Under the pieces are notes generated by a model. The model searched no databases. It was given only the letters and a program-made list of their open reading frames with translations, and was not told the DNA's origin. Positions 1 through 64,000 of a stretch of 64,000 nt of DNA are shown here, in pieces; positions within the stretch are counted from its first letter, which is position 1; each line of letters begins with the position of its first letter. The stretch lies in the NCBI RefSeq assembly GCF_032854445.1, contig NC_088304.1:33846810-33910809 (forward strand), in the 5' to 3' direction. The position numbers and the translations under genes were made by a program. The stretch is from Liolophura sinensis (lineage: Eukaryota; Mollusca; Polyplacophora; Chitonida; Chitonidae).

Positions 1-489
1 TGGTTGGCAAACATCTTGACAAATTAAGTATAAAATGACTTTCTTATCTACAATGTAACAGCTGTGTATCAGATGCTGTAAACATGGACATGAGATACAT
101 TTTCCTGTATGCACAAGGATTCAGCTAGCCATGGTGCTAGAGGGCATGTAACGTGCTGATAGTTTAAGCATTTACATGGACAGTTAAAATACGACCATGG
201 CTGAGATACAGTGACATGCGACCGGTTACCATATGTCAACTACATGTAAATCACACTGTCGCAGCTGTTATTGCTCTGTACTGTAGTCTTTAATTTGATC
301 GAGTCTTGGTCGTTTAAACTCATTTACTTCTTCCGGCATAAAATATACATGTATATTGGTGGATATGAGCTACTGTACTGTCGCGGAGGGAAATCTCAGT
401 CAAAGGTTTATTCCAAATATATTCCAGTTCCAATGGAAAAAACGATATACGCATTTGCTGTGATTCTTAGTCTCCTATATTTAAGGAGG

Positions 490-650
490 GCTCCACGTTT
501 GCTCAGTCGTTGGAGAACTGGGTGGGGACCTTGGACAATGAGGTTGCGTGTTCGAAACCAGCGTTGGTTTGTTTGGCTGTGGCTTGAAAGGGGGAGGGAT
601 TTTTGCCAGGCACATGGCAAGGGCGAGGCTTCACTTCACGCGTAAACCTG
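490..650 (+). mobile_element. tRNA-like SINE head, family 3
   Basis: GCTCAGTCGTTGGAGAACTG (box-A-like) and GTGTTCGAAACC (box B, about 548-559) have tRNA spacing. A body with GGAGGGATTTTTGCC follows. It is not a functional tRNA, because the cloverleaf ends are not complementary. Confidence 0.5.
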
Positions 651-1500
651 ACCGCACACATGTAAATGAAAATTTCTGCGTTCTGCGTTATATTGTAGGA
701 TATGTTTAGCTTACTGACCGAATTGGAGAAGTTGTATGCGTGTGGGAAAGCACGTACGCTGTGGTTTTGCGTCGCAGGTACATACTTAGTCAAGTGTGAT
801 GTCCGCCTCCAGCCATAAATCGGAACACACTTGCAAAAGTAAATAATTAATGATGATATAAATAAACCAACGTAGTGAAACATCAGCCAATCAGATCTAT
901 ATATTAAGTTGTGCTAGCCCAATGAGGTGGCATAATCTAAAGCATTTTCTACTGTCTGCGCCTGCGGCGGCTTTACACAAGGAAGATTTGTGAGGAATAG
1001 AATTTCTCATGAAAGGTTTCTTGTTTCCTGTCACAAACATGACCACATTCGTGACCACACGTAAACGCTTAAATAAAAGCAACTTAAAACAAACCTGGAA
1101 CCATGTATTCAGCAAAATTACATAAAAAACGAAGCCCCTTTATACGTCTTATTCTGCCGTCTGTTTCAAACCATTACCGCGACTTTTGATTTTCAGTGAC
1201 ACGCAAAGTACGAAGAAAACATTGAAGTGAAGGATCTATCAGAAGATAGGCCATTAGACACTGTCCAAGAAAATAGGTCGATTTCTTTATTTTTTTTTTT
1301 AAGTTTTCAAACCTGGTGAAGCGGTTTTAAAACACGAGATTCTACATTGGTCTGTAGTGAACCAGAGGTACCAGTGGCGTCACACCTATATTTTCTCTTG
1401 ATATAGCTCGTCTCAAGGTCAATCCGGAGAATGCATTCATAGATCTATATGTGGGTGCACTGTGAATGATGAAATCTAGCAATTGCAGTGTGATAAGTGA
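651..1500. other. No gene seen
   Basis: AT-rich unique-looking DNA. Short open frames lack signal peptide, domain or splice support. Bases 1-480 are the same. Confidence 0.5.
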
Positions 1501-1504
1501 CAAA

Positions 1505-1663
1505 AACCTAATGTGACGTCATTGGTCCCAATGTGGTCAGAAAAGGCCACCGTAAAACCTAATATGACGTCATAGGTCCCAATGTGGTCAGAAAAGACCA
1601 CCGTAAAACTTAATATGACGTCCTTGGTTACAGTGTGGTCAGAAAAGGCTGCCGTAAAATCTA
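1505..1663. repeat. 51-bp tandem repeat, 3 copies
   Basis: The unit contains ATRTGACGTCATTGGTCCCA then ATGTGGTCAGAAAAGGCCACC, at 51-base spacing. A related single unit is near 25967-26005, so this belongs to a dispersed repeat. Confidence 0.85.
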
Positions 1664-2219
1664 ATGTTTCACGTGCATCTTACTGGGTTGCAAAGATACT
1701 ACAGAAATCGGACTATTTTTACAAGCAATGTTTAATGATCATTCATCTGACATATACTTCGCTCTATGGTGTTTTCTTTGCCTTTAATTCTGATTTTTCT
1801 TATAGACTTCCTGGGTATTTTTTCACGTCTCTTTAAATTTATCTGTTAAACATCTCCTGACCAGAAAGATACATAGATGATGGAGATAGCTTCACATTTG
1901 AGCGCGGAAGGGCACATGTCAGACATGAATAAGTCCTTAATCATGCAATCTCTATGCGGTCGGTGAATATACCCTCTGGCATTAGGGCGTGGAAAGGTTT
2001 TTAATATTTTTTATTTTTACTAATCCGAGATGTCCAGAGAATAATAAGATCGTCGACTGCTTCCCCATCTTTTTCTATTTCGCATTCTCTCACACAATTT
2101 ATATAGCCATGTGATATGTCTCACCCGCAGCTCAAAGCACTACTGGACAAGCTACCTTCATCGAATCAAATTTCACTGTCATTGTTTCGGTTGGCAATTT
2201 ATAGCAGTACAGTCAGTAT

Positions 2220-2430
2220 ATACATCACAGATGACAGGACACAAATGACAGCTCGCAGAGGACAGCACGCAGATCACAGCACACAGATCACAGCACACGG
2301 ATGACCACAAACAGATGAGCGCACACAGATCACAGCACACATATGACATTACACAGATGACAGCACACGGATGACCGCACACAGATCACAACACATGGAC
2401 GACAGAACACTGATGACCACACACAAATGA
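2220..2430. repeat. Degenerate ACAGCACACAGATGAC minisatellite
   Basis: About 15 irregular units of 11-14 bases. Short Cys/Val-rich frames on the minus strand are artefacts of it. Confidence 0.8.
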
Positions 2431-2847
2431 CCGCTAGTTACAAAACCCAAGAACGGTATGTTTGTATATAAAACAAAAGGCGGTAACCTACAAGAACCGG
2501 TCATATCCATAGCAGCGCTGTCATAAGTAGTCTTTCAAGACAAAACATATTCTCATTTAACTATACTGATTCCAAAAGAAACGCGAATTTTTCCAATGTT
2601 AAATCAGAGGTACATTCTGAGTAATCAGAAATGTGTAGCTATGTAATAGATGTTCCAGAGTGTTTTTTTTTTCAGTTTTAAAGATGAGCAATCACCGTGG
2701 TGACAGGCGGCACCAAATTGTACTGAAATGTTTGCTAGCTGAGTTTAATATGCTTTCTTTTCACGAGATTCTTGGTCTGAGAATGCTTCTTAAGGAACAT
2801 AAATCGCAGAACTGTTGCATTCGCATTTTGATGCAACAGTGAACATA

Positions 2848-3012
2848 CCACGTCTGAGCGCTGAAGAAGGTCAAAGAGCCATCGGCAACGTTGAGGCAGT
2901 TTGGAACGTCTCACGTGTCGCCAGGCATTATGGTACCCATCAGTCCACCATATACAGACTGCTTGACGGCTACCAGCAGACAAACACCGTTAATGACTGT
3001 GCTCGGAGCGTC
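2848..3012 (+). pseudogene. Tc1/mariner-like transposase relic (N-terminal DNA-binding part)
   Basis: The frame starting RLSAEEGQRAIGNVEAVWNV and continuing SRVARHYGTHQSTIYRLLDG, then YQQTNTVNDCARS, matches the layout of the paired-like helix-turn-helix domain of Tc1-like transposases (RAIGM..G.S...VAR..GVH.STI.RL..RYQ.TG...D.PRSGRP). The match stops after CARS. No DDE catalytic domain follows and I saw no flanking inverted repeats. It is a short dead fragment. Confidence 0.6.
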
Positions 3013-3109
3013 ACATCAGATGTTCATATACCTATCATCAATTATAATAGATTTTATTCTAATGGAACTACTAGAAGTCAGTAGTTGCAAGATTAATATT
3101 ATTTATTTA

Positions 3110-3210
3110 CTCATTCTTTTATTTATTTATTTGATGTGTGTGTTACGCCGTACTCAAAGACATTTCACTTATACGACGATGGTGAGCATTATGGTACAGA
3201 TCAATTTCAA
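3110..3210 (-). mobile_element. SINE family 1, 3' fragment
   Basis: The TTTATTTATTTGATGTGTGT tail and ATTTCACTTATACGACGATG. Confidence 0.65.
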
Positions 3211-4110
3211 AAACATGGTTCCGTTCAACAAAAGACAAAAAAATAAGTAAGAAAGAATACAAATTAAGCAATTAGGACAGAGTCGTATTGGAACACAGTA
3301 GACTCGCTAATTTTGAAGTGAACTTGTGAAATCGTCTCACAAGACACAAAATATAACAAATGTTACATCAAATGTTACAAATGTGTACATACTATGTGCA
3401 CGAATCTGTGTCACTTTGCAAACCAAGAGTAATTAACAACGTCAAAATTGAAATTATCTCTCTTGGCAGTTGGCATGACAAGTCCAAGAAAGATATGCTA
3501 TTTGTGTAACTGATGACAAATGAATTTCGTCTTTTACATCTATTCATTTTAAGTGAGACAAAATCATAAATATGAAAACATGATACGACAAAACAAAACC
3601 CAGATAAGCTAAGACAGGGAAAAAAGATAGACATGGTAAAGCAAAAAAAACGAAACTGTGAATGTCTTTTGTGCTAGTCACATTTGAAGTGGATTAATAT
3701 TCTGCCCAGTGACTTAGTAACTTGCCCGGCTGCTCTCAGTAAAGTGAGACACATCGCACAAACAGCCGCACATCGGTAAGTCTGCATTGAGGCGTTATCA
3801 GCTTCCCAGCATATAAACACACAAATTCATGGAATCGTTCATGGAATTTTATTGAATTTTTGGCGTGATGTAATCGTTGGGCGTTGATAGCCCGCCTTAA
3901 ATCCAAACAGAATAACTAGTCATTTTTGTAACACAGTGTCTTTAAAAAAGATAGAAATCTGACATTGATAATGACGTAATATTCCGACTCTCCTTTGCGT
4001 TTAAGATTCCATCTGGTATTTTTTGTTGCTGCCAAGTCACAGCCCATTATTGTGACAGTCCATAAGTTATTACTACAAAGTCTGGGGTTTATTCCATCAA
4101 ACAACAACAC

Positions 4111-4369
4111 GGAGCGTCCGCAGCCGAGTTGCTTAGCGTGCCAGCGTGGCGCAATGACCCATGAACCTCTCACAAATACGGCCGCTGTGAGTTCAAGTCA
4201 AGTTTATGTGGCTTCCCTTCCTGTCGTATGTCATGTATCAACCTGCGGATGGTCGTGGGTTTCCCCCAGGATCTACCTGGTTTCTTCCCACCATAATGCT
4301 AGGCGCCGTCGTATAAGTGAAATATCCTTGACTACGGTGTAAAACACCAATCAAATAAATAATTATGTA
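4111..4369 (+). mobile_element. SINE family 1, near full length
   Basis: Head GCGTCCGCAGCCGAGTTGCT, box B GAGTTCAAGTCA, conserved middle, tail CACCAATCAAATAAATAATT. Confidence 0.82.
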
Positions 4370-4374
4370 AACTA

Positions 4375-6335
4375 AACACCATTACTTAAAGTCTGTCAAA
4401 TTTTATACCATGAGTATAATTGTCCTGCAAGTAATTATGGCCAATATGTGCAGAGTCTGCTACATAATTGTATAATGGCGTTTACCCGAGGCTGTAAATT
4501 GTTGATGCATCATGATTAATGACAGCTGTCATAGTACATGACTTGGATACTGATTTACGTCATTAACCTAAAACATTCCTTGAGTCTTTTCTAACATTAC
4601 TGACATAACTGTCGACTCTCCCGCTCTGCATGATTCTGCTCATTTGGTAGTTCTTTGGTGGTTTGGATTGAACGTTGTTTTGGAAATTTGCGTCAGTGCT
4701 TTGATTAATTCATTTATTTGTTATATAAGGCTTTAACTTCAAGAGAATAGAAATCACCAATGAAACAACATCCCTTTTGTGTTACACTTTCCATAACTTC
4801 TGCACTTACCTGCTTCTCAAATCAGGATTGCTCCTGCTAATTGAATTTCCAAAATGTAAGGAAGTACAGTCTGATATACGATTGCAGAATCCGGAGTCTC
4901 ATCCTTATTACTGAGTACAAGTAACAGCAATGGGATATGCATGCGTGCATATATATGTCATACATGATGATATTATGAGACGTTCAAAATTTTTTTTTCT
5001 ACTTGCACACCTTTGATGTGAACTTATCTCATTTTATTTTAATTAACCAAACGCTGATATGGCGATCTTGCGGACCCAGTATACACCTTCATTGGTGTAT
5101 TTACTGCCGACATCGTATAATGAATACAAATAACTATTTATCGCCAACATTTGTTATAAAGAATGAGCAATAATATCGAGGGTTTAACGGTGGCAATCTT
5201 GATACCATCCCTCTGTGGGTTTCAACGGATAGACCTATTCGTCATCGGCCCAAGTGTTGTAGCTAATTTGCTCTACGAGAAAGGAACTTTACTAATTCAT
5301 GTTTATCGATTCCAGTCATGAAAACCTCCATACATGAACACTGACATCTTTTTCTTCTGTTTTCTTCTACGATATCATTAGTTTCTTTATTTATTTTTAT
5401 TTGGTATATTACAAGAACATATAGTGAATATATTCTTTGGCCTGATTCATGTAGAATTTCACTGATATATTCTTGACTGTATATTCTGGTATATATATTT
5501 TTATTGGTATTTTTTATATGGCCAAAGATGTACAGGTGTAACACCCAATGCACCTAGACTATAGTCATTTTGCTTCATAACGAAAAATGACTATAGTCAT
5601 AACGAAAAAGGCAAAATAATTAATAAGAATTTCAGTTTGACGATCTCTATATTTCGACTAATCTAAAGTCAGCTTGCGGTAAACTTTGCATCACTTGGTG
5701 AAACTCTCTTGAAGAAAAATGAATCTGGAATTGTAGGTGAGATTTAGTCTGATTCGAAAACGTGACCTCAAAGGTCACCAATACATGATGGTGTTCAATG
5801 GAAAACTTAAAACACCTTTTTGTTGCTGATTTATTTATTCTTTTATTTATTTATTTAGTTAAATATTGTTAAGTATCTAACTACCACCACCAACATATTA
5901 GCACAACCCCCACCAAATCACAGCATGAAACCACTAGCGAGTTTCCAGGCAGCTTTAGTAATTCTTTCTTTCCCAAAGACTGTACGGAAGGGGGGGGGGG
6001 GAGAGAAATATCTCTAGTTAGAGCAATCAAGCATTTACCAAGAATTTAAAACTCTAAAAAATGTTTTATTCGTCGGTGCCACCAGAATGGTGTAATTTTG
6101 GCAACCGAGGTTCAAATATGATCTTCTGAAGAGTAAGAAATTGATGTAGCGCGCTCATTAACAATTTCTTTAATATACTTCCAGCCTTTACTCCCCCTAA
6201 ATGTATCACCTTGTTTAGAAGACTGCATTTAGATTAGCTATACCAAACATTTAAGTTATTTTGTCCTTTTTCTCTAATTTTTTCAACTGTATCCAGATTT
6301 TCTCTCAGATTTGATCTTCATGATATATTACCATA
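4375..6335. other. No gene seen
   Basis: AT-rich DNA with TTTATTTATT runs and a G9 run near 5992. GATTGAACGTTGTTTTGGAA (about 4667) is an R2 trace. Confidence 0.5.
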
Positions 6336-6339
6336 ATTA

Positions 6340-6653
6340 GGCTAGTAATTAGCGAGCCAGCGCGGCACAATGACCAGGCGATGGTATAGTTCATGGAATG
6401 CGATAATCCCGCTTCTCAGCATGAAATTAATTCAGAATAACTGGACTGACAGGTGGACACGAGTCTATCCGGTAACCTGCAAATCTCGCTCTAAAGTGTG
6501 ATTTCGACTTTCATGAAGAACATGATGGCACGCCCTCAGACCGATGCCGTCGCTGTGAGTTGAAGTCATCTTCGGTCGTACGTAGGAAAATCTGCCTTCT
6601 ACCTGAAATTGACCATTGAAATATTCTTGAGTAGGAGGTAAAAACATGTACTC
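6340..6653 (+). mobile_element. SINE family 1 fragments
   Basis: The head piece GCGAGCCAGCGCGGCACAAT (about 6352) and a later box-B/middle piece (6530 on) flank about 120 bases of other DNA. It ends in the AAAT microsatellite. Confidence 0.6.
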
Positions 6654-6656
6654 AAA

Positions 6657-6731
<75 letters not shown>

Positions 6732-6732
6732 A
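6654..6732. repeat. (AAAT)n microsatellite at a SINE tail
   Basis: About 19 units of AAAT directly after a degraded SINE. It is the expanded 3' tail. Confidence 0.95.
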
Positions 6733-7554
6733 ATCATACACACAAACACGCACACTTTGTATGTGCGTGTTTATATCGTGTAGTCAGGTCAGCCTGGCCG
6801 AGACTAACCTTAGGTCAGGGATTCACGCTCTTAATTTGTTCTAAACTGTTCTAAATATACTGACTTTATTTCCGTGCAGGTTGTATACTGTTGTCTGTAG
6901 GGTGGGGAGTTGGGAGCGCATATTTTCTAATCCCATAGGGCTGTACTAGTTTGAAATAAGACTGCAAGCCATCTCTTGCCAGTAAATCGTGCAGCCAGGC
7001 GTTTCCTGTGTCTCCATTACGTTAGGTCTAAGTTACGATGTGTGTGATGCCTGTGAATCATTCTAAAATTAGACTCGTTCATGTACAATGCACAATGAGA
7101 TGAACACAATGAAAGATCAAATTTAATTTTATATTTGAAAATAGCGAGAGAAAAAAACCTTATCAATTGTTTGTAAACATTATTACTATGGATTTGCCTC
7201 ATTATTAGCATACAGTGTAGGTGCGGATGAAAAGACATCACATAGACACATGTGTATGTATAGATATTACACAGCTATAGGAGGATATAGAAGGATGCAG
7301 AAAAGACACTATATGAAGAGAGGAATCAGTGCTGAGAAGGGGCGACCGTTAGATCAAAGTACACGCGGTTCGGTAAAAATCTAATGTTCCTCGTCAGTGA
7401 AAACTGAATCAACGGGAGCAAACGAGAAACATCACGTGGTCAGTGTATTTACTTCGGAACAGGCCTGCTGCTGACGTCAAATGACAAATATTGACAACGA
7501 TCCTCTTGTGAACAATGCGCGCATGTACACACACAGACATAGCATAGCTGTTCA

Positions 7555-7728
7555 AACAAGTCCAGCTCCAGGTGGCTTCCTCTCCGGTCGTACGCCAGCA
7601 ACCTGCGGATGGTCGTGGGTTTCCCCCTGGCTCTGTCCGGCCTCCTCCCACCATAATGCTGGCCGCCGTCGTATAACTGAAATATTCTTGAGTTCCGCGT
7701 GAAACACCAATCAAATAAATCAAATATC
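7555..7728 (+). mobile_element. SINE family 1, 3' two thirds
   Basis: From CAAGTCCAGCTCCAGGTGGC through the middle to CACCAATCAAATAAATCAAA. Confidence 0.82.
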
Positions 7729-7839
7729 ATAGCTGTAGCCTTGTGGCCATCCTACGTTGTCTCATCGATTTATTATGTTACATGTTATAGTTATTTTATT
7801 ATTATTTTTTTTTTGTGTCTTCCACCGTGGATATTTCAC

Positions 7840-7905
7840 ATATATTTCACTTATACGACCGTGGTCAGTATCATGGTAGATGAAAACCAGACAGACCCCA
7901 GATCA
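7840..7905 (-). mobile_element. SINE family 1, short 3' fragment
   Basis: TATTTCACTTATACGACCGT and CAGTATCATGGTAGATGAAA only. Confidence 0.55.
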
Positions 7906-8329
7906 GAGCGGGGTGCGGGCCTGGTCCACGTTTAAGCTACAGTTCCAACCCAAGGGTTGGGACTGAGCGCAGTGATACACACCAGCGAAACAAAACAAAA
8001 AAAGAAAATCAAAAAATGCATATTTGGTTTATACACATGCATGTGTATATCTGGCTGCAATATTGCTGAAGCGGCGATGAGTCATGGACCGAATTCATTT
8101 ATTGGTTAAAATACGTATATTTCGTTTTTGTACTTGGTTGGATTTAATCCACTGACACTGGAAATTCTTTATTGATCTGTTTACATGTTCATCTGTTTTT
8201 GTTTTATATTTGGTGTTCTCATTGTATCTAAAACCATGCATTCGCTGGCTGTTTGTTTTTAAACCCCTTCTCTCCAAAATATGGACGAAAAATTTGCCGA
8301 CGTGGCGTTAAGTCATAATCATTCATTCA

Positions 8330-8505
8330 TTCATTTATATATTCGATTAGTGTTTTACGCCGTACACTAGAATATTTCACTTATACGATGGAGGCCAGCC
8401 TTGTGGTTTGAGGAAAACGGGCAGAGACAAAGTTAAACCATACGACCACCCGCAGGTTTCTACCAGACTTTCTCACGTTTGACCGGAGAGGAAGGCAACT
8501 GAAAA
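8330..8505 (-). mobile_element. SINE family 1, 3' two thirds
   Basis: From tail ATTCGATTAGTGTTTTACGC to GACCGGAGAGGAAGGCAACT. Confidence 0.75.
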
Positions 8506-8599
8506 CAGCTGATATATGGGATTGCTTATTCAGGAAAATGTCAACACTTGAGTCACTGGGAATTTTGTATAATAGACAGGTTTTATTTATCTACTTATT

Positions 8600-8825
8600 T
8601 ATACTAAATCTAACCACCCTCCCTAAACTCTAAACCATCACTTCCGTCCTAAACCAATACCTCCCGTCCTAAACTAACACTTCTCGTCCCTAATCAACAA
8701 ACCCAACCATAAACCCAACTTCTCCATCGAAAATCCACGCAACCTTCCCTACACCGTAAACATTCCATGTTAATCCTAATACCGCCCTCCCTAAAACACA
8801 ACACCTCCCATCCCAAACCTTACAC
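8600..8825. repeat. C-rich degenerate repeat (CCTAAACCAACACCTCCCRTC)
   Basis: About ten irregular units near 20 bases long, strongly strand-asymmetric (few G). Confidence 0.6.
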
Positions 8826-8827
8826 CA

Positions 8828-8895
8828 AGTTTTATCCCACCATAAGTGAAATATTCTCGAGTGCGGTGTAAAACACTAATGGAATAAATAATTAA
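8828..8895 (+). mobile_element. SINE family 1, 3' end
   Basis: CCCACCATAAGTGAAATATT to AATAAATAATTAAATAAA. Confidence 0.65.
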
Positions 8896-8899
8896 ATAA

Positions 8900-11160
8900 A
8901 ATTTCACTGGTTGTGACGTCTGGCATATTGATGGTCAGTACAGTGAAGTTGGTGTAAGACAGGCCGAGAGAAAACAGCCGGCCATTTATTGTTACCAACT
9001 TCCAGTCGTGCACGACAGCCGTAGATTTGGGGTTCATTCCTTGCAGAATTCAATCACATAATCTTGGAACAACCTCGCTTGATTCCCAGCATTAGAGGAA
9101 TATCCCAAGCATTGGCTGACCCGGTGTCAGTATAATGTGTCGAGTTGGGGAGTTTTGTCTGGTGTCTTTGGCATACTGCTCTAAGTTAGGCAGCACAATA
9201 AGTATGTCGGCAATGTGTCGAGAGGTGCATCAAGGAAACATCGTGGTGTTATGACCAAAACAGTGCTGAAGCGACGAAAAATTGTAATTAAACAAACATT
9301 TACATTTTAATTAAATTAAAACACGAACTAAATAAAGGCTATTTCGGGGAGTTATCATTTGTGATTCTTAAAAGTTTGCCTCTTTAGAGCTTTCGTCTCG
9401 ATTCTTTTCGCCATGGCTGTATTATGAACGATCGCAGCATACATTACATGCTCGACTGGTGCTCAATTGGCGGAAGTAGCTCCAAAGGCGACATGGAAAG
9501 TAAAACCACGGCAGCGACAACAGTGTTATATTTATGTAAATCACAAAATATGTAAAAACGTAGGAGCTCGATAGCACCTTTGCTGAAGCAAATTTAGGTA
9601 AATCAAGCAGTGATGTAAATTTCAACCTACTATACATTGTTGGTTTACAAGTATTCAAAATGTTGTGGTGCCAGTACAAATAATGATTAATAGGCACAAA
9701 CAGAGGGTTCTCGACTTTTCTCGGAAATCTTGTAAAGCAACAACGTTGTCCGCAAAAAGACTTGTATGCCGATTTGGAGACAGCTTACAGTGTCGTGAAT
9801 ATGTCTTACAAGTCTGCTTACAGCTTACAGCGTCGTGAACATGTTTTAAAAGTGTGCTTACAGCTTACAGCGTCGTGAACATGTTTTACAAGTCTGCATA
9901 CAGCTTACAGTGTCGTGAACATGTTTTAACATGTGTGAACATGTGTGTTTACAGCTTACAGTGCTCTGAATATATCTTGTAAGATGTACCGGCTTTTAAG
10001 TGGTCGAGTATTAGAATTAACGACGCTGTTGAGCTGGAGTTGAACTCCAGTCGTTATGTTTATACCGTGTCGCGTCCGAGGTTCTAGTGTATACTGAGCA
10101 CGAGTATATCTATTACCAATGTCATTTTTTGACTTAGTCAATGCTTAATTACCAGACAGAGGTCAGTAGGCTGGTTAACAGTGTGAAAACCGGAAGTACC
10201 CGAACCGATGCCTTAATAAGTCAGTCACGTGACGCCTAATAATTTAGGCCCTGGGACTGTTAATTTGTATCGACTGATTTCTACAGAAGTGCTTGGTTTA
10301 CAGTTATGCAGAACCGAGCGATGCGGCTGTACGGATCCCCACATAGGCTGAGAGCAAGGTGGACACCTATAATGTGCAAAGGTCTTTCTGGAGTTTCATA
10401 TTGTTTGTTTTTACTCAGCTTTTAGAATATGGTGAGTGAAAAGAATTATTCATCCATTTGATGGGGGTACATTTGATCGAAAAATGTTAGTTTTAAGGGC
10501 TTGTACAAGTGTTTCATAGTTAATTCTTTCTGGGACCGCGTTAACAATAAATGGCCGACGAAGCTCGTCTGAGCGTTTGTGTCTCCCACCAGTATGACGA
10601 ACCAAAAATAAATTGTTTTAGTAATTTCGGATAGAAATATTAATTCCACAGATCTGAATTATCTATCTTATACATTCTGTACAAAACAGTTGCCTATCTT
10701 GATGTCAAAATGATGTTTTATCGATGAATTGCCGAATGTTTTAGCACACATGAAGCCTATGAAGTGCATAATGCTCTCCACAGAAGATCATTGAAAGGCT
10801 GCCCTTTAATAACATTTGTAATTTGTTACATATTATTATTTTCTATTGTTGATTTTTAAGAGCTATTTTTATTTTCCAATTGCTTTCGTATTAATATTTT
10901 CCGGACAAATTTTTCCTAAATTTCCTAAATTTGAGGAGACTGCACATTAATTAAAATGTAAATTGTATGATAATATTAGACCAGAAATTTGTACTTCCAA
11001 TGTATCCGGCAGAATTGCTTTAAATTAATTTATGTATAAAATGTCTGCTTTAGTGGGCAAATTAAAAGTAGCATACTTAATTTCTGTACTTGTTCTCCTG
11101 TTATATTTCAACACTCTGTTGAAGGTTAAATGCTTCAATACTCTGTCGATTTAATTTACG
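8900..11160. other. No gene seen apart from the 40-bp repeat
   Basis: GTAAAACCACGGCAGCGACAACAGTG (9501 on) is an R2-like trace. Nothing coding was found. Confidence 0.45.
9781..9961. repeat. 40-bp tandem repeat, 4.5 copies
   Basis: CAGCTTACAGYGTCGTGAAC recurs at 9781, 9821, 9861 and 9901, exactly 40 bases apart, then decays. Confidence 0.9.
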
Positions 11161-11164
11161 TTAT

Positions 11165-11340
11165 TGTGGGAGGAAACCGGACAGAGCCTGAGGGAAACCC
11201 ACGACCATCCGCAGGTTGTCGGCAGACCTTCCCATGTACGGCCACAGAGGAAGCCAGCATGAGCTGGACTTGATCTCACAGCGTCATCATTAGTGAGAGG
11301 TTTCTAGGTCATGGCGCCATGCGGGTGTGCTGGCCGATCT
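11165..11340 (-). mobile_element. SINE family 1, 5' two thirds
   Basis: It starts in the CCCACAATAA middle and runs to the head remnant. The 3' end is missing. Confidence 0.72.
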
Positions 11341-11899
11341 GACTGCATCGTGTTGACCAGGTCTTAATATATATGTATGTATGTTTGGGGTTTTACGTCG
11401 AACTTAAAGGGGGAGAAAACATAAAGTACTTGGTACTAGAAAATATTGTGCTGTGCATAATAATGTTATAAATGAGGATATAACGCCTGTTTAATAAATA
11501 TATTTGTGCTAGAATCATGTCCTTTTCATCTAACAAATGTGTATAACAAATCTGAATAATCATAATATTTATTTTTTAAAAAAATATATTCATAATTATT
11601 GTCATAATTAAGATTAAATACAAGTCTGTGTATATAAACAACAAATGTACAATGAAATAAATTTATTAGAAACGCATGACATCAATATTTAGAACATAAT
11701 AATACCATCTGGTGGTCCTAAATATCTACCGTACAAAACAATTTTCAAAATATTCCTTTCTAATAAAAAAAAGATCATATTTGCAAATAAATTTCCACGC
11801 TCTTTCACGTGATATTTTCATCATTTTTATGGTTTTTTTTCTGTTACATGACGAAGAGGAGTGATTTTGTGCGTGTATGTACTGTGTTTTCTCTCTAAG

Positions 11900-12018
11900 A
11901 GAGGCCTCCGTGGCCGAGGGGGTTAGAAAGCCAGCGCGGCGCAATGACCAAGGAGCCTCTTACCCCTGAGATCGCTGTGAGTCAAATAGTCACACCAGTC
12001 AAATAAATCAGTCAAATA
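11900..12018 (+). mobile_element. SINE family 1, internally deleted
   Basis: The head GAGGCCTCCGTGGCCGAGGG is joined almost directly to the CACACCAGTCAAATAAATCA tail. The middle is gone. Confidence 0.75.
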
Positions 12019-12265
12019 AAAGGGCAGGGTTGAAAGCGCTGGGTTCTGACTTTTAGACGTGGATAGGACTAAATTAACTGACGTCGGTATACATATATAC
12101 ATATATATAGAAGCGCCATGTTTTTTTGTGTTGCAGTGAGTGTTTTAGTGAGGCAGCACTATAGGCATGTCAACATATGTCAGGATATGACGCAAATATG
12201 AATTGAGGAATAAGAATTAGAATTATAGTCATGCCTGTTCAGGAACATTGATGTTCCTTACATTT

Positions 12266-12695
12266 ATGTAGTCAACTTCAACCTCAAAAATATGTATCCC
12301 CTACCTTTCACATGGTACAATGCCATACCACCACATGCAACTTGCACTTTTCTCCACAACATATCGAAAGATAAACCTAGCATGGCCACAGTTTTTGAGG
12401 TGTGGTTCCCAGAAGTGAAATCATAGCATTTTTGGTAACTTTGATAACCTCCAGGAGGATAGGAAGTAACACTTGCAAAAAAGTTTTCCCGTTAAATCCA
12501 AAACAGACAAAAGTTTTATATATTTTGGCTAGGTGCGAACTAACAGTGAAGAAATTTACAGTGCACGAAAAACTTAAAATGTCTGTATGGCAGTATTACC
12601 CGATCTGTGCTGCTTCACCTTTCAGTTCGGAGGCAAATGTTAGATCTGATCTGCCTGAATTGCGCATGTGTGACCTTCAACAGGCCTTAGTTTCA
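12266..12695. repeat. Dispersed repeat R1, copy 1
   Basis: It shares CAACCTCAAAAATATGTA, CACATG..TGCACTTTTCTC, ATCATAGCATTTTTGGTAAC, AACCTCCAGGAGGATAGGAA, ATCCAAAACAGACAAAAGTT and CCTGAATTGCGCATGTG in order with copy 2. There is no coding frame of note. Confidence 0.8.
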
Positions 12696-12844
12696 TGTAC
12701 TGACCTATGCCAATCGGGACCTCTAAAGCATCAAGATACGGACAAATCAGTTCGTGCTCCCTGACTGTAAGAACCCACAGCTTTAGGTGTTTGCACCAAA
12801 CAGCATGTCAGCGCGTGTTTGAAGTTATCGTGACAAGGCGCCTT

Positions 12845-13150
12845 ATTCCCACAGATATTCCCTGACGGTTTGAGCTGCCATCATCAAACTGGTAGAGCAT
12901 GTTTACCATGAAAGTGCACCTTGACACACGTGCTCCCAGGCACCAACACACTACACACCGACAATCATCTTATACCCCTGTCCAGGCCCATTGTGGCCAA
13001 GATATTCCCTGAAAGATTTAGGTGCTATCATCAAACTGGTAGAGCATGTTTACCATGTAAGTGCATCTTGACACATGTGCTCCCAGGCACCAGCATACTA
13101 CAGACCGACACTCACCTTATACCCATCATCTCCAAAAAATTCCCTGATGA
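12845..13150. repeat. 157-bp tandem duplication plus partial third copy
   Basis: GATATTCCCTGA...CATCAAACTGGTAGAGCATG...GTGCTCCCAGGCACCA occurs at 12854 and 13011 with few changes. A third TTCCCTGATGA start is near 13139. Confidence 0.85.
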
Positions 13151-13677
13151 CTTTTTAGAACTCAAATGTTTCAGGATATACCGCTTTTAAAAGTAAAGGG
13201 CAAGTGCACATACATGATTGAAGGTGCAAAAATATCGTTTTGTTATGGGAAACAATATCACCCCAGTATATGAACAGCATTTCGTCAGAGCGTTCATCAG
13301 GTATCTGATGAAAGGTGGATGGTTTACTTGTTAACCTTTCCCTTCCTTTGCCTAAGAACATAACCCTCATTACATAATCAAAAGCGTTTTTAATACGGCG
13401 TTTATCACAAATCAACTTCTTATGAAACTTTTTTTTCTCCACAGGCCTTCGAACCCTGTGCTACAATTATGACTGTAAATCTTTCGTGCCAACAAAATGC
13501 CGCATCTTCCCCCGCTGGAGTGCTGATACGACTGACTGTAGCGGCACTTGCTTTTCTGTAAGTAACACGTCAAAAAGTGAGTATCTGCTTAGATAGTATA
13601 TTGCTTATAGAGTTCTTTTTGTCAACGTGCAGGGTACAAGCTCTCTGCTTCTTTGCTGTCCCCACAAAACCTTGTCT

Positions 13678-13892
13678 GGGGTCTCCGTGGCCGAGGAAGT
13701 TGGCGTTCCCGCGCGGCTGAATGACATATGAGTCTCTCACCAATGCGTTCCAGTTAAGTTTATGTTGGCTTCCTCTCCGGCCCATGGACGGGAAAGTCCG
13801 GATGATACGGATAGTGTGCCTGGTTTCCAACCACTATTATACAATAAGTGATACAGTTTTTGCGGTGTAAATCACCAATGAAATGTATAAAT
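13678..13892 (+). mobile_element. SINE family 1, deleted in the middle
   Basis: The head GGGGTCTCCGTGGCCGAGGA is present. The GGATGGTCGTGGG block is degraded and the CACCAATGAAATGTATAAAT end is kept. Confidence 0.7.
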
Positions 13893-14295
13893 AAACATCG
13901 TACAGTCTCGCGTTACTTGGTCTTCAACGGAAAGGTCTGTAACGGAAAACAAGAAATTTCGTGATGTAACAACGACATATATTATACAAGAAGTCCTTTA
14001 AAACTGATTCCCTCTCCCGTGCTTGACTTGTGCCGAGGCGTATTTTTGTACATAAAGCATTCGGACTCGTTGAGGAAACTGGTGTGGTATAACAATATTT
14101 TGCTATCAAACGGTCATATAGAGGAAAGCCAATCGACAATTTGACATTGTGTGTCTGTTGCATTAGGAAATGGTCAATAATTCCACCATTATACTGCCCT
14201 CCGGATACAACTGTGGTATTATGCAAGACAGACCAACTCTTATACGAGCATACTACCATCGTATACACGTGCCATGATTCTGCAATGTAGGGTGG

Positions 14296-14522
14296 CTATA
14301 TTTATTTGATCTGCGTTTTACGCCCCACTCAAAAATATTTCACTTATACTGCATTTAGCATTCCGAAACCACGCAGAGCCCAAGGGAAACCCACGACCAT
14401 TCGCAGGTTGCTAACAGATCTTCCCATGTACGAGCAAAGTTTGATATAAACTTGAACTCACAGTGATTGAAGAAAGGCCCCTGAGGCGTTATGATGCGCT
14501 GTCAACATCGCCACGGAGGCAT
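14296..14522 (-). mobile_element. SINE family 1, full length but diverged
   Basis: Tail TTTATTTGATCTGCGTTTTA to head GCCTCCGTGGCGATGTTGAC. Confidence 0.75.
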
Positions 14523-14822
14523 GGTAGGGTCGTTAAAATGTAACAGGTTGTAGAGTAAAATAAATAGCGGTGGGCGATGACCTAGCAAGCATGATGACAA
14601 GAGGGCGAAGATTAGCCCTAGATTAGATTAGTCCAATAATTATTGTTTTATTCAGTTTTACATAAATCCGTTTTAACAGGTGGGCTTAGATCTGCCATAC
14701 AGCGCCAAAGGCTGTTCCCCGTCTATAGCCGTGCCAACAAGCAACCCAGAGTTATTCCCCCTGAAATTCGCTGTACGAAATACAGCATGAATACACTATG
14801 GCTGACCAATTCTATTCTATAT

Positions 14823-15510
14823 GACAATCCAGAAGCTAGAGAACAAGTGATTTCCCTGGTTGCAAACACGGTGGGTGAAGAAATTCGTCCCGCAAAAATA
14901 TTACATAGGAATATGGCTGTTGTCAAATCGATGTCAGTAATACTATACACACTGTTACAATACAATGTTATACTATACAATGCTATACAATGTTAACCTA
15001 TACAATGTTATTTTGCTGCCTTCTCGACCAAGACTCCCTCATCCTCCTCGCTCACTGGACGACGCAGCGCGGACCTCAACGAAATAATCGAGCGGGGAAG
15101 GAGAGCTGCTCTCGCGCGTGACATCAGTTTTGGCGCGAAAATGGGGCTCACCCAGTTTCGTTTGACATGACAAGCTATTCTTTAAGACAATCCAGAAGCT
15201 AGAGAGCACGTGATTTCCCTGGTTGCAAACAGGGTCGGTGAAGATATTCGTCCCGCAAAAAAAATATTACATAGGAAAATGCCTGTTGTCAAATGGACTC
15301 ATGTGATAATTTTTTTTTTGTTTTTGTTTTTTGCTTTTTTTTTGTACTAATGTAATACTATACACACTGTTACAATGTTATACTATACAATGTTATACTA
15401 TACAATGTTATACTATACCATGCTATACAATGTTAGCCTATACAATGTTATTTTGCTCAATTTTCAAGCACGACTCCCTCATCCTCCTCGCTAATTGGAC
15501 GACGCAACGC
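14823..15510. repeat. 363-bp tandem duplication with ACTATACAATGTT repeats
   Basis: GACAATCCAGAAGCTAGAGA recurs at 14823 and 15186, followed by matching TGATTTCCCTGGTTGCAAAC, CGTCCCGCAAAAA, ACTATACAATGTTAT runs and ACTCCCTCATCCTCCTCGCT. Indels and a T-rich insertion near 15309-15344 separate the copies. The plus-strand 117-residue frame here (14643-14996) overlaps the duplicated DNA and shows no domain. Confidence 0.85.
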
Positions 15511-15648
15511 AGACCAACTTTACAAGCCAACGTTCATTTTTGGCGCGACAAATGGAGCTCAACGCGAATGTCAACGAAATTCAGGCGCCAAAACCGCGGG
15601 ATCGCCTCATTGGTCAGTTTTGGCGCGAATGAGATAGAGGGCGGACTC

Positions 15649-15650
<2 letters not shown>

Positions 15651-15691
<41 letters not shown>
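15651..15691. repeat. (GA)n microsatellite
   Basis: About 20 GA units. Confidence 0.95.
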
Positions 15692-15694
<3 letters not shown>

Positions 15695-16980
15695 GTTTAC
15701 CATTGCAAACATTTGACATGTTTAGGTAGTAGATACTTTCACATGTTTATCGGCTTGTTACACTTAAAAATACAAAGTCCTGTTTACCGGACTATATTTG
15801 TTTTATTGAAAATATTCATCACTTTCTATGTAAATATTTAACATGGACTATAATAAACACATCTCCTTATTTAGTAAACATAGTCTTCTTGAACAAATAT
15901 CTTGCAGGACGTATTTATTAAATCTAACACAAATGTGTTTATAAACGGAACACTTCAGTGTGTATAAATTAAGAAACCAAAGATTGAATTAACTAAGCTT
16001 GAATGTGTAATTTTACAGAAGTGCACACAATATGGTGTAACAATTTTCTTCAATTAGATGAGCATTGGTTTCTCACTGATTTTTACACCTTTTTAATGTC
16101 AACTTACTCTGTGAATGTTCTAGGCCAGTGACGTCCGTATGTATTGATTTTAACATCGTTGCACATTTTTACCAATTTTTTCTACTATTTATGCACGTGT
16201 ATGAAGAGTGAGAATAAAAGCTGACGACTTTCACCATTTATATCATTTACGTAGCCATTTGCCGAGACTAACGTCGTTGTTCTGGTTTTACTTTCTATGC
16301 TGTAATATTTGATATTAGCTGCTGAATCTGTATGAATCTCGCGGGTATGATTTTTTGTAGTCTAAGTTTACCGCATGGTGTGGGGTAGACCATTGTGTTG
16401 TAAGTAATGAACAGCTGTAATAACTTACCAGTGTGAGTTCTTGTGGTACAGAGGAAGGTACAAACCCAAAGTGGATTGACCAATCAAAACTGGTTTTACA
16501 AGCCAAATGTGGACATTCACATCCCAAATGTGAATTTTAAGCGTTTCCATTATCAGAAATACACATAGGTGGAGACGCCATTGGGCAGACACAACCTCTA
16601 AAATCTAACTGGCAAAACTGATGTACGAATAGATAGTAAATATAAAAACCCATTGTTGATTTACAGTAACAAAGGTGAAATATAAATAGACAAAACTGCT
16701 AACCTAATCGAAACCTAGAATACACCATTCATATTAAAGCGATCAAAGCGGTCGTGTGGTTAATACATTGCTGTAACAGGCATAAACCGTGTTCCATGTG
16801 GTTGCAAAAGTTATGTCCCTTTAGTTTATAGTTTACAATTTACCGGTATCGGCAAATCATGCAGCAAGTGGTTGCAAAAGTTGTGTCCCTTTAGTGTATA
16901 GTTTGCAATTGATGGGTGTCGACTGGCATTATTAGAAATATGCACAGCTGCAACTGTAAAAAAAATCATCCTTTTCATTA
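15692..16980. other. Region downstream of gene A, no gene seen
   Basis: It contains a short duplication (GTGGTTGCAAAAGTTRTGTCCC at about 16799 and 16869) and no supported exon. Confidence 0.45.
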
Positions 16981-16984
16981 AATT

Positions 16985-16990
16985 TTTATT
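16985..16990 (-). terminator. Gene A poly(A) signal
   Basis: AATAAA on the minus strand about 155 bases after the gene A stop codon. It is the first canonical hexamer downstream. Confidence 0.4.
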
Positions 16991-17145
16991 CGTCACAGAT
17001 ATATGTTGTTGTGGAATAGCAGCACTTTTATAGTCTACTTAATTTCAGTTCGGGCACAGGACAAATAAAGCATCCAAACGTTGAAGTTGTGACGCCACTT
17101 GCCGTCATTTCGGCCCTCTCCGGTGTTGTCTCTGGTATGGCGTCG

Positions 17146-18560
17146 TTATATGGGCGCGAGGGTGGTGGGCGCGGGTGCAGCCGTGGGTGCAGGTGTAGCC
17201 GCGGGTGCGGGTGAAGCCGTTGTTGCGGGTGCAGCCGTGGTTGCGGGTGCAGCCGTGGGTGCTGCCGTATTGATGGGTGGAGGCATTTTAAATTCTATGT
17301 CGTCTGGTTCGGCAGGCTCTCCCATGTCTTCTCCAGGCTCCTCAGTTACAATTACAGTTAAGAAATTATTAAAAATTTAACTGTTGTTGTTGTAGTCATT
17401 CATTGACGTAGCATGTGATGGATATAGGCCTTCAGTTTACCAATCGATCAATACTTCTTGATATTTTTTAGAATAAAACAGGATGTGACAGACCTAATCT
17501 CCTCAAGCATTTGCTCACGTGTCAAAACGACGGTAGCTAAGAGCTATTCTGCCCAACCACTCTCACACTGTCGTCGCGACTCTTTTTTACTCTGTATGAT
17601 GTTGTCTTTCATACTTTTGAAATCTTTGAAATCTCTCTAGAAACGCCTACAGGTTACCTTCATTTTTACTTCAATGAGTTAATTAAATTTCACATTTCAG
17701 ATGTTCAAATTAATGATATACTATGGCATAATGAAAAAAACCAACTATGGTATAATGAAATTATGAAAATAATAAAAAAGCAGGCTGTAACTGATTACTA
17801 CAGACAAATAAATTATGAATAAAAACAATGAAAATTAGTACTCGCTTGAAAAGGTATTTTGCACATACCGAGTGTTCACTGGCTAACACAGCTTGCGTCA
17901 CTATTCACTCATATCTGAAAACCAGGTATCTTTCGACACAGCATAGAATCCATATGGATTCCAATGATTCGACTTTGAAGGAGTTGTTCTACTTGTGATA
18001 TTGAAAGGAAGATGACTAACAAACGCGTTCCTCAAGAGGTTCCGTTGTTCTGGAAACACAGGTGTTTTGGTCAATGGCCATGACACAAGGGACGCTGGTT
18101 CAATCCAATTTCCGGATGGCGACCGCACATTTTCGAGATTTTCTCGCATTCTTTGGTAACAACAAACGAAGAACAGATATTGTGGGCGGGCTAACATTAA
18201 GTTAGGAGTTAAACACTTGCCATTTGTCAGAGTGGGATGTATACAGAGCACACTCTGTGGATGAACGCCTGTGCCTTACAAAGTTCGTCAATGGATTGCC
18301 AAAGATCGGCGGTTTATTCCAAGTACTCGTGTTCCTCCGCCATTGACATTAATAAGTGAAATACATGTATTCTTGAATATAGCCATAAACACCAATGGGT
18401 CAATTCCAGTTAATGTTTTAGGTTTAGATGTCCACTAATAGCATGCTTATAGGAACAAATGGAGAGTTTACTCACGTCGTTTACTCACTGCCGACCTGGT
18501 GAGCTGTGTCATCAACACCAACACAGAGACGGTGAGCAATAGCCGATGTCTCACGCCCAT
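17146..18560 (-). CDS. Gene A: small secreted Thr/Ala/Pro-rich protein (2 coding exons)
   Basis: Signal exon 18560-18476 encodes 28 residues: MGVRHR, a Leu/Val core, then SAVSKR. It ends in AAACGAC|GTGAGT, a phase-1 donor. An acceptor (TTTCTTGCAG) lies one base upstream of the ATG. The last exon ends at TAA 17148-17146. In its open frame it reads DMGEPAEPDDIEFKMPPP followed by about six TAAPA(T)-like units (18-bp DNA repeats), ending TTLAPI. The best in-phase acceptor is CTGGAG|AA (exon 17330-17146). It gives CAA (Gln) across the junction and an 89-residue product, but its pyrimidine tract is poor. The first AG in the tract (TAACTGAG|GAG) would shift frame and stop after about 17 codons. Membership of the four-gene set is firm from the signal exon and the EPAE box. 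The function is unknown, a mucin-like secreted peptide is one guess, and a decayed gene cannot be excluded. Confidence 0.6.
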
Positions 18561-19877
18561 ACTGCAAGAAATATAACAAAACACATCTATATTTTAAAGA
18601 TTCATATTTGTAGGATTCTCTATAAAACATGAGGGGTAGAATTAATCTTTTTTGTAATGTTAATCAGATATAACACGCTATCTCTGTATGCATTAAAATG
18701 ATAATGCTACAACTAGGAAGCACTCTGATGGTACAAACTTCCGCCTCGGCTAAACATACAAATTCCCCCACTACATCGCTTCCGCCCTCTCTTTATGAAA
18801 AGTCTCAAGAAAGGGACAAGGTTAGGCAGGTAAAAGAAAAACACTCAGTTTTGTCCTATTTGGTGATTGTGAAGATAGACAGACAGACAAATGAGCAACG
18901 GCAATAACATTACCTCAATGGTGCAGATATTGACTGGAAAGAAGGCAATCTATTCCAGACCATTAACAACTTATTCATTATAGACAATGTTCTGATGCTG
19001 GTATTTACATCGTTATATCATACAATGCAAGTATCGACCGTGAAACGTGGCGTTAAAAGAAAAGAGAACCCTGTACCAAATGTACATATCAAGCAATGAA
19101 GTATGTAAATAAAGTTTGAACAACATACCTTTTAATTTTGTGATGACTGAAATGCCACAGTTCAAGGTAAGCTAACAGCGCACATTGAGAAAATCGAAAC
19201 CGTCACGATGTTATCAATTTTAACTAATCAGGAAAGAGTTTTTTCTACAACCCTGGAACGCAGCTGTTTCCACTGATGTCACAAGAATCCTGTTTTGCCC
19301 TTTAATCTTGTGGACGTAAGACACAATTGACGTTTCTGTAACATGGCGTATCTAATGACCTAATTCAAGATTCAAGATTATAAATTGATTTATAGACGTT
19401 CAAAAAAAAAGAAAAAAATAGCCATGACACTTAGTTCTGTTTCCATCCCTCTTCCGAAAACACATCATTTGTTGTCTTTTTTTAAAATAAGTAATGTTTA
19501 ATATAAAAAAATTACCTTCTACCAGTTACCTTCTAGTAACTTTTGAATTACCACTTAAGGAAGGAAACAGCAGTCCCAACATGGCTTAAAACTGCTGGGA
19601 TTATATTTTCTTGAAATGAATCACCAGTGATCTGTTTCCTTTCAATAGAAGGACATCGTTGATGGTCCCAGCATTTTCTATCCTAGAGCAATGAGTTTTA
19701 TTTATATAATTGTTGTTAAATATCGAACCAAAAAATTATTTATTTATACTACGTCGGTTACACTTATGTTATGCTTATAAGTGTAAGAAGCTGGTAAAAT
19801 TCCTAGAAGTCTGAAAATAGTAAACATGAAGTTTGAGAATAAATAATAATGAAGAATTTAAGGAATAAAGTACCAAC

Positions 19878-19920
19878 CTGAGTAAAAGTCTGTGAGTCTC
19901 TCGGAGGAAAAATTGAGAAA
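19878..19920 (-). other. Gene A predicted 5' non-coding exon
   Basis: It lies about 30 bases downstream of a TATA box and ends in ACTCAG|GTTGGT (donor read as CAG|GT at 19878/19877). It would splice to the acceptor at 18563-18562. The donor is weaker than those of the other genes. The start is estimated from TATA spacing only. Confidence 0.4.
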
Positions 19921-19946
19921 TGTACGTTTATCCAAAATGTCAGTCA

Positions 19947-19954
19947 TTTATATA
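19947..19954 (-). promoter_or_regulatory. Gene A TATA box
   Basis: TATATAAA on the minus strand, in the context CATGTATATAAATGACTG. The inferred transcription start is near 19917-19922. Confidence 0.4.
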
Positions 19955-20199
19955 CATGTTACCGTAAACAACATGATGTAAAAACAAGTATAGGCTCATT
20001 CCGAAGTGAACATTTCGTGAATGTGTCAAAACATCTACTTTAACACTCATAATAAATCCGTTTTATAGCCCAAAAAAGCGAATGTCATCGTGACCTTTAT
20101 GTGGTATACCATCTTTCGATTATAATCACCAACTCAAATGTTAATGTTATAATCAAAAGTTGTGACTAATCAACTGGTTTTTTTTCTTTTCATCGTTTT

Positions 20200-20465
20200 T
20201 TACTTAGAGCATGACATCCACCACTATATGTTTTCTGCCCGCGTTTGTTTGCTTGTCTGTCTGTCTGTCATCAAAGACATGTGCAAAGATTTGGATAAAA
20301 TTTTGAATGACCTTGGACCACTTTTTTAAATTTTGCTGACCATTCAGAACCAAATCTGTGAACATTTTTAAAGCAAGCATTGTCCTTTTGTTTCAACTCA
20401 TTATGTGGTTTTGTACATTTAGTTGTGGCAGAGGTTTGTCTCGAATTGACGAATTCTTCTACGCT
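20200..20465. repeat. Repeat with CTGT run (R3)
   Basis: GCTTGTCTGTCTGTCTGTCA, CAAAGATTTGGATAAAATTT and GTGGCAGAGGTTTGTCTCGA look like the 3' region of a common transposon-derived repeat. The 60-kb piece has related parts in the opposite sense. Confidence 0.45.
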
Positions 20466-20502
20466 GAAAAAATAAACATGTTAATTTTAAGAGAAAGTTT
20501 GT

Positions 20503-20650
20503 TGTTATTTATTTATTTTATTTGATTGATGTTTTTCACTTATACGACGGCGGCCAGCATTATGGTGGGTGGAAACCGGGCAGAGCCCGGGGGATACCCA
20601 CGACCATCCGCAGCTTGCTGTCAGACCTTCCTACTTACGGCCGGAAAGTC
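20503..20650 (-). mobile_element. SINE family 1, 3' half
   Basis: From the tail to GGAAGGTCTGACAGCAAGCT. The head is absent. Confidence 0.8.
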
Positions 20651-20914
20651 TGTTGTCTGATGAGATGAGAAAATGTATTCTGTTATCATACCACAATATT
20701 CTGTCATGTTTAACGTAATGTCAACGTTAAGTGTAATAGAATCTGTATGTCGAATTAATAGAATAGCAGTAGGTGAGTTACATTTAGCAGAACCATCAGC
20801 TGCAGTAGTAGAATCTAAACATTAATATTTTAAACAGACTTGCTGTTTAATTAACATATTAATTTTGGGTGTAACTTGACGCCTATACTCTGAAAAACCA
20901 GTCATACTATACTG

Positions 20915-21415
20915 CTAGTGTTTCTGCCATGTTGCTATGCTCAACGTTTCTGCCATCTTTCTATGCTTAATGTTTCTGCCATGTTGCTATGCTTAACGTT
21001 TCTGCCATCTTGATATGCGTAGTGTTTCTGCCATGTTGCTATGTTTAACGTTTCTGCCATGTTGCTATGCTTAACGTTTCTGCCATCTTTCTATGCTTAA
21101 TGATTCTGCCATGTTGCTATGCTTAACGTTTCTGCCATCTTGATATGCGTAGTGTTTCTGCCATGTTGCTATGCTCAACGTTTCTGCCACCTTGCTATGC
21201 TTAACGTTTCTACCATCTTTCTATGCTTAATGTTTCTGCCACCTTGCTATGCTTAATGTTTCTGCCATGATGCCATGCTTAACGTTTCTGCCATCTTGAC
21301 ATGCTTAGTGTTTCTGCCATGTTGCTATGCTTTACGTTTCTACCATCTTTCTACGCTTAATGTTTGTGCCATCTTGCTATGCTGAATGTTTCTGCCATTT
21401 TGCTGTGCTTAATGT
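20915..21415. repeat. 26-bp minisatellite, about 19 copies
   Basis: The unit is TTTCTGCCATGTTGCTATGC plus TTAACG. Variants CTTTCTATGC and CTTGATATGC alternate in a higher-order pattern. It abuts the foldback element by about 200 bases. Confidence 0.9.
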
Positions 21416-21612
21416 GCAATAGCATTATAAATTCGTTGACAGAAGTTAACAGAAGTTAAGATGTATAACATTTAACTTCTGTGGTCCTTTGTCAAAAATT
21501 ACACACTTGTTTTTGAATAATTATGATGTTACTGAAGTATTGAGCTCTTGGTGTCGAAAACGAGCTCATGAACCACATATCAATGACAGGGTGTTGTCAT
21601 GTCACGTGTCAC

Positions 21613-23350
21613 CTCGTCTGGGAGCTAGCAGAGGTTTATCCATCAGGTCGCATACGAAACCTTTGACACATCGAACATGCAAAACAATGGGGAAAACTCT
21701 AAAATGGTGATTCTTAGTGCTGCAACCGTCCACAGCCCCCTAGCATGTTGGTTGAAAGTGCCCCAAAACAAATTTAATCGGTCATGATTAAGTATGAGAG
21801 TGAAACTCATGTTATATATTCTTCAAGACAACCTGGTCATTAAAAGCCAATTCTTAGGTTTCCAGCCCTTGCACTAATCCACTTAAAAACGATCTAATTA
21901 ACGCTAATTATGACTTCTATCGGTCATATCGCGTATCTTTATACCAAAAGATACCTAAGAAATGCTAATTATAAAATGCTGATTTATAAGCTCCAACTCC
22001 ATGATCAAACCCATTTAAGAACGGGTCAAAGGTCAATACTTAGGGTTACATTACCTGAAAACATGGGTATCGGTCACGACTGAGTACGAGGATGAAACTT
22101 ATTTCACACATTTCTCATAACAACCAGATCACTAAAACCCAATTCTTAAGTCCCCAGCCCAGACTAAGCCATTCAAGAACGGCCTAATTAACGCTAATTA
22201 TAGATTTGATCGGTGATGTCACGTACGAGGGATTTTTTCCCAAAAGAAATATTGAGATATGCTAATTATAATAAGGTATTCCAACCCCCTGCATGTACAT
22301 ATACAACTAAGAACGGATCAGAAGTTATCTACACTTTGGCGATGTGGACTTTACAACAAGAGGACACAATGTATGTACACACACCTAATAACTAACTCAT
22401 TTCCTCACACGAGGCATGACCTATAAAAGTCATAACTTGCGTTAATTAGACCGTTCTTAAGAGAATTAGTCCATGGGCTGGAAACTTAAGAATTGGTTAT
22501 AAGGGATCAGGCTGTGATGAGGAATGCATCAAATAAGTTTCATCCTGGTAGTCAGTCGTGACCGATTCCCTTGTTTTAAGGCAACTGAGCCCAAATATTG
22601 ATCTTTGACCCGTTTTTAATTGGTTCTGTGCATGAAAGAATCATTTTGAGAGAAGGCAAAACCTGGGATTAAGGTAGAGGAGGTAGTCTATCTTAATTCC
22701 AGGTAAAACAAATAAACCCAGCCTAAGGAGTAGCACGACTCGGAAGTCATCACTTTCCAGACAAGACAGAGGTGATATTTCCTTCTAATTTTTGCTGTTT
22801 AGATTTTGTATTGGTGAAGTGACTTGCAAGCATGTACCCAAGTGTTTTATTGTGAAATAAGCGATTTATTCCTTTACTGAAAATAATTTGGGCCATTTCA
22901 TTACATCTGATCTATTGATAAACCAATCATAACAAAGGATTGAACACATTAAGAAACATGGAGTTGGAACCTAAGAATTACCGTTTTGTAAATACCATAT
23001 CTTAAGGTATCTTGCTGTATAAATTTACATTTCCTCGTACGCAATATGACCGATAAAAATCATAATTAACGTTAACTAGGTCGTTCTTAGGTGGATTAAG
23101 GCATGCCCTGGGAATTTAAGAATCGGTTTTTAATGATCAGGTTGTCATGAGGAATGTATAAAGTTTCATCTTCGTAATCGTGACCGATAAAATTAGTTTT
23201 GGGGCAACCCCAATGCTAGGGGGCTGTGGACGGGTGCAGCACATAAGAATCACCATTTTAGAGTTTTCCCACGTGGTTTTGCATGTTTAGTGTGTTAAAC
23301 CTTTCGTACGTTAAACCTCTGCTAACTCCCAAACTGAAGGCACAGACGAG
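21613..23350. mobile_element. Foldback-type element: 1.7-kb nested inverted repeat
   Basis: The outer ends pair: CTCGTCTGGGAG at 21613 matches the reverse complement of the sequence ending CAGACGAG at 23350. Inner landmarks keep the same axis near 22481, for example CCGTCCACAGCCCCCTAGCAT (about 21727) against ATGCTAGGGGGCTGTGGACGG (about 23212). Each arm also holds direct repeats of about 300 bp (AATTAACGCTAATTAT with ATCGGTCA). There is no transposase frame and no clear target-site duplication. Arms are diverged but readable over several hundred bases. Confidence 0.7.
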
Positions 23351-23619
23351 TGATTTTACCGAGATCTGGATATTTACGCGACACGCTTAGGGAAACAGGT
23401 TTTAGTTTAGAGCTAGCAACCATTGTAAACCAAGTGCCATAGTATCTGAGGGAAGGGTTGGTGCCGCTTGGTTAAGATACTTGTCTTAGATATTTTTTTA
23501 CTTTGATCTAAAATAGGATTGGGTTCAAAACCGTGTCTTCATTAACCAACCTTCACAGAAGGATACATTATCACCGTTGGCCAACGAGCGACCACCAGTC
23601 AGCCTGAATATGTCTATGA

Positions 23620-23865
23620 TTTATTTAATTGGTTGGTGTTTTACGCCGCACTCAAGTATATTTCACTTATACGACGGCGGCCAGCATTATGGTGGGTGGA
23701 AACCGGCAGAGTCCGGGGGAAACCCCACAACCATCCATAGTTAGGTGGCAGACCTTCACACAGCCAGCGTGAGTTGGACTTGAACTCACAGCAGCCGCAC
23801 TAGTGAGAGGCTTCTGGGTCATTACGCTGTGCTAGCTCGCTAACCAGCTGAGCCACGGAGACCCC
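23620..23865 (-). mobile_element. Near-full-length SINE family 1
   Basis: The head (GGGGTCTCCGTGGCTCAGCT) is at 23865. There is a small deletion in the middle, and box B GAGTTCAAGTCC is intact. Confidence 0.85.
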
Positions 23866-23901
23866 TACAAATATGTCTTTAAATACGACACGTAAGATTG
23901 G

Positions 23902-24157
23902 TGTATTTATTTATTTACTTACTTGATTGGTGTCAATCTCTCAGGGATATTTCATTTATACGACAACAGACACCGTTATGGTATGGAAAACCGAGTAGAC
24001 CGCGCGGGAAGCCTACGACCGTCCGCAGGTTACTGGTAGATCTCTCCACATCCGACCGGAGAAGAAGCCAGCATGAGCGAGATTTGAACTCACAACGACT
24101 GCATAGATGAGAGGTTACTAGGTGATTGTGCTTTCCAATCGAACACGGATGCCCCTC
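23902..24157 (-). mobile_element. SINE family 1, diverged
   Basis: Same orientation, 40 bases from the previous copy. The head is mutated (GGGGCATCCGTGTTCGATTG). Confidence 0.8.
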
Positions 24158-24159
24158 AG

Positions 24160-25265
24160 TGCTATATTTGACGGCAAAATTAGTAATACCAAGCATACAT
24201 TGATTGTGTATGATGTGTGCATTGTAGATTGATAGATTGATTGACTAGTGAGCTCATTGTCGATCAACCATTCCATCGACTTTTCCCCTTGAGTTTGACT
24301 CAGCCCATAATACTAACCGACATGCCTTAAGCTCTATTTTTTTCGGTAAGGAGTTAAACACTAATAAATCTAATATCAAAAATGTAAAACAAAATGTAAA
24401 AAAAAGAAAGTAAAAAATTTTCTTTAAATTCCGATTCGGTTGGATAGTTGCTGGATTTATTCGGTTGAGATTTTTCTGATTTCCCCATCCATGATACCGA
24501 AAATATAAAACGCTTATACAACCTTTTCGTGACCTTAGGGTAAATTACAGTGCAAAAGGGTTGTTAAATTAAGTCCTCAGCTGGCAAGGTCGCAGGATGG
24601 GCAAACTCTATGACGATATTTTCGACGCGATCAAGCCCACCGGCTACACAAAGTGCATGAATCTGTCTGTAATGACATCCTCATATATGGTTCACTTGCA
24701 TGCTCTCATTAGTCGCTACAAATTACAACAGACCCAAACGATAAAATTTAAAAGGGTATATAAAAACAGGTGCCTAATTACAGGTGATCGGTGATATGCC
24801 ACTCCTCTACGGTACGGTGCGCTTGATTAACAGGTGTTTTAAGTATATACGGTCATTTCTGATAGCTTTCTTTATTCCAGGCCTGTCAGTTATGCGCGGC
24901 GAAATCACGCTTTAGAGCGAGATTTGCAGGCTATCGGATAGACTAGTGTTCACGTGTGAGTCCTATCGTTTTGATTTAAATCCACGTTGATAAACGGGAT
25001 TTCGCACATTACGAGAACTATGTCCCCGTACGAGGCCTGTGGCTTGCCAGCTAAGTCAGATATAAACATGTGTTTAATTTTGAAAAAGCTTTAAACATGT
25101 CAACGCGTAAGACCCTGCATGTGTCTTCAGGGAACAACTGATTGACAGGTTAATTGGGGTGCAGCAATGTTGGAAATCGCCAGCCCTTTCACATCGTTGA
25201 TTTCTCCTGGGTTCTCTGTCGTTTCTATGCAGGCAAAGCCAAAATGGTTATGAGGATGTGTGTAA
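24160..25265. other. No gene seen
   Basis: AT-rich. Frames under 70 codons without features. Confidence 0.45.
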
Positions 25266-25269
25266 ATTG

Positions 25270-25840
25270 CTACTATTTTGCATTTACGTGAACAGTTAGA
25301 ATAAAATCCTGACTGAGGAAAACTGACAAGAGGCTGTATTTCACCGGTAAGGTGTGATCATTTGCCACCTGTCACACCGTTGTCGGTGCTATGGTTTTAC
25401 TCGCTGTGTTGTACGTCTTTAATTATATTAAAAGGAACGCTAAAACAAAGATTATGGTTTCAAGGGAAATGGACAAAAAAATTGGTGGAAATATTCATAT
25501 TTCTTATAACCACTCTGTTTTATGCCTGTTTCCCGTAAATGGTCAAAATTCGTCAGAAATGACGTCATCACTGGACTTACTAAACTACTGCTTCATGACT
25601 GTGTCAAAATCCGCTTAATCCGAGGCTATAGCAGTATATTCATCGTGTTGAATTAGATCGCCGCACTGGACGTATAAACAGTTAGAATCAAAGCGCAACT
25701 GACACAAACATTTTATTATCGACAATTTATATTCTGGCATGGTTCACGGTTTGAATACTCATTTCACTCAGTCGCCTGGAACATATATTGCCTCTTTCCT
25801 ACGTCAGTGAAAAGTGGTTTAAACATATTTTTTACAATTT
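25270..25840. repeat. Dispersed composite repeat R2
   Basis: Blocks are GAACAGTTAGAATAAAATCC, ACAAGAGGCTGTATTTCACC, GGTTTTACTCGCTGTGTTGT, then AATTAGATCGCCGCACTGGA, TTTTATTATCGACAA and GCCTCTTTCCTACGTCAGTG. The same blocks recur at 39.8-40.5, 41.3-41.8, 35.5-35.8 and 58.2-58.35 kb. Confidence 0.7.
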
Positions 25841-26442
25841 TTCTAACCGAGTAAATTGGTTCGAGTAAGGTCAATTCGGCGAATGAATTCCTAGATCTAC
25901 TTGCATATGGTGTCTGAATGATAAAATGTATCGTTTCTTGTGTGTTCAGCAGAGCAGAACCGTGATATGACGTCACTGGTCTGAAAAGGCCACCACAGAT
26001 TCCAATGTCCCGATTGCATTTTAATGCATTTGAAGAAAACCTCAAAATGCAAAACAAACTAGTTTTATGGACAGTGTTTTATGGTCTTTGAAAATAGATA
26101 TACTTCACGTTAGTATTTTCTTTGCCTTTGAATACTGGGGCTAGCGTTCAAATGTTAGGCCTAGAATTTTGAGAAAATTCACGCCGAAAAGCTTGATTTT
26201 GCATTTCAAGGATACCCAAAGTGTCTTGTAACCCATACTGGGTTAATTTGCGAGAAAGGATTGTATCCGAGCTTTTAGAACGCTTGTAATTCATTCTCCA
26301 GGAGACGCAATGCTCGGGTTCACTCACGGCAACGGACAGGGAATTCCTTATCTCTCATTGTTCATTCGACCTTGGGGACAAATAAACGCTTGACTACTAA
26401 GTCCAACGTTAGCCGAAGGCTAGTTATCTTTCACCAACATTC

Positions 26443-26660
26443 ATTATTTATTAGGTTTTTTACACCGTACTCAAGAATATTTAACTTATACAACAACGAC
26501 AAGCATTATGCTGAAAGGAAACCTGGCAGGCGGGGCCCCGGGGAAATCCACGACCATTCGCAGGTTGCTGCGAGACTTTGCCTAGTACCTACCGCAGGTG
26601 AGATACCGTATTGGTGACAGCCATGGTGTTGCGTTAGCACGCTAACAACTAGGCCCCCAT
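26443..26660 (-). mobile_element. SINE family 1, diverged
   Basis: Tail ATTATTTATTAGG, middle GAATGGTCGTGGATTTCCCC, and a decayed head. Confidence 0.65.
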
Positions 26661-27184
26661 TGACAAAACACGGTGGAGTGGTATAATTTAGCACTCGCTG
26701 CACTCTATTGTCATGAACAGCTATCACCATTGGAGTTGAATATCTCTGGAGTGTCGATTAATGTGACCAATCAGTGCATAAGTTAAACATGCACATTAGA
26801 AACAGACAGAACTTCCAGCATAGATACTGTCGTTTGTAAGACTGTGATAAATACTTCTCTTGTCATATCGGTCGTAGTCATGTTCCGTATATGATCATGA
26901 CGACATTAGCACCGGTGGTGTTAAAATATACACAAGCTACGTCACGAGTGAAACAATGATTTGATGGCAATAGTTTTGCTCACACTACACTGTCAAGAAA
27001 ACCAAAAATTGGTCGGATAATCTCATGAGACACATCCTTTGACTTTTGGGCACGATGTCCTGATGTACCGGTCCGTGTTTATGTATTTGATTTTAATGCT
27101 GTAGTCAAGCAATGATAGGTTTTACATCTTTATTATTGAAAAAAGAAAATCAGACATTGAACTAACAAGTGGAACATTTTCTTC

Positions 27185-27190
27185 TTTATT
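27185..27190 (-). terminator. Gene B candidate poly(A) signal
   Basis: AATAAA on the minus strand about 430 bases past the stop. A second AATAAA is at 27134-27129. Which one is used is unknown. Confidence 0.35.
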
Positions 27191-27618
27191 TCTTTATCTG
27201 GCGAAATAAAAAAACACGTTGAAATACGAGTGGCGATTGCACTCAGCCAGGGATTAAAAACACGAAACGGTACGATTGCCTAAATGGGTAAGACGGGGAC
27301 ACGAAAGCACGTAGGTATTACAGGAGACCATTTTTGAGATCTTTACAATATAGTAAGTGCCCAAGTTTCACATTAGTAAAAAAAACACATAAGCCGTAAC
27401 AGCTTTCTGGCTTATTCTTATTTATGTGGTTCTCGTGGTGGGTATGTTGATTCCCAGGTCGTCGTCACTGGCCTTAAAACCCCGCGGTCCACCCCTGGGG
27501 CTGCTTTGGTTCAGCACGCAGTACGACGGTCAGGCGATACCGTAACATCCATCACCGTCTATAGCGATATAAAACTGTTGAATTTTGTTTGATATACTAC
27601 ATATATGTCCACCATGGT

Positions 27619-29292
27619 TTAGACGGTTGCAGAGAACGGCTGTCCTGGAACTACGAAGACTGAAGGCTGACCAGGGTTTGGAACAGGATTCCCTGGCCCA
27701 GTGGCAGCTGGGGTTCCTTGAGGGGCTGTATCAGCCGGTGGGACAGGAGCTGATGGATTAACTGGAGCTGGATTAGCCGGGGGGGTGTCGATGACAGGAG
27801 TGCGGGCCTGTTGGGCGCCTCCTGAGGGCGGCATTGCTGCTCCAGCGGGCGTTTGTTGTGCTTGCATCGACGCCAAGAAGGCCTCCAGCATCATCCTGAA
27901 CTCCATGGATAAGCCCCCCGGTGGTAGTCGGCCGGCAGTTTGAAGCGGCGTTTGAACGGCAGCTTGGTTGGGATAAGTTACGCCACCATCTCCGAACTCG
28001 GAAGGCTCGCCAAAATCCTCCAGAGGGTTGGGGGTTGCGCTTGCTTGGTTGCGCATCAGTGCTCTCATAGCGATTGCCTGAGCCCCTAAGGGTAAGTTTG
28101 GCATGGTTTGGAGTGTAACCCCCCTGTCTCCCAATTCGGCGGGCTCCATGGGGTCCTCGTTACTCAGTGGAGGAATGAGGGGCCCAACCTCTGTGAAGGC
28201 AAAAAACAAAACATTATATTCTGACATTTATTTAACTGACTGATGCTTTACGCCATATTTATGCGACGTTCCACTTATGACGGCCACCTCCATTGGTTGC
28301 GGGAAACCGGGCAGACCTTCCCAAGTTGTACCAGAGAGGAAACCAGCATGAGCTGAACTTGCCTACAGGACTACTCACCTGTACGTCTGGCTACATGTAC
28401 ATGTGAATGGCACCAACCCAATCAAGGTTTACTTATAAATACTCTAGTCATTTTTATGTTTTTCAAGTACGCCAGGAAGTAAAAAGAATATTGTTCAATC
28501 ATTTTCCTTAACAAATGAATAAACCACAATCCCGTGTTAAACGCCACGTGCAAATGCAACCTAATCACATCGCATAATAAGTCAAAGAATAAAATGATTT
28601 TACTTTGTCTGTGATTCATAAAATGAGAAACAACCTAAACCCACTATATATTTCTATGGAACGTCTAATCTTGAAAGGTACGCATACATTGATATGGACG
28701 AGCTGACAAATTTTCCCCACAACCATGAAGGTCGTAACAGAGATGAGGTATTTGAGGGTTATGAATACAGTTCACGCGCAATCCCTTAGGCAAATCGCTG
28801 TGATATTTGATATTAAAATATTTTCTTTCATTCCTCTTTTTTCACCTATGATCACTTACATATAAAATTTAATTAAATTATTTATTTATTAAATATGTTT
28901 TGTTTCATTCCTCTGTGTTTTCAGCCTATGGATCACTTACGCCAGCATTATGGTGGAAAGAAACCAACTACCACCCATAGGAGGGTGGCAGACCTTTACC
29001 TGTTTGACTGGATTGGAGGCAAACATGAGTTGCACTAGAACTTACAGCAACTGCATCATAATCTATTCATCTTTTGATCGTGAAACATGTGAAATAATGG
29101 TAATTCGGGTTGCTGTACTCAACGCCAGATTCATACAAGCGCTAGGCGGTACACAATGCCCTTTTAGGGAACATTTTTAGTACCGGTAGTGATATGTAGT
29201 AATACTGGAAAGAACTTACGTCTTTTGACGACAGAAGCAGCTTGGACGTAGGTGACAGTGATCAGTAGAGCGCAAATCAGTTTCGACGACAT
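27619..29292 (-). CDS. Gene B: secreted Pro/Ala-rich protein, 214 aa (2 coding exons)
   Basis: Signal exon 29292-29220 encodes 24 residues: MSSK, a hydrophobic core, VQA (likely signal cleavage), then ASVVKR. It ends AAAAGAC|GTAAGT. The acceptor CCTTTCATTTCCAG lies two bases before the ATG. The last exon 28190-27619 follows TTTGCCTTCACAG and starts AG, so C+AG makes Gln25 and the frame continues VGPLIPPLSNEDPMEPAELGD. A second copy of the acidic box, LEDFGEPSEFGDGG, is at residues 81-94. Residues about 118-137 (LSMEFRMMLEAFLASMQAQQ) could form an amphipathic helix. From there to the end the chain is Pro/Ala/Thr/Gly-rich and ends PGQPFSATV. There are no cysteines after the signal. Predicted path: secretion, cleavage after VVKR, and a mature chain with N-terminal Gln. 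No known domain is recognised. Splice sites and phase agree with genes C and D. Confidence 0.82.
28228..28365 (-). mobile_element. SINE family 1, deleted copy in gene B intron
   Basis: ATTTAACTGACTGATGCTTT tail, then GGAAACCGGGCAGACCTTCC (the middle block is lost). Confidence 0.65.
28930..29060 (-). mobile_element. SINE family 1, heavily decayed
   Basis: CGCCAGCATTATGGTGGAAA, GGTGGCAGACC and GCAAACATGAGTTGCACTAG recall the middle and box-B region. It is also in the gene B intron. Confidence 0.45.
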
Positions 29293-29938
29293 GGCTGGAA
29301 ATGAAAGGGAAAATGTATTAAGGATAATCTGGTGTATTATGAAACCAGTGTTAAACATCCTTCGCGGTTACAGGTGGTAACAACATGGCGGTCATCGTGA
29401 TATCTGCAATATATACGGAGCCTCAAGCTTTTATACCTTATGTGAGATAGCGCCTTTGCAATATCAGACTATTTGAACTACCTTAGCATTAGGTACGCAT
29501 GATTTGTTTTAATTAGCATAAGTAGACTGTTATTAAATGCATTAAACATTTTCCTACATGCGTCTTCTTCGTCAGTATATAACACTCGTATTGTCGTGAG
29601 CTCACACCTTAGGAGTTTAATGAGACGTTCTTAAAGCCTGATATTTCCAGCGAGTTCATGCTTGCAAGTCATCCGTTCTTTGCTGAGCTGTCAAGCACAT
29701 CGCGCACATGCCAGTAATTAGATATGCTGTTCACAAAATCAAGCTGGACACCACCACAGAGTGCGGCAAAAACTTGAAGTTCCAAGAACATTCACGCGAT
29801 TATTCATGGAAATAAATGGTGCTCTAATAATTAAAACTTGGTATGGAATTAAAACCAAATAATAGCACTATGGTAGGTACGGCATCATGCGTTGAGGTTA
29901 CCTAACATCCTGCTCCAGAATGTAGAACATGAGCTTAC

Positions 29939-30005
29939 CTGTAGATAGAATATGGTCCCCGTTCAAATTTGATCCCTAGTGGTTAGTGTATCGTTGTTGC
30001 CAGGA
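29939..30005 (-). other. Gene B predicted 5' non-coding exon
   Basis: It ends CTATCTACAG|GTAAGC at 29939 and begins about 30 bases after a TATA box. It would splice to the acceptor at 29296-29295, just before the ATG. No long ORF is present. The start is estimated. Confidence 0.5.
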
Positions 30006-30030
30006 CTGACTAAAGTTTGCTAGGAGACTC

Positions 30031-30039
30031 TTATATATA
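30031..30039 (-). promoter_or_regulatory. Gene B TATA box
   Basis: TATATATAA on the minus strand (context CAGTATATATAAGAGTC). The inferred start is near 30000-30005. Confidence 0.5.
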
Positions 30040-30509
30040 CTGACCAGATACCATAATGCTGGCCAAAAATAATGTTCTAAAACAATGTTAGGTAGTCACG
30101 TTTGGGTCAGAGAGGACACCCCCACTCCTTGATTCACGGCAATTATCCCGAATTAGAAACGCGCAGCCCTCAGTCGTATAACGTCCCACTCCAAGCCTTG
30201 GTCTAATGAATGACAAACATGATTGGTTTTTAGGCGAATTAGGTAAAAGTACAGCAATTAATGGGAAAAAAGAATAGCCTGTCCTTAAAAATATGCATTT
30301 TGTTTTCGCTCGAGTGGATATGTGGAGAAACGGTTATTTTGATTGCTATACGACAAATTAGTCATTGAACATTTGTTTGAACTAAAAATAAGTAGAACGG
30401 AAAGTCGTGGAAGTGAATATCTGTCGAACTGTATTGAGCGTTCTTTGACTTGTATTTTACATCTGATATGGTCTATGGTGTTATGTAACGCTTTCAGTAT
30501 GAATGGTAT

Positions 30510-30745
30510 TAATGTTATTTGATTTGCGTTTTACTACGTACTCAAGAATATATCACTTGTACGACGGCGGCCGGCATTGTGGTGCGTGTCAGACCCCGGG
30601 GGAACCCACGAATATCCACAAGTTGCTGACAGACCTTCCCACGTATGGCCAAAAAGGAAGCCAGGAAGAGCTGGATTTGAACTCACAGTGACCACATCGC
30701 TAAGAGACGCTGGGTCATTACGCCGCACTAGCGTGCTAATTCCCT
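30510..30745 (-). mobile_element. SINE family 1, near full length
   Basis: Tail TTATTTGATTTGCGTTTTAC to head TAGCACGCTAGTGCGGCG. Confidence 0.78.
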
Positions 30746-30749
30746 CACC

Positions 30750-32220
30750 CTTTAAAGTCTTACTCCTCCTTAGCATGAATGAAGTCGATCGTATGCGGAA
30801 GGGTACATTGCATCCATTGTCTCATGGACCGTAGCCGGAGATTGTGATTATATAGTAACCACTATTACAACGAACCAGACATTAAATTGTCAAGTTGGCG
30901 GCAGGTGTCTTCAAGACTCGTAAAAGGTCTTAACGTCAACATGCCTTTCCTTTATTTGCCTATTCGATGTCAGTTTTATGCGTACATTGCATTGTGTAAT
31001 GACCCGAGGAAACCACCGACCTTTAGCAAATTACAAAAGAAATTTTCTACGGCTTGTAACACCTATGTTAAGATATAAACAACTACCTCACAGTGAAATA
31101 AATGTATTCGACATGTCCTCAGTCAGACGTACATATATATGCTTGACTCTCGATATATACCATTACGTGGATATAAATATACACAAAACCTAATTTCAAA
31201 TGTCCTTTTCTCCTTAAGAAACAATCGTCGAAGTAGTGGAGACAACATTTGCGTAAAACTTTTTAAAGTCTTATGCATTTTTTGCATCATTTTATCAAAT
31301 GTTTTCACCTTTAATTAAGCCTCTGAGCCAGGTAGGCCCCCTAGCTCTTTAATACGGGTGTACGTAAAAACGTAGTACAAAGAACGACAATATCGGGCTT
31401 AAGTTGCCTCCATATGTCAGAGAATGACGATTGTGGTGTAATCAATGTATAGGCACACGGATATGGTCAACCTGAACGTGTCACACATGGCTAGCTTCAT
31501 GAGACGCAGGACTGACACAAAATTAGAGTTCACGGTCAGTTGCACACAGCTGTTCATTCAGAAATATGGAAATCACGTCAGCCAATCTACAACACTAACA
31601 AAAGCGCTCACCGTGAAGCTTTGTTATAATATGTGCAGGTTTTAAAAATAAGCGATTCATCACTCAAAACTCCGCTCATCATATCAGTCATTACATAAGT
31701 CAAAATTTCAATCAAACCATACACATCTTTCCTGATCTCATTTGATACTTATTTAACGCTTCATTCAAGAGTTTATCACGTTGTATACAATGCCGATCAT
31801 GCGAGTGGGAAGCTTGAGCTCACGAGATCGACAACCAGACTTTGGCAAATTACTGACGAACTTTCCCACGTGATTTCATTGCGTTACTATACTTATTATC
31901 GCAAGGAAACAATACACGTTAGAAAACCTATAAAATTCAGTGACTCAATTCATTAACTGTCTCTGCTACGATAGGTTGGGTTGATAATCCAACTGATTCA
32001 ATATGTGCAAGTGTTAGATCATCTGTCACCTGGCCAAGGTTTGTATATATTTGCATATATTGCATACCTACATTTTTGTGCAACTATACCCAACGTCAGA
32101 ACATCTCATGCATAGATGACTCGATAACAATTACTGTTTGAATAAATGAACGGTTTAACCTGACTGACAATGTGATCAAAATGCAAGACGAAGCCGGGAC
32201 ATCTCCCAAGATGAATACAC
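30750..32220. other. Upstream of gene B, no gene seen
   Basis: GAGGAAACCACCGACCTTTAGC (31006) recalls a repeat also seen near 42440 and 53078. Nothing else is recognisable. Confidence 0.45.
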
Positions 32221-32224
32221 TGTT

Positions 32225-32410
32225 TTACAATTGTCCACATCTCATGCTGGCTTCGACCGTACGTGGGAAGGTCTGCCAGCAACCTGCGGATGGTCGTGGG
32301 TTTCCCCTGGGCTCTGCGCGGTTCCCTCAGGCCATAATGCTGGCTGCCGTCGTATAAGTGAACTATTCTTGAGTACGACGTAAAACACCAATCAAATAAA
32401 TGAATAAATA
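32225..32410 (+). mobile_element. SINE family 1, 3' two thirds
   Basis: From CATCTCATGCTGGCTTCGAC to CACCAATCAAATAAATGAAT. Confidence 0.82.
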
Positions 32411-33282
32411 CAATGTCCAAGTAAAATGAATGAAACTCTCATTTTAAGAAATTAATACCGTTTAAGTATAAACCTGGATCGGACATTTATTTTCATTCAT
32501 TGCAAAGGAGGACTAATAACACAATATGCCCATTAAATACCATCAGTATTATCTGATTAACAGGATTAAAAGATTATAGCCTTAAAACTACATTCTGTGT
32601 TGTCCTATTTTTGGATTGTAACTGTAAAACAAACAATACGAAGTAAGGTCTGGGTTAAAATTCACTTTAGCATGTAATGGAAAATCTTATGCTGCCTTTT
32701 TGTGTATGAAAAAACTTCAGTACTAAGTTGACTAGTTTGTCATCAGTCTTTTTCCCATTTACAGGATTTCTTTCTCGGATGGGAGTCTATGTCTTATTGC
32801 ACCTGACGATCTGTACAATTTTGTATGAACCGAGTCATAACCTCTATGGTTATGTGTCGGTCGGTCACTTGCAGGCCACAAGCTACAGTCCACTATTAAT
32901 ACTTTCGGCAATATAACACCATTCCTTTTTCTGTTACATTTTCTTTTGCCGTTTGGAGCTGTCCTTTTGTGCCTCTTCTGCCCATTACGTGGTATCATTT
33001 TATACCAGAGCAGAGGCTTCGAAGTTTCATTCAACGTATAAATTTGTTTGTGTGTTTCTTAGGAAATGGAGGTGTAGATGAACACTGGGCAAATGAGGTG
33101 ATGAATCAGGATTCACTCTCAATGAGTGTTTGTTTTCACGTCAAGCGTTCCCACCCACCCATCCACCCCGCCACCCATGCATCTGAACTTTGAGTTAGAG
33201 TGTGATCGTCATTGACCGAGCTGCCATTTTCTTTGCACCGAAGCAAAAAACAAGCTAACATTTCTGCGAGGGTAATTTCTAT

Positions 33283-33490
33283 AGGCCCCTTCGATAGGCC
33301 CTTCCATAGGTACCTCCATAGGCCCCTTCCATATGCTCCATCCATATGTCCATCCATAGGCCCCTTCCACAGGCCCCTTCCATAGCTCCCTTCCATAGCT
33401 CCCTTCCACATGTCCCTTCCATATGTCCTTTCCATAGGCCCCATCCATAGGCCCCTTCCATATGTCCCATCCATATATTCCTTCCATAGC
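33283..33490. repeat. 15-bp minisatellite
   Basis: Units resemble CCCCTTCCATAGG(CT)C. The 15-bp period leaves several frames open on the minus strand with Trp/Gly/Met-rich pentapeptides. These have no signal peptide, splice support or conserved box, so I do not call a gene. Confidence 0.85.
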
Positions 33491-33864
33491 AATGCGGCTT
33501 TAAATTCCATTTCGGTATAGCAAAAACTAACTAGCTATTTACATTTGCTCAGAAAGAGTTTCTCAATCCCTTTATGGATGATCAGTCTGTAAATAATCTC
33601 TTGTCGTCACGTTTTCTTACTCGGGCAAATTGAAATTTTTAAACACTGTCCCATTGCAAAAAGTTTTCACGATTTCCCCTTCCCTGGGTACACTGATCAG
33701 GTATTCTCACTGTGGTTTCACGCCTGATAAATTACTACATGTAAGAGTATATTTGTCCTCAGAACATATCCCGTTGTTAACGAGGTCACCAATTAATATG
33801 TACATCGGTAATTTGTCTTAATTGCATGGAAATAAATGTTGACAGGGGGTGGTGGTTAGATGAA

Positions 33865-34505
33865 CATCTAGTATTGTATTACCTCTAGTCCACTGCCTTG
33901 CAATTTTACAACAGAATCGTTTGGTGTGTTGTATGTTTGTCATGCATCTAGTACTCTATTACCACTAGTCCACTGCCTTGCAATTTTAAAACTGAAGCGT
34001 TTGGTTTGTTCCATGTCTTTCGTGCATCTAGTACTCTATTACCTTTAGTCCACTGCCTTGCAATTTTCCAACTGAAGCGTTTGGTTTGTTGCATGTCCGC
34101 CATGCACCTAGTACTCTATTACCTCTAGTCCACTGCCTTGCAATTTTACAACTGAATCGTTTGGTGTGTTGTATGTCTAGTCATGCATCTAGTACTGTAT
34201 TACCTCTAGTCCACAACCTTGCAATTTTACAACTGAAGTGTTTGGTTTGTTGCATGTCCGCCATGCATCTAGTACTGTATTACCTCTAGTCCACAACCTT
34301 GCAATTTTACAACTGAAGCGTTTGGTTTGTTGCATGTCTGTCATGCATCTAGTACTGTATTACCTCTAGTCCACTGCCTTGCAATTTTACAACTGAAGCG
34401 TTTGGTTTGTTGCATGTCTGTCATGCATCTAGTACTGTATTACCTCTAGTCCACTGCCTTGCAATTTTACAAGTAAAGCGTCTTTTTAGTTGCATGCCTG
34501 TCATG
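33865..34505. repeat. 80-bp tandem repeat, 8 copies
   Basis: Units start with CATCTAGTACTGTATTACCT at 33865, 33945, 34025, 34105, 34186, 34266, 34346 and 34426. They contain CCTTGCAATTTTACAACTGA. Low divergence suggests recent amplification. Confidence 0.92.
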
Positions 34506-34779
34506 TTGACCGAATATTTATTAACCGTTGACATGGATTGCTGTTGAATTAGGGTCATCTCTGAGATCGCTGGCTCGAAACTCGGAAAGGTCTCATTTAC
34601 AGCGCTAGAATCAATGCTATACTCAGAATATCTGAAACTCAAATAACACCAGAACATTGTTAAATTACTTGCTTGTATCAATTTTGATTAACAATTATAA
34701 TGAGCCCTCCCCCCCCCCCAAAAAATTACGTGTATAATCTCTAGCATGACGTCTTGAAACGATCATAGTGTTTCATTGC

Positions 34780-34860
34780 AAGCAGACAAACGGATACACG
34801 CAACCGGTGAAATACGTCCTCTTGTCAGTTTATCTCAGTTAGGGTACTCACGGCGTTTCA
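34780..34860. repeat. R2 fragment
   Basis: ACCGGTGAAATACGTCCTCT then TCAGTTTATCTCAGTTAGGG, inverted relative to the 58.2-kb piece. Confidence 0.5.
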
Positions 34861-36499
34861 GTCTTTCTTGAAACTAATTTAGAAGCAATGAAAACAGATA
34901 TGATACATGTACACGTCTATCCAAACATGTACAATAGACAGTGCACAGATGGTACATGAAATGCCTTAGTCGTTTTTTTAACATATAGTTTCGCATGTTA
35001 CACAACTGTTTCGAGAACTATAATTTCAATCATTTGGCTGATGTTTTAGAAAAGCATATATTTGGTCACACATTGCAATCTACAATCGTATGTCCCTCAT
35101 AAAATGGGTACATCCACTAGGAATGGAATTGACCATGTGTAAAAGGAAAGTTAAAACAAAATCATTCTCCAAAGCATATACACGTGTATGCGTATATATT
35201 TAAATATGTTGACCAGGTGTACTATATGCTCCCGACCTCAAGTTCACCTCTTGAGTATTCATATGACACGAGCATTCGACGGTAAAATCCCTGATAGTTT
35301 AGAAAACCGCATTATGCTTTAAATGAACACATCTACCATATTCGTATCATCTTATGTAGTGTTTTTTTCCTACAAATTTAATTTATTGGCAAAAATGAAT
35401 GATACATACACACGTGACTCCCAGCAAGAAAGGATGGTCTGTGAAATCCTCAAGTCGTTTTTAATACAGAGGGAAAATTTATTATTTTTGTATTTATGGC
35501 AAACGGCAGACTTTTGACCTCTCGTGATAAAAATTTTGTTTGTATCTAAATGTTGAATGTATATCTTTAATAATTCTAAACCAGTAACATCTAATAAATT
35601 GGAATTAATGTCACAGCATGTTTTCGCTAATTCTGCCCATAGCAAAGGGCTTGTATTTTTTTAAACATTTACATGAACAACTGAACAAAACGTTAACTGA
35701 AGTAAATTGACAAGACGCCGGAATTTATCGGTTACCAGGGTCCGTTTGTCCATTATAAATTTCCTCTCAAAGCTGTAGTCTTTTATGATATCAGTTGCGA
35801 AATCTCGCTATAGAAACATTGGTGTTATTTAAGATAGGGAACACAAAATATGTTTAGTACAAATTATTTGTTTAAATTGTCTTAAAACATAATTAATGAA
35901 AATTTTACGTACTTCAAATTTAAAGTACTGCTTGTATTAAAGGTTTACTCTGGTTATATAATCAGTATAGGTAGAACTAATAAAGCTTCTCTGGTAAACG
36001 TCATGGGCTAATTTCAGTCCAATGCATTCATGTTCTCATTAAAGAGGCTTTGCATATTATATACATCAATTTCAGTGCATCTAAGTTTCGCCTGCGTTAA
36101 GGAGGTGAACTTAATGAGGTATGCGCTTTTGCATATGACAGATATTATACACTTATATTTCAAACTAAAATAAACCATGCAATCGTTAATTGCTTCCCTT
36201 TCCTCCAAACCAATTGCCATATGTTATCGGCGAAAAAAATCTACTCGTGAGAGGGGGACAAATGACAACTGAATATGTCTCATTGTTTCATTAGAAGGAA
36301 AAAAATTATGCTTTCTCTCAAAACAATCTTGCAGACAGTATTATAATAATTTACACCGCCATGGTGCTGGAGGAGGGTTGGAGGTGTGGTGCCATTTTGG
36401 GGCATCTGCATGGGTGACTGAAATAAAATCTTACCTGATATGGACTGCCAGGAGATAGGTATTTTACCAAGAAGACGTGTGGCTATTTGTTAACTATCA

Positions 36500-36690
36500 C
36501 ATTTTCGTCATTGATATGGTTTTAATCTCTATGCTGTAGTCTTATTCGGGCTCTGAATCCAATAGAACAATATAAAGGACTATAGCATAGAGTGTAAAAC
36601 CAGAACAGCCAGCACAATGTTATAGTTGGGAAAGCATCACACCTAACCGGCGAAATACGGCCTCTTGTCAATTTACCTCAGTTACAGAGT
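36500..36690. repeat. R2 piece with a hairpin (MITE-like)
   Basis: ATGGTTTTAATCTCTATGCT at about 36516 pairs with AGCATAGAGTGTAAAACCAG ending near 36604. The arms are about 30 bases with a loop near 36. CCGGCGAAATACGGCCTCTT follows. Confidence 0.6.
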
Positions 36691-36737
36691 CTAATGTTTA
36701 TTTTAAATAGCAACAAATACGCAACCCCTAACACAAT

Positions 36738-36952
36738 GTCTTCATTTATTTATTTATTTATTTGATTGGTGTTTTACTCTGTACTCAATATTATTTCACT
36801 TATACGACGGCGGCCAGCATTAAGTGGGAGGAAACCTCGCAGATCCCGGGGAAACCCCACGACCATCCGCAGGTTTCTGCAAGACCTTCCCACGTAAGGC
36901 CGGAGAGGAAACCAGAAAGAGCTGGACTTGAACTCACAGCGAACGCATTGGT
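36738..36952 (-). mobile_element. SINE family 1, lacking the head
   Basis: A long TTTATTTA tail, the middle and box-B region. It ends near GCGTTCGCTGTGAG. Confidence 0.8.
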
Positions 36953-36959
36953 GCACAAT

Positions 36960-38660
36960 GTCTTCAGCGCAAAAGATTAAGTAAATTGAAGTAAATTAAG
37001 CGCACTGATGTATAATGCAATTCGATAGACGTCACTGTTCTAGAATAACACAAAATATTGTGATGTCATCATGAAGTCAAAAATAGAATAAAACGCCTTT
37101 TGTTAAAGATGTGCATAAATTCCATATTTTTTAGTCACAAGGCTCATTTCCAGCAAAATTTAAAACACTAGTTCCCAAAGGGATATGTAAGAAACAATAT
37201 ATCATTATTAAATGAATCTGGTATAGCTGTGTTTTAATGTCATTGGTTGTTTATTAAACGTGAAGGCAACATAGAATTATTAGCATCCACGTTAGTGACG
37301 TCTAATAAATTACAAGTAAAATCCTTCTTCAGTACTTAATTCTGCTTAATTATAATTATATTATATTTGTTACAGTACTTTATGTTTCCTCGTCTTTGAC
37401 ACATTGAAACCAGGAGTCAGGTGTCAAACTCCAAATTGTAAGGAATCTATTAACAGAAATGGGTAACCTAATATCTGCTGTATGTCACCAAAAATGCGTG
37501 ACATTGCTCTCCTCAATTATGTACTTAAACATGTTTTGCAATTTCTTCTGTGGGAACGAACACACATTAGTTCTTAATGAAAGACCTATAAAAATTGGGC
37601 CTCTACATACCCGTATGAGACAAAAGCCTGACTATATAGGGAAGTAGTCGATGGAATTTACTATGTACGTTTACAACGCGGGAAGAACTCCAAATATAGT
37701 CTTCTCCAGTCAGACACCCAGCGTCAACATTTGATCATAATACACTAGAATGCAAATTTAAAAAGATCAACGCCAGATATTTCAGGCATTGCACAGTAGT
37801 GCTATTAGTTTACGCATTTATGTAATGAGAATGGGGTACAACTGAGACAATCCGCACTTAAGTTTGTTGGAGGGTTGAAAAACATCGAGCGAAGGTCTAC
37901 TTTGGTTGATGGCTGGTATAGGAATGTCTGCATAGACGCAGAAATTGGATATTTGAGCTATTTATTTAATTGCTCGTTTACCCGGCACTCAAATGTATTT
38001 TATTTACTTGATTAACAGACTTGAGGATGTGGAATGAGAATGTTAGAGTGTATGACAGCCACGTAAGCAACCGCATGTCTCAGGTCAGAAAATGAGTCGT
38101 CTCGGAGATATTTCGGAACAGCCTCCAGCAGTAGTGTCACCCGGATGTAAATGGTTAACAGGTGGGAGATGGACACAGACCCCCATTACAACTTCCATTT
38201 TTCGGTAGGGACGATTGTAGTTCTGTGTATTTTAGGGTATAAAGTCTTTTTTTGCCTCCAGGCGGGCATGTTTGGTGTACAGGTGCATGCTTGGTATTAA
38301 AATGCTGGAAACTGTCTAAACTTTGAGGCACGCCTCCCATCTGCCGGCATGGAAAGGTCCAGATTTTGACGGTCAACCTATGTCAAGATTTTTATACCTT
38401 GTTTCTCATAGGCTGGGCCAGGTATGCACCAAAGCTTATTGGCCACGGAATGTTTGGGACTCAGCTACAGCGCTAGACGTTAACATTGTCGCTTATGGAT
38501 AATTAATGGGGGTCTGAGGCCAGATGTAACGGTAATGCAATGGTTGAGAGTTACTTCCCTTCGTGATGTACGCTACAGTTCGTTGTACAATAAAGATTTC
38601 AGTGGCTGTTACTAGTGAGATACTCTAGGTTACACGAGCGCATTGATTTTCCTTACTATT
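36960..38660. other. No gene seen
   Basis: R2 traces are near 37285-37350 (GTGACGTCTAATAAATTACA) and 37900 (TTGGTTGATGGCTGGTATAG). A minus-strand 73-codon frame at 38155-38376 has a nearby TATAAAAA but no signal peptide or splice match to the gene set. Confidence 0.4.
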
Positions 38661-38663
38661 TAT

Positions 38664-39025
38664 GTAGTAAATTTGTAAACTTCAACCTCAAAAATATATA
38701 TGCCCTGACTTTCGCGTGATTCAGTGCCATACCAACACATGTGGCTTGGGCTTTTCTCTACACCAGTCAACCTTGTACAGTAAATCATAGCATTTTGTTA
38801 CCTTCGTAACCTCCAGGGAGGTAGGAAGTGACACTGTCAAAAACGTTTTCAGTTCTATCCAAAACAGGCAAAGTTCTGATATATTTTAACTAGATGCATA
38901 CTAACAGTGCATCAACAGTCTAAAATGCCCTGTATTGCCCTATTGCGCAGTCAGTGCTCCTTTATTCTTCAGCGCGTAGGCAAATCTTGGACCCAAACGC
39001 CTGAATTGCGCATGTGTATCATTAA
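38664..39025. repeat. Dispersed repeat R1, copy 2
   Basis: Same orientation as copy 1, with scattered substitutions and indels and no tandem tail. Probably a non-autonomous transposon. Confidence 0.8.
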
Positions 39026-39479
39026 CAAAAGGTCGTATTTTACCGGTTACGTGCGATAATCCTCCATCTATCACACTGTCATTTCTTCTCTGGTTTTACT
39101 CTCTATGCATTACGTCTTTAATTATATTCTTTTGATATTTTACGACATTTTTGATTTTTTAATGTGACATATTTTCTGTTCCGTATAAAAAGAAAGAATC
39201 ACTTTAAGGAATTAAACCCAGATGAAACAACATATAAGCTTATTATCACGAGGGGTACATGTGAATATGTTCTATTGTTTCCGTTGTTGTTGTTGTTTAT
39301 CATTGCTATTACCGTTTATGTTCGAGCAACTCTAGAATGCTTTATTATCAAGTAGAAGAAGAAGTGGAATCGAAATTGTGGTGTCTGGGAGTTACATGCC
39401 TATAGATACATGACTTCCGGGAATTGTATTTTGCTCGGATTTTTATGTACCGTACTTCAGTTTACAGAGATACATGTAA

Positions 39480-39745
39480 ATAGTTACTGCATGCTGGAAG
39501 CGGATCGTCGTGTCGTGATTACAATCGCTAGGACGTGCACAAACCGGATCAGGGAGAATTGAGTTCAAACCCCGACCTGGGACAGGGCATTTGCGGATTT
39601 TCCGTTTTATCTGGCCCTATATTTGCACAAAGACCAAAACAGTTTCCTCTCTCGCTGACTTACAAGAGGGATAGTTTGGCACTGTGACATTTGTTAGATC
39701 CTGTGTGTTATGTGACGATTTTAATCAACGTTATGAGTTATTAAA
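39480..39745 (+). mobile_element. tRNA-like SINE, family 4
   Basis: GTCGTGATTACAATCGCTAG (A-box-like) and GAGTTCAAACCCCGACCTGG (box B) precede a body ending GTGACGATTTTAATCAACGT. One copy only was seen. Confidence 0.45.
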
Positions 39746-39819
39746 CAGATTTTACGGTTGGCAATGAGTATAAATCACTAGTAAGTAAATATGGATAGAC
39801 CGTCCAGAATCTCTGGAGA

Positions 39820-40510
39820 TTTGTTTCATTATTGCGGCGCTAGGGGTTTTGTATTCTACGTGTTCAATTGGATCGCCACGTTGGATATATGAACAGTTAC
39901 ATTCAAAGCGCAACGAAGATAAACATTTTATTGTCGACAACTAATATACTTGCATTTGAATACTGATTCCACTCGCCTACAACATTCCTTGCGTCTTTCT
40001 AAAATCATTTGAGACTGTTCACTGCTTCGCATCACATGATTCCGTCCTATTTTCGTACTTTCTATACTTTCTTAATTATTTGGTGGCTTGTGTTAAACGT
40101 TGTTTTGGGAAGTAGCCCTCTGATTATTGACCTTGAGCGTCCGTTTTGGTTGACGACTGGTTTATGAATGTCTGTTTCCATATGGTGTTCGTCAGTAAAT
40201 TCCCCAAACTCGGTGATTGGCTCCGTTCTCTCCGGTTATCTCTACCTATACAACTGCTTCTAAGTAACTCTAGACCTGTGACGTTTAATAAATTGCAATT
40301 ACATGTAACATTACCGCATAGTTTTTACCTGATTCTGCTTAAGCCATTGCGCTAATTTGCTGCTCTTGGCGTATTTACGTGAACAGTTAGGATAAAATCA
40401 TAACAGAGGTAAACTGAGAAGAGGCCGTATCGACTATAACACCGTCGTCACTGCTCTGGGTTTCTTCTGTATGCTGTGCGTGTTAATTATACTGTTGTTG
40501 TATAAGTAAC
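39820..40510. repeat. Dispersed composite repeat R2, long copy
   Basis: It holds the GGATCGCCACGTTGG block, GTTAAACGTTGTTTTGGGAA, TTGGTTGACGACTGGTTTAT, GTGACGTTTAATAAATTGCA, then GAACAGTTAGGATAAAATCA and GGTTTCTTCTGTATGCTGTG. It gives the block order of the family. Confidence 0.7.
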
Positions 40511-41329
40511 AAGTTCTTGATTATGTTGTTCAACAACAGTGCAATAAAATAGAAAGAAAACTAATTTGCCTTTGGCCCACAAGGCTGATCTAATATAAAC
40601 AATGGCTCACCACTGACGCGCTTGGTTTGAAAAGGTACCATAAGCTTTAACCTGCAACATTAGACGATCTTTCTTTACTTTGAGGGATTCATTACTCTAG
40701 AGTTCTCGAAGTGATACCACAGGGCATGTAGAAGTGGGCAAGACATATGATGAGTTTTGACTGTAAATATATACTCATTTGACATACACTTGAATTTTGC
40801 TCGAGTCCAAAAATAAAAAGGTGGAGATTTTGACAACCTACAAACCCCACGTTTAGACCGAAAACAACGTGACTAGACGACATTACCTCATTCCTATCAG
40901 CTGTGATTAGAACAAATGGTGATCAACCTGTACTGATATTCTGATATATTGTACCTACAGCTGAGCTACATAGACAGATAAGTCACTATTCCAGGTGAAA
41001 GTTTGACAACTTAACTTTTGCAGTCTGAATTTGGGGGAATTACTTCATAAATAATCGAGAAATTAAATGCTGTCGTTTAACCTAAAGAGCACATTCAGTG
41101 GGCGTGATGTGACGGAACTTTCACTGTTACTGCTAGTATATAAAAGCGAAGACAAATAATACTTAGAAAATGACCAGATATTGATATCTGTCAAATATTA
41201 GGGCATTGCATTGTTTTAAAGTTACTGTATGTGAATTTTAGACCGGTGGCCAGAAAACCAGAGCACCGACGACATTGTGATCGCTGGCCAATGGTCACAT
41301 CTTTCCTACATCAATGAAATGGCATCATG

Positions 41330-41760
41330 AATGACCGCGTCTTTCCAACATCAATGAAAACTGTTAACGGCTTTTCATTGTATAATTCTATCCTGTTTTC
41401 GTTCTTTATATACTTTCTTGGTTCTTTGGTAATTTGTGTTAAACGTCGTTTTGGGAATTAGGTTTGCGATTGTTGACCAGGCACGCCCTTATTGGTTGAC
41501 GTCTGGTATACGAATGTCTGTTTGGACGCATAGATACACTTAACTGGTGAAATTCGGCCTGTTATCAATTTACCTCGGTCAGGGTTTTGTTCTAACAGAT
41601 CACATAAATGCTTCAACAGCAGCAAATTACACGCCCTCCTGAAATTTATTAGACAACATTGGTCTAGAATTAATCAGACACTTCATCATCGCTTAAACCG
41701 TCATGGTTTCATTTAAGAGCATGGAGAGTAAAACTGGAGCGAGGACAACAGTGTAATGCT
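41330..41760. repeat. Dispersed composite repeat R2
   Basis: GTTAAACGTCGTTTTGGGAA and TTGGTTGACGTCTGGTATAC are direct. CACTTAACTGGTGAAATTCG and GAGTAAAACTGGAG are inverted. Confidence 0.6.
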
Positions 41761-42040
41761 GTTCGAAGGGGTGGGGCGGAGAGAGTGTGGGGGTGTGGTA
41801 ACAAACGTTTTAGCCGTCTAACGTGCAAGCCTGTACCACTTGTGAGAAAGCTCTCAGTAACCTGCCAAAAGTCAGACTCTCCAAATGATACATCTTATGT
41901 GGACCAACAGCATAAAGGCCTACCGTGCAAAAATTGGTATGAGCGCGGATTCATACAGTTTACACAGCGGTGTTCACGTCAGTAAACCTTAAACTATATT
42001 GCAGTTAATCCTCAAATCAGTTTTTTTTATTTGATTTAGT

Positions 42041-42259
42041 TTGCACCAATGCGGTGCTGTGAGTTCAAGAGCTGCATATGCTGACTTACTCTCCGGCTGT
42101 AGGCTACGCGGGAAGGTCTGCCAGCAAGCTGCGGATGGGCGTGGGTTTCTCCCGGGCTTGCCCGGTTTCCTCACATCATAATGCTGGCCGCCATCGTACA
42201 AGTGAAATATTATTGAGTACGGCGTAAAACACCAATCAAATAAATAAATAAATAAATAA
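42041..42259 (+). mobile_element. SINE family 1, lacking the head
   Basis: Starts GCACCAATGCGGTGCTGTGA and ends in (AAAT)n. It is just downstream of the gene C end. Confidence 0.8.
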
Positions 42260-42781
42260 TTAAATTGATCCGGTTGTATTTTGTTAGAAGATTGACATAA
42301 AAACCGTTGTTCGTATTTTTCTGTTTACTCCGTCATTGCTGAAGTGCAATTCATTCATCAGGAAAAGTTTCAGATGATCCCTTACATTTATTTATTTTTT
42401 TATCTTTGTGTTTAATGCTGTACACTTGAATACCTGGAGTAAACCACCGACTGACACGAGGTACAAGACAAACCACGGCAACCATCTCGGCCACAGTGGC
42501 CCCAATAATCGAACAAATCAATCAATCCAATTGCTGCATTGAATAGTTGTCGACACCGGAGTCAGTATACTATGGCAACCCTGTGCCCTATGGTATGGTA
42601 TAGCGCTATAAAGGCGTCAACATTTGGGCCGGTCGAATACGAAGTGGTACTATGATGATATCATCGTAATAATGTTACAAGAGATGTTGAGCTACAGCGA
42701 ATGTCAGAGAAACAAGATACACATGGCAACTATTCATGTACAAAAAGAAACTCCATTTAACAGATGTCGCAATCCTTGGGG

Positions 42782-42787
42782 TTTATT
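42782..42787 (-). terminator. Gene C candidate poly(A) signal
   Basis: AATAAA on the minus strand about 320 bases past the stop codon (context GATAAAATAAACCCC). Confidence 0.35.
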
Positions 42788-43107
42788 TTATCTATACACA
42801 TAGACCGGACACGGTTTGTTCAAGAAAAGCGTGAAGTATACAATAAGAAATATAAAATAAGATGTGTTCTTATTTATCCACGATGGTTTCGAACCATGCA
42901 GTGCAGAAATGGGAGACAACTGCCCCATGGATTTGTTTACAAGCAGCCTGCAATTCAGCGACGCAGAGTTATCCCCCTTTGGCTGGCTTCGATCGTCGAG
43001 CTGGAATCCCGAAGTGGATTGTTTATACCCGTTTGTACGATGTGGAAGATATGTGTGTGAGGTTTGTAGTACTATATCCGCCTGTGTGGAAATCTTGAGA
43101 TAACTGT

Positions 43108-46100
43108 CTATTTCATTCCAAGAGCACCTCCGGCACGGGGCGCCACTGGCGCTGCAACAGGGGGCAGCACTGGCGCTGCATCAGGGGGCGCCGCGCTTGC
43201 CGCAGCAGGGGGCGACCCAGGAGGGCGAGGGGCGACTCCCAGAATGCCGGCAGGAGGAGCAAAGGGAAGATCAAGGGCGGCGAATATGGGTGGATACCCA
43301 CGCGGTAAAGCTCTACCCCTTTGGCTCGCCGTCGTCCTGCTTCCACGGAATGGCTGGTATCCGAATAAGCAATCTCCTGGTTCACATGGTTCACCGAAAT
43401 CCTCTAGGAAATTCGGCATGACACGGTACTCTGCAAAGAAAATGTTCAGTTTTACAAGACTTCATACCACTGTGTAGAACATTTGAAAGTTTAACTTCAT
43501 CTATGCATGTTTACGTATTCAATGGTGATATTTCGCTCTGAACTACCCCTCTGGCGCTAGACGCTGTACACTTAGAGAATGACAAATACTGGTGGAATTG
43601 TCATATTTTTACCACAGATGTAAACAACAATCAAAATTTTCTTTGTTTGGTTCATTTGGCTTATAAGTTCAAGGAGTCCCACAGAAGTAGAATTCCAAAA
43701 ACAGTAGTTAAAGTAAAAGAAGTAGGAAGATTAATACAGTGATCTTAATTGCAATTTATTGGATGTCACATGTCTAGAATTACTCAAAATAGTGTGCTGT
43801 ACTGTGATCACAGAATTAGGTGAAAAATGCACTGATGTTAGTTACAATTTCTTACACCTCACTGGTCTAGTATTACCCAGAATGGGGTGTTGTCATCACA
43901 TTTAACATACAATAACAATAATACACTGCAAAGGGAAGGTTTTGTCTTCTCCAGGCCCGATCTTTCTCATTCGCTAAACCCTATACTGTTCACCTGCTAG
44001 CTTTAAACAATCCATATATTGCAAAAGCTGTGAAAGATGTTTATCCCATGTACAAAAATCCCATCTACTATCTGGATCTGCCCTAAGGACTCATACATAC
44101 ACATGTGATAATAGAGGTAACAGAGTCCATTACCCGGTGACATAGCCCATTTCTGGATGATATGACCCATTACTGAGTGATACAGCCCACTACTAGGTGA
44201 TATACAGACCATTACTCGATGGTATAAGCCGTTACTTGGTAATATATGCCATTACTTGATCATATAGCCCATTGGGTTATCTTCCCTCAGACACCATCCA
44301 GATGGCGCTCCGCTTACTTGACCTTAGGTCATAATTCAGTGTCATGTCTCTGCCCTCTGTGTCTGTGTGTAACAAGCCACATATAGCTTACAATGATGTC
44401 ATTCAGTCACTCGTTAAATCAGACATTATTCACCCAACCATAGCTTCCATTTATATGTACAACAAACAAAAAGCATGCTATGTTTACGTAATGAATATAT
44501 TTTTCTTCCCATTTCCTATATACCAGTAAAACTCGTACAGAAGTTCCTCTGCTAGATTTTTTAAAGTATTTCAGCTGGTCGTGATTAGATTTTTTCTGTC
44601 TGACTTTCATATTTAATAAAATACACATGCAAAAAGTTGATTTATTACGCAAAATACACGATGTCGTGCAGATGGACAAGAAATGACGTGAGCAAGGTGG
44701 CGACAACCAAGCCGCGTGGATGTGATGTCTGTGCTGAGAGTTAACGAACAGAAACAAACAGTAAAGACCTCTCTCAGGATAACAATCCCAAAGAATCGCG
44801 CAGGTGTGGTTTTTATGGCAACATCGTGCATTATACCAAGATATCATGTCTGCACCAAAATGCTGCAACCATTCTCGCCTTAACCTTTTTACTATATCTC
44901 TTGCCAGGAACACATAAAGAACCAGACTGATCGAGAAAAGCGGTACATTCAAGGGCAAGCCACTTGAAACAGAGTAATACCCATATTAAAGTTTGCTACA
45001 AACCATAACGTGACAAATAGCTTTGTCTATTTTTCTATACTTAAATTAATTTGCACATTTAGTCAAATGCTTACACTCTATAGATCATACTGACGTTATC
45101 ATCACGATGATGTTAATATCCCTTGTTATCTAGGCCTACCTGAGTTTGACCTGACGTGTACTTAGTTTGTGTAGGAACATGACGTGTACTTAGTTTATGT
45201 GAGGACATGACGTGTACTTAGTTTGTGTTAGGACATAACGTGTATTTAGTTTATGTAAAGACACGACGTGTATTTAGTTTGTGTACTTGGTTTGTGTTAG
45301 GACATGACGTGTACTTAGTTTATGTTAGGACATGACGTGTACTTAGTTTATGTTAGGACATGATGTGTACTTAGTTTGTGTTAGGACATGACGTGTACTT
45401 AGTTTGTGTTAGGACATGACGTGTACTTAGTTTATGTTAGGACATGACGTGTACTTAGTTTGTGTTAGGACATGACGTGTACTTAGTTTGTGTTAGGACA
45501 TGACGTGACTTCATGTTAGCATAGTAAGTATAATCCAGAGTTAGAACCACACAATGTCCATGGTGCAGAATTCATAAGGTTCTTGTCCAGTGAAATTCAA
45601 GTTTAAAATTCACACGTTTGACTGTATCGTTTTAAGTATAACAGATGCGATTTTCATTGGTTTTATTGGTAACGAATACCCCCAAATTTATCGGTGTACA
45701 ATGTACTCTAATTATTTTACAGAGAAACAGCTGTTCACGGTCATGCTATGTTAAAATCGTAAGACAAAGCAGTTCGTACTATTGTAAATCACCTTATGGT
45801 CGAAGCACTTTCCCTCAGTCTCAAAACGCTATGCTGTTTTGTCGATTTTAATAAACTAGATTCTGAGTAAAATCTTTTCACAGGTTGTCAACTGACCGCT
45901 CTTTGATTGGAGAGTTAAAACACTTGAATCAATCAGAATCGTTGTGTCAAATGACCGAAAAAAGCAGAATTCAATTTCCAAAATGGTGACGGAATAATTT
46001 TTACGTCAGATGCAGTCATTGACACGCTAATGTGGGGAGATCGGTTAACACAGATGGCATTTAGTGTGGCTGTGATTTCACAGCTCGAGGTTCTTACCGG

Positions 46101-47406
46101 AAATCTGGTTATGTCACATAAGAAGACACATTTGCATATATTCAAAACCACCAAGGCTTTCAATGTAAAAAAAATCCATATTTTCATTTCGTTAGCGTTC
46201 TATTTATAATAACAAATGCATTAAAAGCTAACAAAATGCATTAGGAAAAAAGTGATAAACATGAAACCCGTGCGTTATGAATACTTAATGTACGGTATAC
46301 TAATGATGTCTTTGTACTAGTATACTAGACAATTTTATCATCTCAGAATGATAAGGGTTAAAGGTTAATGGGAGAGTTAGAATCTGGAAATAACCCCAGC
46401 CAACAGAAATTAATAAAGTCACGGAACTCGAGAAATAATCGATTTTGCATGTATGACACGGAAATGTATCGAGTATAAAGTTTCTTCAGTGCGGTACAGT
46501 TCATAGTAATGTTTGTGGTATAAAATCAGCCGTGCATGTCAAAATATAATGTAATCTATACTGTACATGTACAGCCTTCAACTCAAACCCAAGTTCTAAC
46601 GCTGCGATTTGTTTGCATGCTGCTAGTACAACGAATTGTTGTCTTTGAACGTGACATATTCCTCTATGCATTGACCATGCGGCTTCGTCTTATTGTTAAG
46701 ATACAGCATGTACATAAAAACTTGTACTCATCCAGAGATCACATGAATACGGAACAAATTTGTCGTGATTCACTGATATCATTCGTGACGTTTGTTAGCA
46801 GGTTATACCGCATTGTACAACGTATAAAGAGGTACTATAGTATACCAAGAATACGTTTAACTGTCCTCAGATACTCCCTTAAATGCGAAAATTAAACCAC
46901 AGCTGCACGAAAATCCAGTCCTGCATGTCTTAAGTATGTTAACTTGATTGCTGTTTGTTAAGCAGATGTTATATGTACATAATCGGATCCTACACCTGTG
47001 ACCAGTGAAGCGTGAACAGGTGGTGTGGTTTATAAATGTAGGAGGACGAATGGATAGTTTTGACACTAAACAGAGGACAGTTAAATTCAGTATGGAAAAA
47101 GAAATTTATCCATATTCTAGAATGGATAACACTGAATTCTGACATGTCTGAGACAAAATTTCTGCATCTATGGATATCACTAACACATGCTTTTTTTCTT
47201 TTTAGTTTGTCGTGGCTTAGACAGAATTTCAACGTTCACGACCTGTCAGAATGTTACCTTGTAAGTGGTACATTAGAGTTCAAAAGTTCAGTACTGAGCT
47301 TATTTAGTATACATGTACACTTACGTCTTTTTACTCGATCAACAGGTGACGAGTTGACAGCCAAGGTAAGCAGCAGCACTCCCAAGAGTATCATTTCCAC
47401 CTGCAT
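43108..47406 (-). CDS. Gene C: secreted Pro/Ala-rich protein, 134 aa (2 coding exons)
   Basis: Signal exon 47406-47325 encodes 27 residues: MQVEM, a Leu-rich core, NSS, then PVDRVKR. RVKR is a full furin-type R-x-K-R site. The exon ends AAAAGAC|GTAAGT. The acceptor TGATAATTACAG precedes the ATG by six bases. After a 3.9-kb intron the last exon starts at 43430 behind ATTTTCTTTGCAG with AG, making Gln28. Then come YRVMPNFLEDFGEPCEPGDC, a short basic stretch with RGR and PRGYPP, and a Pro/Ala tail to GGALGMK with TAG at 43110-43108. The box is nearly the same as gene B's second box (LEDFGEP). Cys43 and Cys48 flank it and are the only cysteines, so a local disulphide or a dimer is possible. The function is not recognised. 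Confidence 0.8.
44127..44275. repeat. Degenerate 22-24-bp tandem repeat
   Basis: About seven units of the form CCATTACTgGGTGATATAGC, in the long intron of gene C. Confidence 0.75.
45152..45512. repeat. 28-bp minisatellite, about 13 copies
   Basis: The unit is GACGTGTACTTAGTTTGTGT plus TAGGACAT. It lies in the long intron of gene C. Confidence 0.9.
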
Positions 47407-47689
47407 GATTACCTGTAATTATCAGATAAACGTATCACTCCTGGATAACGATACGATAAGATAGTGATCACCAAAGGTGCTAACAATGTCATGTCGTACC
47501 TGAATAACAATAAAGAATAACTGGCTCGTTATCAAGATATTTTTGTGTTCATTTAAGACACATTACATGGAAACATGCGTTGACAGGTACATTTCTTTAA
47601 AAATAGGGACGAAAGAGGTTGGCGAAAAACTGCTAAAATACAAAATAAAAGTACATAACAGGTACTAAATATGGTCACTACATTCATTT

Positions 47690-47870
47690 AATTAATTGAC
47701 TGACGTTTTACGCCGTACTGAAGAATATTTCACTTATACGACGTCGTCCGTGTACGACCGGAGAGGAATTCAGCCAGCATGAGCTGAACATCAACTAACA
47801 GCTATTGTGTTGGTGAGATGCTCGTGAATCATTGTGCTGCGCACCGTAGGGACTAGCAGCCTTTGTCCAG
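47690..47870 (-). mobile_element. SINE family 1, middle deleted, in gene C first intron
   Basis: ATTTCACTTATACGACGTCG joins GTACGACCGGAGAGGAATTC. A worn head follows. Confidence 0.7.
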
Positions 47871-48522
47871 TGACCAGCCGATTGGCAGCCGTCTTATTTA
47901 GGCCTAAGTGAAATATTCTATATTACTATATAAAAACGAAATAAATAAACGATATACAAACAATTAATAAACCAACAAAATAAAACGGTTGAAAGATTGT
48001 AGGTAAATCGAACGTTTGATTGATTGTCGGTTCAGTGTTCACAGAGCTCCTCAAAGGGAACTTTATAAAAGCTTCAATGCAGTTACATGTAGTATCTATG
48101 GTTGGTTTAGAAACGTTTGTGGTCGATAATAGAAAAAAATTGTGCTAAAATAATCATTTTAACTTGAATAAGTTTACGTTTTTGGTCACACATTACTTAC
48201 GATGCAATTAGACAGAACCTTGTAGTTAATATACGTGGACAAAGCTAAGTTTCTTTTCCTTAAACTTTTGCCTTAATGTTTCGCCTTTTTTTCCAGGCCT
48301 GGCCAGACACTCAAAAGTCACCTTGGTCCAGCTTCATACAAAACACTTACAAATTCTTACAAAATTGGTGTGCTCATTATCCGACTAGAGTAACACGGGT
48401 AAAATATAAACACTAAACACTGATCGAATAACTAAAGAAATAAACATTTTGGTGCATAGTATCACTTTGCCCCTGGAAACAAAATTGAGAACAGGAATAC
48501 TAAAAAAAGACGTGAAACATAC

Positions 48523-48572
48523 CAGCTGGTCAGTGTATATACGTCCTAAGTCCCCAAGCCCTAGTCTGATCA
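48523..48572 (-). other. Gene C predicted 5' non-coding exon
   Basis: The donor reads GACCAGCTG|GTATGT at 48523/48522, and the exon starts about 30 bases past a TATA box. It would join the acceptor at 47414-47413. The start is estimated. Confidence 0.42.
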
Positions 48573-48600
48573 GAAGATAGATTTGATTTTTGACATTCCT

Positions 48601-48609
48601 TTTTATACC
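48601..48609 (-). promoter_or_regulatory. Gene C TATA box
   Basis: GGTATAAAA on the minus strand (context AACGGTATAAAAAGGAATG). The inferred start is near 48572. Confidence 0.45.
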
Positions 48610-49069
48610 GTTAAGAATGTATTTAAACATTGCATTAAATCATATAAAGATCACGCCATGGGCTGGACAAGTCAATTATCTGGGGTGGGGGACAGGACCA
48701 TCCCTTACCTTTTGAGAGGTATTGCTGATTGGTTACACGATTGCTGTACAACATTAACGATGGAGGCGTTGAATCATGAAATGTATGGAAAATAGTGCCC
48801 CAGCATTTTGTGTGTATACATATACATAGATAGCCGCACCACTTACCATATAATTATTCCATGTTGGTAGGAGAGGGGTCGCCCTTTGATGATTTGTACA
48901 CTGATAATTAACTGTAATATTATAATAGGTGCATACTTTACATTAAACTGAACGACGTAAGCTAATGTTTTAATTGGGCTAAGTGGGGTTACACGCATGT
49001 TTTAGGATCGCCCATCTAAAATTAAGATTTAGCAAAGGGGCTAAGATTCATTGTGTAGGAATAGCTAGC

Positions 49070-49320
49070 GACGGCCTTGTACTTTTATAGAGGACAAAAA
49101 CATAATATCCTTGTCCTCACGACAGCTAGTCCCTTATCACCTTTGAGGTCACAAGTTCGAATCCAGCTCGTGCGTCAAGCTGTAAATCAGAAGCTATCTG
49201 AGATACGGCATGGAGGTCGCTCGTTTACTTCCGGGCACTCCACCAATAAATCATACAGGGAGTTTCTGGGTTACAGCGCCCAGCCTTGGTAACAATTAAC
49301 GGTTGATGGCAATCTTAGGG
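49070..49320 (+). mobile_element. tRNA-like SINE, family 5
   Basis: CACAAGTTCGAATCCAGCTC is a good box B. A body with CTCCACCAATAAATCATACA follows. The head is poor. Confidence 0.45.
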
Positions 49321-49620
49321 CCGTTTGCACTGTCTAACGTTAGGTTTATTCTGGGCACGACCATGGCCTGCTGAGTGAAAATTGCCATTACGATGACGTC
49401 GAACTGGCATTAGCAGTGGATCTCCTCATCGGTATCATGCACTCCACCAATTGACCCAACGACCTTTTTAGGAAGACTTGGTTTTTTTTCAGTGTGGTTA
49501 AAAAATCCTCTAAATCTCCGGTCTTCAAAATCAGGAATGTTTCTTTAGGTTAGGTTGCAGAAGTTTGCTATAGACCTTCGCCCATTTACCAATACATCTC
49601 GTAAGGTATGAAAAGAGTTC

Positions 49621-49935
49621 GTGGGTTATGTAAGCATGTTTGGGGTTTTACTTCATACTTTACAATTTTTCAGTCATGACGACGAGGACTCATTAGTTGT
49701 GAGTACATATATTGTGTCTTCTTGTGGCAAGGCGATTCTGTGCCACCAAAATGCTGCCGCCAATAAAAGAATCATGCCGAAGACACCCGACATGATACCC
49801 CACCCAGTCACATTATTCTGACACGAGGTCAACCAGTCCTGTTTCCTTGGCCCACCTTTTCAGTGCTAAGCGCCAAGCGAGGCAGCAACAAGTACCATTT
49901 TTAAAGTCTTCGGTATGACTCAAATCGGATTTGAC
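49621..49935 (-). mobile_element. SINE family 2, diverged copy
   Basis: It shares GGGGTTTTACTTCATACTTT, TTTTCAGTCATGACGACGAG, GCCGAAGACA, CAACCAGTC, GCGCCAAGCGAGG and TTTTAAAGTCTTCGGTATGA with the copy at 53.2 kb, in the same order. A tail fragment of this family is also near 11372-11403. Confidence 0.65.
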
Positions 49936-50515
49936 TACAGATGTCCAGACTACGAAGAAAATTTTTCAAGTACTTGCCAAGAAACAATAGTTTAGTCTAT
50001 GCACCCCTAAAAGATTTCTCCACGCGTGGAATTGAACGTCGTCATGTTAGACAGGATTCCTGACTAACGCAATAGAACCCAATCAAATAACCAAAATTAC
50101 TTCTGTACTTGTAAAGAACATACAAACAGTAAACGCAGTTAGGCTTTAACACGTTAAGGAGTAAAAGGTTAAAGTCGTACGAAGTCATTGTGTTGTTTTT
50201 CTTGTGTCAAAGCTGTATGGCTGCAGTCTGCTTTCGGGCCTTATGTAACCGCGATAGCTCTTGTAAATGGTATTTATAGCTGAACTTACAATTCACTCGC
50301 CTCGGGCGGAGGAGAATAACCGTCGGAATTGTCTGCTGTTACTGTATTTATGATGTCAACCCATCAGTGAAAGATGTGGTTGATGTTACACTAACAGAGA
50401 TGTGTAAACGCACACTAACATTGTTTGACACTGAACTTGTGGCGAGTTTCGTCACAACTCAAACATCTGGGTCCGATTACATAAAGAGTGCCTTGATATT
50501 TGAAACTTTATTTCC

Positions 50516-50662
50516 TAAGAATTTATTTATTTGATTGATGGATCTACGCCATACTCAAGAATATTTCACTTATACGACGTCGTATGAGATGGGCTCAAAG
50601 CGGTCCTGTTAGTGACAGACTCCTGGGTCATTGTGCCTCTCTGGCGTGCTAACCCCCTAAGC
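50516..50662 (-). mobile_element. SINE family 1, middle deleted
   Basis: Tail TTTATTTATTTGATTGATGG, ATTTCACTTATACGACGTCG, then the head region GGTCATTGTGCCTCTCTGGC. Confidence 0.7.
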
Positions 50663-50794
50663 CAATTTTTTTTAACTCAAAATGTTAAAAGTGTGAATAC
50701 CTGAATTTTTTATGTAAAGACAAATGCATCCACAACTGATCTTCTTGGGCCGTAAACTATGCAGCAAACTAAAAGTTTTAAATTCGAACTTATG

Positions 50795-51000
50795 CAGGCT
50801 TATACGTACCTCGTATAGTTTTATACGTATCTCGTACAGTTTCATACGTACCTCGTAGAGTTTTATACGTACCTCGTAGAGTTTTATACGTGCTTCGTAC
50901 AGGCTTAAATGTACCTCGTGAGGTTTATGCGTAGAGACTTATACTTGCCTGGTACAGGCTTATATGTACCTGGTACAGGCTTATACGTACCTCGTGCATA
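50795..51000. repeat. About 24-bp tandem repeat, 8-9 copies
   Basis: The unit is TTATACGTACCTCGTACAGG with small variants. Confidence 0.85.
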
Positions 51001-53160
51001 TTTTTTATCCGTCATTACATGTGAAAATAATGAATTGTGTGTTATCTCCGTCGGTATTTTTTTTATTGCCTCACTCGTATTGATGACCATATGATCAGCT
51101 CTTCAGTGCTAATAACATTTCTCGTTTCTTGTAACTTTGACTCTGACAGTTTAATATACCATAATTTTCACAATCATGGGCAGCAGTTTATAGGCCATTA
51201 CATGTATCTTCAAAGTACAGATTGCAAGATTTTCATTGGAACTGAACTGGAGTAGTGCGCAGCGTAAGAAGTGACTACTTTTTCCATGGATATTAATGAC
51301 AGTTGACACTTACGTTACAAGTACTAACTGGACATTGTGTCCATGCCAGGAAGTTAAGGAAGATAACTGTTTGTTTTGTATAATTTTCGACGACCATGAT
51401 AACAATAAGTTACTCAGTAACATTTACTTGTCATTTGGACGTGTGGATTACAACATGCCTCCTTTTAATAAAGGCGATGTTTACAATAAAAGCGATGTCT
51501 CTAATAAATGCCATCTCTGACAAAAGCGCTGCCACTTCTACAACTACAAAAACAATAACAAAAAAAACAAGAGTTTACATATCCCATTTTAAACACATTT
51601 TCCATAACTATTTCATGTGGGATGAAAAATAATCACCAATGCAACAATAGTGATACATGACGACATAGAACAGCTTTCTTCCTAGCTGGCCTAAGCTTGC
51701 TGACACGCAGTCTGTATTTGTCGCAAAAATACAGAAGAAAAAAATTGGATCATGGATACGAATATTATTTAAGGTTGCTGACAATGGTCAAATTCATAGT
51801 CCATCTGCACAGATAGAAAAATCATTGTCACGACGTTAGACCACGAAATTGGCTGATCTATTTTTATTCATAAACTAATTGACATGATTATTCATTAGGC
51901 TATATAAATAGATATCGAAACAAGGCAGTATTGTACGAAGTGGGCTGCGCCTGTAGCCCATTGCTATATGCAGTAATCTGCCTCTTACACATGAGGTTAA
52001 ACATTCTTGCATAAAGTGACAATGTTCGTTCTTCGTGTAAGCACAGCTGTGTAGATGAGGGTGTGGGGACTGGGGAGTGGGGGCTGGGTCGTTGTTTGCA
52101 TTAGCTATGTTCTGAGTAAAGTAATTAAGAGAAATTAACATTAATAAGTGAGTGACTCTAAATCGAAGAGTTTCTTTTCGTGGCTGGAAAATACCTCTTA
52201 TCGGACGTTTTGTCAGAACGCTTGTTTTTGGTTTTTGTTTTATTTTTCAACATTACGCTTTTTTCCAGCTTTTGTCAGTGACAGAGATACATACGATAAA
52301 TGGACATGGTATGTGGAGGAGAGGGGCTATCAATCTATTCTCAATAAATCATTTCAGGAAGCTATCTAATCTGGGCAGCATAGCCAAGTAAACATGGTAC
52401 AACGCATTACTTACCTATGCTGTTCCACGCCATTTTCAAAAAATCTGGACGATGTTAGTCATTTTCATGTGTGGTGTAAAAGGATTGCACGAGGTAAACT
52501 ACTAACATTTGGCAATTTCTGAACGTTACCATACAGATATGCAGGAAGTCACCGATTAACGGTTATTTTACAATAGCCTACACTTTAAAAAAATTAACAT
52601 ACTTGATTCTTATATTCTGACCCCTTCATTGTTCTTTCCTTCCATTGCCCCAGTGAATGGTTCTTTCTACAAACTACAAGTAAAATGTAAATTAACGTGT
52701 GCAGCAGTCTTGCACAAATAGTTTTTTGTGGTAATGAGGTCAGATGGACTTGAACCTTGAATGCTCAAGATACAAGAGTGAAGCTTGTAAATTGGATATC
52801 AAACCTAAAAACACCTTTAAATTGTGAGAAGGAGGAATATCCGGAAGAAACACGCCAACATCAAAATATACTGGGCATTCAGAATAGACCTTTTTGAATA
52901 AAGAAAAATGCACAACGAATCAGGGTCGAAATTTTAGCATATTTTCCGCAAGATGTCTGGAGGGTAAATGGTGGTTAGACATCAGCCATGGTATCATAAA
53001 AGTACCAGGTCTTGAAATAATACTGAGCGCTCGCAGCAGAAGGCCATAATCCACTGAGGGAGTGGAGGAGTACCGGAATAAACCACCGACCTTTGGTGAA
53101 TTTTTCCACGCGGGATCAAAAGGTGAAAAGCAAGTGATATCCGCTTATTACCACCGAGGC
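51001..53160. other. Between genes C and D, no gene seen
   Basis: Unique-looking AT-rich DNA. Several 60-90-codon frames without any domain or splice support. Confidence 0.45.
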
Positions 53161-53167
53161 CCCGATA

Positions 53168-53530
53168 CTAAGTGAGTGAGTGAGTGAGTGAGTGCTTGGG
53201 GTTTAACGTCGTACTTTACAATTGTTCAGTCATATGACGAGGAAGGAATCCATAGGGTGTATGTAATATGCCTCCTTGTTGCAGGACGGAGTTCCACCGC
53301 TCTTTTATCTAGTGCTGCTTCACTGAGACGGCTTACCGAAGACATGTATGTCGCGCCATTATACTGATATGGCTCAACCAGTCGTTGCACTATCCCCTTC
53401 ATGTTGAACGCCAAGCGGGGAAGTTACAGTTTCCTCTTTTAAAGTCTTAGGTGTGACTCGACCCAGGATTGATCCTGGATCTACCGCTCCCGAAGAGGAC
53501 GCTCTACCAACTGTGCTATCCGGTCCGGTC
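53168..53530 (-). mobile_element. tRNA-derived SINE, family 2 with (CACT)n tail
   Basis: Read on the minus strand: GACCGGACCGGATAGCACAG then TTGGTAGAGC (box A), GGGTCGAGTCA (box-B-like, 53464-53454), a unique body, TACGACGTTAAACCCCAAGC and six CACT units. It has a different head and tail from family 1. The frames over it are not genes. Confidence 0.78.
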
Positions 53531-54295
53531 ATCTGGATGCTGACCGTTCTCTGCTGGAGAATGATACTAAACCTACGCTGCGAGTCATCTGGCGATTGAA
53601 AGCCAATGGAGATCCAGTGAAACAGAACCGTAAGTTTGGCATAGGGTGCAGCACTTAAACCTAAATCGACAGAATGCTTCACAAGACAATTGGGAGGCCA
53701 CATGTACTTTTTTTAAAACTTTGAGTGGGTGTTTCATTTCTAAATGTGAGTCCATTTTTTTTATCAATATCATATTTAAAATAAAAATATAATTTAAACC
53801 ATATGCATAACAGTTGTAACATTTGTATTTAATTAACAAAACAAACTTCATGATCACCATCGATCAAACGTCAAACATAATTAATAAGTCAGTGGATTCA
53901 TACAATGCGGGTAACAAGTAAATATATTTCATACAATGAGTCAACAAAAGCGATTTGTACACCAAACCGGATACCGGCAAATTTCCATCTCATGTTTACG
54001 TTACCCTTATAACATGGAGCCATCTTTACGTGATTGTCTATCGTAGCTCTATCCAATTTCCGATATGAGATGATTTGCGGATATGGATTGTTGAGACTTT
54101 AACCTACATAACAAAACAAATCTGTTCTTCTCTGGGAAAGCAAGCTTTTACACACCTTTTTCCACTGTAAACAGAGTTATCACACTATGTTGTGGTCAAA
54201 TGTTCAGTAAGTTAGAAAGTCACTTGGGAACCAACACTGTGCTCGCGGAGTGGGTCTTATGTAGTAATGCCATTGAGCAGATGACGTATCTATGC

Positions 54296-57200
54296 CTAAG
54301 CTGCGGGACCAGCTTGTTGTAATGGAGTTCTTACTACACCTGCAGGTGCAGCTCCTGAAGCTGGAAGAGAGCTCCCAGCCGGTGCAGCGCTGCCTACGGG
54401 TGCCAATGCCTCGATGGGAGCAGCTGGAGCTGCAGGGGCTGGAGGAGGCGGCGGCGTCCCCTCAATCTCGAGCGGTTCAGTGGGCTCTATTTCTATCGGC
54501 TCTGTGGGAGGTTGAGGCGGTTGTGTAACTGCCGCTGGGGCTGGTGCTAAAGTTGGAGCAACCGGAGATAGTGTACTTGGCAAGAGGTCTACAGAAGGCA
54601 ATTGCACAGCGGGAGTCACGGTTACGTACCCGGTGAAGGACACTGCTCCCTGCCCACCTTGATTCTGAACCACTGCACCTGTTCCAGTGCCTTGTTGCGG
54701 CTGGTTTAATCCAGTCTGCCCGAACCAGGGAGGGCGATAGACTTGTTCAGTTTCTCTGATGGGTGGAGCTTGTCCTGAAACTGACAGTTTCTGTGTGCCA
54801 CTACCCGATTGAACACCTGTAAATCCTCCTAAAGAGTGGGGTCCAGCTTGTTGGGTTGCTTCCGCTGGTTGAGCTCCTCCTGGTGGTGGTGCCAGCCTAC
54901 GTGGTTGAGCCATTCCTGCTGCTTGCGCCGTGCCTGTTGGTTGTGCCATTCCCGTTGGTCGTGCCATTCCTACTGGTGGTGCCATCCCTGTTGGTTGTGC
55001 CATTCCTATTGGTGATGCCATCCCTGCTGGTGGTGCCATACCCGCTGGTTGTGCCAACCCTATTGGTTGTGCTACACCTGTTGGTTGTGCTGCACCTGTT
55101 GGTTGTGCTATGCCAGCTTGCTGATACACTTCCCCCACTCGTCCAACTGGCTGATATACTGTAGGCTGATATACTCCTGCCTGTACCCCTTGTTGTGATC
55201 CTGGTGCCTGCACATTTTGGGCTCCCAATGATCGTGCATTAACTGGTGTTCCAGCCTGTTGTGAAGCACCTGCCTGCGTTCCAGCTTGGTGTGAAGCACC
55301 TGCATGTTTTCCAGCTTGTTGTGCAGCGCCTTGTTGTGTCCCAGCTTGCTGTGAAGCAACCGCCTGTGTTCCAGCTTGTTGTGAAGCACCCGCCTGTGTT
55401 CCAGCTTGTTGTGAAGCACCCGCCTGTGTTCTAGCTTGTTGTGAAGCACCCGCCTGTGTTCCAGCTTGTTGTGAAGCACCCGCCTGTGTTCCAGCTTGTT
55501 GTGAAACACCCACCTGTGTTCCAGCTTGTGTTCCAGCTTGTTGTGAAGCACCTGCCTGTGTTCCAGCCTGTTGTGAAGCCTCTGCAGGTGTTCCAGCGTG
55601 TTGTGAAGCCCCTGTCTGTGTTCCAGCCTGTAGTGAATCACCTGCTTGCGTTCCAGGCCGCAGTGAACCACTTGGCTGTACTGCGCTTTGCGCAGCACCT
55701 AGTTGTGCTTCACCTTGTTGTGTAATACCCTGATTATTTCCCCTAACTGGAAATTCACCTGGTTCAGGTGCTTCAGTGGGCTCAGCAGTAACTGCTTCAG
55801 CTGGCTGACCGCCCACGACTGGCATTTGACCGTCTACGGCTGATGGCTCGCCGGCCTGAACTGATGGTTGACCAGCTTGAGCTGTTGGTTGGCCGGCTTG
55901 AGCTGTTGGTTGGCCGGCTTGGGCTGTTGGTGCAGCTGGGACAGATAAGGCGGCTGGGGCTGTTGTGGCTCCTGGTTGGCTACCTCCGGCTGATGGTTGA
56001 CCGAGTGACGATTGGCCAGCCGAGGATGAAAGGGAAGTCAACTGGCTATTAGAAGTTCCGGTATGTTGTTGCACTCGGTCCGCTTGGAATTCCCATCGTC
56101 CACGAAACGTTCCTGCTCTGTCCGTAGGCAAACTTGGTGACCTACGGAAAACCCACTGACCCGAAATCGGCGTTGGTCCACGACCTGTGACACCTGCGGG
56201 CTGTTGGTATACCCACTTACCGTGGACTACTCCTGGAGCGGCGCCTGCGTTGTTCTTTGAAGGGTGAAACACCCACTGTCCCTTGGTAGTTCCACTTGTC
56301 TGGCTCGTATCTTGGGCCCCACTGGAGGGAACCTGGGCCGCTGGTCCATTTGCGGTAGGCTTTGCGCCGCCAGTTTGTACATTGCTACTAGATGCAGCAC
56401 CAACGGCTTGCCCGTGTCGTGTTTGTGCGACATTTTGCTCGGAGGCAAATGTTTGTGCATTAGCTACGGTAGCGCTTCTCTGGCCAGAAGCTGTCGCTTG
56501 GCCGGGGACAGCACCTTGTGTAGAAACTGCGTCTGGGCTGTGGGCTGTTCCTTGCGTGGGGGAAATTCCAGGATTCGCTGCTGCCCCAGCTTGGATGCTA
56601 CCGTGTTGTTGTCGTTGTGTTTCTTGATTAGTGTACACAGGCGCGGTTCCAGTCGGTTCAGAAGCGGGAATAGGCACCTGACGCCATCCCTGATTACCGG
56701 TCGGAGACGTTTGTCCTTGGTGTGTTGATTGGATCGCATCTACAGCAATATTCCCTCGCGAATTACCGGTATAGACAGGCCCAAGGTTTTCTGACCCAAT
56801 CGCGCGAGCGTACGCTTGGCCCTGTCCATTTGGGGCCACTTGGCCGCCCGTTGCTCCGGTAAATGGTGCCCCGGCTGGCTGTCCAATCTGCTGTGAATCC
56901 ATTGCGTTGTTGACGCCCGCGTCCACCACGGGTCTGAAAGAAGGGGGAGGTGCATTATTCGAAAATCTGAGGAAATCTCCAACGACAACGGTTCCTTGCC
57001 CAAAAGGGACATCGACTGAGGCCTGCGTAGTTTGAGCAAAAACTTGTGCCCCAAGGCCAAATTCAGAGGTAATAAACTGTTCCCCGGTATTGCTATTGCT
57101 ACTGCCGGGAATAAATTGTGGCTGTGCAACTGATCCCACAGGGAACTGGCCTTGGCCGACTACAGCCGGGGCTGGTGTGGATGGGGGCACCTCTACTTCG

Positions 57201-58451
57201 GGTGTCTCTACTTCCACCTCTCCTCCTGTCGCTGTACCCGTTCCCGCTCCCTGCGCAACACCCGTTCCTTGCGTTGGGACGACACCTTCGAGGGCTTCCG
57301 TAGGCTCTACTTCTATCGCTTCAGTTACGGCCTCTGAAAGACAAGAATAAAAAATTAAGTTTTCGAATATCAGCTTTGTCAACAGAAATGTTCCCAAAAG
57401 ATGTCCAACCTAACCATCCCACGGAAACCAAAAAGATTCTGATCTCCTGGTACAAGTCTAATTATAGTCTGAGTCATAATTTTTATTAAAAAAGCATGTT
57501 CTCTGATCTATTCTATTTTAACTGTTTTGTTCAGAAGGTAAGGTGAAAACATTTAAACTAAAAGCCTGAATAATAATACCAGATTTTGTTCAAATACATA
57601 TTATGTCAAGTAAGTTAATCACACTTAACTGACAGCAACTGGAGCTATACACGCAATGTCCGGTGAAGCTAATCATTCGGATAATATAGATGCCACGTAC
57701 AAGTTACTTCTGTTGAAGTATTTACATGAACAGCTATTTATTTATTTATTTATTTTTATTTTATTTATTAATTTATTAGATGGGTTTTTATTTATTTATT
57801 TCTTTATTTGTTTATTTGATTGGTGTTTTACGGCGCACTCAAGAATATTTCACCTATAAGACGGCGGCCAGTATTATGGTAGGTGGAAACCGGGCATAGC
57901 CCGGCAGAAACCCACGACCATCCGCAGGTTGCTGCAAGACCTTCCCACGTACGTCCGGAGAGGAAGCCAGCATGAGTTGGACTTGAACTCACAGCGACCG
58001 CATTGGTAAGAGACTCTTGGGTCATTACGCTGCCCTAGCGCGCTAACCAACTGAGCCATGGGAGCCCAGGATAGGTTTTTTAAGCCGTGCTCAAGAATAT
58101 TTCACTTATACGGCGGCACCCAGAATTATGGTGGGAGGAAACCGGGTAGAGCCCGGGGAAATATCCACGACCATCCGTAGGCTGTTGGGAATGAACAATT
58201 AGAATAAACTAACAAAGGTAAATTAACAAGAGGCCGTATTTCACCGTTTCCGATCGACCATAAGCGAACTATCACACTATGGTCACTGCTCTGCTTTTAC
58301 TCTCCATGCCGTAGTCTTTCATATACCGATATTATAACATAATAATAATAATTATTACATATCATTTTTACTCACGTCTTGCTATCCGAAAAGTCTGGCC
58401 ATCGGGAACGAAAAGAACGCCCAGAATCAGGGCTAGCACAAGTCGGTTCAT
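54296..58451 (-). CDS. Gene D: giant repetitive secreted Gln/Ala/Gly/Pro/Thr-rich protein, 1037 aa
   Basis: Signal exon 58451-58376 encodes 25 residues: MNRLV, a hydrophobic core, VPDGQTFRIAR. It ends AGAC|GTGAGT. The last exon 57333-54296 follows TATTCTTGTCTTTCAG and starts AG, so Gln26 follows RIAR (R-x-x-R) and is followed by AVTEAIEVEPTEALEG. Modules in order: the acidic box; a unique Gly/Gln/Thr region to about 370; four 20-residue repeats from about 377 opening GQWVF, GKWVY, GQWVF, GRWEF; AGQPTAQ-type repeats near 490-510; a second box-like AEPTEAPEPGEF; about fifteen decapeptides GTQAGASQQA at roughly 574-720; short AQPTGMAPPVGM-type units near 766-837; then IEIEPTEPLEIEG near 970 and an Ala/Pro tail ending QQAGPAA. 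It has no cysteine or membrane segment after the signal. This looks like an extracellular structural protein such as a matrix, mucus or adhesive protein (inference). No named family is recognised. Confidence 0.87.
55250..55690 (-). repeat. Coding minisatellite, 30-bp unit, inside gene D
   Basis: About fifteen near-identical 30-bp units encode GTQAGASQQA. One place shows a shortened unit (GTQAGTQVGVSQQ), which suggests slippage or unequal exchange. The 30-bp period keeps other frames open on both strands, producing spurious long ORFs such as Val/Phe/Leu-rich ones on the plus strand. Confidence 0.85.
57786..58067 (-). mobile_element. Full-length tRNA-derived SINE (family 1)
   Basis: Read on the minus strand: a tRNA-like head with box A (TGGCTCAGTTGG) at 58059-58048, box B (GAGTTCAAGTCC) at 57990-57979, the conserved middle with TGCGGATGGTCGTGGGTTTC, then GTATAAGTGAAATATTCTTG and AACACCAATCAAATAAA. 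A long TTTATTTA-rich stretch (57728 on) is its tail. It lies in the intron of gene D. Confidence 0.88.
58070..58188 (-). mobile_element. SINE family 1, 3' half
   Basis: Back-to-back with the full copy and in the same orientation. It holds only the middle and the AAATATTCTTGAGCACGGC end, and the head is missing. Confidence 0.8.
58190..58350. repeat. R2 piece in gene D intron, 25 bases from the signal-exon donor
   Basis: AACAAGAGGCCGTATTTCAC, CTATCACACTATGGTCACTG and CTTTTACTCTCCATGCCGTA match the other R2 copies. Confidence 0.65.
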
Positions 58452-58470
58452 TTCTCTTTTTGTCGTCTAC
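58452..58470 (-). other. Gene D 5' UTR part of the signal exon
   Basis: The acceptor TTTTCATGTTGTAG ends at 58471. Nineteen non-coding bases follow before the ATG. The layout matches the other three genes, whose ATG sits 1-6 bases after an acceptor. Confidence 0.6.
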
Positions 58471-59999
58471 CTACAACATGAAAAACGAACAATTGTTATA
58501 AATAATAATATCGTAGATAGATCTCAGTGTTCATGTACAGAAAATGCGGACCCATCCCTCCACGAATACAATATATCACAAAATGTACATACACGGCTTG
58601 CCGTCCACCAGACCGCACGACATAACCTGTGTAAAAAAAAGTGGCTATCTCTGCGCTATTGCGTTCACTGATTAAGACGACAGCCTAATGCAGTGTTGGA
58701 TCGCTGTAAATCGTGAGGTGTAAATCGTGAAGCGTTAAAACGTTTTTGAGATCAGGTCAAATTGCTCAGGCTATAATTGGAAAGACAAAATATAGGTAGT
58801 TCGCAACACGGGACATGATACAAAGTAATCGTTGTTTAGACGTTAAGGTATACGCCGTACACTACAGATGGCAGTAGAGAGAAACAAATGTATACACAAC
58901 CGTCACATTGTGATCAGAAAGAAAACTCATACACCGAATAAAATACTTATGTTTTAGTTCTTAAGAACTAAACAATTTACAAATAATCTGCTAAACTGAC
59001 AAATTGACGACAGAATAAATTATATTATTGCTACAAACTATCGTGTCATTTATAACAGACTTGGTCTGTTATAGTAACAGAATATTTTTCTTGGGGTAAT
59101 AAGTATGGAGTTTTGCCCAAAATATAACTTTGTATTGTCATAACAATTTAATATTATCTACTCTAGCATCACTCAGAAAAATGATATATTAAATTTAACA
59201 GGTTAGTTTTAAAGTGCAGTTATTTCCACAAACCGTCAAACTGGATGAAATTTATTTGTGTTCGAATTTGGTTTTTTCCCCATAAACAAATATATTAAAC
59301 CAGAACTGTAATCATATGTATAAGTTTAATATATTCCTAAATATTATCTTAATTTAGATTAAACGCATGTGGTTGCGTACATCACATGAACAACTCCATT
59401 TGTACAAATAACATTTCACCGTCTTTCATCTGAAGTTTGGAACCTTTTTATGTTTTCTCATCCTTATAAAAATACACAATCCGGGTTGTGATCGACGGGA
59501 TCAGCGCCTCCACTTCCTGTTTGGCAGCATGCAGTATTTTTTTTTCGGTTTGGAGATATCTTACTTAGGAAAGCATATGTAAAGGTTATCCAACGAGTTA
59601 ATCCACCTTGTAACATCAAGCTATATACGACCAACACAAGTGAACTGTATTTATAACGGCCATTTAATTCTGCGTTACAGGTCTTACATCCTTCCAGCCA
59701 TTCTATGTTAGATAATAAAGCACAATAGTAACAGGTCATTCTGTTGTTGAAAAATAAAACATTTAACGTCCGTGTAAACGGGAAGTAATAGTAAGTAACA
59801 TGGAGAAATATGTGTCGTTGCCTCAAATACACGAGCAATTATTGAGCCGTCTGGAATCCAATTAAACTCTGGCATACAGAAGGCATATCAGGTGAGCGCT
59901 AACCTTCGCCACGGCGAAATGTACAAACTCCTTCACTACAACCAAAGGGACAACTCTCTGCATTTCTGTCCTATAAGTCTTTCGGTAAAATATCGCTTC

Positions 60000-60165
60000 A
60001 AAAAATCAATGATCTAGATGCCAATCGGATAGGCACCAACAAAATGAACAGGTCACTAGTACAGGGCGAATCTGGAGAGAAAATTCATCCAGATCCGTGC
60101 AAAGTGTTTTCCGAAATGTTTCTGTTGGACAGACAGACAGACAAACAAACACCTCCTGGCGGAGG
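60000..60165. repeat. Repeat with GACA run (R3), in gene D first intron
   Basis: ATCCAGATCCGTGCAAAGTG, GACAGACAGACAGACAAACA and CCTCCTGGCGGAGGT. Confidence 0.45.
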
Positions 60166-61379
60166 TGATAATCAGTCATGCGCTGCTAAACAAAAGCTCT
60201 AATAGATAGATTATCTCACTGCACGCCAGTTTTGCCTCCAATACCTACCCGATGCGGCCTGGATGAACTGTCAGATGTGTGGGTTCGTTTCTCTTATATT
60301 GTACAATGTCACGTCACATGAAAAAAATAACTTATCTCACAAAGCCGACAGGCATGATCTTACTCTTAAAAACCGCTGCAGTCATTCTGACATTGCTGTA
60401 GAATCAGGTTTTCTATGAGCCAGAACGAGTTAATTAAGCAGTGGTCATTACGATCGACTGATTAATGAGATGTGTTTTGTGACTCATAATAAAGCCGATC
60501 CGGTTATACCCAGATTATCTGCATGTGGTGATCGTGGTCTTTACAAGGATTAAAGTGTCTATGAGCTCACAATATAAGCCTACCCCCACTCCAGACCGGT
60601 CAATATATATGTACTATATTTCAACCGGTGAACTAAAAGGACTGGTGTGTTTCATGAACAGCAAGATGTCAAATGGATTATGAAACAAGACATAAAGAAT
60701 AACTGATGGTATCTAAAATGTCAGGCACGTATTGATTTGATTTATGAAAAGTTTCATTTGAAAGTCGTCTCACGCGCAGTGTGGTCTCGACGCATGATGC
60801 ATCAAAAATGGTAAAGATTGTCAGTAATTTGTCAAGGGTCGGTGGTTTAGTCCTTCATTCCGGACGCTATGACTCAAGATCTGACCGCCTTCGTATTAGA
60901 GAAAAGCTCTAGACTGTGACGAAACATAAATCAATCAATCAGTTTAAACCAGAGAAAACGTGACATGCTATAGACGTTTCTATATTTCTTAGCGTCAGGC
61001 CCCGGGATCACGAATCGATCTTACACTTACGATCACTTTAAAATTGTTATTTCTGATGAAACAAGCTCAAAATATTGCTTTACATTCTGATTATCGTACC
61101 ACAAACATCGTACCACAAACATCAGCTAATATAACAGAAATAGACACACCAAACTGATTACAATTTTGACTAACTCTAAGATTTAATGAAATTTGACTAA
61201 AACTTGAATAGAAAGTAGTTGTCCAACATTTTTCATTTCTTGCATGTATAAAGTCTTACATGTCACAGATCTCAAAGGCTACTCGTACAATCTTTACAAA
61301 TGTCGGCGGAAGTATTCTCCAGGTTTATATTTATAATACTACTCTATGTCAAGAAAATTGGATTGTCTCAAATCAAGAC

Positions 61380-61440
61380 GGTTTAAAACACGACTGTCTC
61401 AAAACACGACTGCCTCCTATCACGACTGTCCCAAAACGTG
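61380..61440. repeat. Short 18-bp tandem repeat
   Basis: CACGACTGTCTCAAAA-type units, about three copies, in the first intron of gene D. A 14-bp duplication (GTACCACAAACATC twice) is at about 61096-61123. Confidence 0.6.
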
Positions 61441-61618
61441 TTGCATGAATGCAGAGTTTTGAAAAGCGACATCAAGTTTTTAACTTGCATCCCCTTTTTG
61501 AAATCTGAATGTCGCATTTTGAGTCCGCCAGGATTTTGGGGAATTGACCAGTGCTGTTTGATGGGACAAATAAAAGACTGTAATATATGTCCCTGCAAAT
61601 GATATTGGGAAGACTTAC

Positions 61619-61680
61619 CTTGTGGTTTGTGGTGTAAGAAATAGTCTCAGTCCGAAATGTGTATGTCCTGAGTAATTCAA
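61619..61680 (-). other. Gene D predicted 5' non-coding exon
   Basis: The exon ends CCACAAACCACAAG|GTAAGT at 61619/61618. It starts about 30 bases downstream of a TATA box and splices across 3.1 kb to 58471. The start is estimated from TATA spacing. Confidence 0.55.
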
Positions 61681-61707
61681 CAACGAAGCTACGAGTGCTG
61701 TCGTTGG

Positions 61708-61715
61708 TTTATATA
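61708..61715 (-). promoter_or_regulatory. Gene D TATA box
   Basis: TATATAAA on the minus strand (context AACCTATATAAACCAACG). The inferred start is near 61680. Confidence 0.5.
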
Positions 61716-62454
61716 GGTTCCCGTAAAGAACAATTAGCAGTAAAAAATAATATCGTTATTTATAGAATGATGAATTCGACGCAGAAAACACAGCGAAAAA
61801 TAAACCTGCCGCCATTGTCCGCCAGGCGGCAATTGAAATCTCGTGACACTACCGTATTAGTAAATTTGGGTTAGCGGAACTTAATTCAGTACAAAATAAT
61901 ATGCACTTAATTTTTTTTCTTTTCATTCACATCAATGGTATCATTGAGAAAAAAGAGAAAAGTAAGGTGGGAAATAGTACAAAAATAGACGTGATTAGTT
62001 CTCAGATCGTGATGGCTCGCGTAGTCGGCTATACGATAGTAGAGTACATGAATCGACGGTCTTGTCCATCATCGAGGTGTATATCAGCGCGAATGACGTC
62101 CGAGTTGAGCGATTCATCAACGAATGGTAGATCACCAATAGGAGATCAAACAAAGTAAAGACAATAAACCAACTGTCTCCGATTATAATGACATGCTGAA
62201 GTCAACAAGTACAAATATAAGGAAGATGTGACAGGCATGATTTTAGTACCTCCAAATCAAACCAGTTGTGAGGTATATACATGTCAGGTTTCTATTGTTT
62301 CAGTTACTTGACAGTTGTTGAAAGCTCTACTCAAGGCTTTTTCACTTATACCAGAACGAAGGCGGTCAGGTCCAGATGTAGAGAAAACTGGTGTACCCGA
62401 AGAAAACGATCGATCTTTACTGTGATGTTGACAAATATCCTTATTTTACGCTGC

Positions 62455-62625
62455 AGTCGACTAGATAGCGTGCTTGCACAGCGCAATGACCCAGGAGCCT
62501 TTCACAAATGCAGTCGCTGTGAGGTCACGTTCAGCTAATCTTCCCCCACACCGGATCCTGTCAGTTTCCTCCCACCTTAATACTAACAGACGTCGTATAA
62601 GTGAAATATTCATGGATGTCCTCTA
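62455..62625 (+). mobile_element. SINE family 1, diverged
   Basis: GCACAGCGCAATGACCCAGG head part, GCTGTGAGGTCACGTTCAGC, CCTCCCACCTTAATACTAAC, GTCGTATAAGTGAAATATTC. Confidence 0.68.
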
Positions 62626-63035
62626 ATTATGTCATCCTTGCACCCAGATTCAACTGGAACAGCTGTCAATATTTTCGCTTAATTCAATGGCCGTGTAGGT
62701 CATCGCTAATCTTGCAGCTGTTGACTGTTATAACAACAGTACGAGCAATAATGGATTTATAACGCTTAATTTAGATGTGTGTTTGGAGTCCAAGAGGAAA
62801 CAGCAGGACGCCCTTCAGGTGCGAAGCGAGCAGATCGATATCAGCAAGGCTTTGTGGTTGTTGGGGGAAACCGTTTTTTTTTGGTTCTTGACTGTGGGCT
62901 GAATTTTTCAAAATGCACATCGGTAAATTTTTCTTGTGGAAATATTCAAGCTCCTGGCATTCCTGTCGGTAATCTAAAGTTATGGACGCGATTCTGATCT
63001 AGTTCAATCAATGATACAAGTGTATCGTAATATAC

Positions 63036-63300
63036 TTATTTATTTATTTGATTGGTGTTTTAACGCCGTACTCAATAATATTTCACTTATACCACGGCGG
63101 CCAGTATTATTGTAGGTGGAAATCGGGCATAGCCCGGGGGAAACCCACGACCATCCGCAGGTTGCTGCAGACCTTCCCACGTACGGCTGGAGAGGAAGCC
63201 AGCATGAGATGGACTTGAACTCACTGCGTCCGCATTGGTGTGAGACTCCTGGGCCATTACGCTGTGCTAGCGCGCTAACCAACTGAGCCACGGAGGCCCC
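63036..63300 (-). mobile_element. Full-length SINE family 1
   Basis: The best-preserved copy with that at 57.8 kb. Box B is at 63222-63211, the head ends GGGGCCTCCGTGGCTCAGTT at 63300, and the tail is TTTATTTATTTG. Confidence 0.88.
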
Positions 63301-63509
63301 ACTATAAATACATATTATGTTTTCACACTTTTAGCTCATGAAACACATAATGTTAAGATCAAGTTTTTAAGGTCAAATCTTTGGTTGTGCTCTCGGATCC
63401 ATGCACGATCTCCAACTAGAACTGGAAACTATATTCGTCTAAGAATAAAATGGAGGAATATGTGAGAGGATTCTAGTAGTCATTAGGACCTAAAATCCAT
63501 GCGGCGCGA

Positions 63510-63598
63510 ATTTATATTTATTTGATCGGTGAATTACGCCGTACCGGTACTCGAGAATATTTCACTTATATGTTGGCGGCCAGCTTCATGATGTGATG
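63510..63598 (-). mobile_element. SINE family 1, 3' end
   Basis: Only the tail and AAATATTCTCGAG part to the GGCCGCC motif remain. Confidence 0.7.
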
Positions 63599-63648
63599 CC
63601 ACAGGGCAAATACAAGTTATACAAGTGACTTTTTCAACTCGCTAAGAG

Positions 63649-63770
<122 letters not shown>

Positions 63771-64000
63771 TATATATAATAATTTAATAACTATAAATCT
63801 TAAATGTCGCTACTTCTCACCCGTACAACTGTCTGCATACAGTATTAATAGAATTTCACGGGAAAAGTGTCGTGCATGAGTTAATTTTTTTTAACCACTA
63901 ATTTTTTTAATGACAGTTTATAAGGCGAATACATCCATACATATACCGTATTTAATATGTTAATAAGTAATGAGATATTTATCTGACAAGTGTCGAAAGG

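Follow-up and report, generated by a model that had tools for sequence, protein, structure and literature searches.

A predicted cluster of four secreted-protein genes with a common exon plan in the chiton Liolophura sinensis

Abstract

Four minus-strand loci, A to D, lie within one window (the whole 64,000-nucleotide stretch of DNA that was analysed) of the Liolophura sinensis genome. Each is predicted to encode a signal exon, a phase-1 intron inside a glutamine codon and one long exon. Two or three of the four appear to be ancient copies of a single gene, and we lean towards A, B, D and probably C being old tandem copies of a single secreted-protein gene. The best reading of the sequences is a family of secreted, probably disordered matrix proteins, described here from the one chiton genome searched.

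Signal exons

The genome searched was a 609-Mb chiton assembly published as Liolophura japonica, a name later corrected to L. sinensis. An earlier note had described the four minus-strand loci, each with a signal exon and a terminal exon; all were recovered, and the joins are in frame in all four models. Signal exons are located at 29220..29292 (gene A; 24 codons, MSSKLICALLITVTYVQAASVVKR plus C, donor C|GTAAGT), 47325..47406 (gene B; 27 codons, or 23 from a second ATG, MQVEMILLGVLLLTLAVNSSPVDRVKR plus C, donor C|GTAAGT), 58376..58451 (gene C; 25 codons, MNRLVLALILGVLFVPDGQTFRIAR plus C, donor C|GTGAGT) and 18476..18560 (gene D; 28 codons, MGVRHRLLLTVSVLVLMTQLTRSAVSKR plus C, donor C|GTGAGT). 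All four have a hydrophobic core, as judged by Kyte-Doolittle values only, and end in K/A-R with a final arginine. The basic end and phase-1 C|GTRAGT donor described earlier were thus found at every locus, in exons of 24–28 codons. An acceptor precedes each ATG, as TTTCCAG at 2 bases in gene A, but the distance ranges from 1 to 19 bases and is not always the few bases first described. The split codon is glutamine (C|AG or C|AA) after a basic residue in all four models, and this common split was counted as support for a tandem family with a kept start.

Both strands of 264 kb were scanned for K/R-ending phase-1 signal exons, with thresholds set after A–D had been seen. Exactly four were found, A–D themselves, whereas 30 order-3 Markov simulations gave 0.3 on average; the reversed sequence gave none in phase 1 and one in phase 2. 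The further signal exons that the earlier note proposed to look for in flanking DNA did not appear in the 264 kb. Genome-wide, AARMGACGTRAGT occurs at 63 sites, three of them in the window, and the 60 others include one clear signal exon (C10:30.4 Mb) and two doubtful ones. A broader genome pattern, ATG...MGNCGTRAGT, was discarded as useless (4417 matches versus 7684 for the control).

Terminal exons and junctions

All four terminal exons are on the minus strand and have biased composition. The gene A exon (27619..28190) encodes 190 aa rich in P/A/G/Q with two EPxE boxes, and its acceptor has a pyrimidine fraction of 0.82. The gene B exon (43108..43430) encodes 107 aa with the box LEDFGEPCEPGD near its start (pyrimidine fraction 0.65); two longer frames (157 and 143 residues) have poorer acceptors. 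The gene C exon (54296..57333) encodes 1012 aa rich in A/G/Q/P with six EPxE boxes (pyrimidine fraction 0.88). The candidate gene D exon (17146..17330) encodes 61 aa, with a GEPAEPDD box followed by A/P/T repeats, and is mostly an 18-base tandem repeat.

Donors and phase-1 frames held at all four loci, and acceptors are usable at the A, B and C junctions. The D junction is unproven because its proposed acceptor at 17330 is a weak GGAG behind a purine-rich stretch. It is absent from the acceptor listing, which drops sites with G before AG. Longer D frames of up to 124 residues lie behind other acceptors.

Tandem repeats were called in C, D and part of B, and none in A. The gene C units are 10, 6 and 7 residues long. 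Differences among them at codon positions 1/2/3 number 102/124/156, 127/105/144 and 32/39/54, the first set including two units that run off the repeat. The three positions differ about equally, which points to little protein constraint. At E up to 1 none of the terminal exons matched a Pfam family, and PDB sequence searches returned nothing for C (E up to 0.01) or A (E up to 1).

EPxE boxes and relationships

EPxE boxes are present in all four terminal exons, as first described, and exceed the composition-shuffle expectation. Counts in A/B/C/D are 2/1/6/1 against 0.058/0.011/0.137/0.025 expected from 5000 shuffles each (p = 0.0012 for A, 0.0114 for B and 0.0248 for D; 0/5000 for C). The mature chains had been called otherwise unalike, which is contradicted for A, B and D because these have an EPxExGD box in common.

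Twenty pair tests of chain similarity were made. Similarity between A and B was equalled by 0/2000 shuffles over 110 residues and by 153/2000 over the first 60, where it is not significant because the better box copy of A lies further in. Similarity between B and D was equalled by 0/2000 shuffles over 60 residues and 2/2000 over 110. A and D were not significantly similar, with 586 and 702 of 2000 shuffles doing as well. Gene C matched no other chain above chance in the first 110 residues (A-C 769, B-C 778, C-D 913 of 2000 shuffles as good) or the first 60 (A-C 1969, B-C 147, C-D 1002). The sequence architecture and the box common to A-B and B-D are direct observations. The proposal of a tandem family with a kept start is supported for A and B, and less strongly for D, through the EPxExGD box that they share; the sequence test of common descent came out negative for C. 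Gene C is joined to the others only by the exon plan and, with A, by the spacing of TATA box and 5′ exon.

The two boxes of A, EPAELGD and EPSEFGD, look like an internal duplication (2/2000 shuffles as good). The A and B boxes share ten identical residues, six of them with different codons, and codon change between them is mostly silent. DNA encoding EDFGEP occurs three times in the genome (once in the reversed control), and two of these sites are A and B. The third, on C4, belongs to a short frame rich in Ser, Glu and Arg that does not resemble A–D, and was rejected. Nucleotide matches between the loci span only 33–98 bases at 71–89% identity and are presumed to be dispersed repeats. Whole-genome protein searches with the terminal exons of A and B and with residues 1–165 of C detected no paralog; a C6 match to the B query (26%, E 4.5) was discounted. 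Searches from B miss even A, so further members may exist.

Promoters and 5′ exons

Gene A has a probable core promoter (TATATAAG) and 5′ non-coding exon at 29939..30037, ending CTACAG|GTAAGC. Gene C has a probable core promoter (TATATAAA) and 5′ non-coding exon at 61619..61715, ending CACAAG|GTAAGT. Both are on the minus strand. Under criteria set on A and C themselves, their TATA-to-donor distances match, and they are two of only three such pairs on both strands of 284 kb. No such geometry was detected at D, and B has it only in a looser form.

Proposed processing

The signal exons would be spliced to the long exons, and in A and C transcription probably starts at a TATA promoter with a non-coding first exon. 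Signal peptidase would remove the leader, and a furin-type protease may cut a short propeptide after K/A-R. The exposed glutamine could then form pyroglutamate by cyclisation. What is released would be a chain with much proline, alanine, glycine or glutamine. This chain is probably disordered, and its acidic EPxE boxes could be binding sites for calcium, iron or partner proteins. It may become an extracellular matrix component of shell plate, sclerite, radula, cuticle or mucus. The composition is compatible with a structural role outside the cell, though that role is inferred. A single release cut fits since A, B and D have no internal dibasic site; C has two in 1012 residues. Rfam gave no matches in the window at the gathering threshold, so no iron-responsive element was called.

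Alternative readings

A different history is that the family comprises A, B and D alone, and that C, a secreted low-complexity gene unrelated to them, lies in the same cluster and has an exon plan like theirs. The lack of significant similarity between C and A, B or D agrees with this. Neighbouring coiled-coil genes also have phase-1 signal exons, so the phase is not special to A–D. However, C has the exon-final C and glutamine split of the other three and the promoter geometry of A, and the coiled-coil signal exons end in G. We consider this separate origin of C unlikely, though it carries some weight. Slightly more weight goes to the doubtful case that D is a decayed copy, or a signal-like exon paired by chance with simple-repeat DNA. 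Its poor GGAG acceptor and 61-residue, mostly repetitive exon are as expected of this, but its GEPAEPDD box matches that of B in the shuffle tests above and its signal exon was picked up by the scan that found A–C.

Peptide-hormone precursors carry several internal dibasic release sites. A–D could be precursors of small secreted peptides of neuropeptide or antimicrobial type, cleaved at KR, since many precursors have a signal, a short propeptide and a KR|Q junction, and B and D are short. The near absence of internal dibasic sites speaks against this, although few would be expected anyway because K and R are so scarce. None of the chains is strongly cationic (acidic/basic residues: A 14/6, B 7/9, C 48/32, D 6/1) and C is very long, and we regard peptide precursors as very improbable.

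Comparison with known systems

Molluscan mantle secretomes include repetitive low-complexity-domain proteins such as the shematrin and KRMP families (PMC4897951). A–D resemble these, as described there, in predicted secretion, low complexity, family expansion and fast repeat change, and differ in their P/A/G/Q composition with EPxE boxes. All four combine a predicted signal peptide with a chain of biased composition, with tandem repeats in C, D and part of B, as molluscan repetitive low-complexity matrix proteins do. The chiton Acanthopleura granulata has 31 silk-like protein genes, 27 with signal peptides (PMC7850002). By description these are also repetitive low-complexity chains, and gene C would suit this class. 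RTMP1 of Cryptochiton stelleri, described as Gly/Ser-rich and then Trp/Phe-rich and His-rich (PMC6351634), is likewise a chiton protein that is secreted and in part repetitive and disordered; A–D lack regions of those compositions. A Schistosoma japonicum gene family with similar signal sequences and otherwise new products has copies over 18 scaffolds, tied to repetitive elements (PMC3434034). Unlike those dispersed copies, A–D form a local cluster. Among the matches listed in open PubMed Central, titles and abstract openings revealed neither a shell-plate proteome of a chiton nor any paper about the A–D locus.

Genomic setting and significance

Left of the A–D cluster lie genes for coiled-coil and SSEE-rich secreted proteins. 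The coiled-coil genes have phase-1 signal exons with final base G, whereas those of A–D end in C. A fifth EPxE gene, on the plus strand of the left flank, was considered and set aside; its signal exon is unsettled, and its start aligned with C no better than 178 and 281 of 2000 shuffles. The interval that holds these genes spans about 200 kb, with a conserved F-box gene on one side and a beta-adaptin-like gene on the other.

In vertebrates, the SCPP cluster also brings together genes for disordered matrix proteins that are secreted and are of P/Q-rich and acidic types. SCPP genes have phase-0 introns, and acidic members carry S-x-E/D motifs. A–D are similarly clustered genes for predicted secreted, disordered matrix proteins, with no kinship claimed. 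Their introns are phase 1 in all four models, and S-x-E/D motifs number only 2/0/3/0 in A/B/C/D; the neighbouring genes are SSEE-rich. Tentatively, and with low confidence, the interval may be a chiton-specific secreted-matrix gene cluster with two or more chemistries and an independent parallel to the SCPP cluster. One chemistry would be P/Q-rich EPxE chains released at KR|Q, and the other Ala-rich coiled-coil chains with Ser-Glu-rich, possibly phosphorylated tails. If so, components that interact in a mineralised tissue would come from one locus.

Similarity searches have difficulty in detecting secreted matrix genes that evolve fast. A kept signal exon and glutamine-split intron may reveal relatives after most of the chain has diverged, and offer a practical means of following such genes from one chiton to another. 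If expression of the entire cluster proves to be in one tissue, a single locus would be linked to the building of plates, sclerites or the radula.

Four minus-strand loci, A (29.3–27.6 kb of the window), B (47.4–43.1 kb), C (58.5–54.3 kb), and D (18.6–17.1 kb), were read in the sequence, each as a signal exon followed by a long terminal exon. All four signal exons have a hydrophobic core, are 24–28 codons long, end in KR (A, B, and D) or AR (C), and carry a single exon-final base, C, before a GTAAGT or GTGAGT donor. Joining signal and proposed terminal exons gives open frames of 214 (A), 134 (B), 1037 (C), and 89 (D) residues. The exon plan claimed in the earlier note, a basic-ended signal exon with a phase-1 donor joined in frame to the terminal exon, was thus borne out for A, B, and C and is plausible for D. 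The split codon is CAG or CAA in 4/4 models and places Gln directly after the basic residue, a feature absent from that note. Any Gln codon split in phase 1 necessarily ends the exon in C, and the exon-final C and the Gln therefore count as a single feature; the base before GTRAGT is C in 47/317 places in 284 kb.

Usable acceptors, with pyrimidine fractions of 0.82 (A), 0.65 (B), and 0.88 (C), support three of the proposed junctions; the D acceptor is GGAG behind a purine-rich stretch. The acceptor listing excluded sites with G before AG, so it does not contain the D acceptor. Two longer frames of B (157 and 143 residues) have poorer acceptors (0.41 and 0.53). Other acceptors of D open frames of up to 124 residues, and no box like that of B was found in the listed part of these frames. 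Three gene models are well supported and one is plausible, and they lie beside other secreted structural genes. Locus C also contains four spaced G-x-W-[VE]-[FY] motifs (GQWVF, GKWVY, GQWVF, and GRWEF; window 56085–56285, minus strand), and its chain is otherwise poor in Trp.

Both strands of 264 kb (the window plus 100 kb each side) were scanned for signal exons, defined by an ATG, 18–40 open codons, hydrophobicity at the start, a final K or R, and GTRAGT in phase 1. This search of the flanks for more such exons found only those of A–D. Thirty order-3 Markov simulations gave a mean of 0.3 passing exons; the criteria were fixed after the four exons were known, so 4 versus 0.3 overstates the surprise. 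The reversed sequence gave 0 exons in phase 1 and one in phase 2. With the basic end dropped, eight phase-1 exons passed versus 1.8 simulated and 1 reversed, and phases 0 and 2 gave 3 and 4 exons versus 2.0 and 2.2.

Kinship was assessed by aligning ten pairs over the first 60 and first 110 residues, with 2000 shuffles each. Shuffled pairs scored at least as well as A-B at PNxLEDFGEPxExGD in 0/2000 cases over 110 residues and 153/2000 over 60, the weaker score arising because the better of A's two EPxE boxes (acidic motifs) sits further in. B and D aligned at GEPxEPxD (0/2000 over 60 residues, 2/2000 over 110), and A's two boxes aligned with each other (2/2000). The A-D alignment was not significant (586/2000 over 60, 702/2000 over 110), and C matched neither A (1969/2000 and 769/2000), B (147/2000 and 778/2000), nor D (1002/2000 and 913/2000). 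The description of the mature chains as unalike fits C, but A-B and B-D are alike at the box. A tandem family with a conserved start is favored by those two alignments and, for all four loci, by the Gln split, with no support from the C or A-D alignments. Six of the ten identical residues in the A-B box, counted by eye, use different codons, a pattern that points to selection at the protein level.

When the A start was searched against 284 kb at low stringency, the top two matches were A itself and B (E 7.5e-4); further down the matches listed, D (E 1.8) ranked equal to a match that looks like chance. The genome has three sites of EDFGEP-coding DNA, of which two are A and B; the reversed control gave 1. 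Locus C is tied to the others by exon plan and, in the case of A, by a probable promoter. Its TATA box lies 97 bases upstream of a 5′ donor, and that of A 99 bases upstream. A TATA box and donor at 85–112 bases, a range set on A and C themselves, occur in three cases on both strands of 284 kb, two being A and C.

The genome (609,464,459 bases, 632 contigs) contains 63 sites for AARMGACGTRAGT, fewer than the reversed control (349). Three lie in the window; C ends in GCAAGAC and does not match. The remaining 60 were all read: a Met-started frame of 12–60 codons is present at six, of which three are hydrophobic and a single one clearly signal-like. This locus (G000:C10:30408500-30417700, minus strand) is on the same chromosome as A–D, 3.4 Mb away, and has a similar exon plan, with a signal exon ending in HKR and C before GTAAGT and, ~1.1 kb beyond it, a P/T/E-rich frame of 325 residues. 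No Gln junction was found in a scan of the locus, and no second copy of the frame at E up to 1.

Left of the window, the minus strand encodes at least two, probably three, tandem secreted genes whose signal exons are phase 1; in window coordinates they run from -17078 to -19951, -28644 to -33668, and -42146 to -45397. Their exons are Ala/Glu/Lys-rich and coiled-coil in appearance. The genes at -17078 and -42146 have Ser-Glu-rich tail exons (SSEE, SSSEEN/SSSEENNG, and GSSEESGEGNRRRK repeats). A coiled-coil exon of the -17078 gene matches two exons of the -42146 gene (E 7.1e-13 and 7.6e-4); apart from the query itself, a genome search with an E cutoff of 0.001 gave no other match. The one left-flank coiled-coil gene searched has no curated Pfam match. 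A 972-residue plus-strand frame (-54382 to -51467) with EPTEGPEWEPEG, on the strand opposite to A–D, is P/H/Q-rich, contains EPxE boxes, and is a possible, putative fifth member with a weak signal-exon candidate at -57145. Conserved genes bound the region: an F-box gene ~112–117 kb left (F-box-like, E 8.1e-6, protein joined from two frames) and, ~95–104 kb right, a gene that we take to be beta-adaptin-like. An exon of the latter matches Adaptin_N (E 1.6e-25) and, better, a HEAT-type Cnd1 model (E 1.7e-32). Among the frames listed in the ~200 kb between them, few of them Pfam-searched, no other conserved gene was recognized. In the right flank (window coordinates 82457–87194), a tandem repeat spanning just under 5 kb is open in several frames at once; it is repeat DNA and not gene evidence.

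The terminal exons of A–D had no Pfam match, and A and C no PDB sequence match. No description of the family or of a Gln-split signal exon was found among the titles and abstract openings listed from the open PubMed Central literature. Precursors of peptide hormones or antimicrobials would be another reading of A–D, but A, B, and D lack internal dibasic sites and the chains are modestly charged, which argues against it. The simplest reading is that A–D are predicted secreted structural chains, with plate, sclerite, radula, cuticle, and mucus as candidate sites of action. A leader and short propeptide would precede the mature chain, and a single cut after KR or AR would release it. The Gln exposed by the cut would probably be cyclized, and the chain would be long and probably disordered, with a few acidic EPxE boxes. 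Published work describes fast-evolving repetitive secreted proteins as common in mollusc shell-forming tissue (PMC4897951), and silk-like (PMC7850002) and radular matrix (PMC6351634) proteins in chitons. The kind of protein that A–D represent is already known in molluscs.
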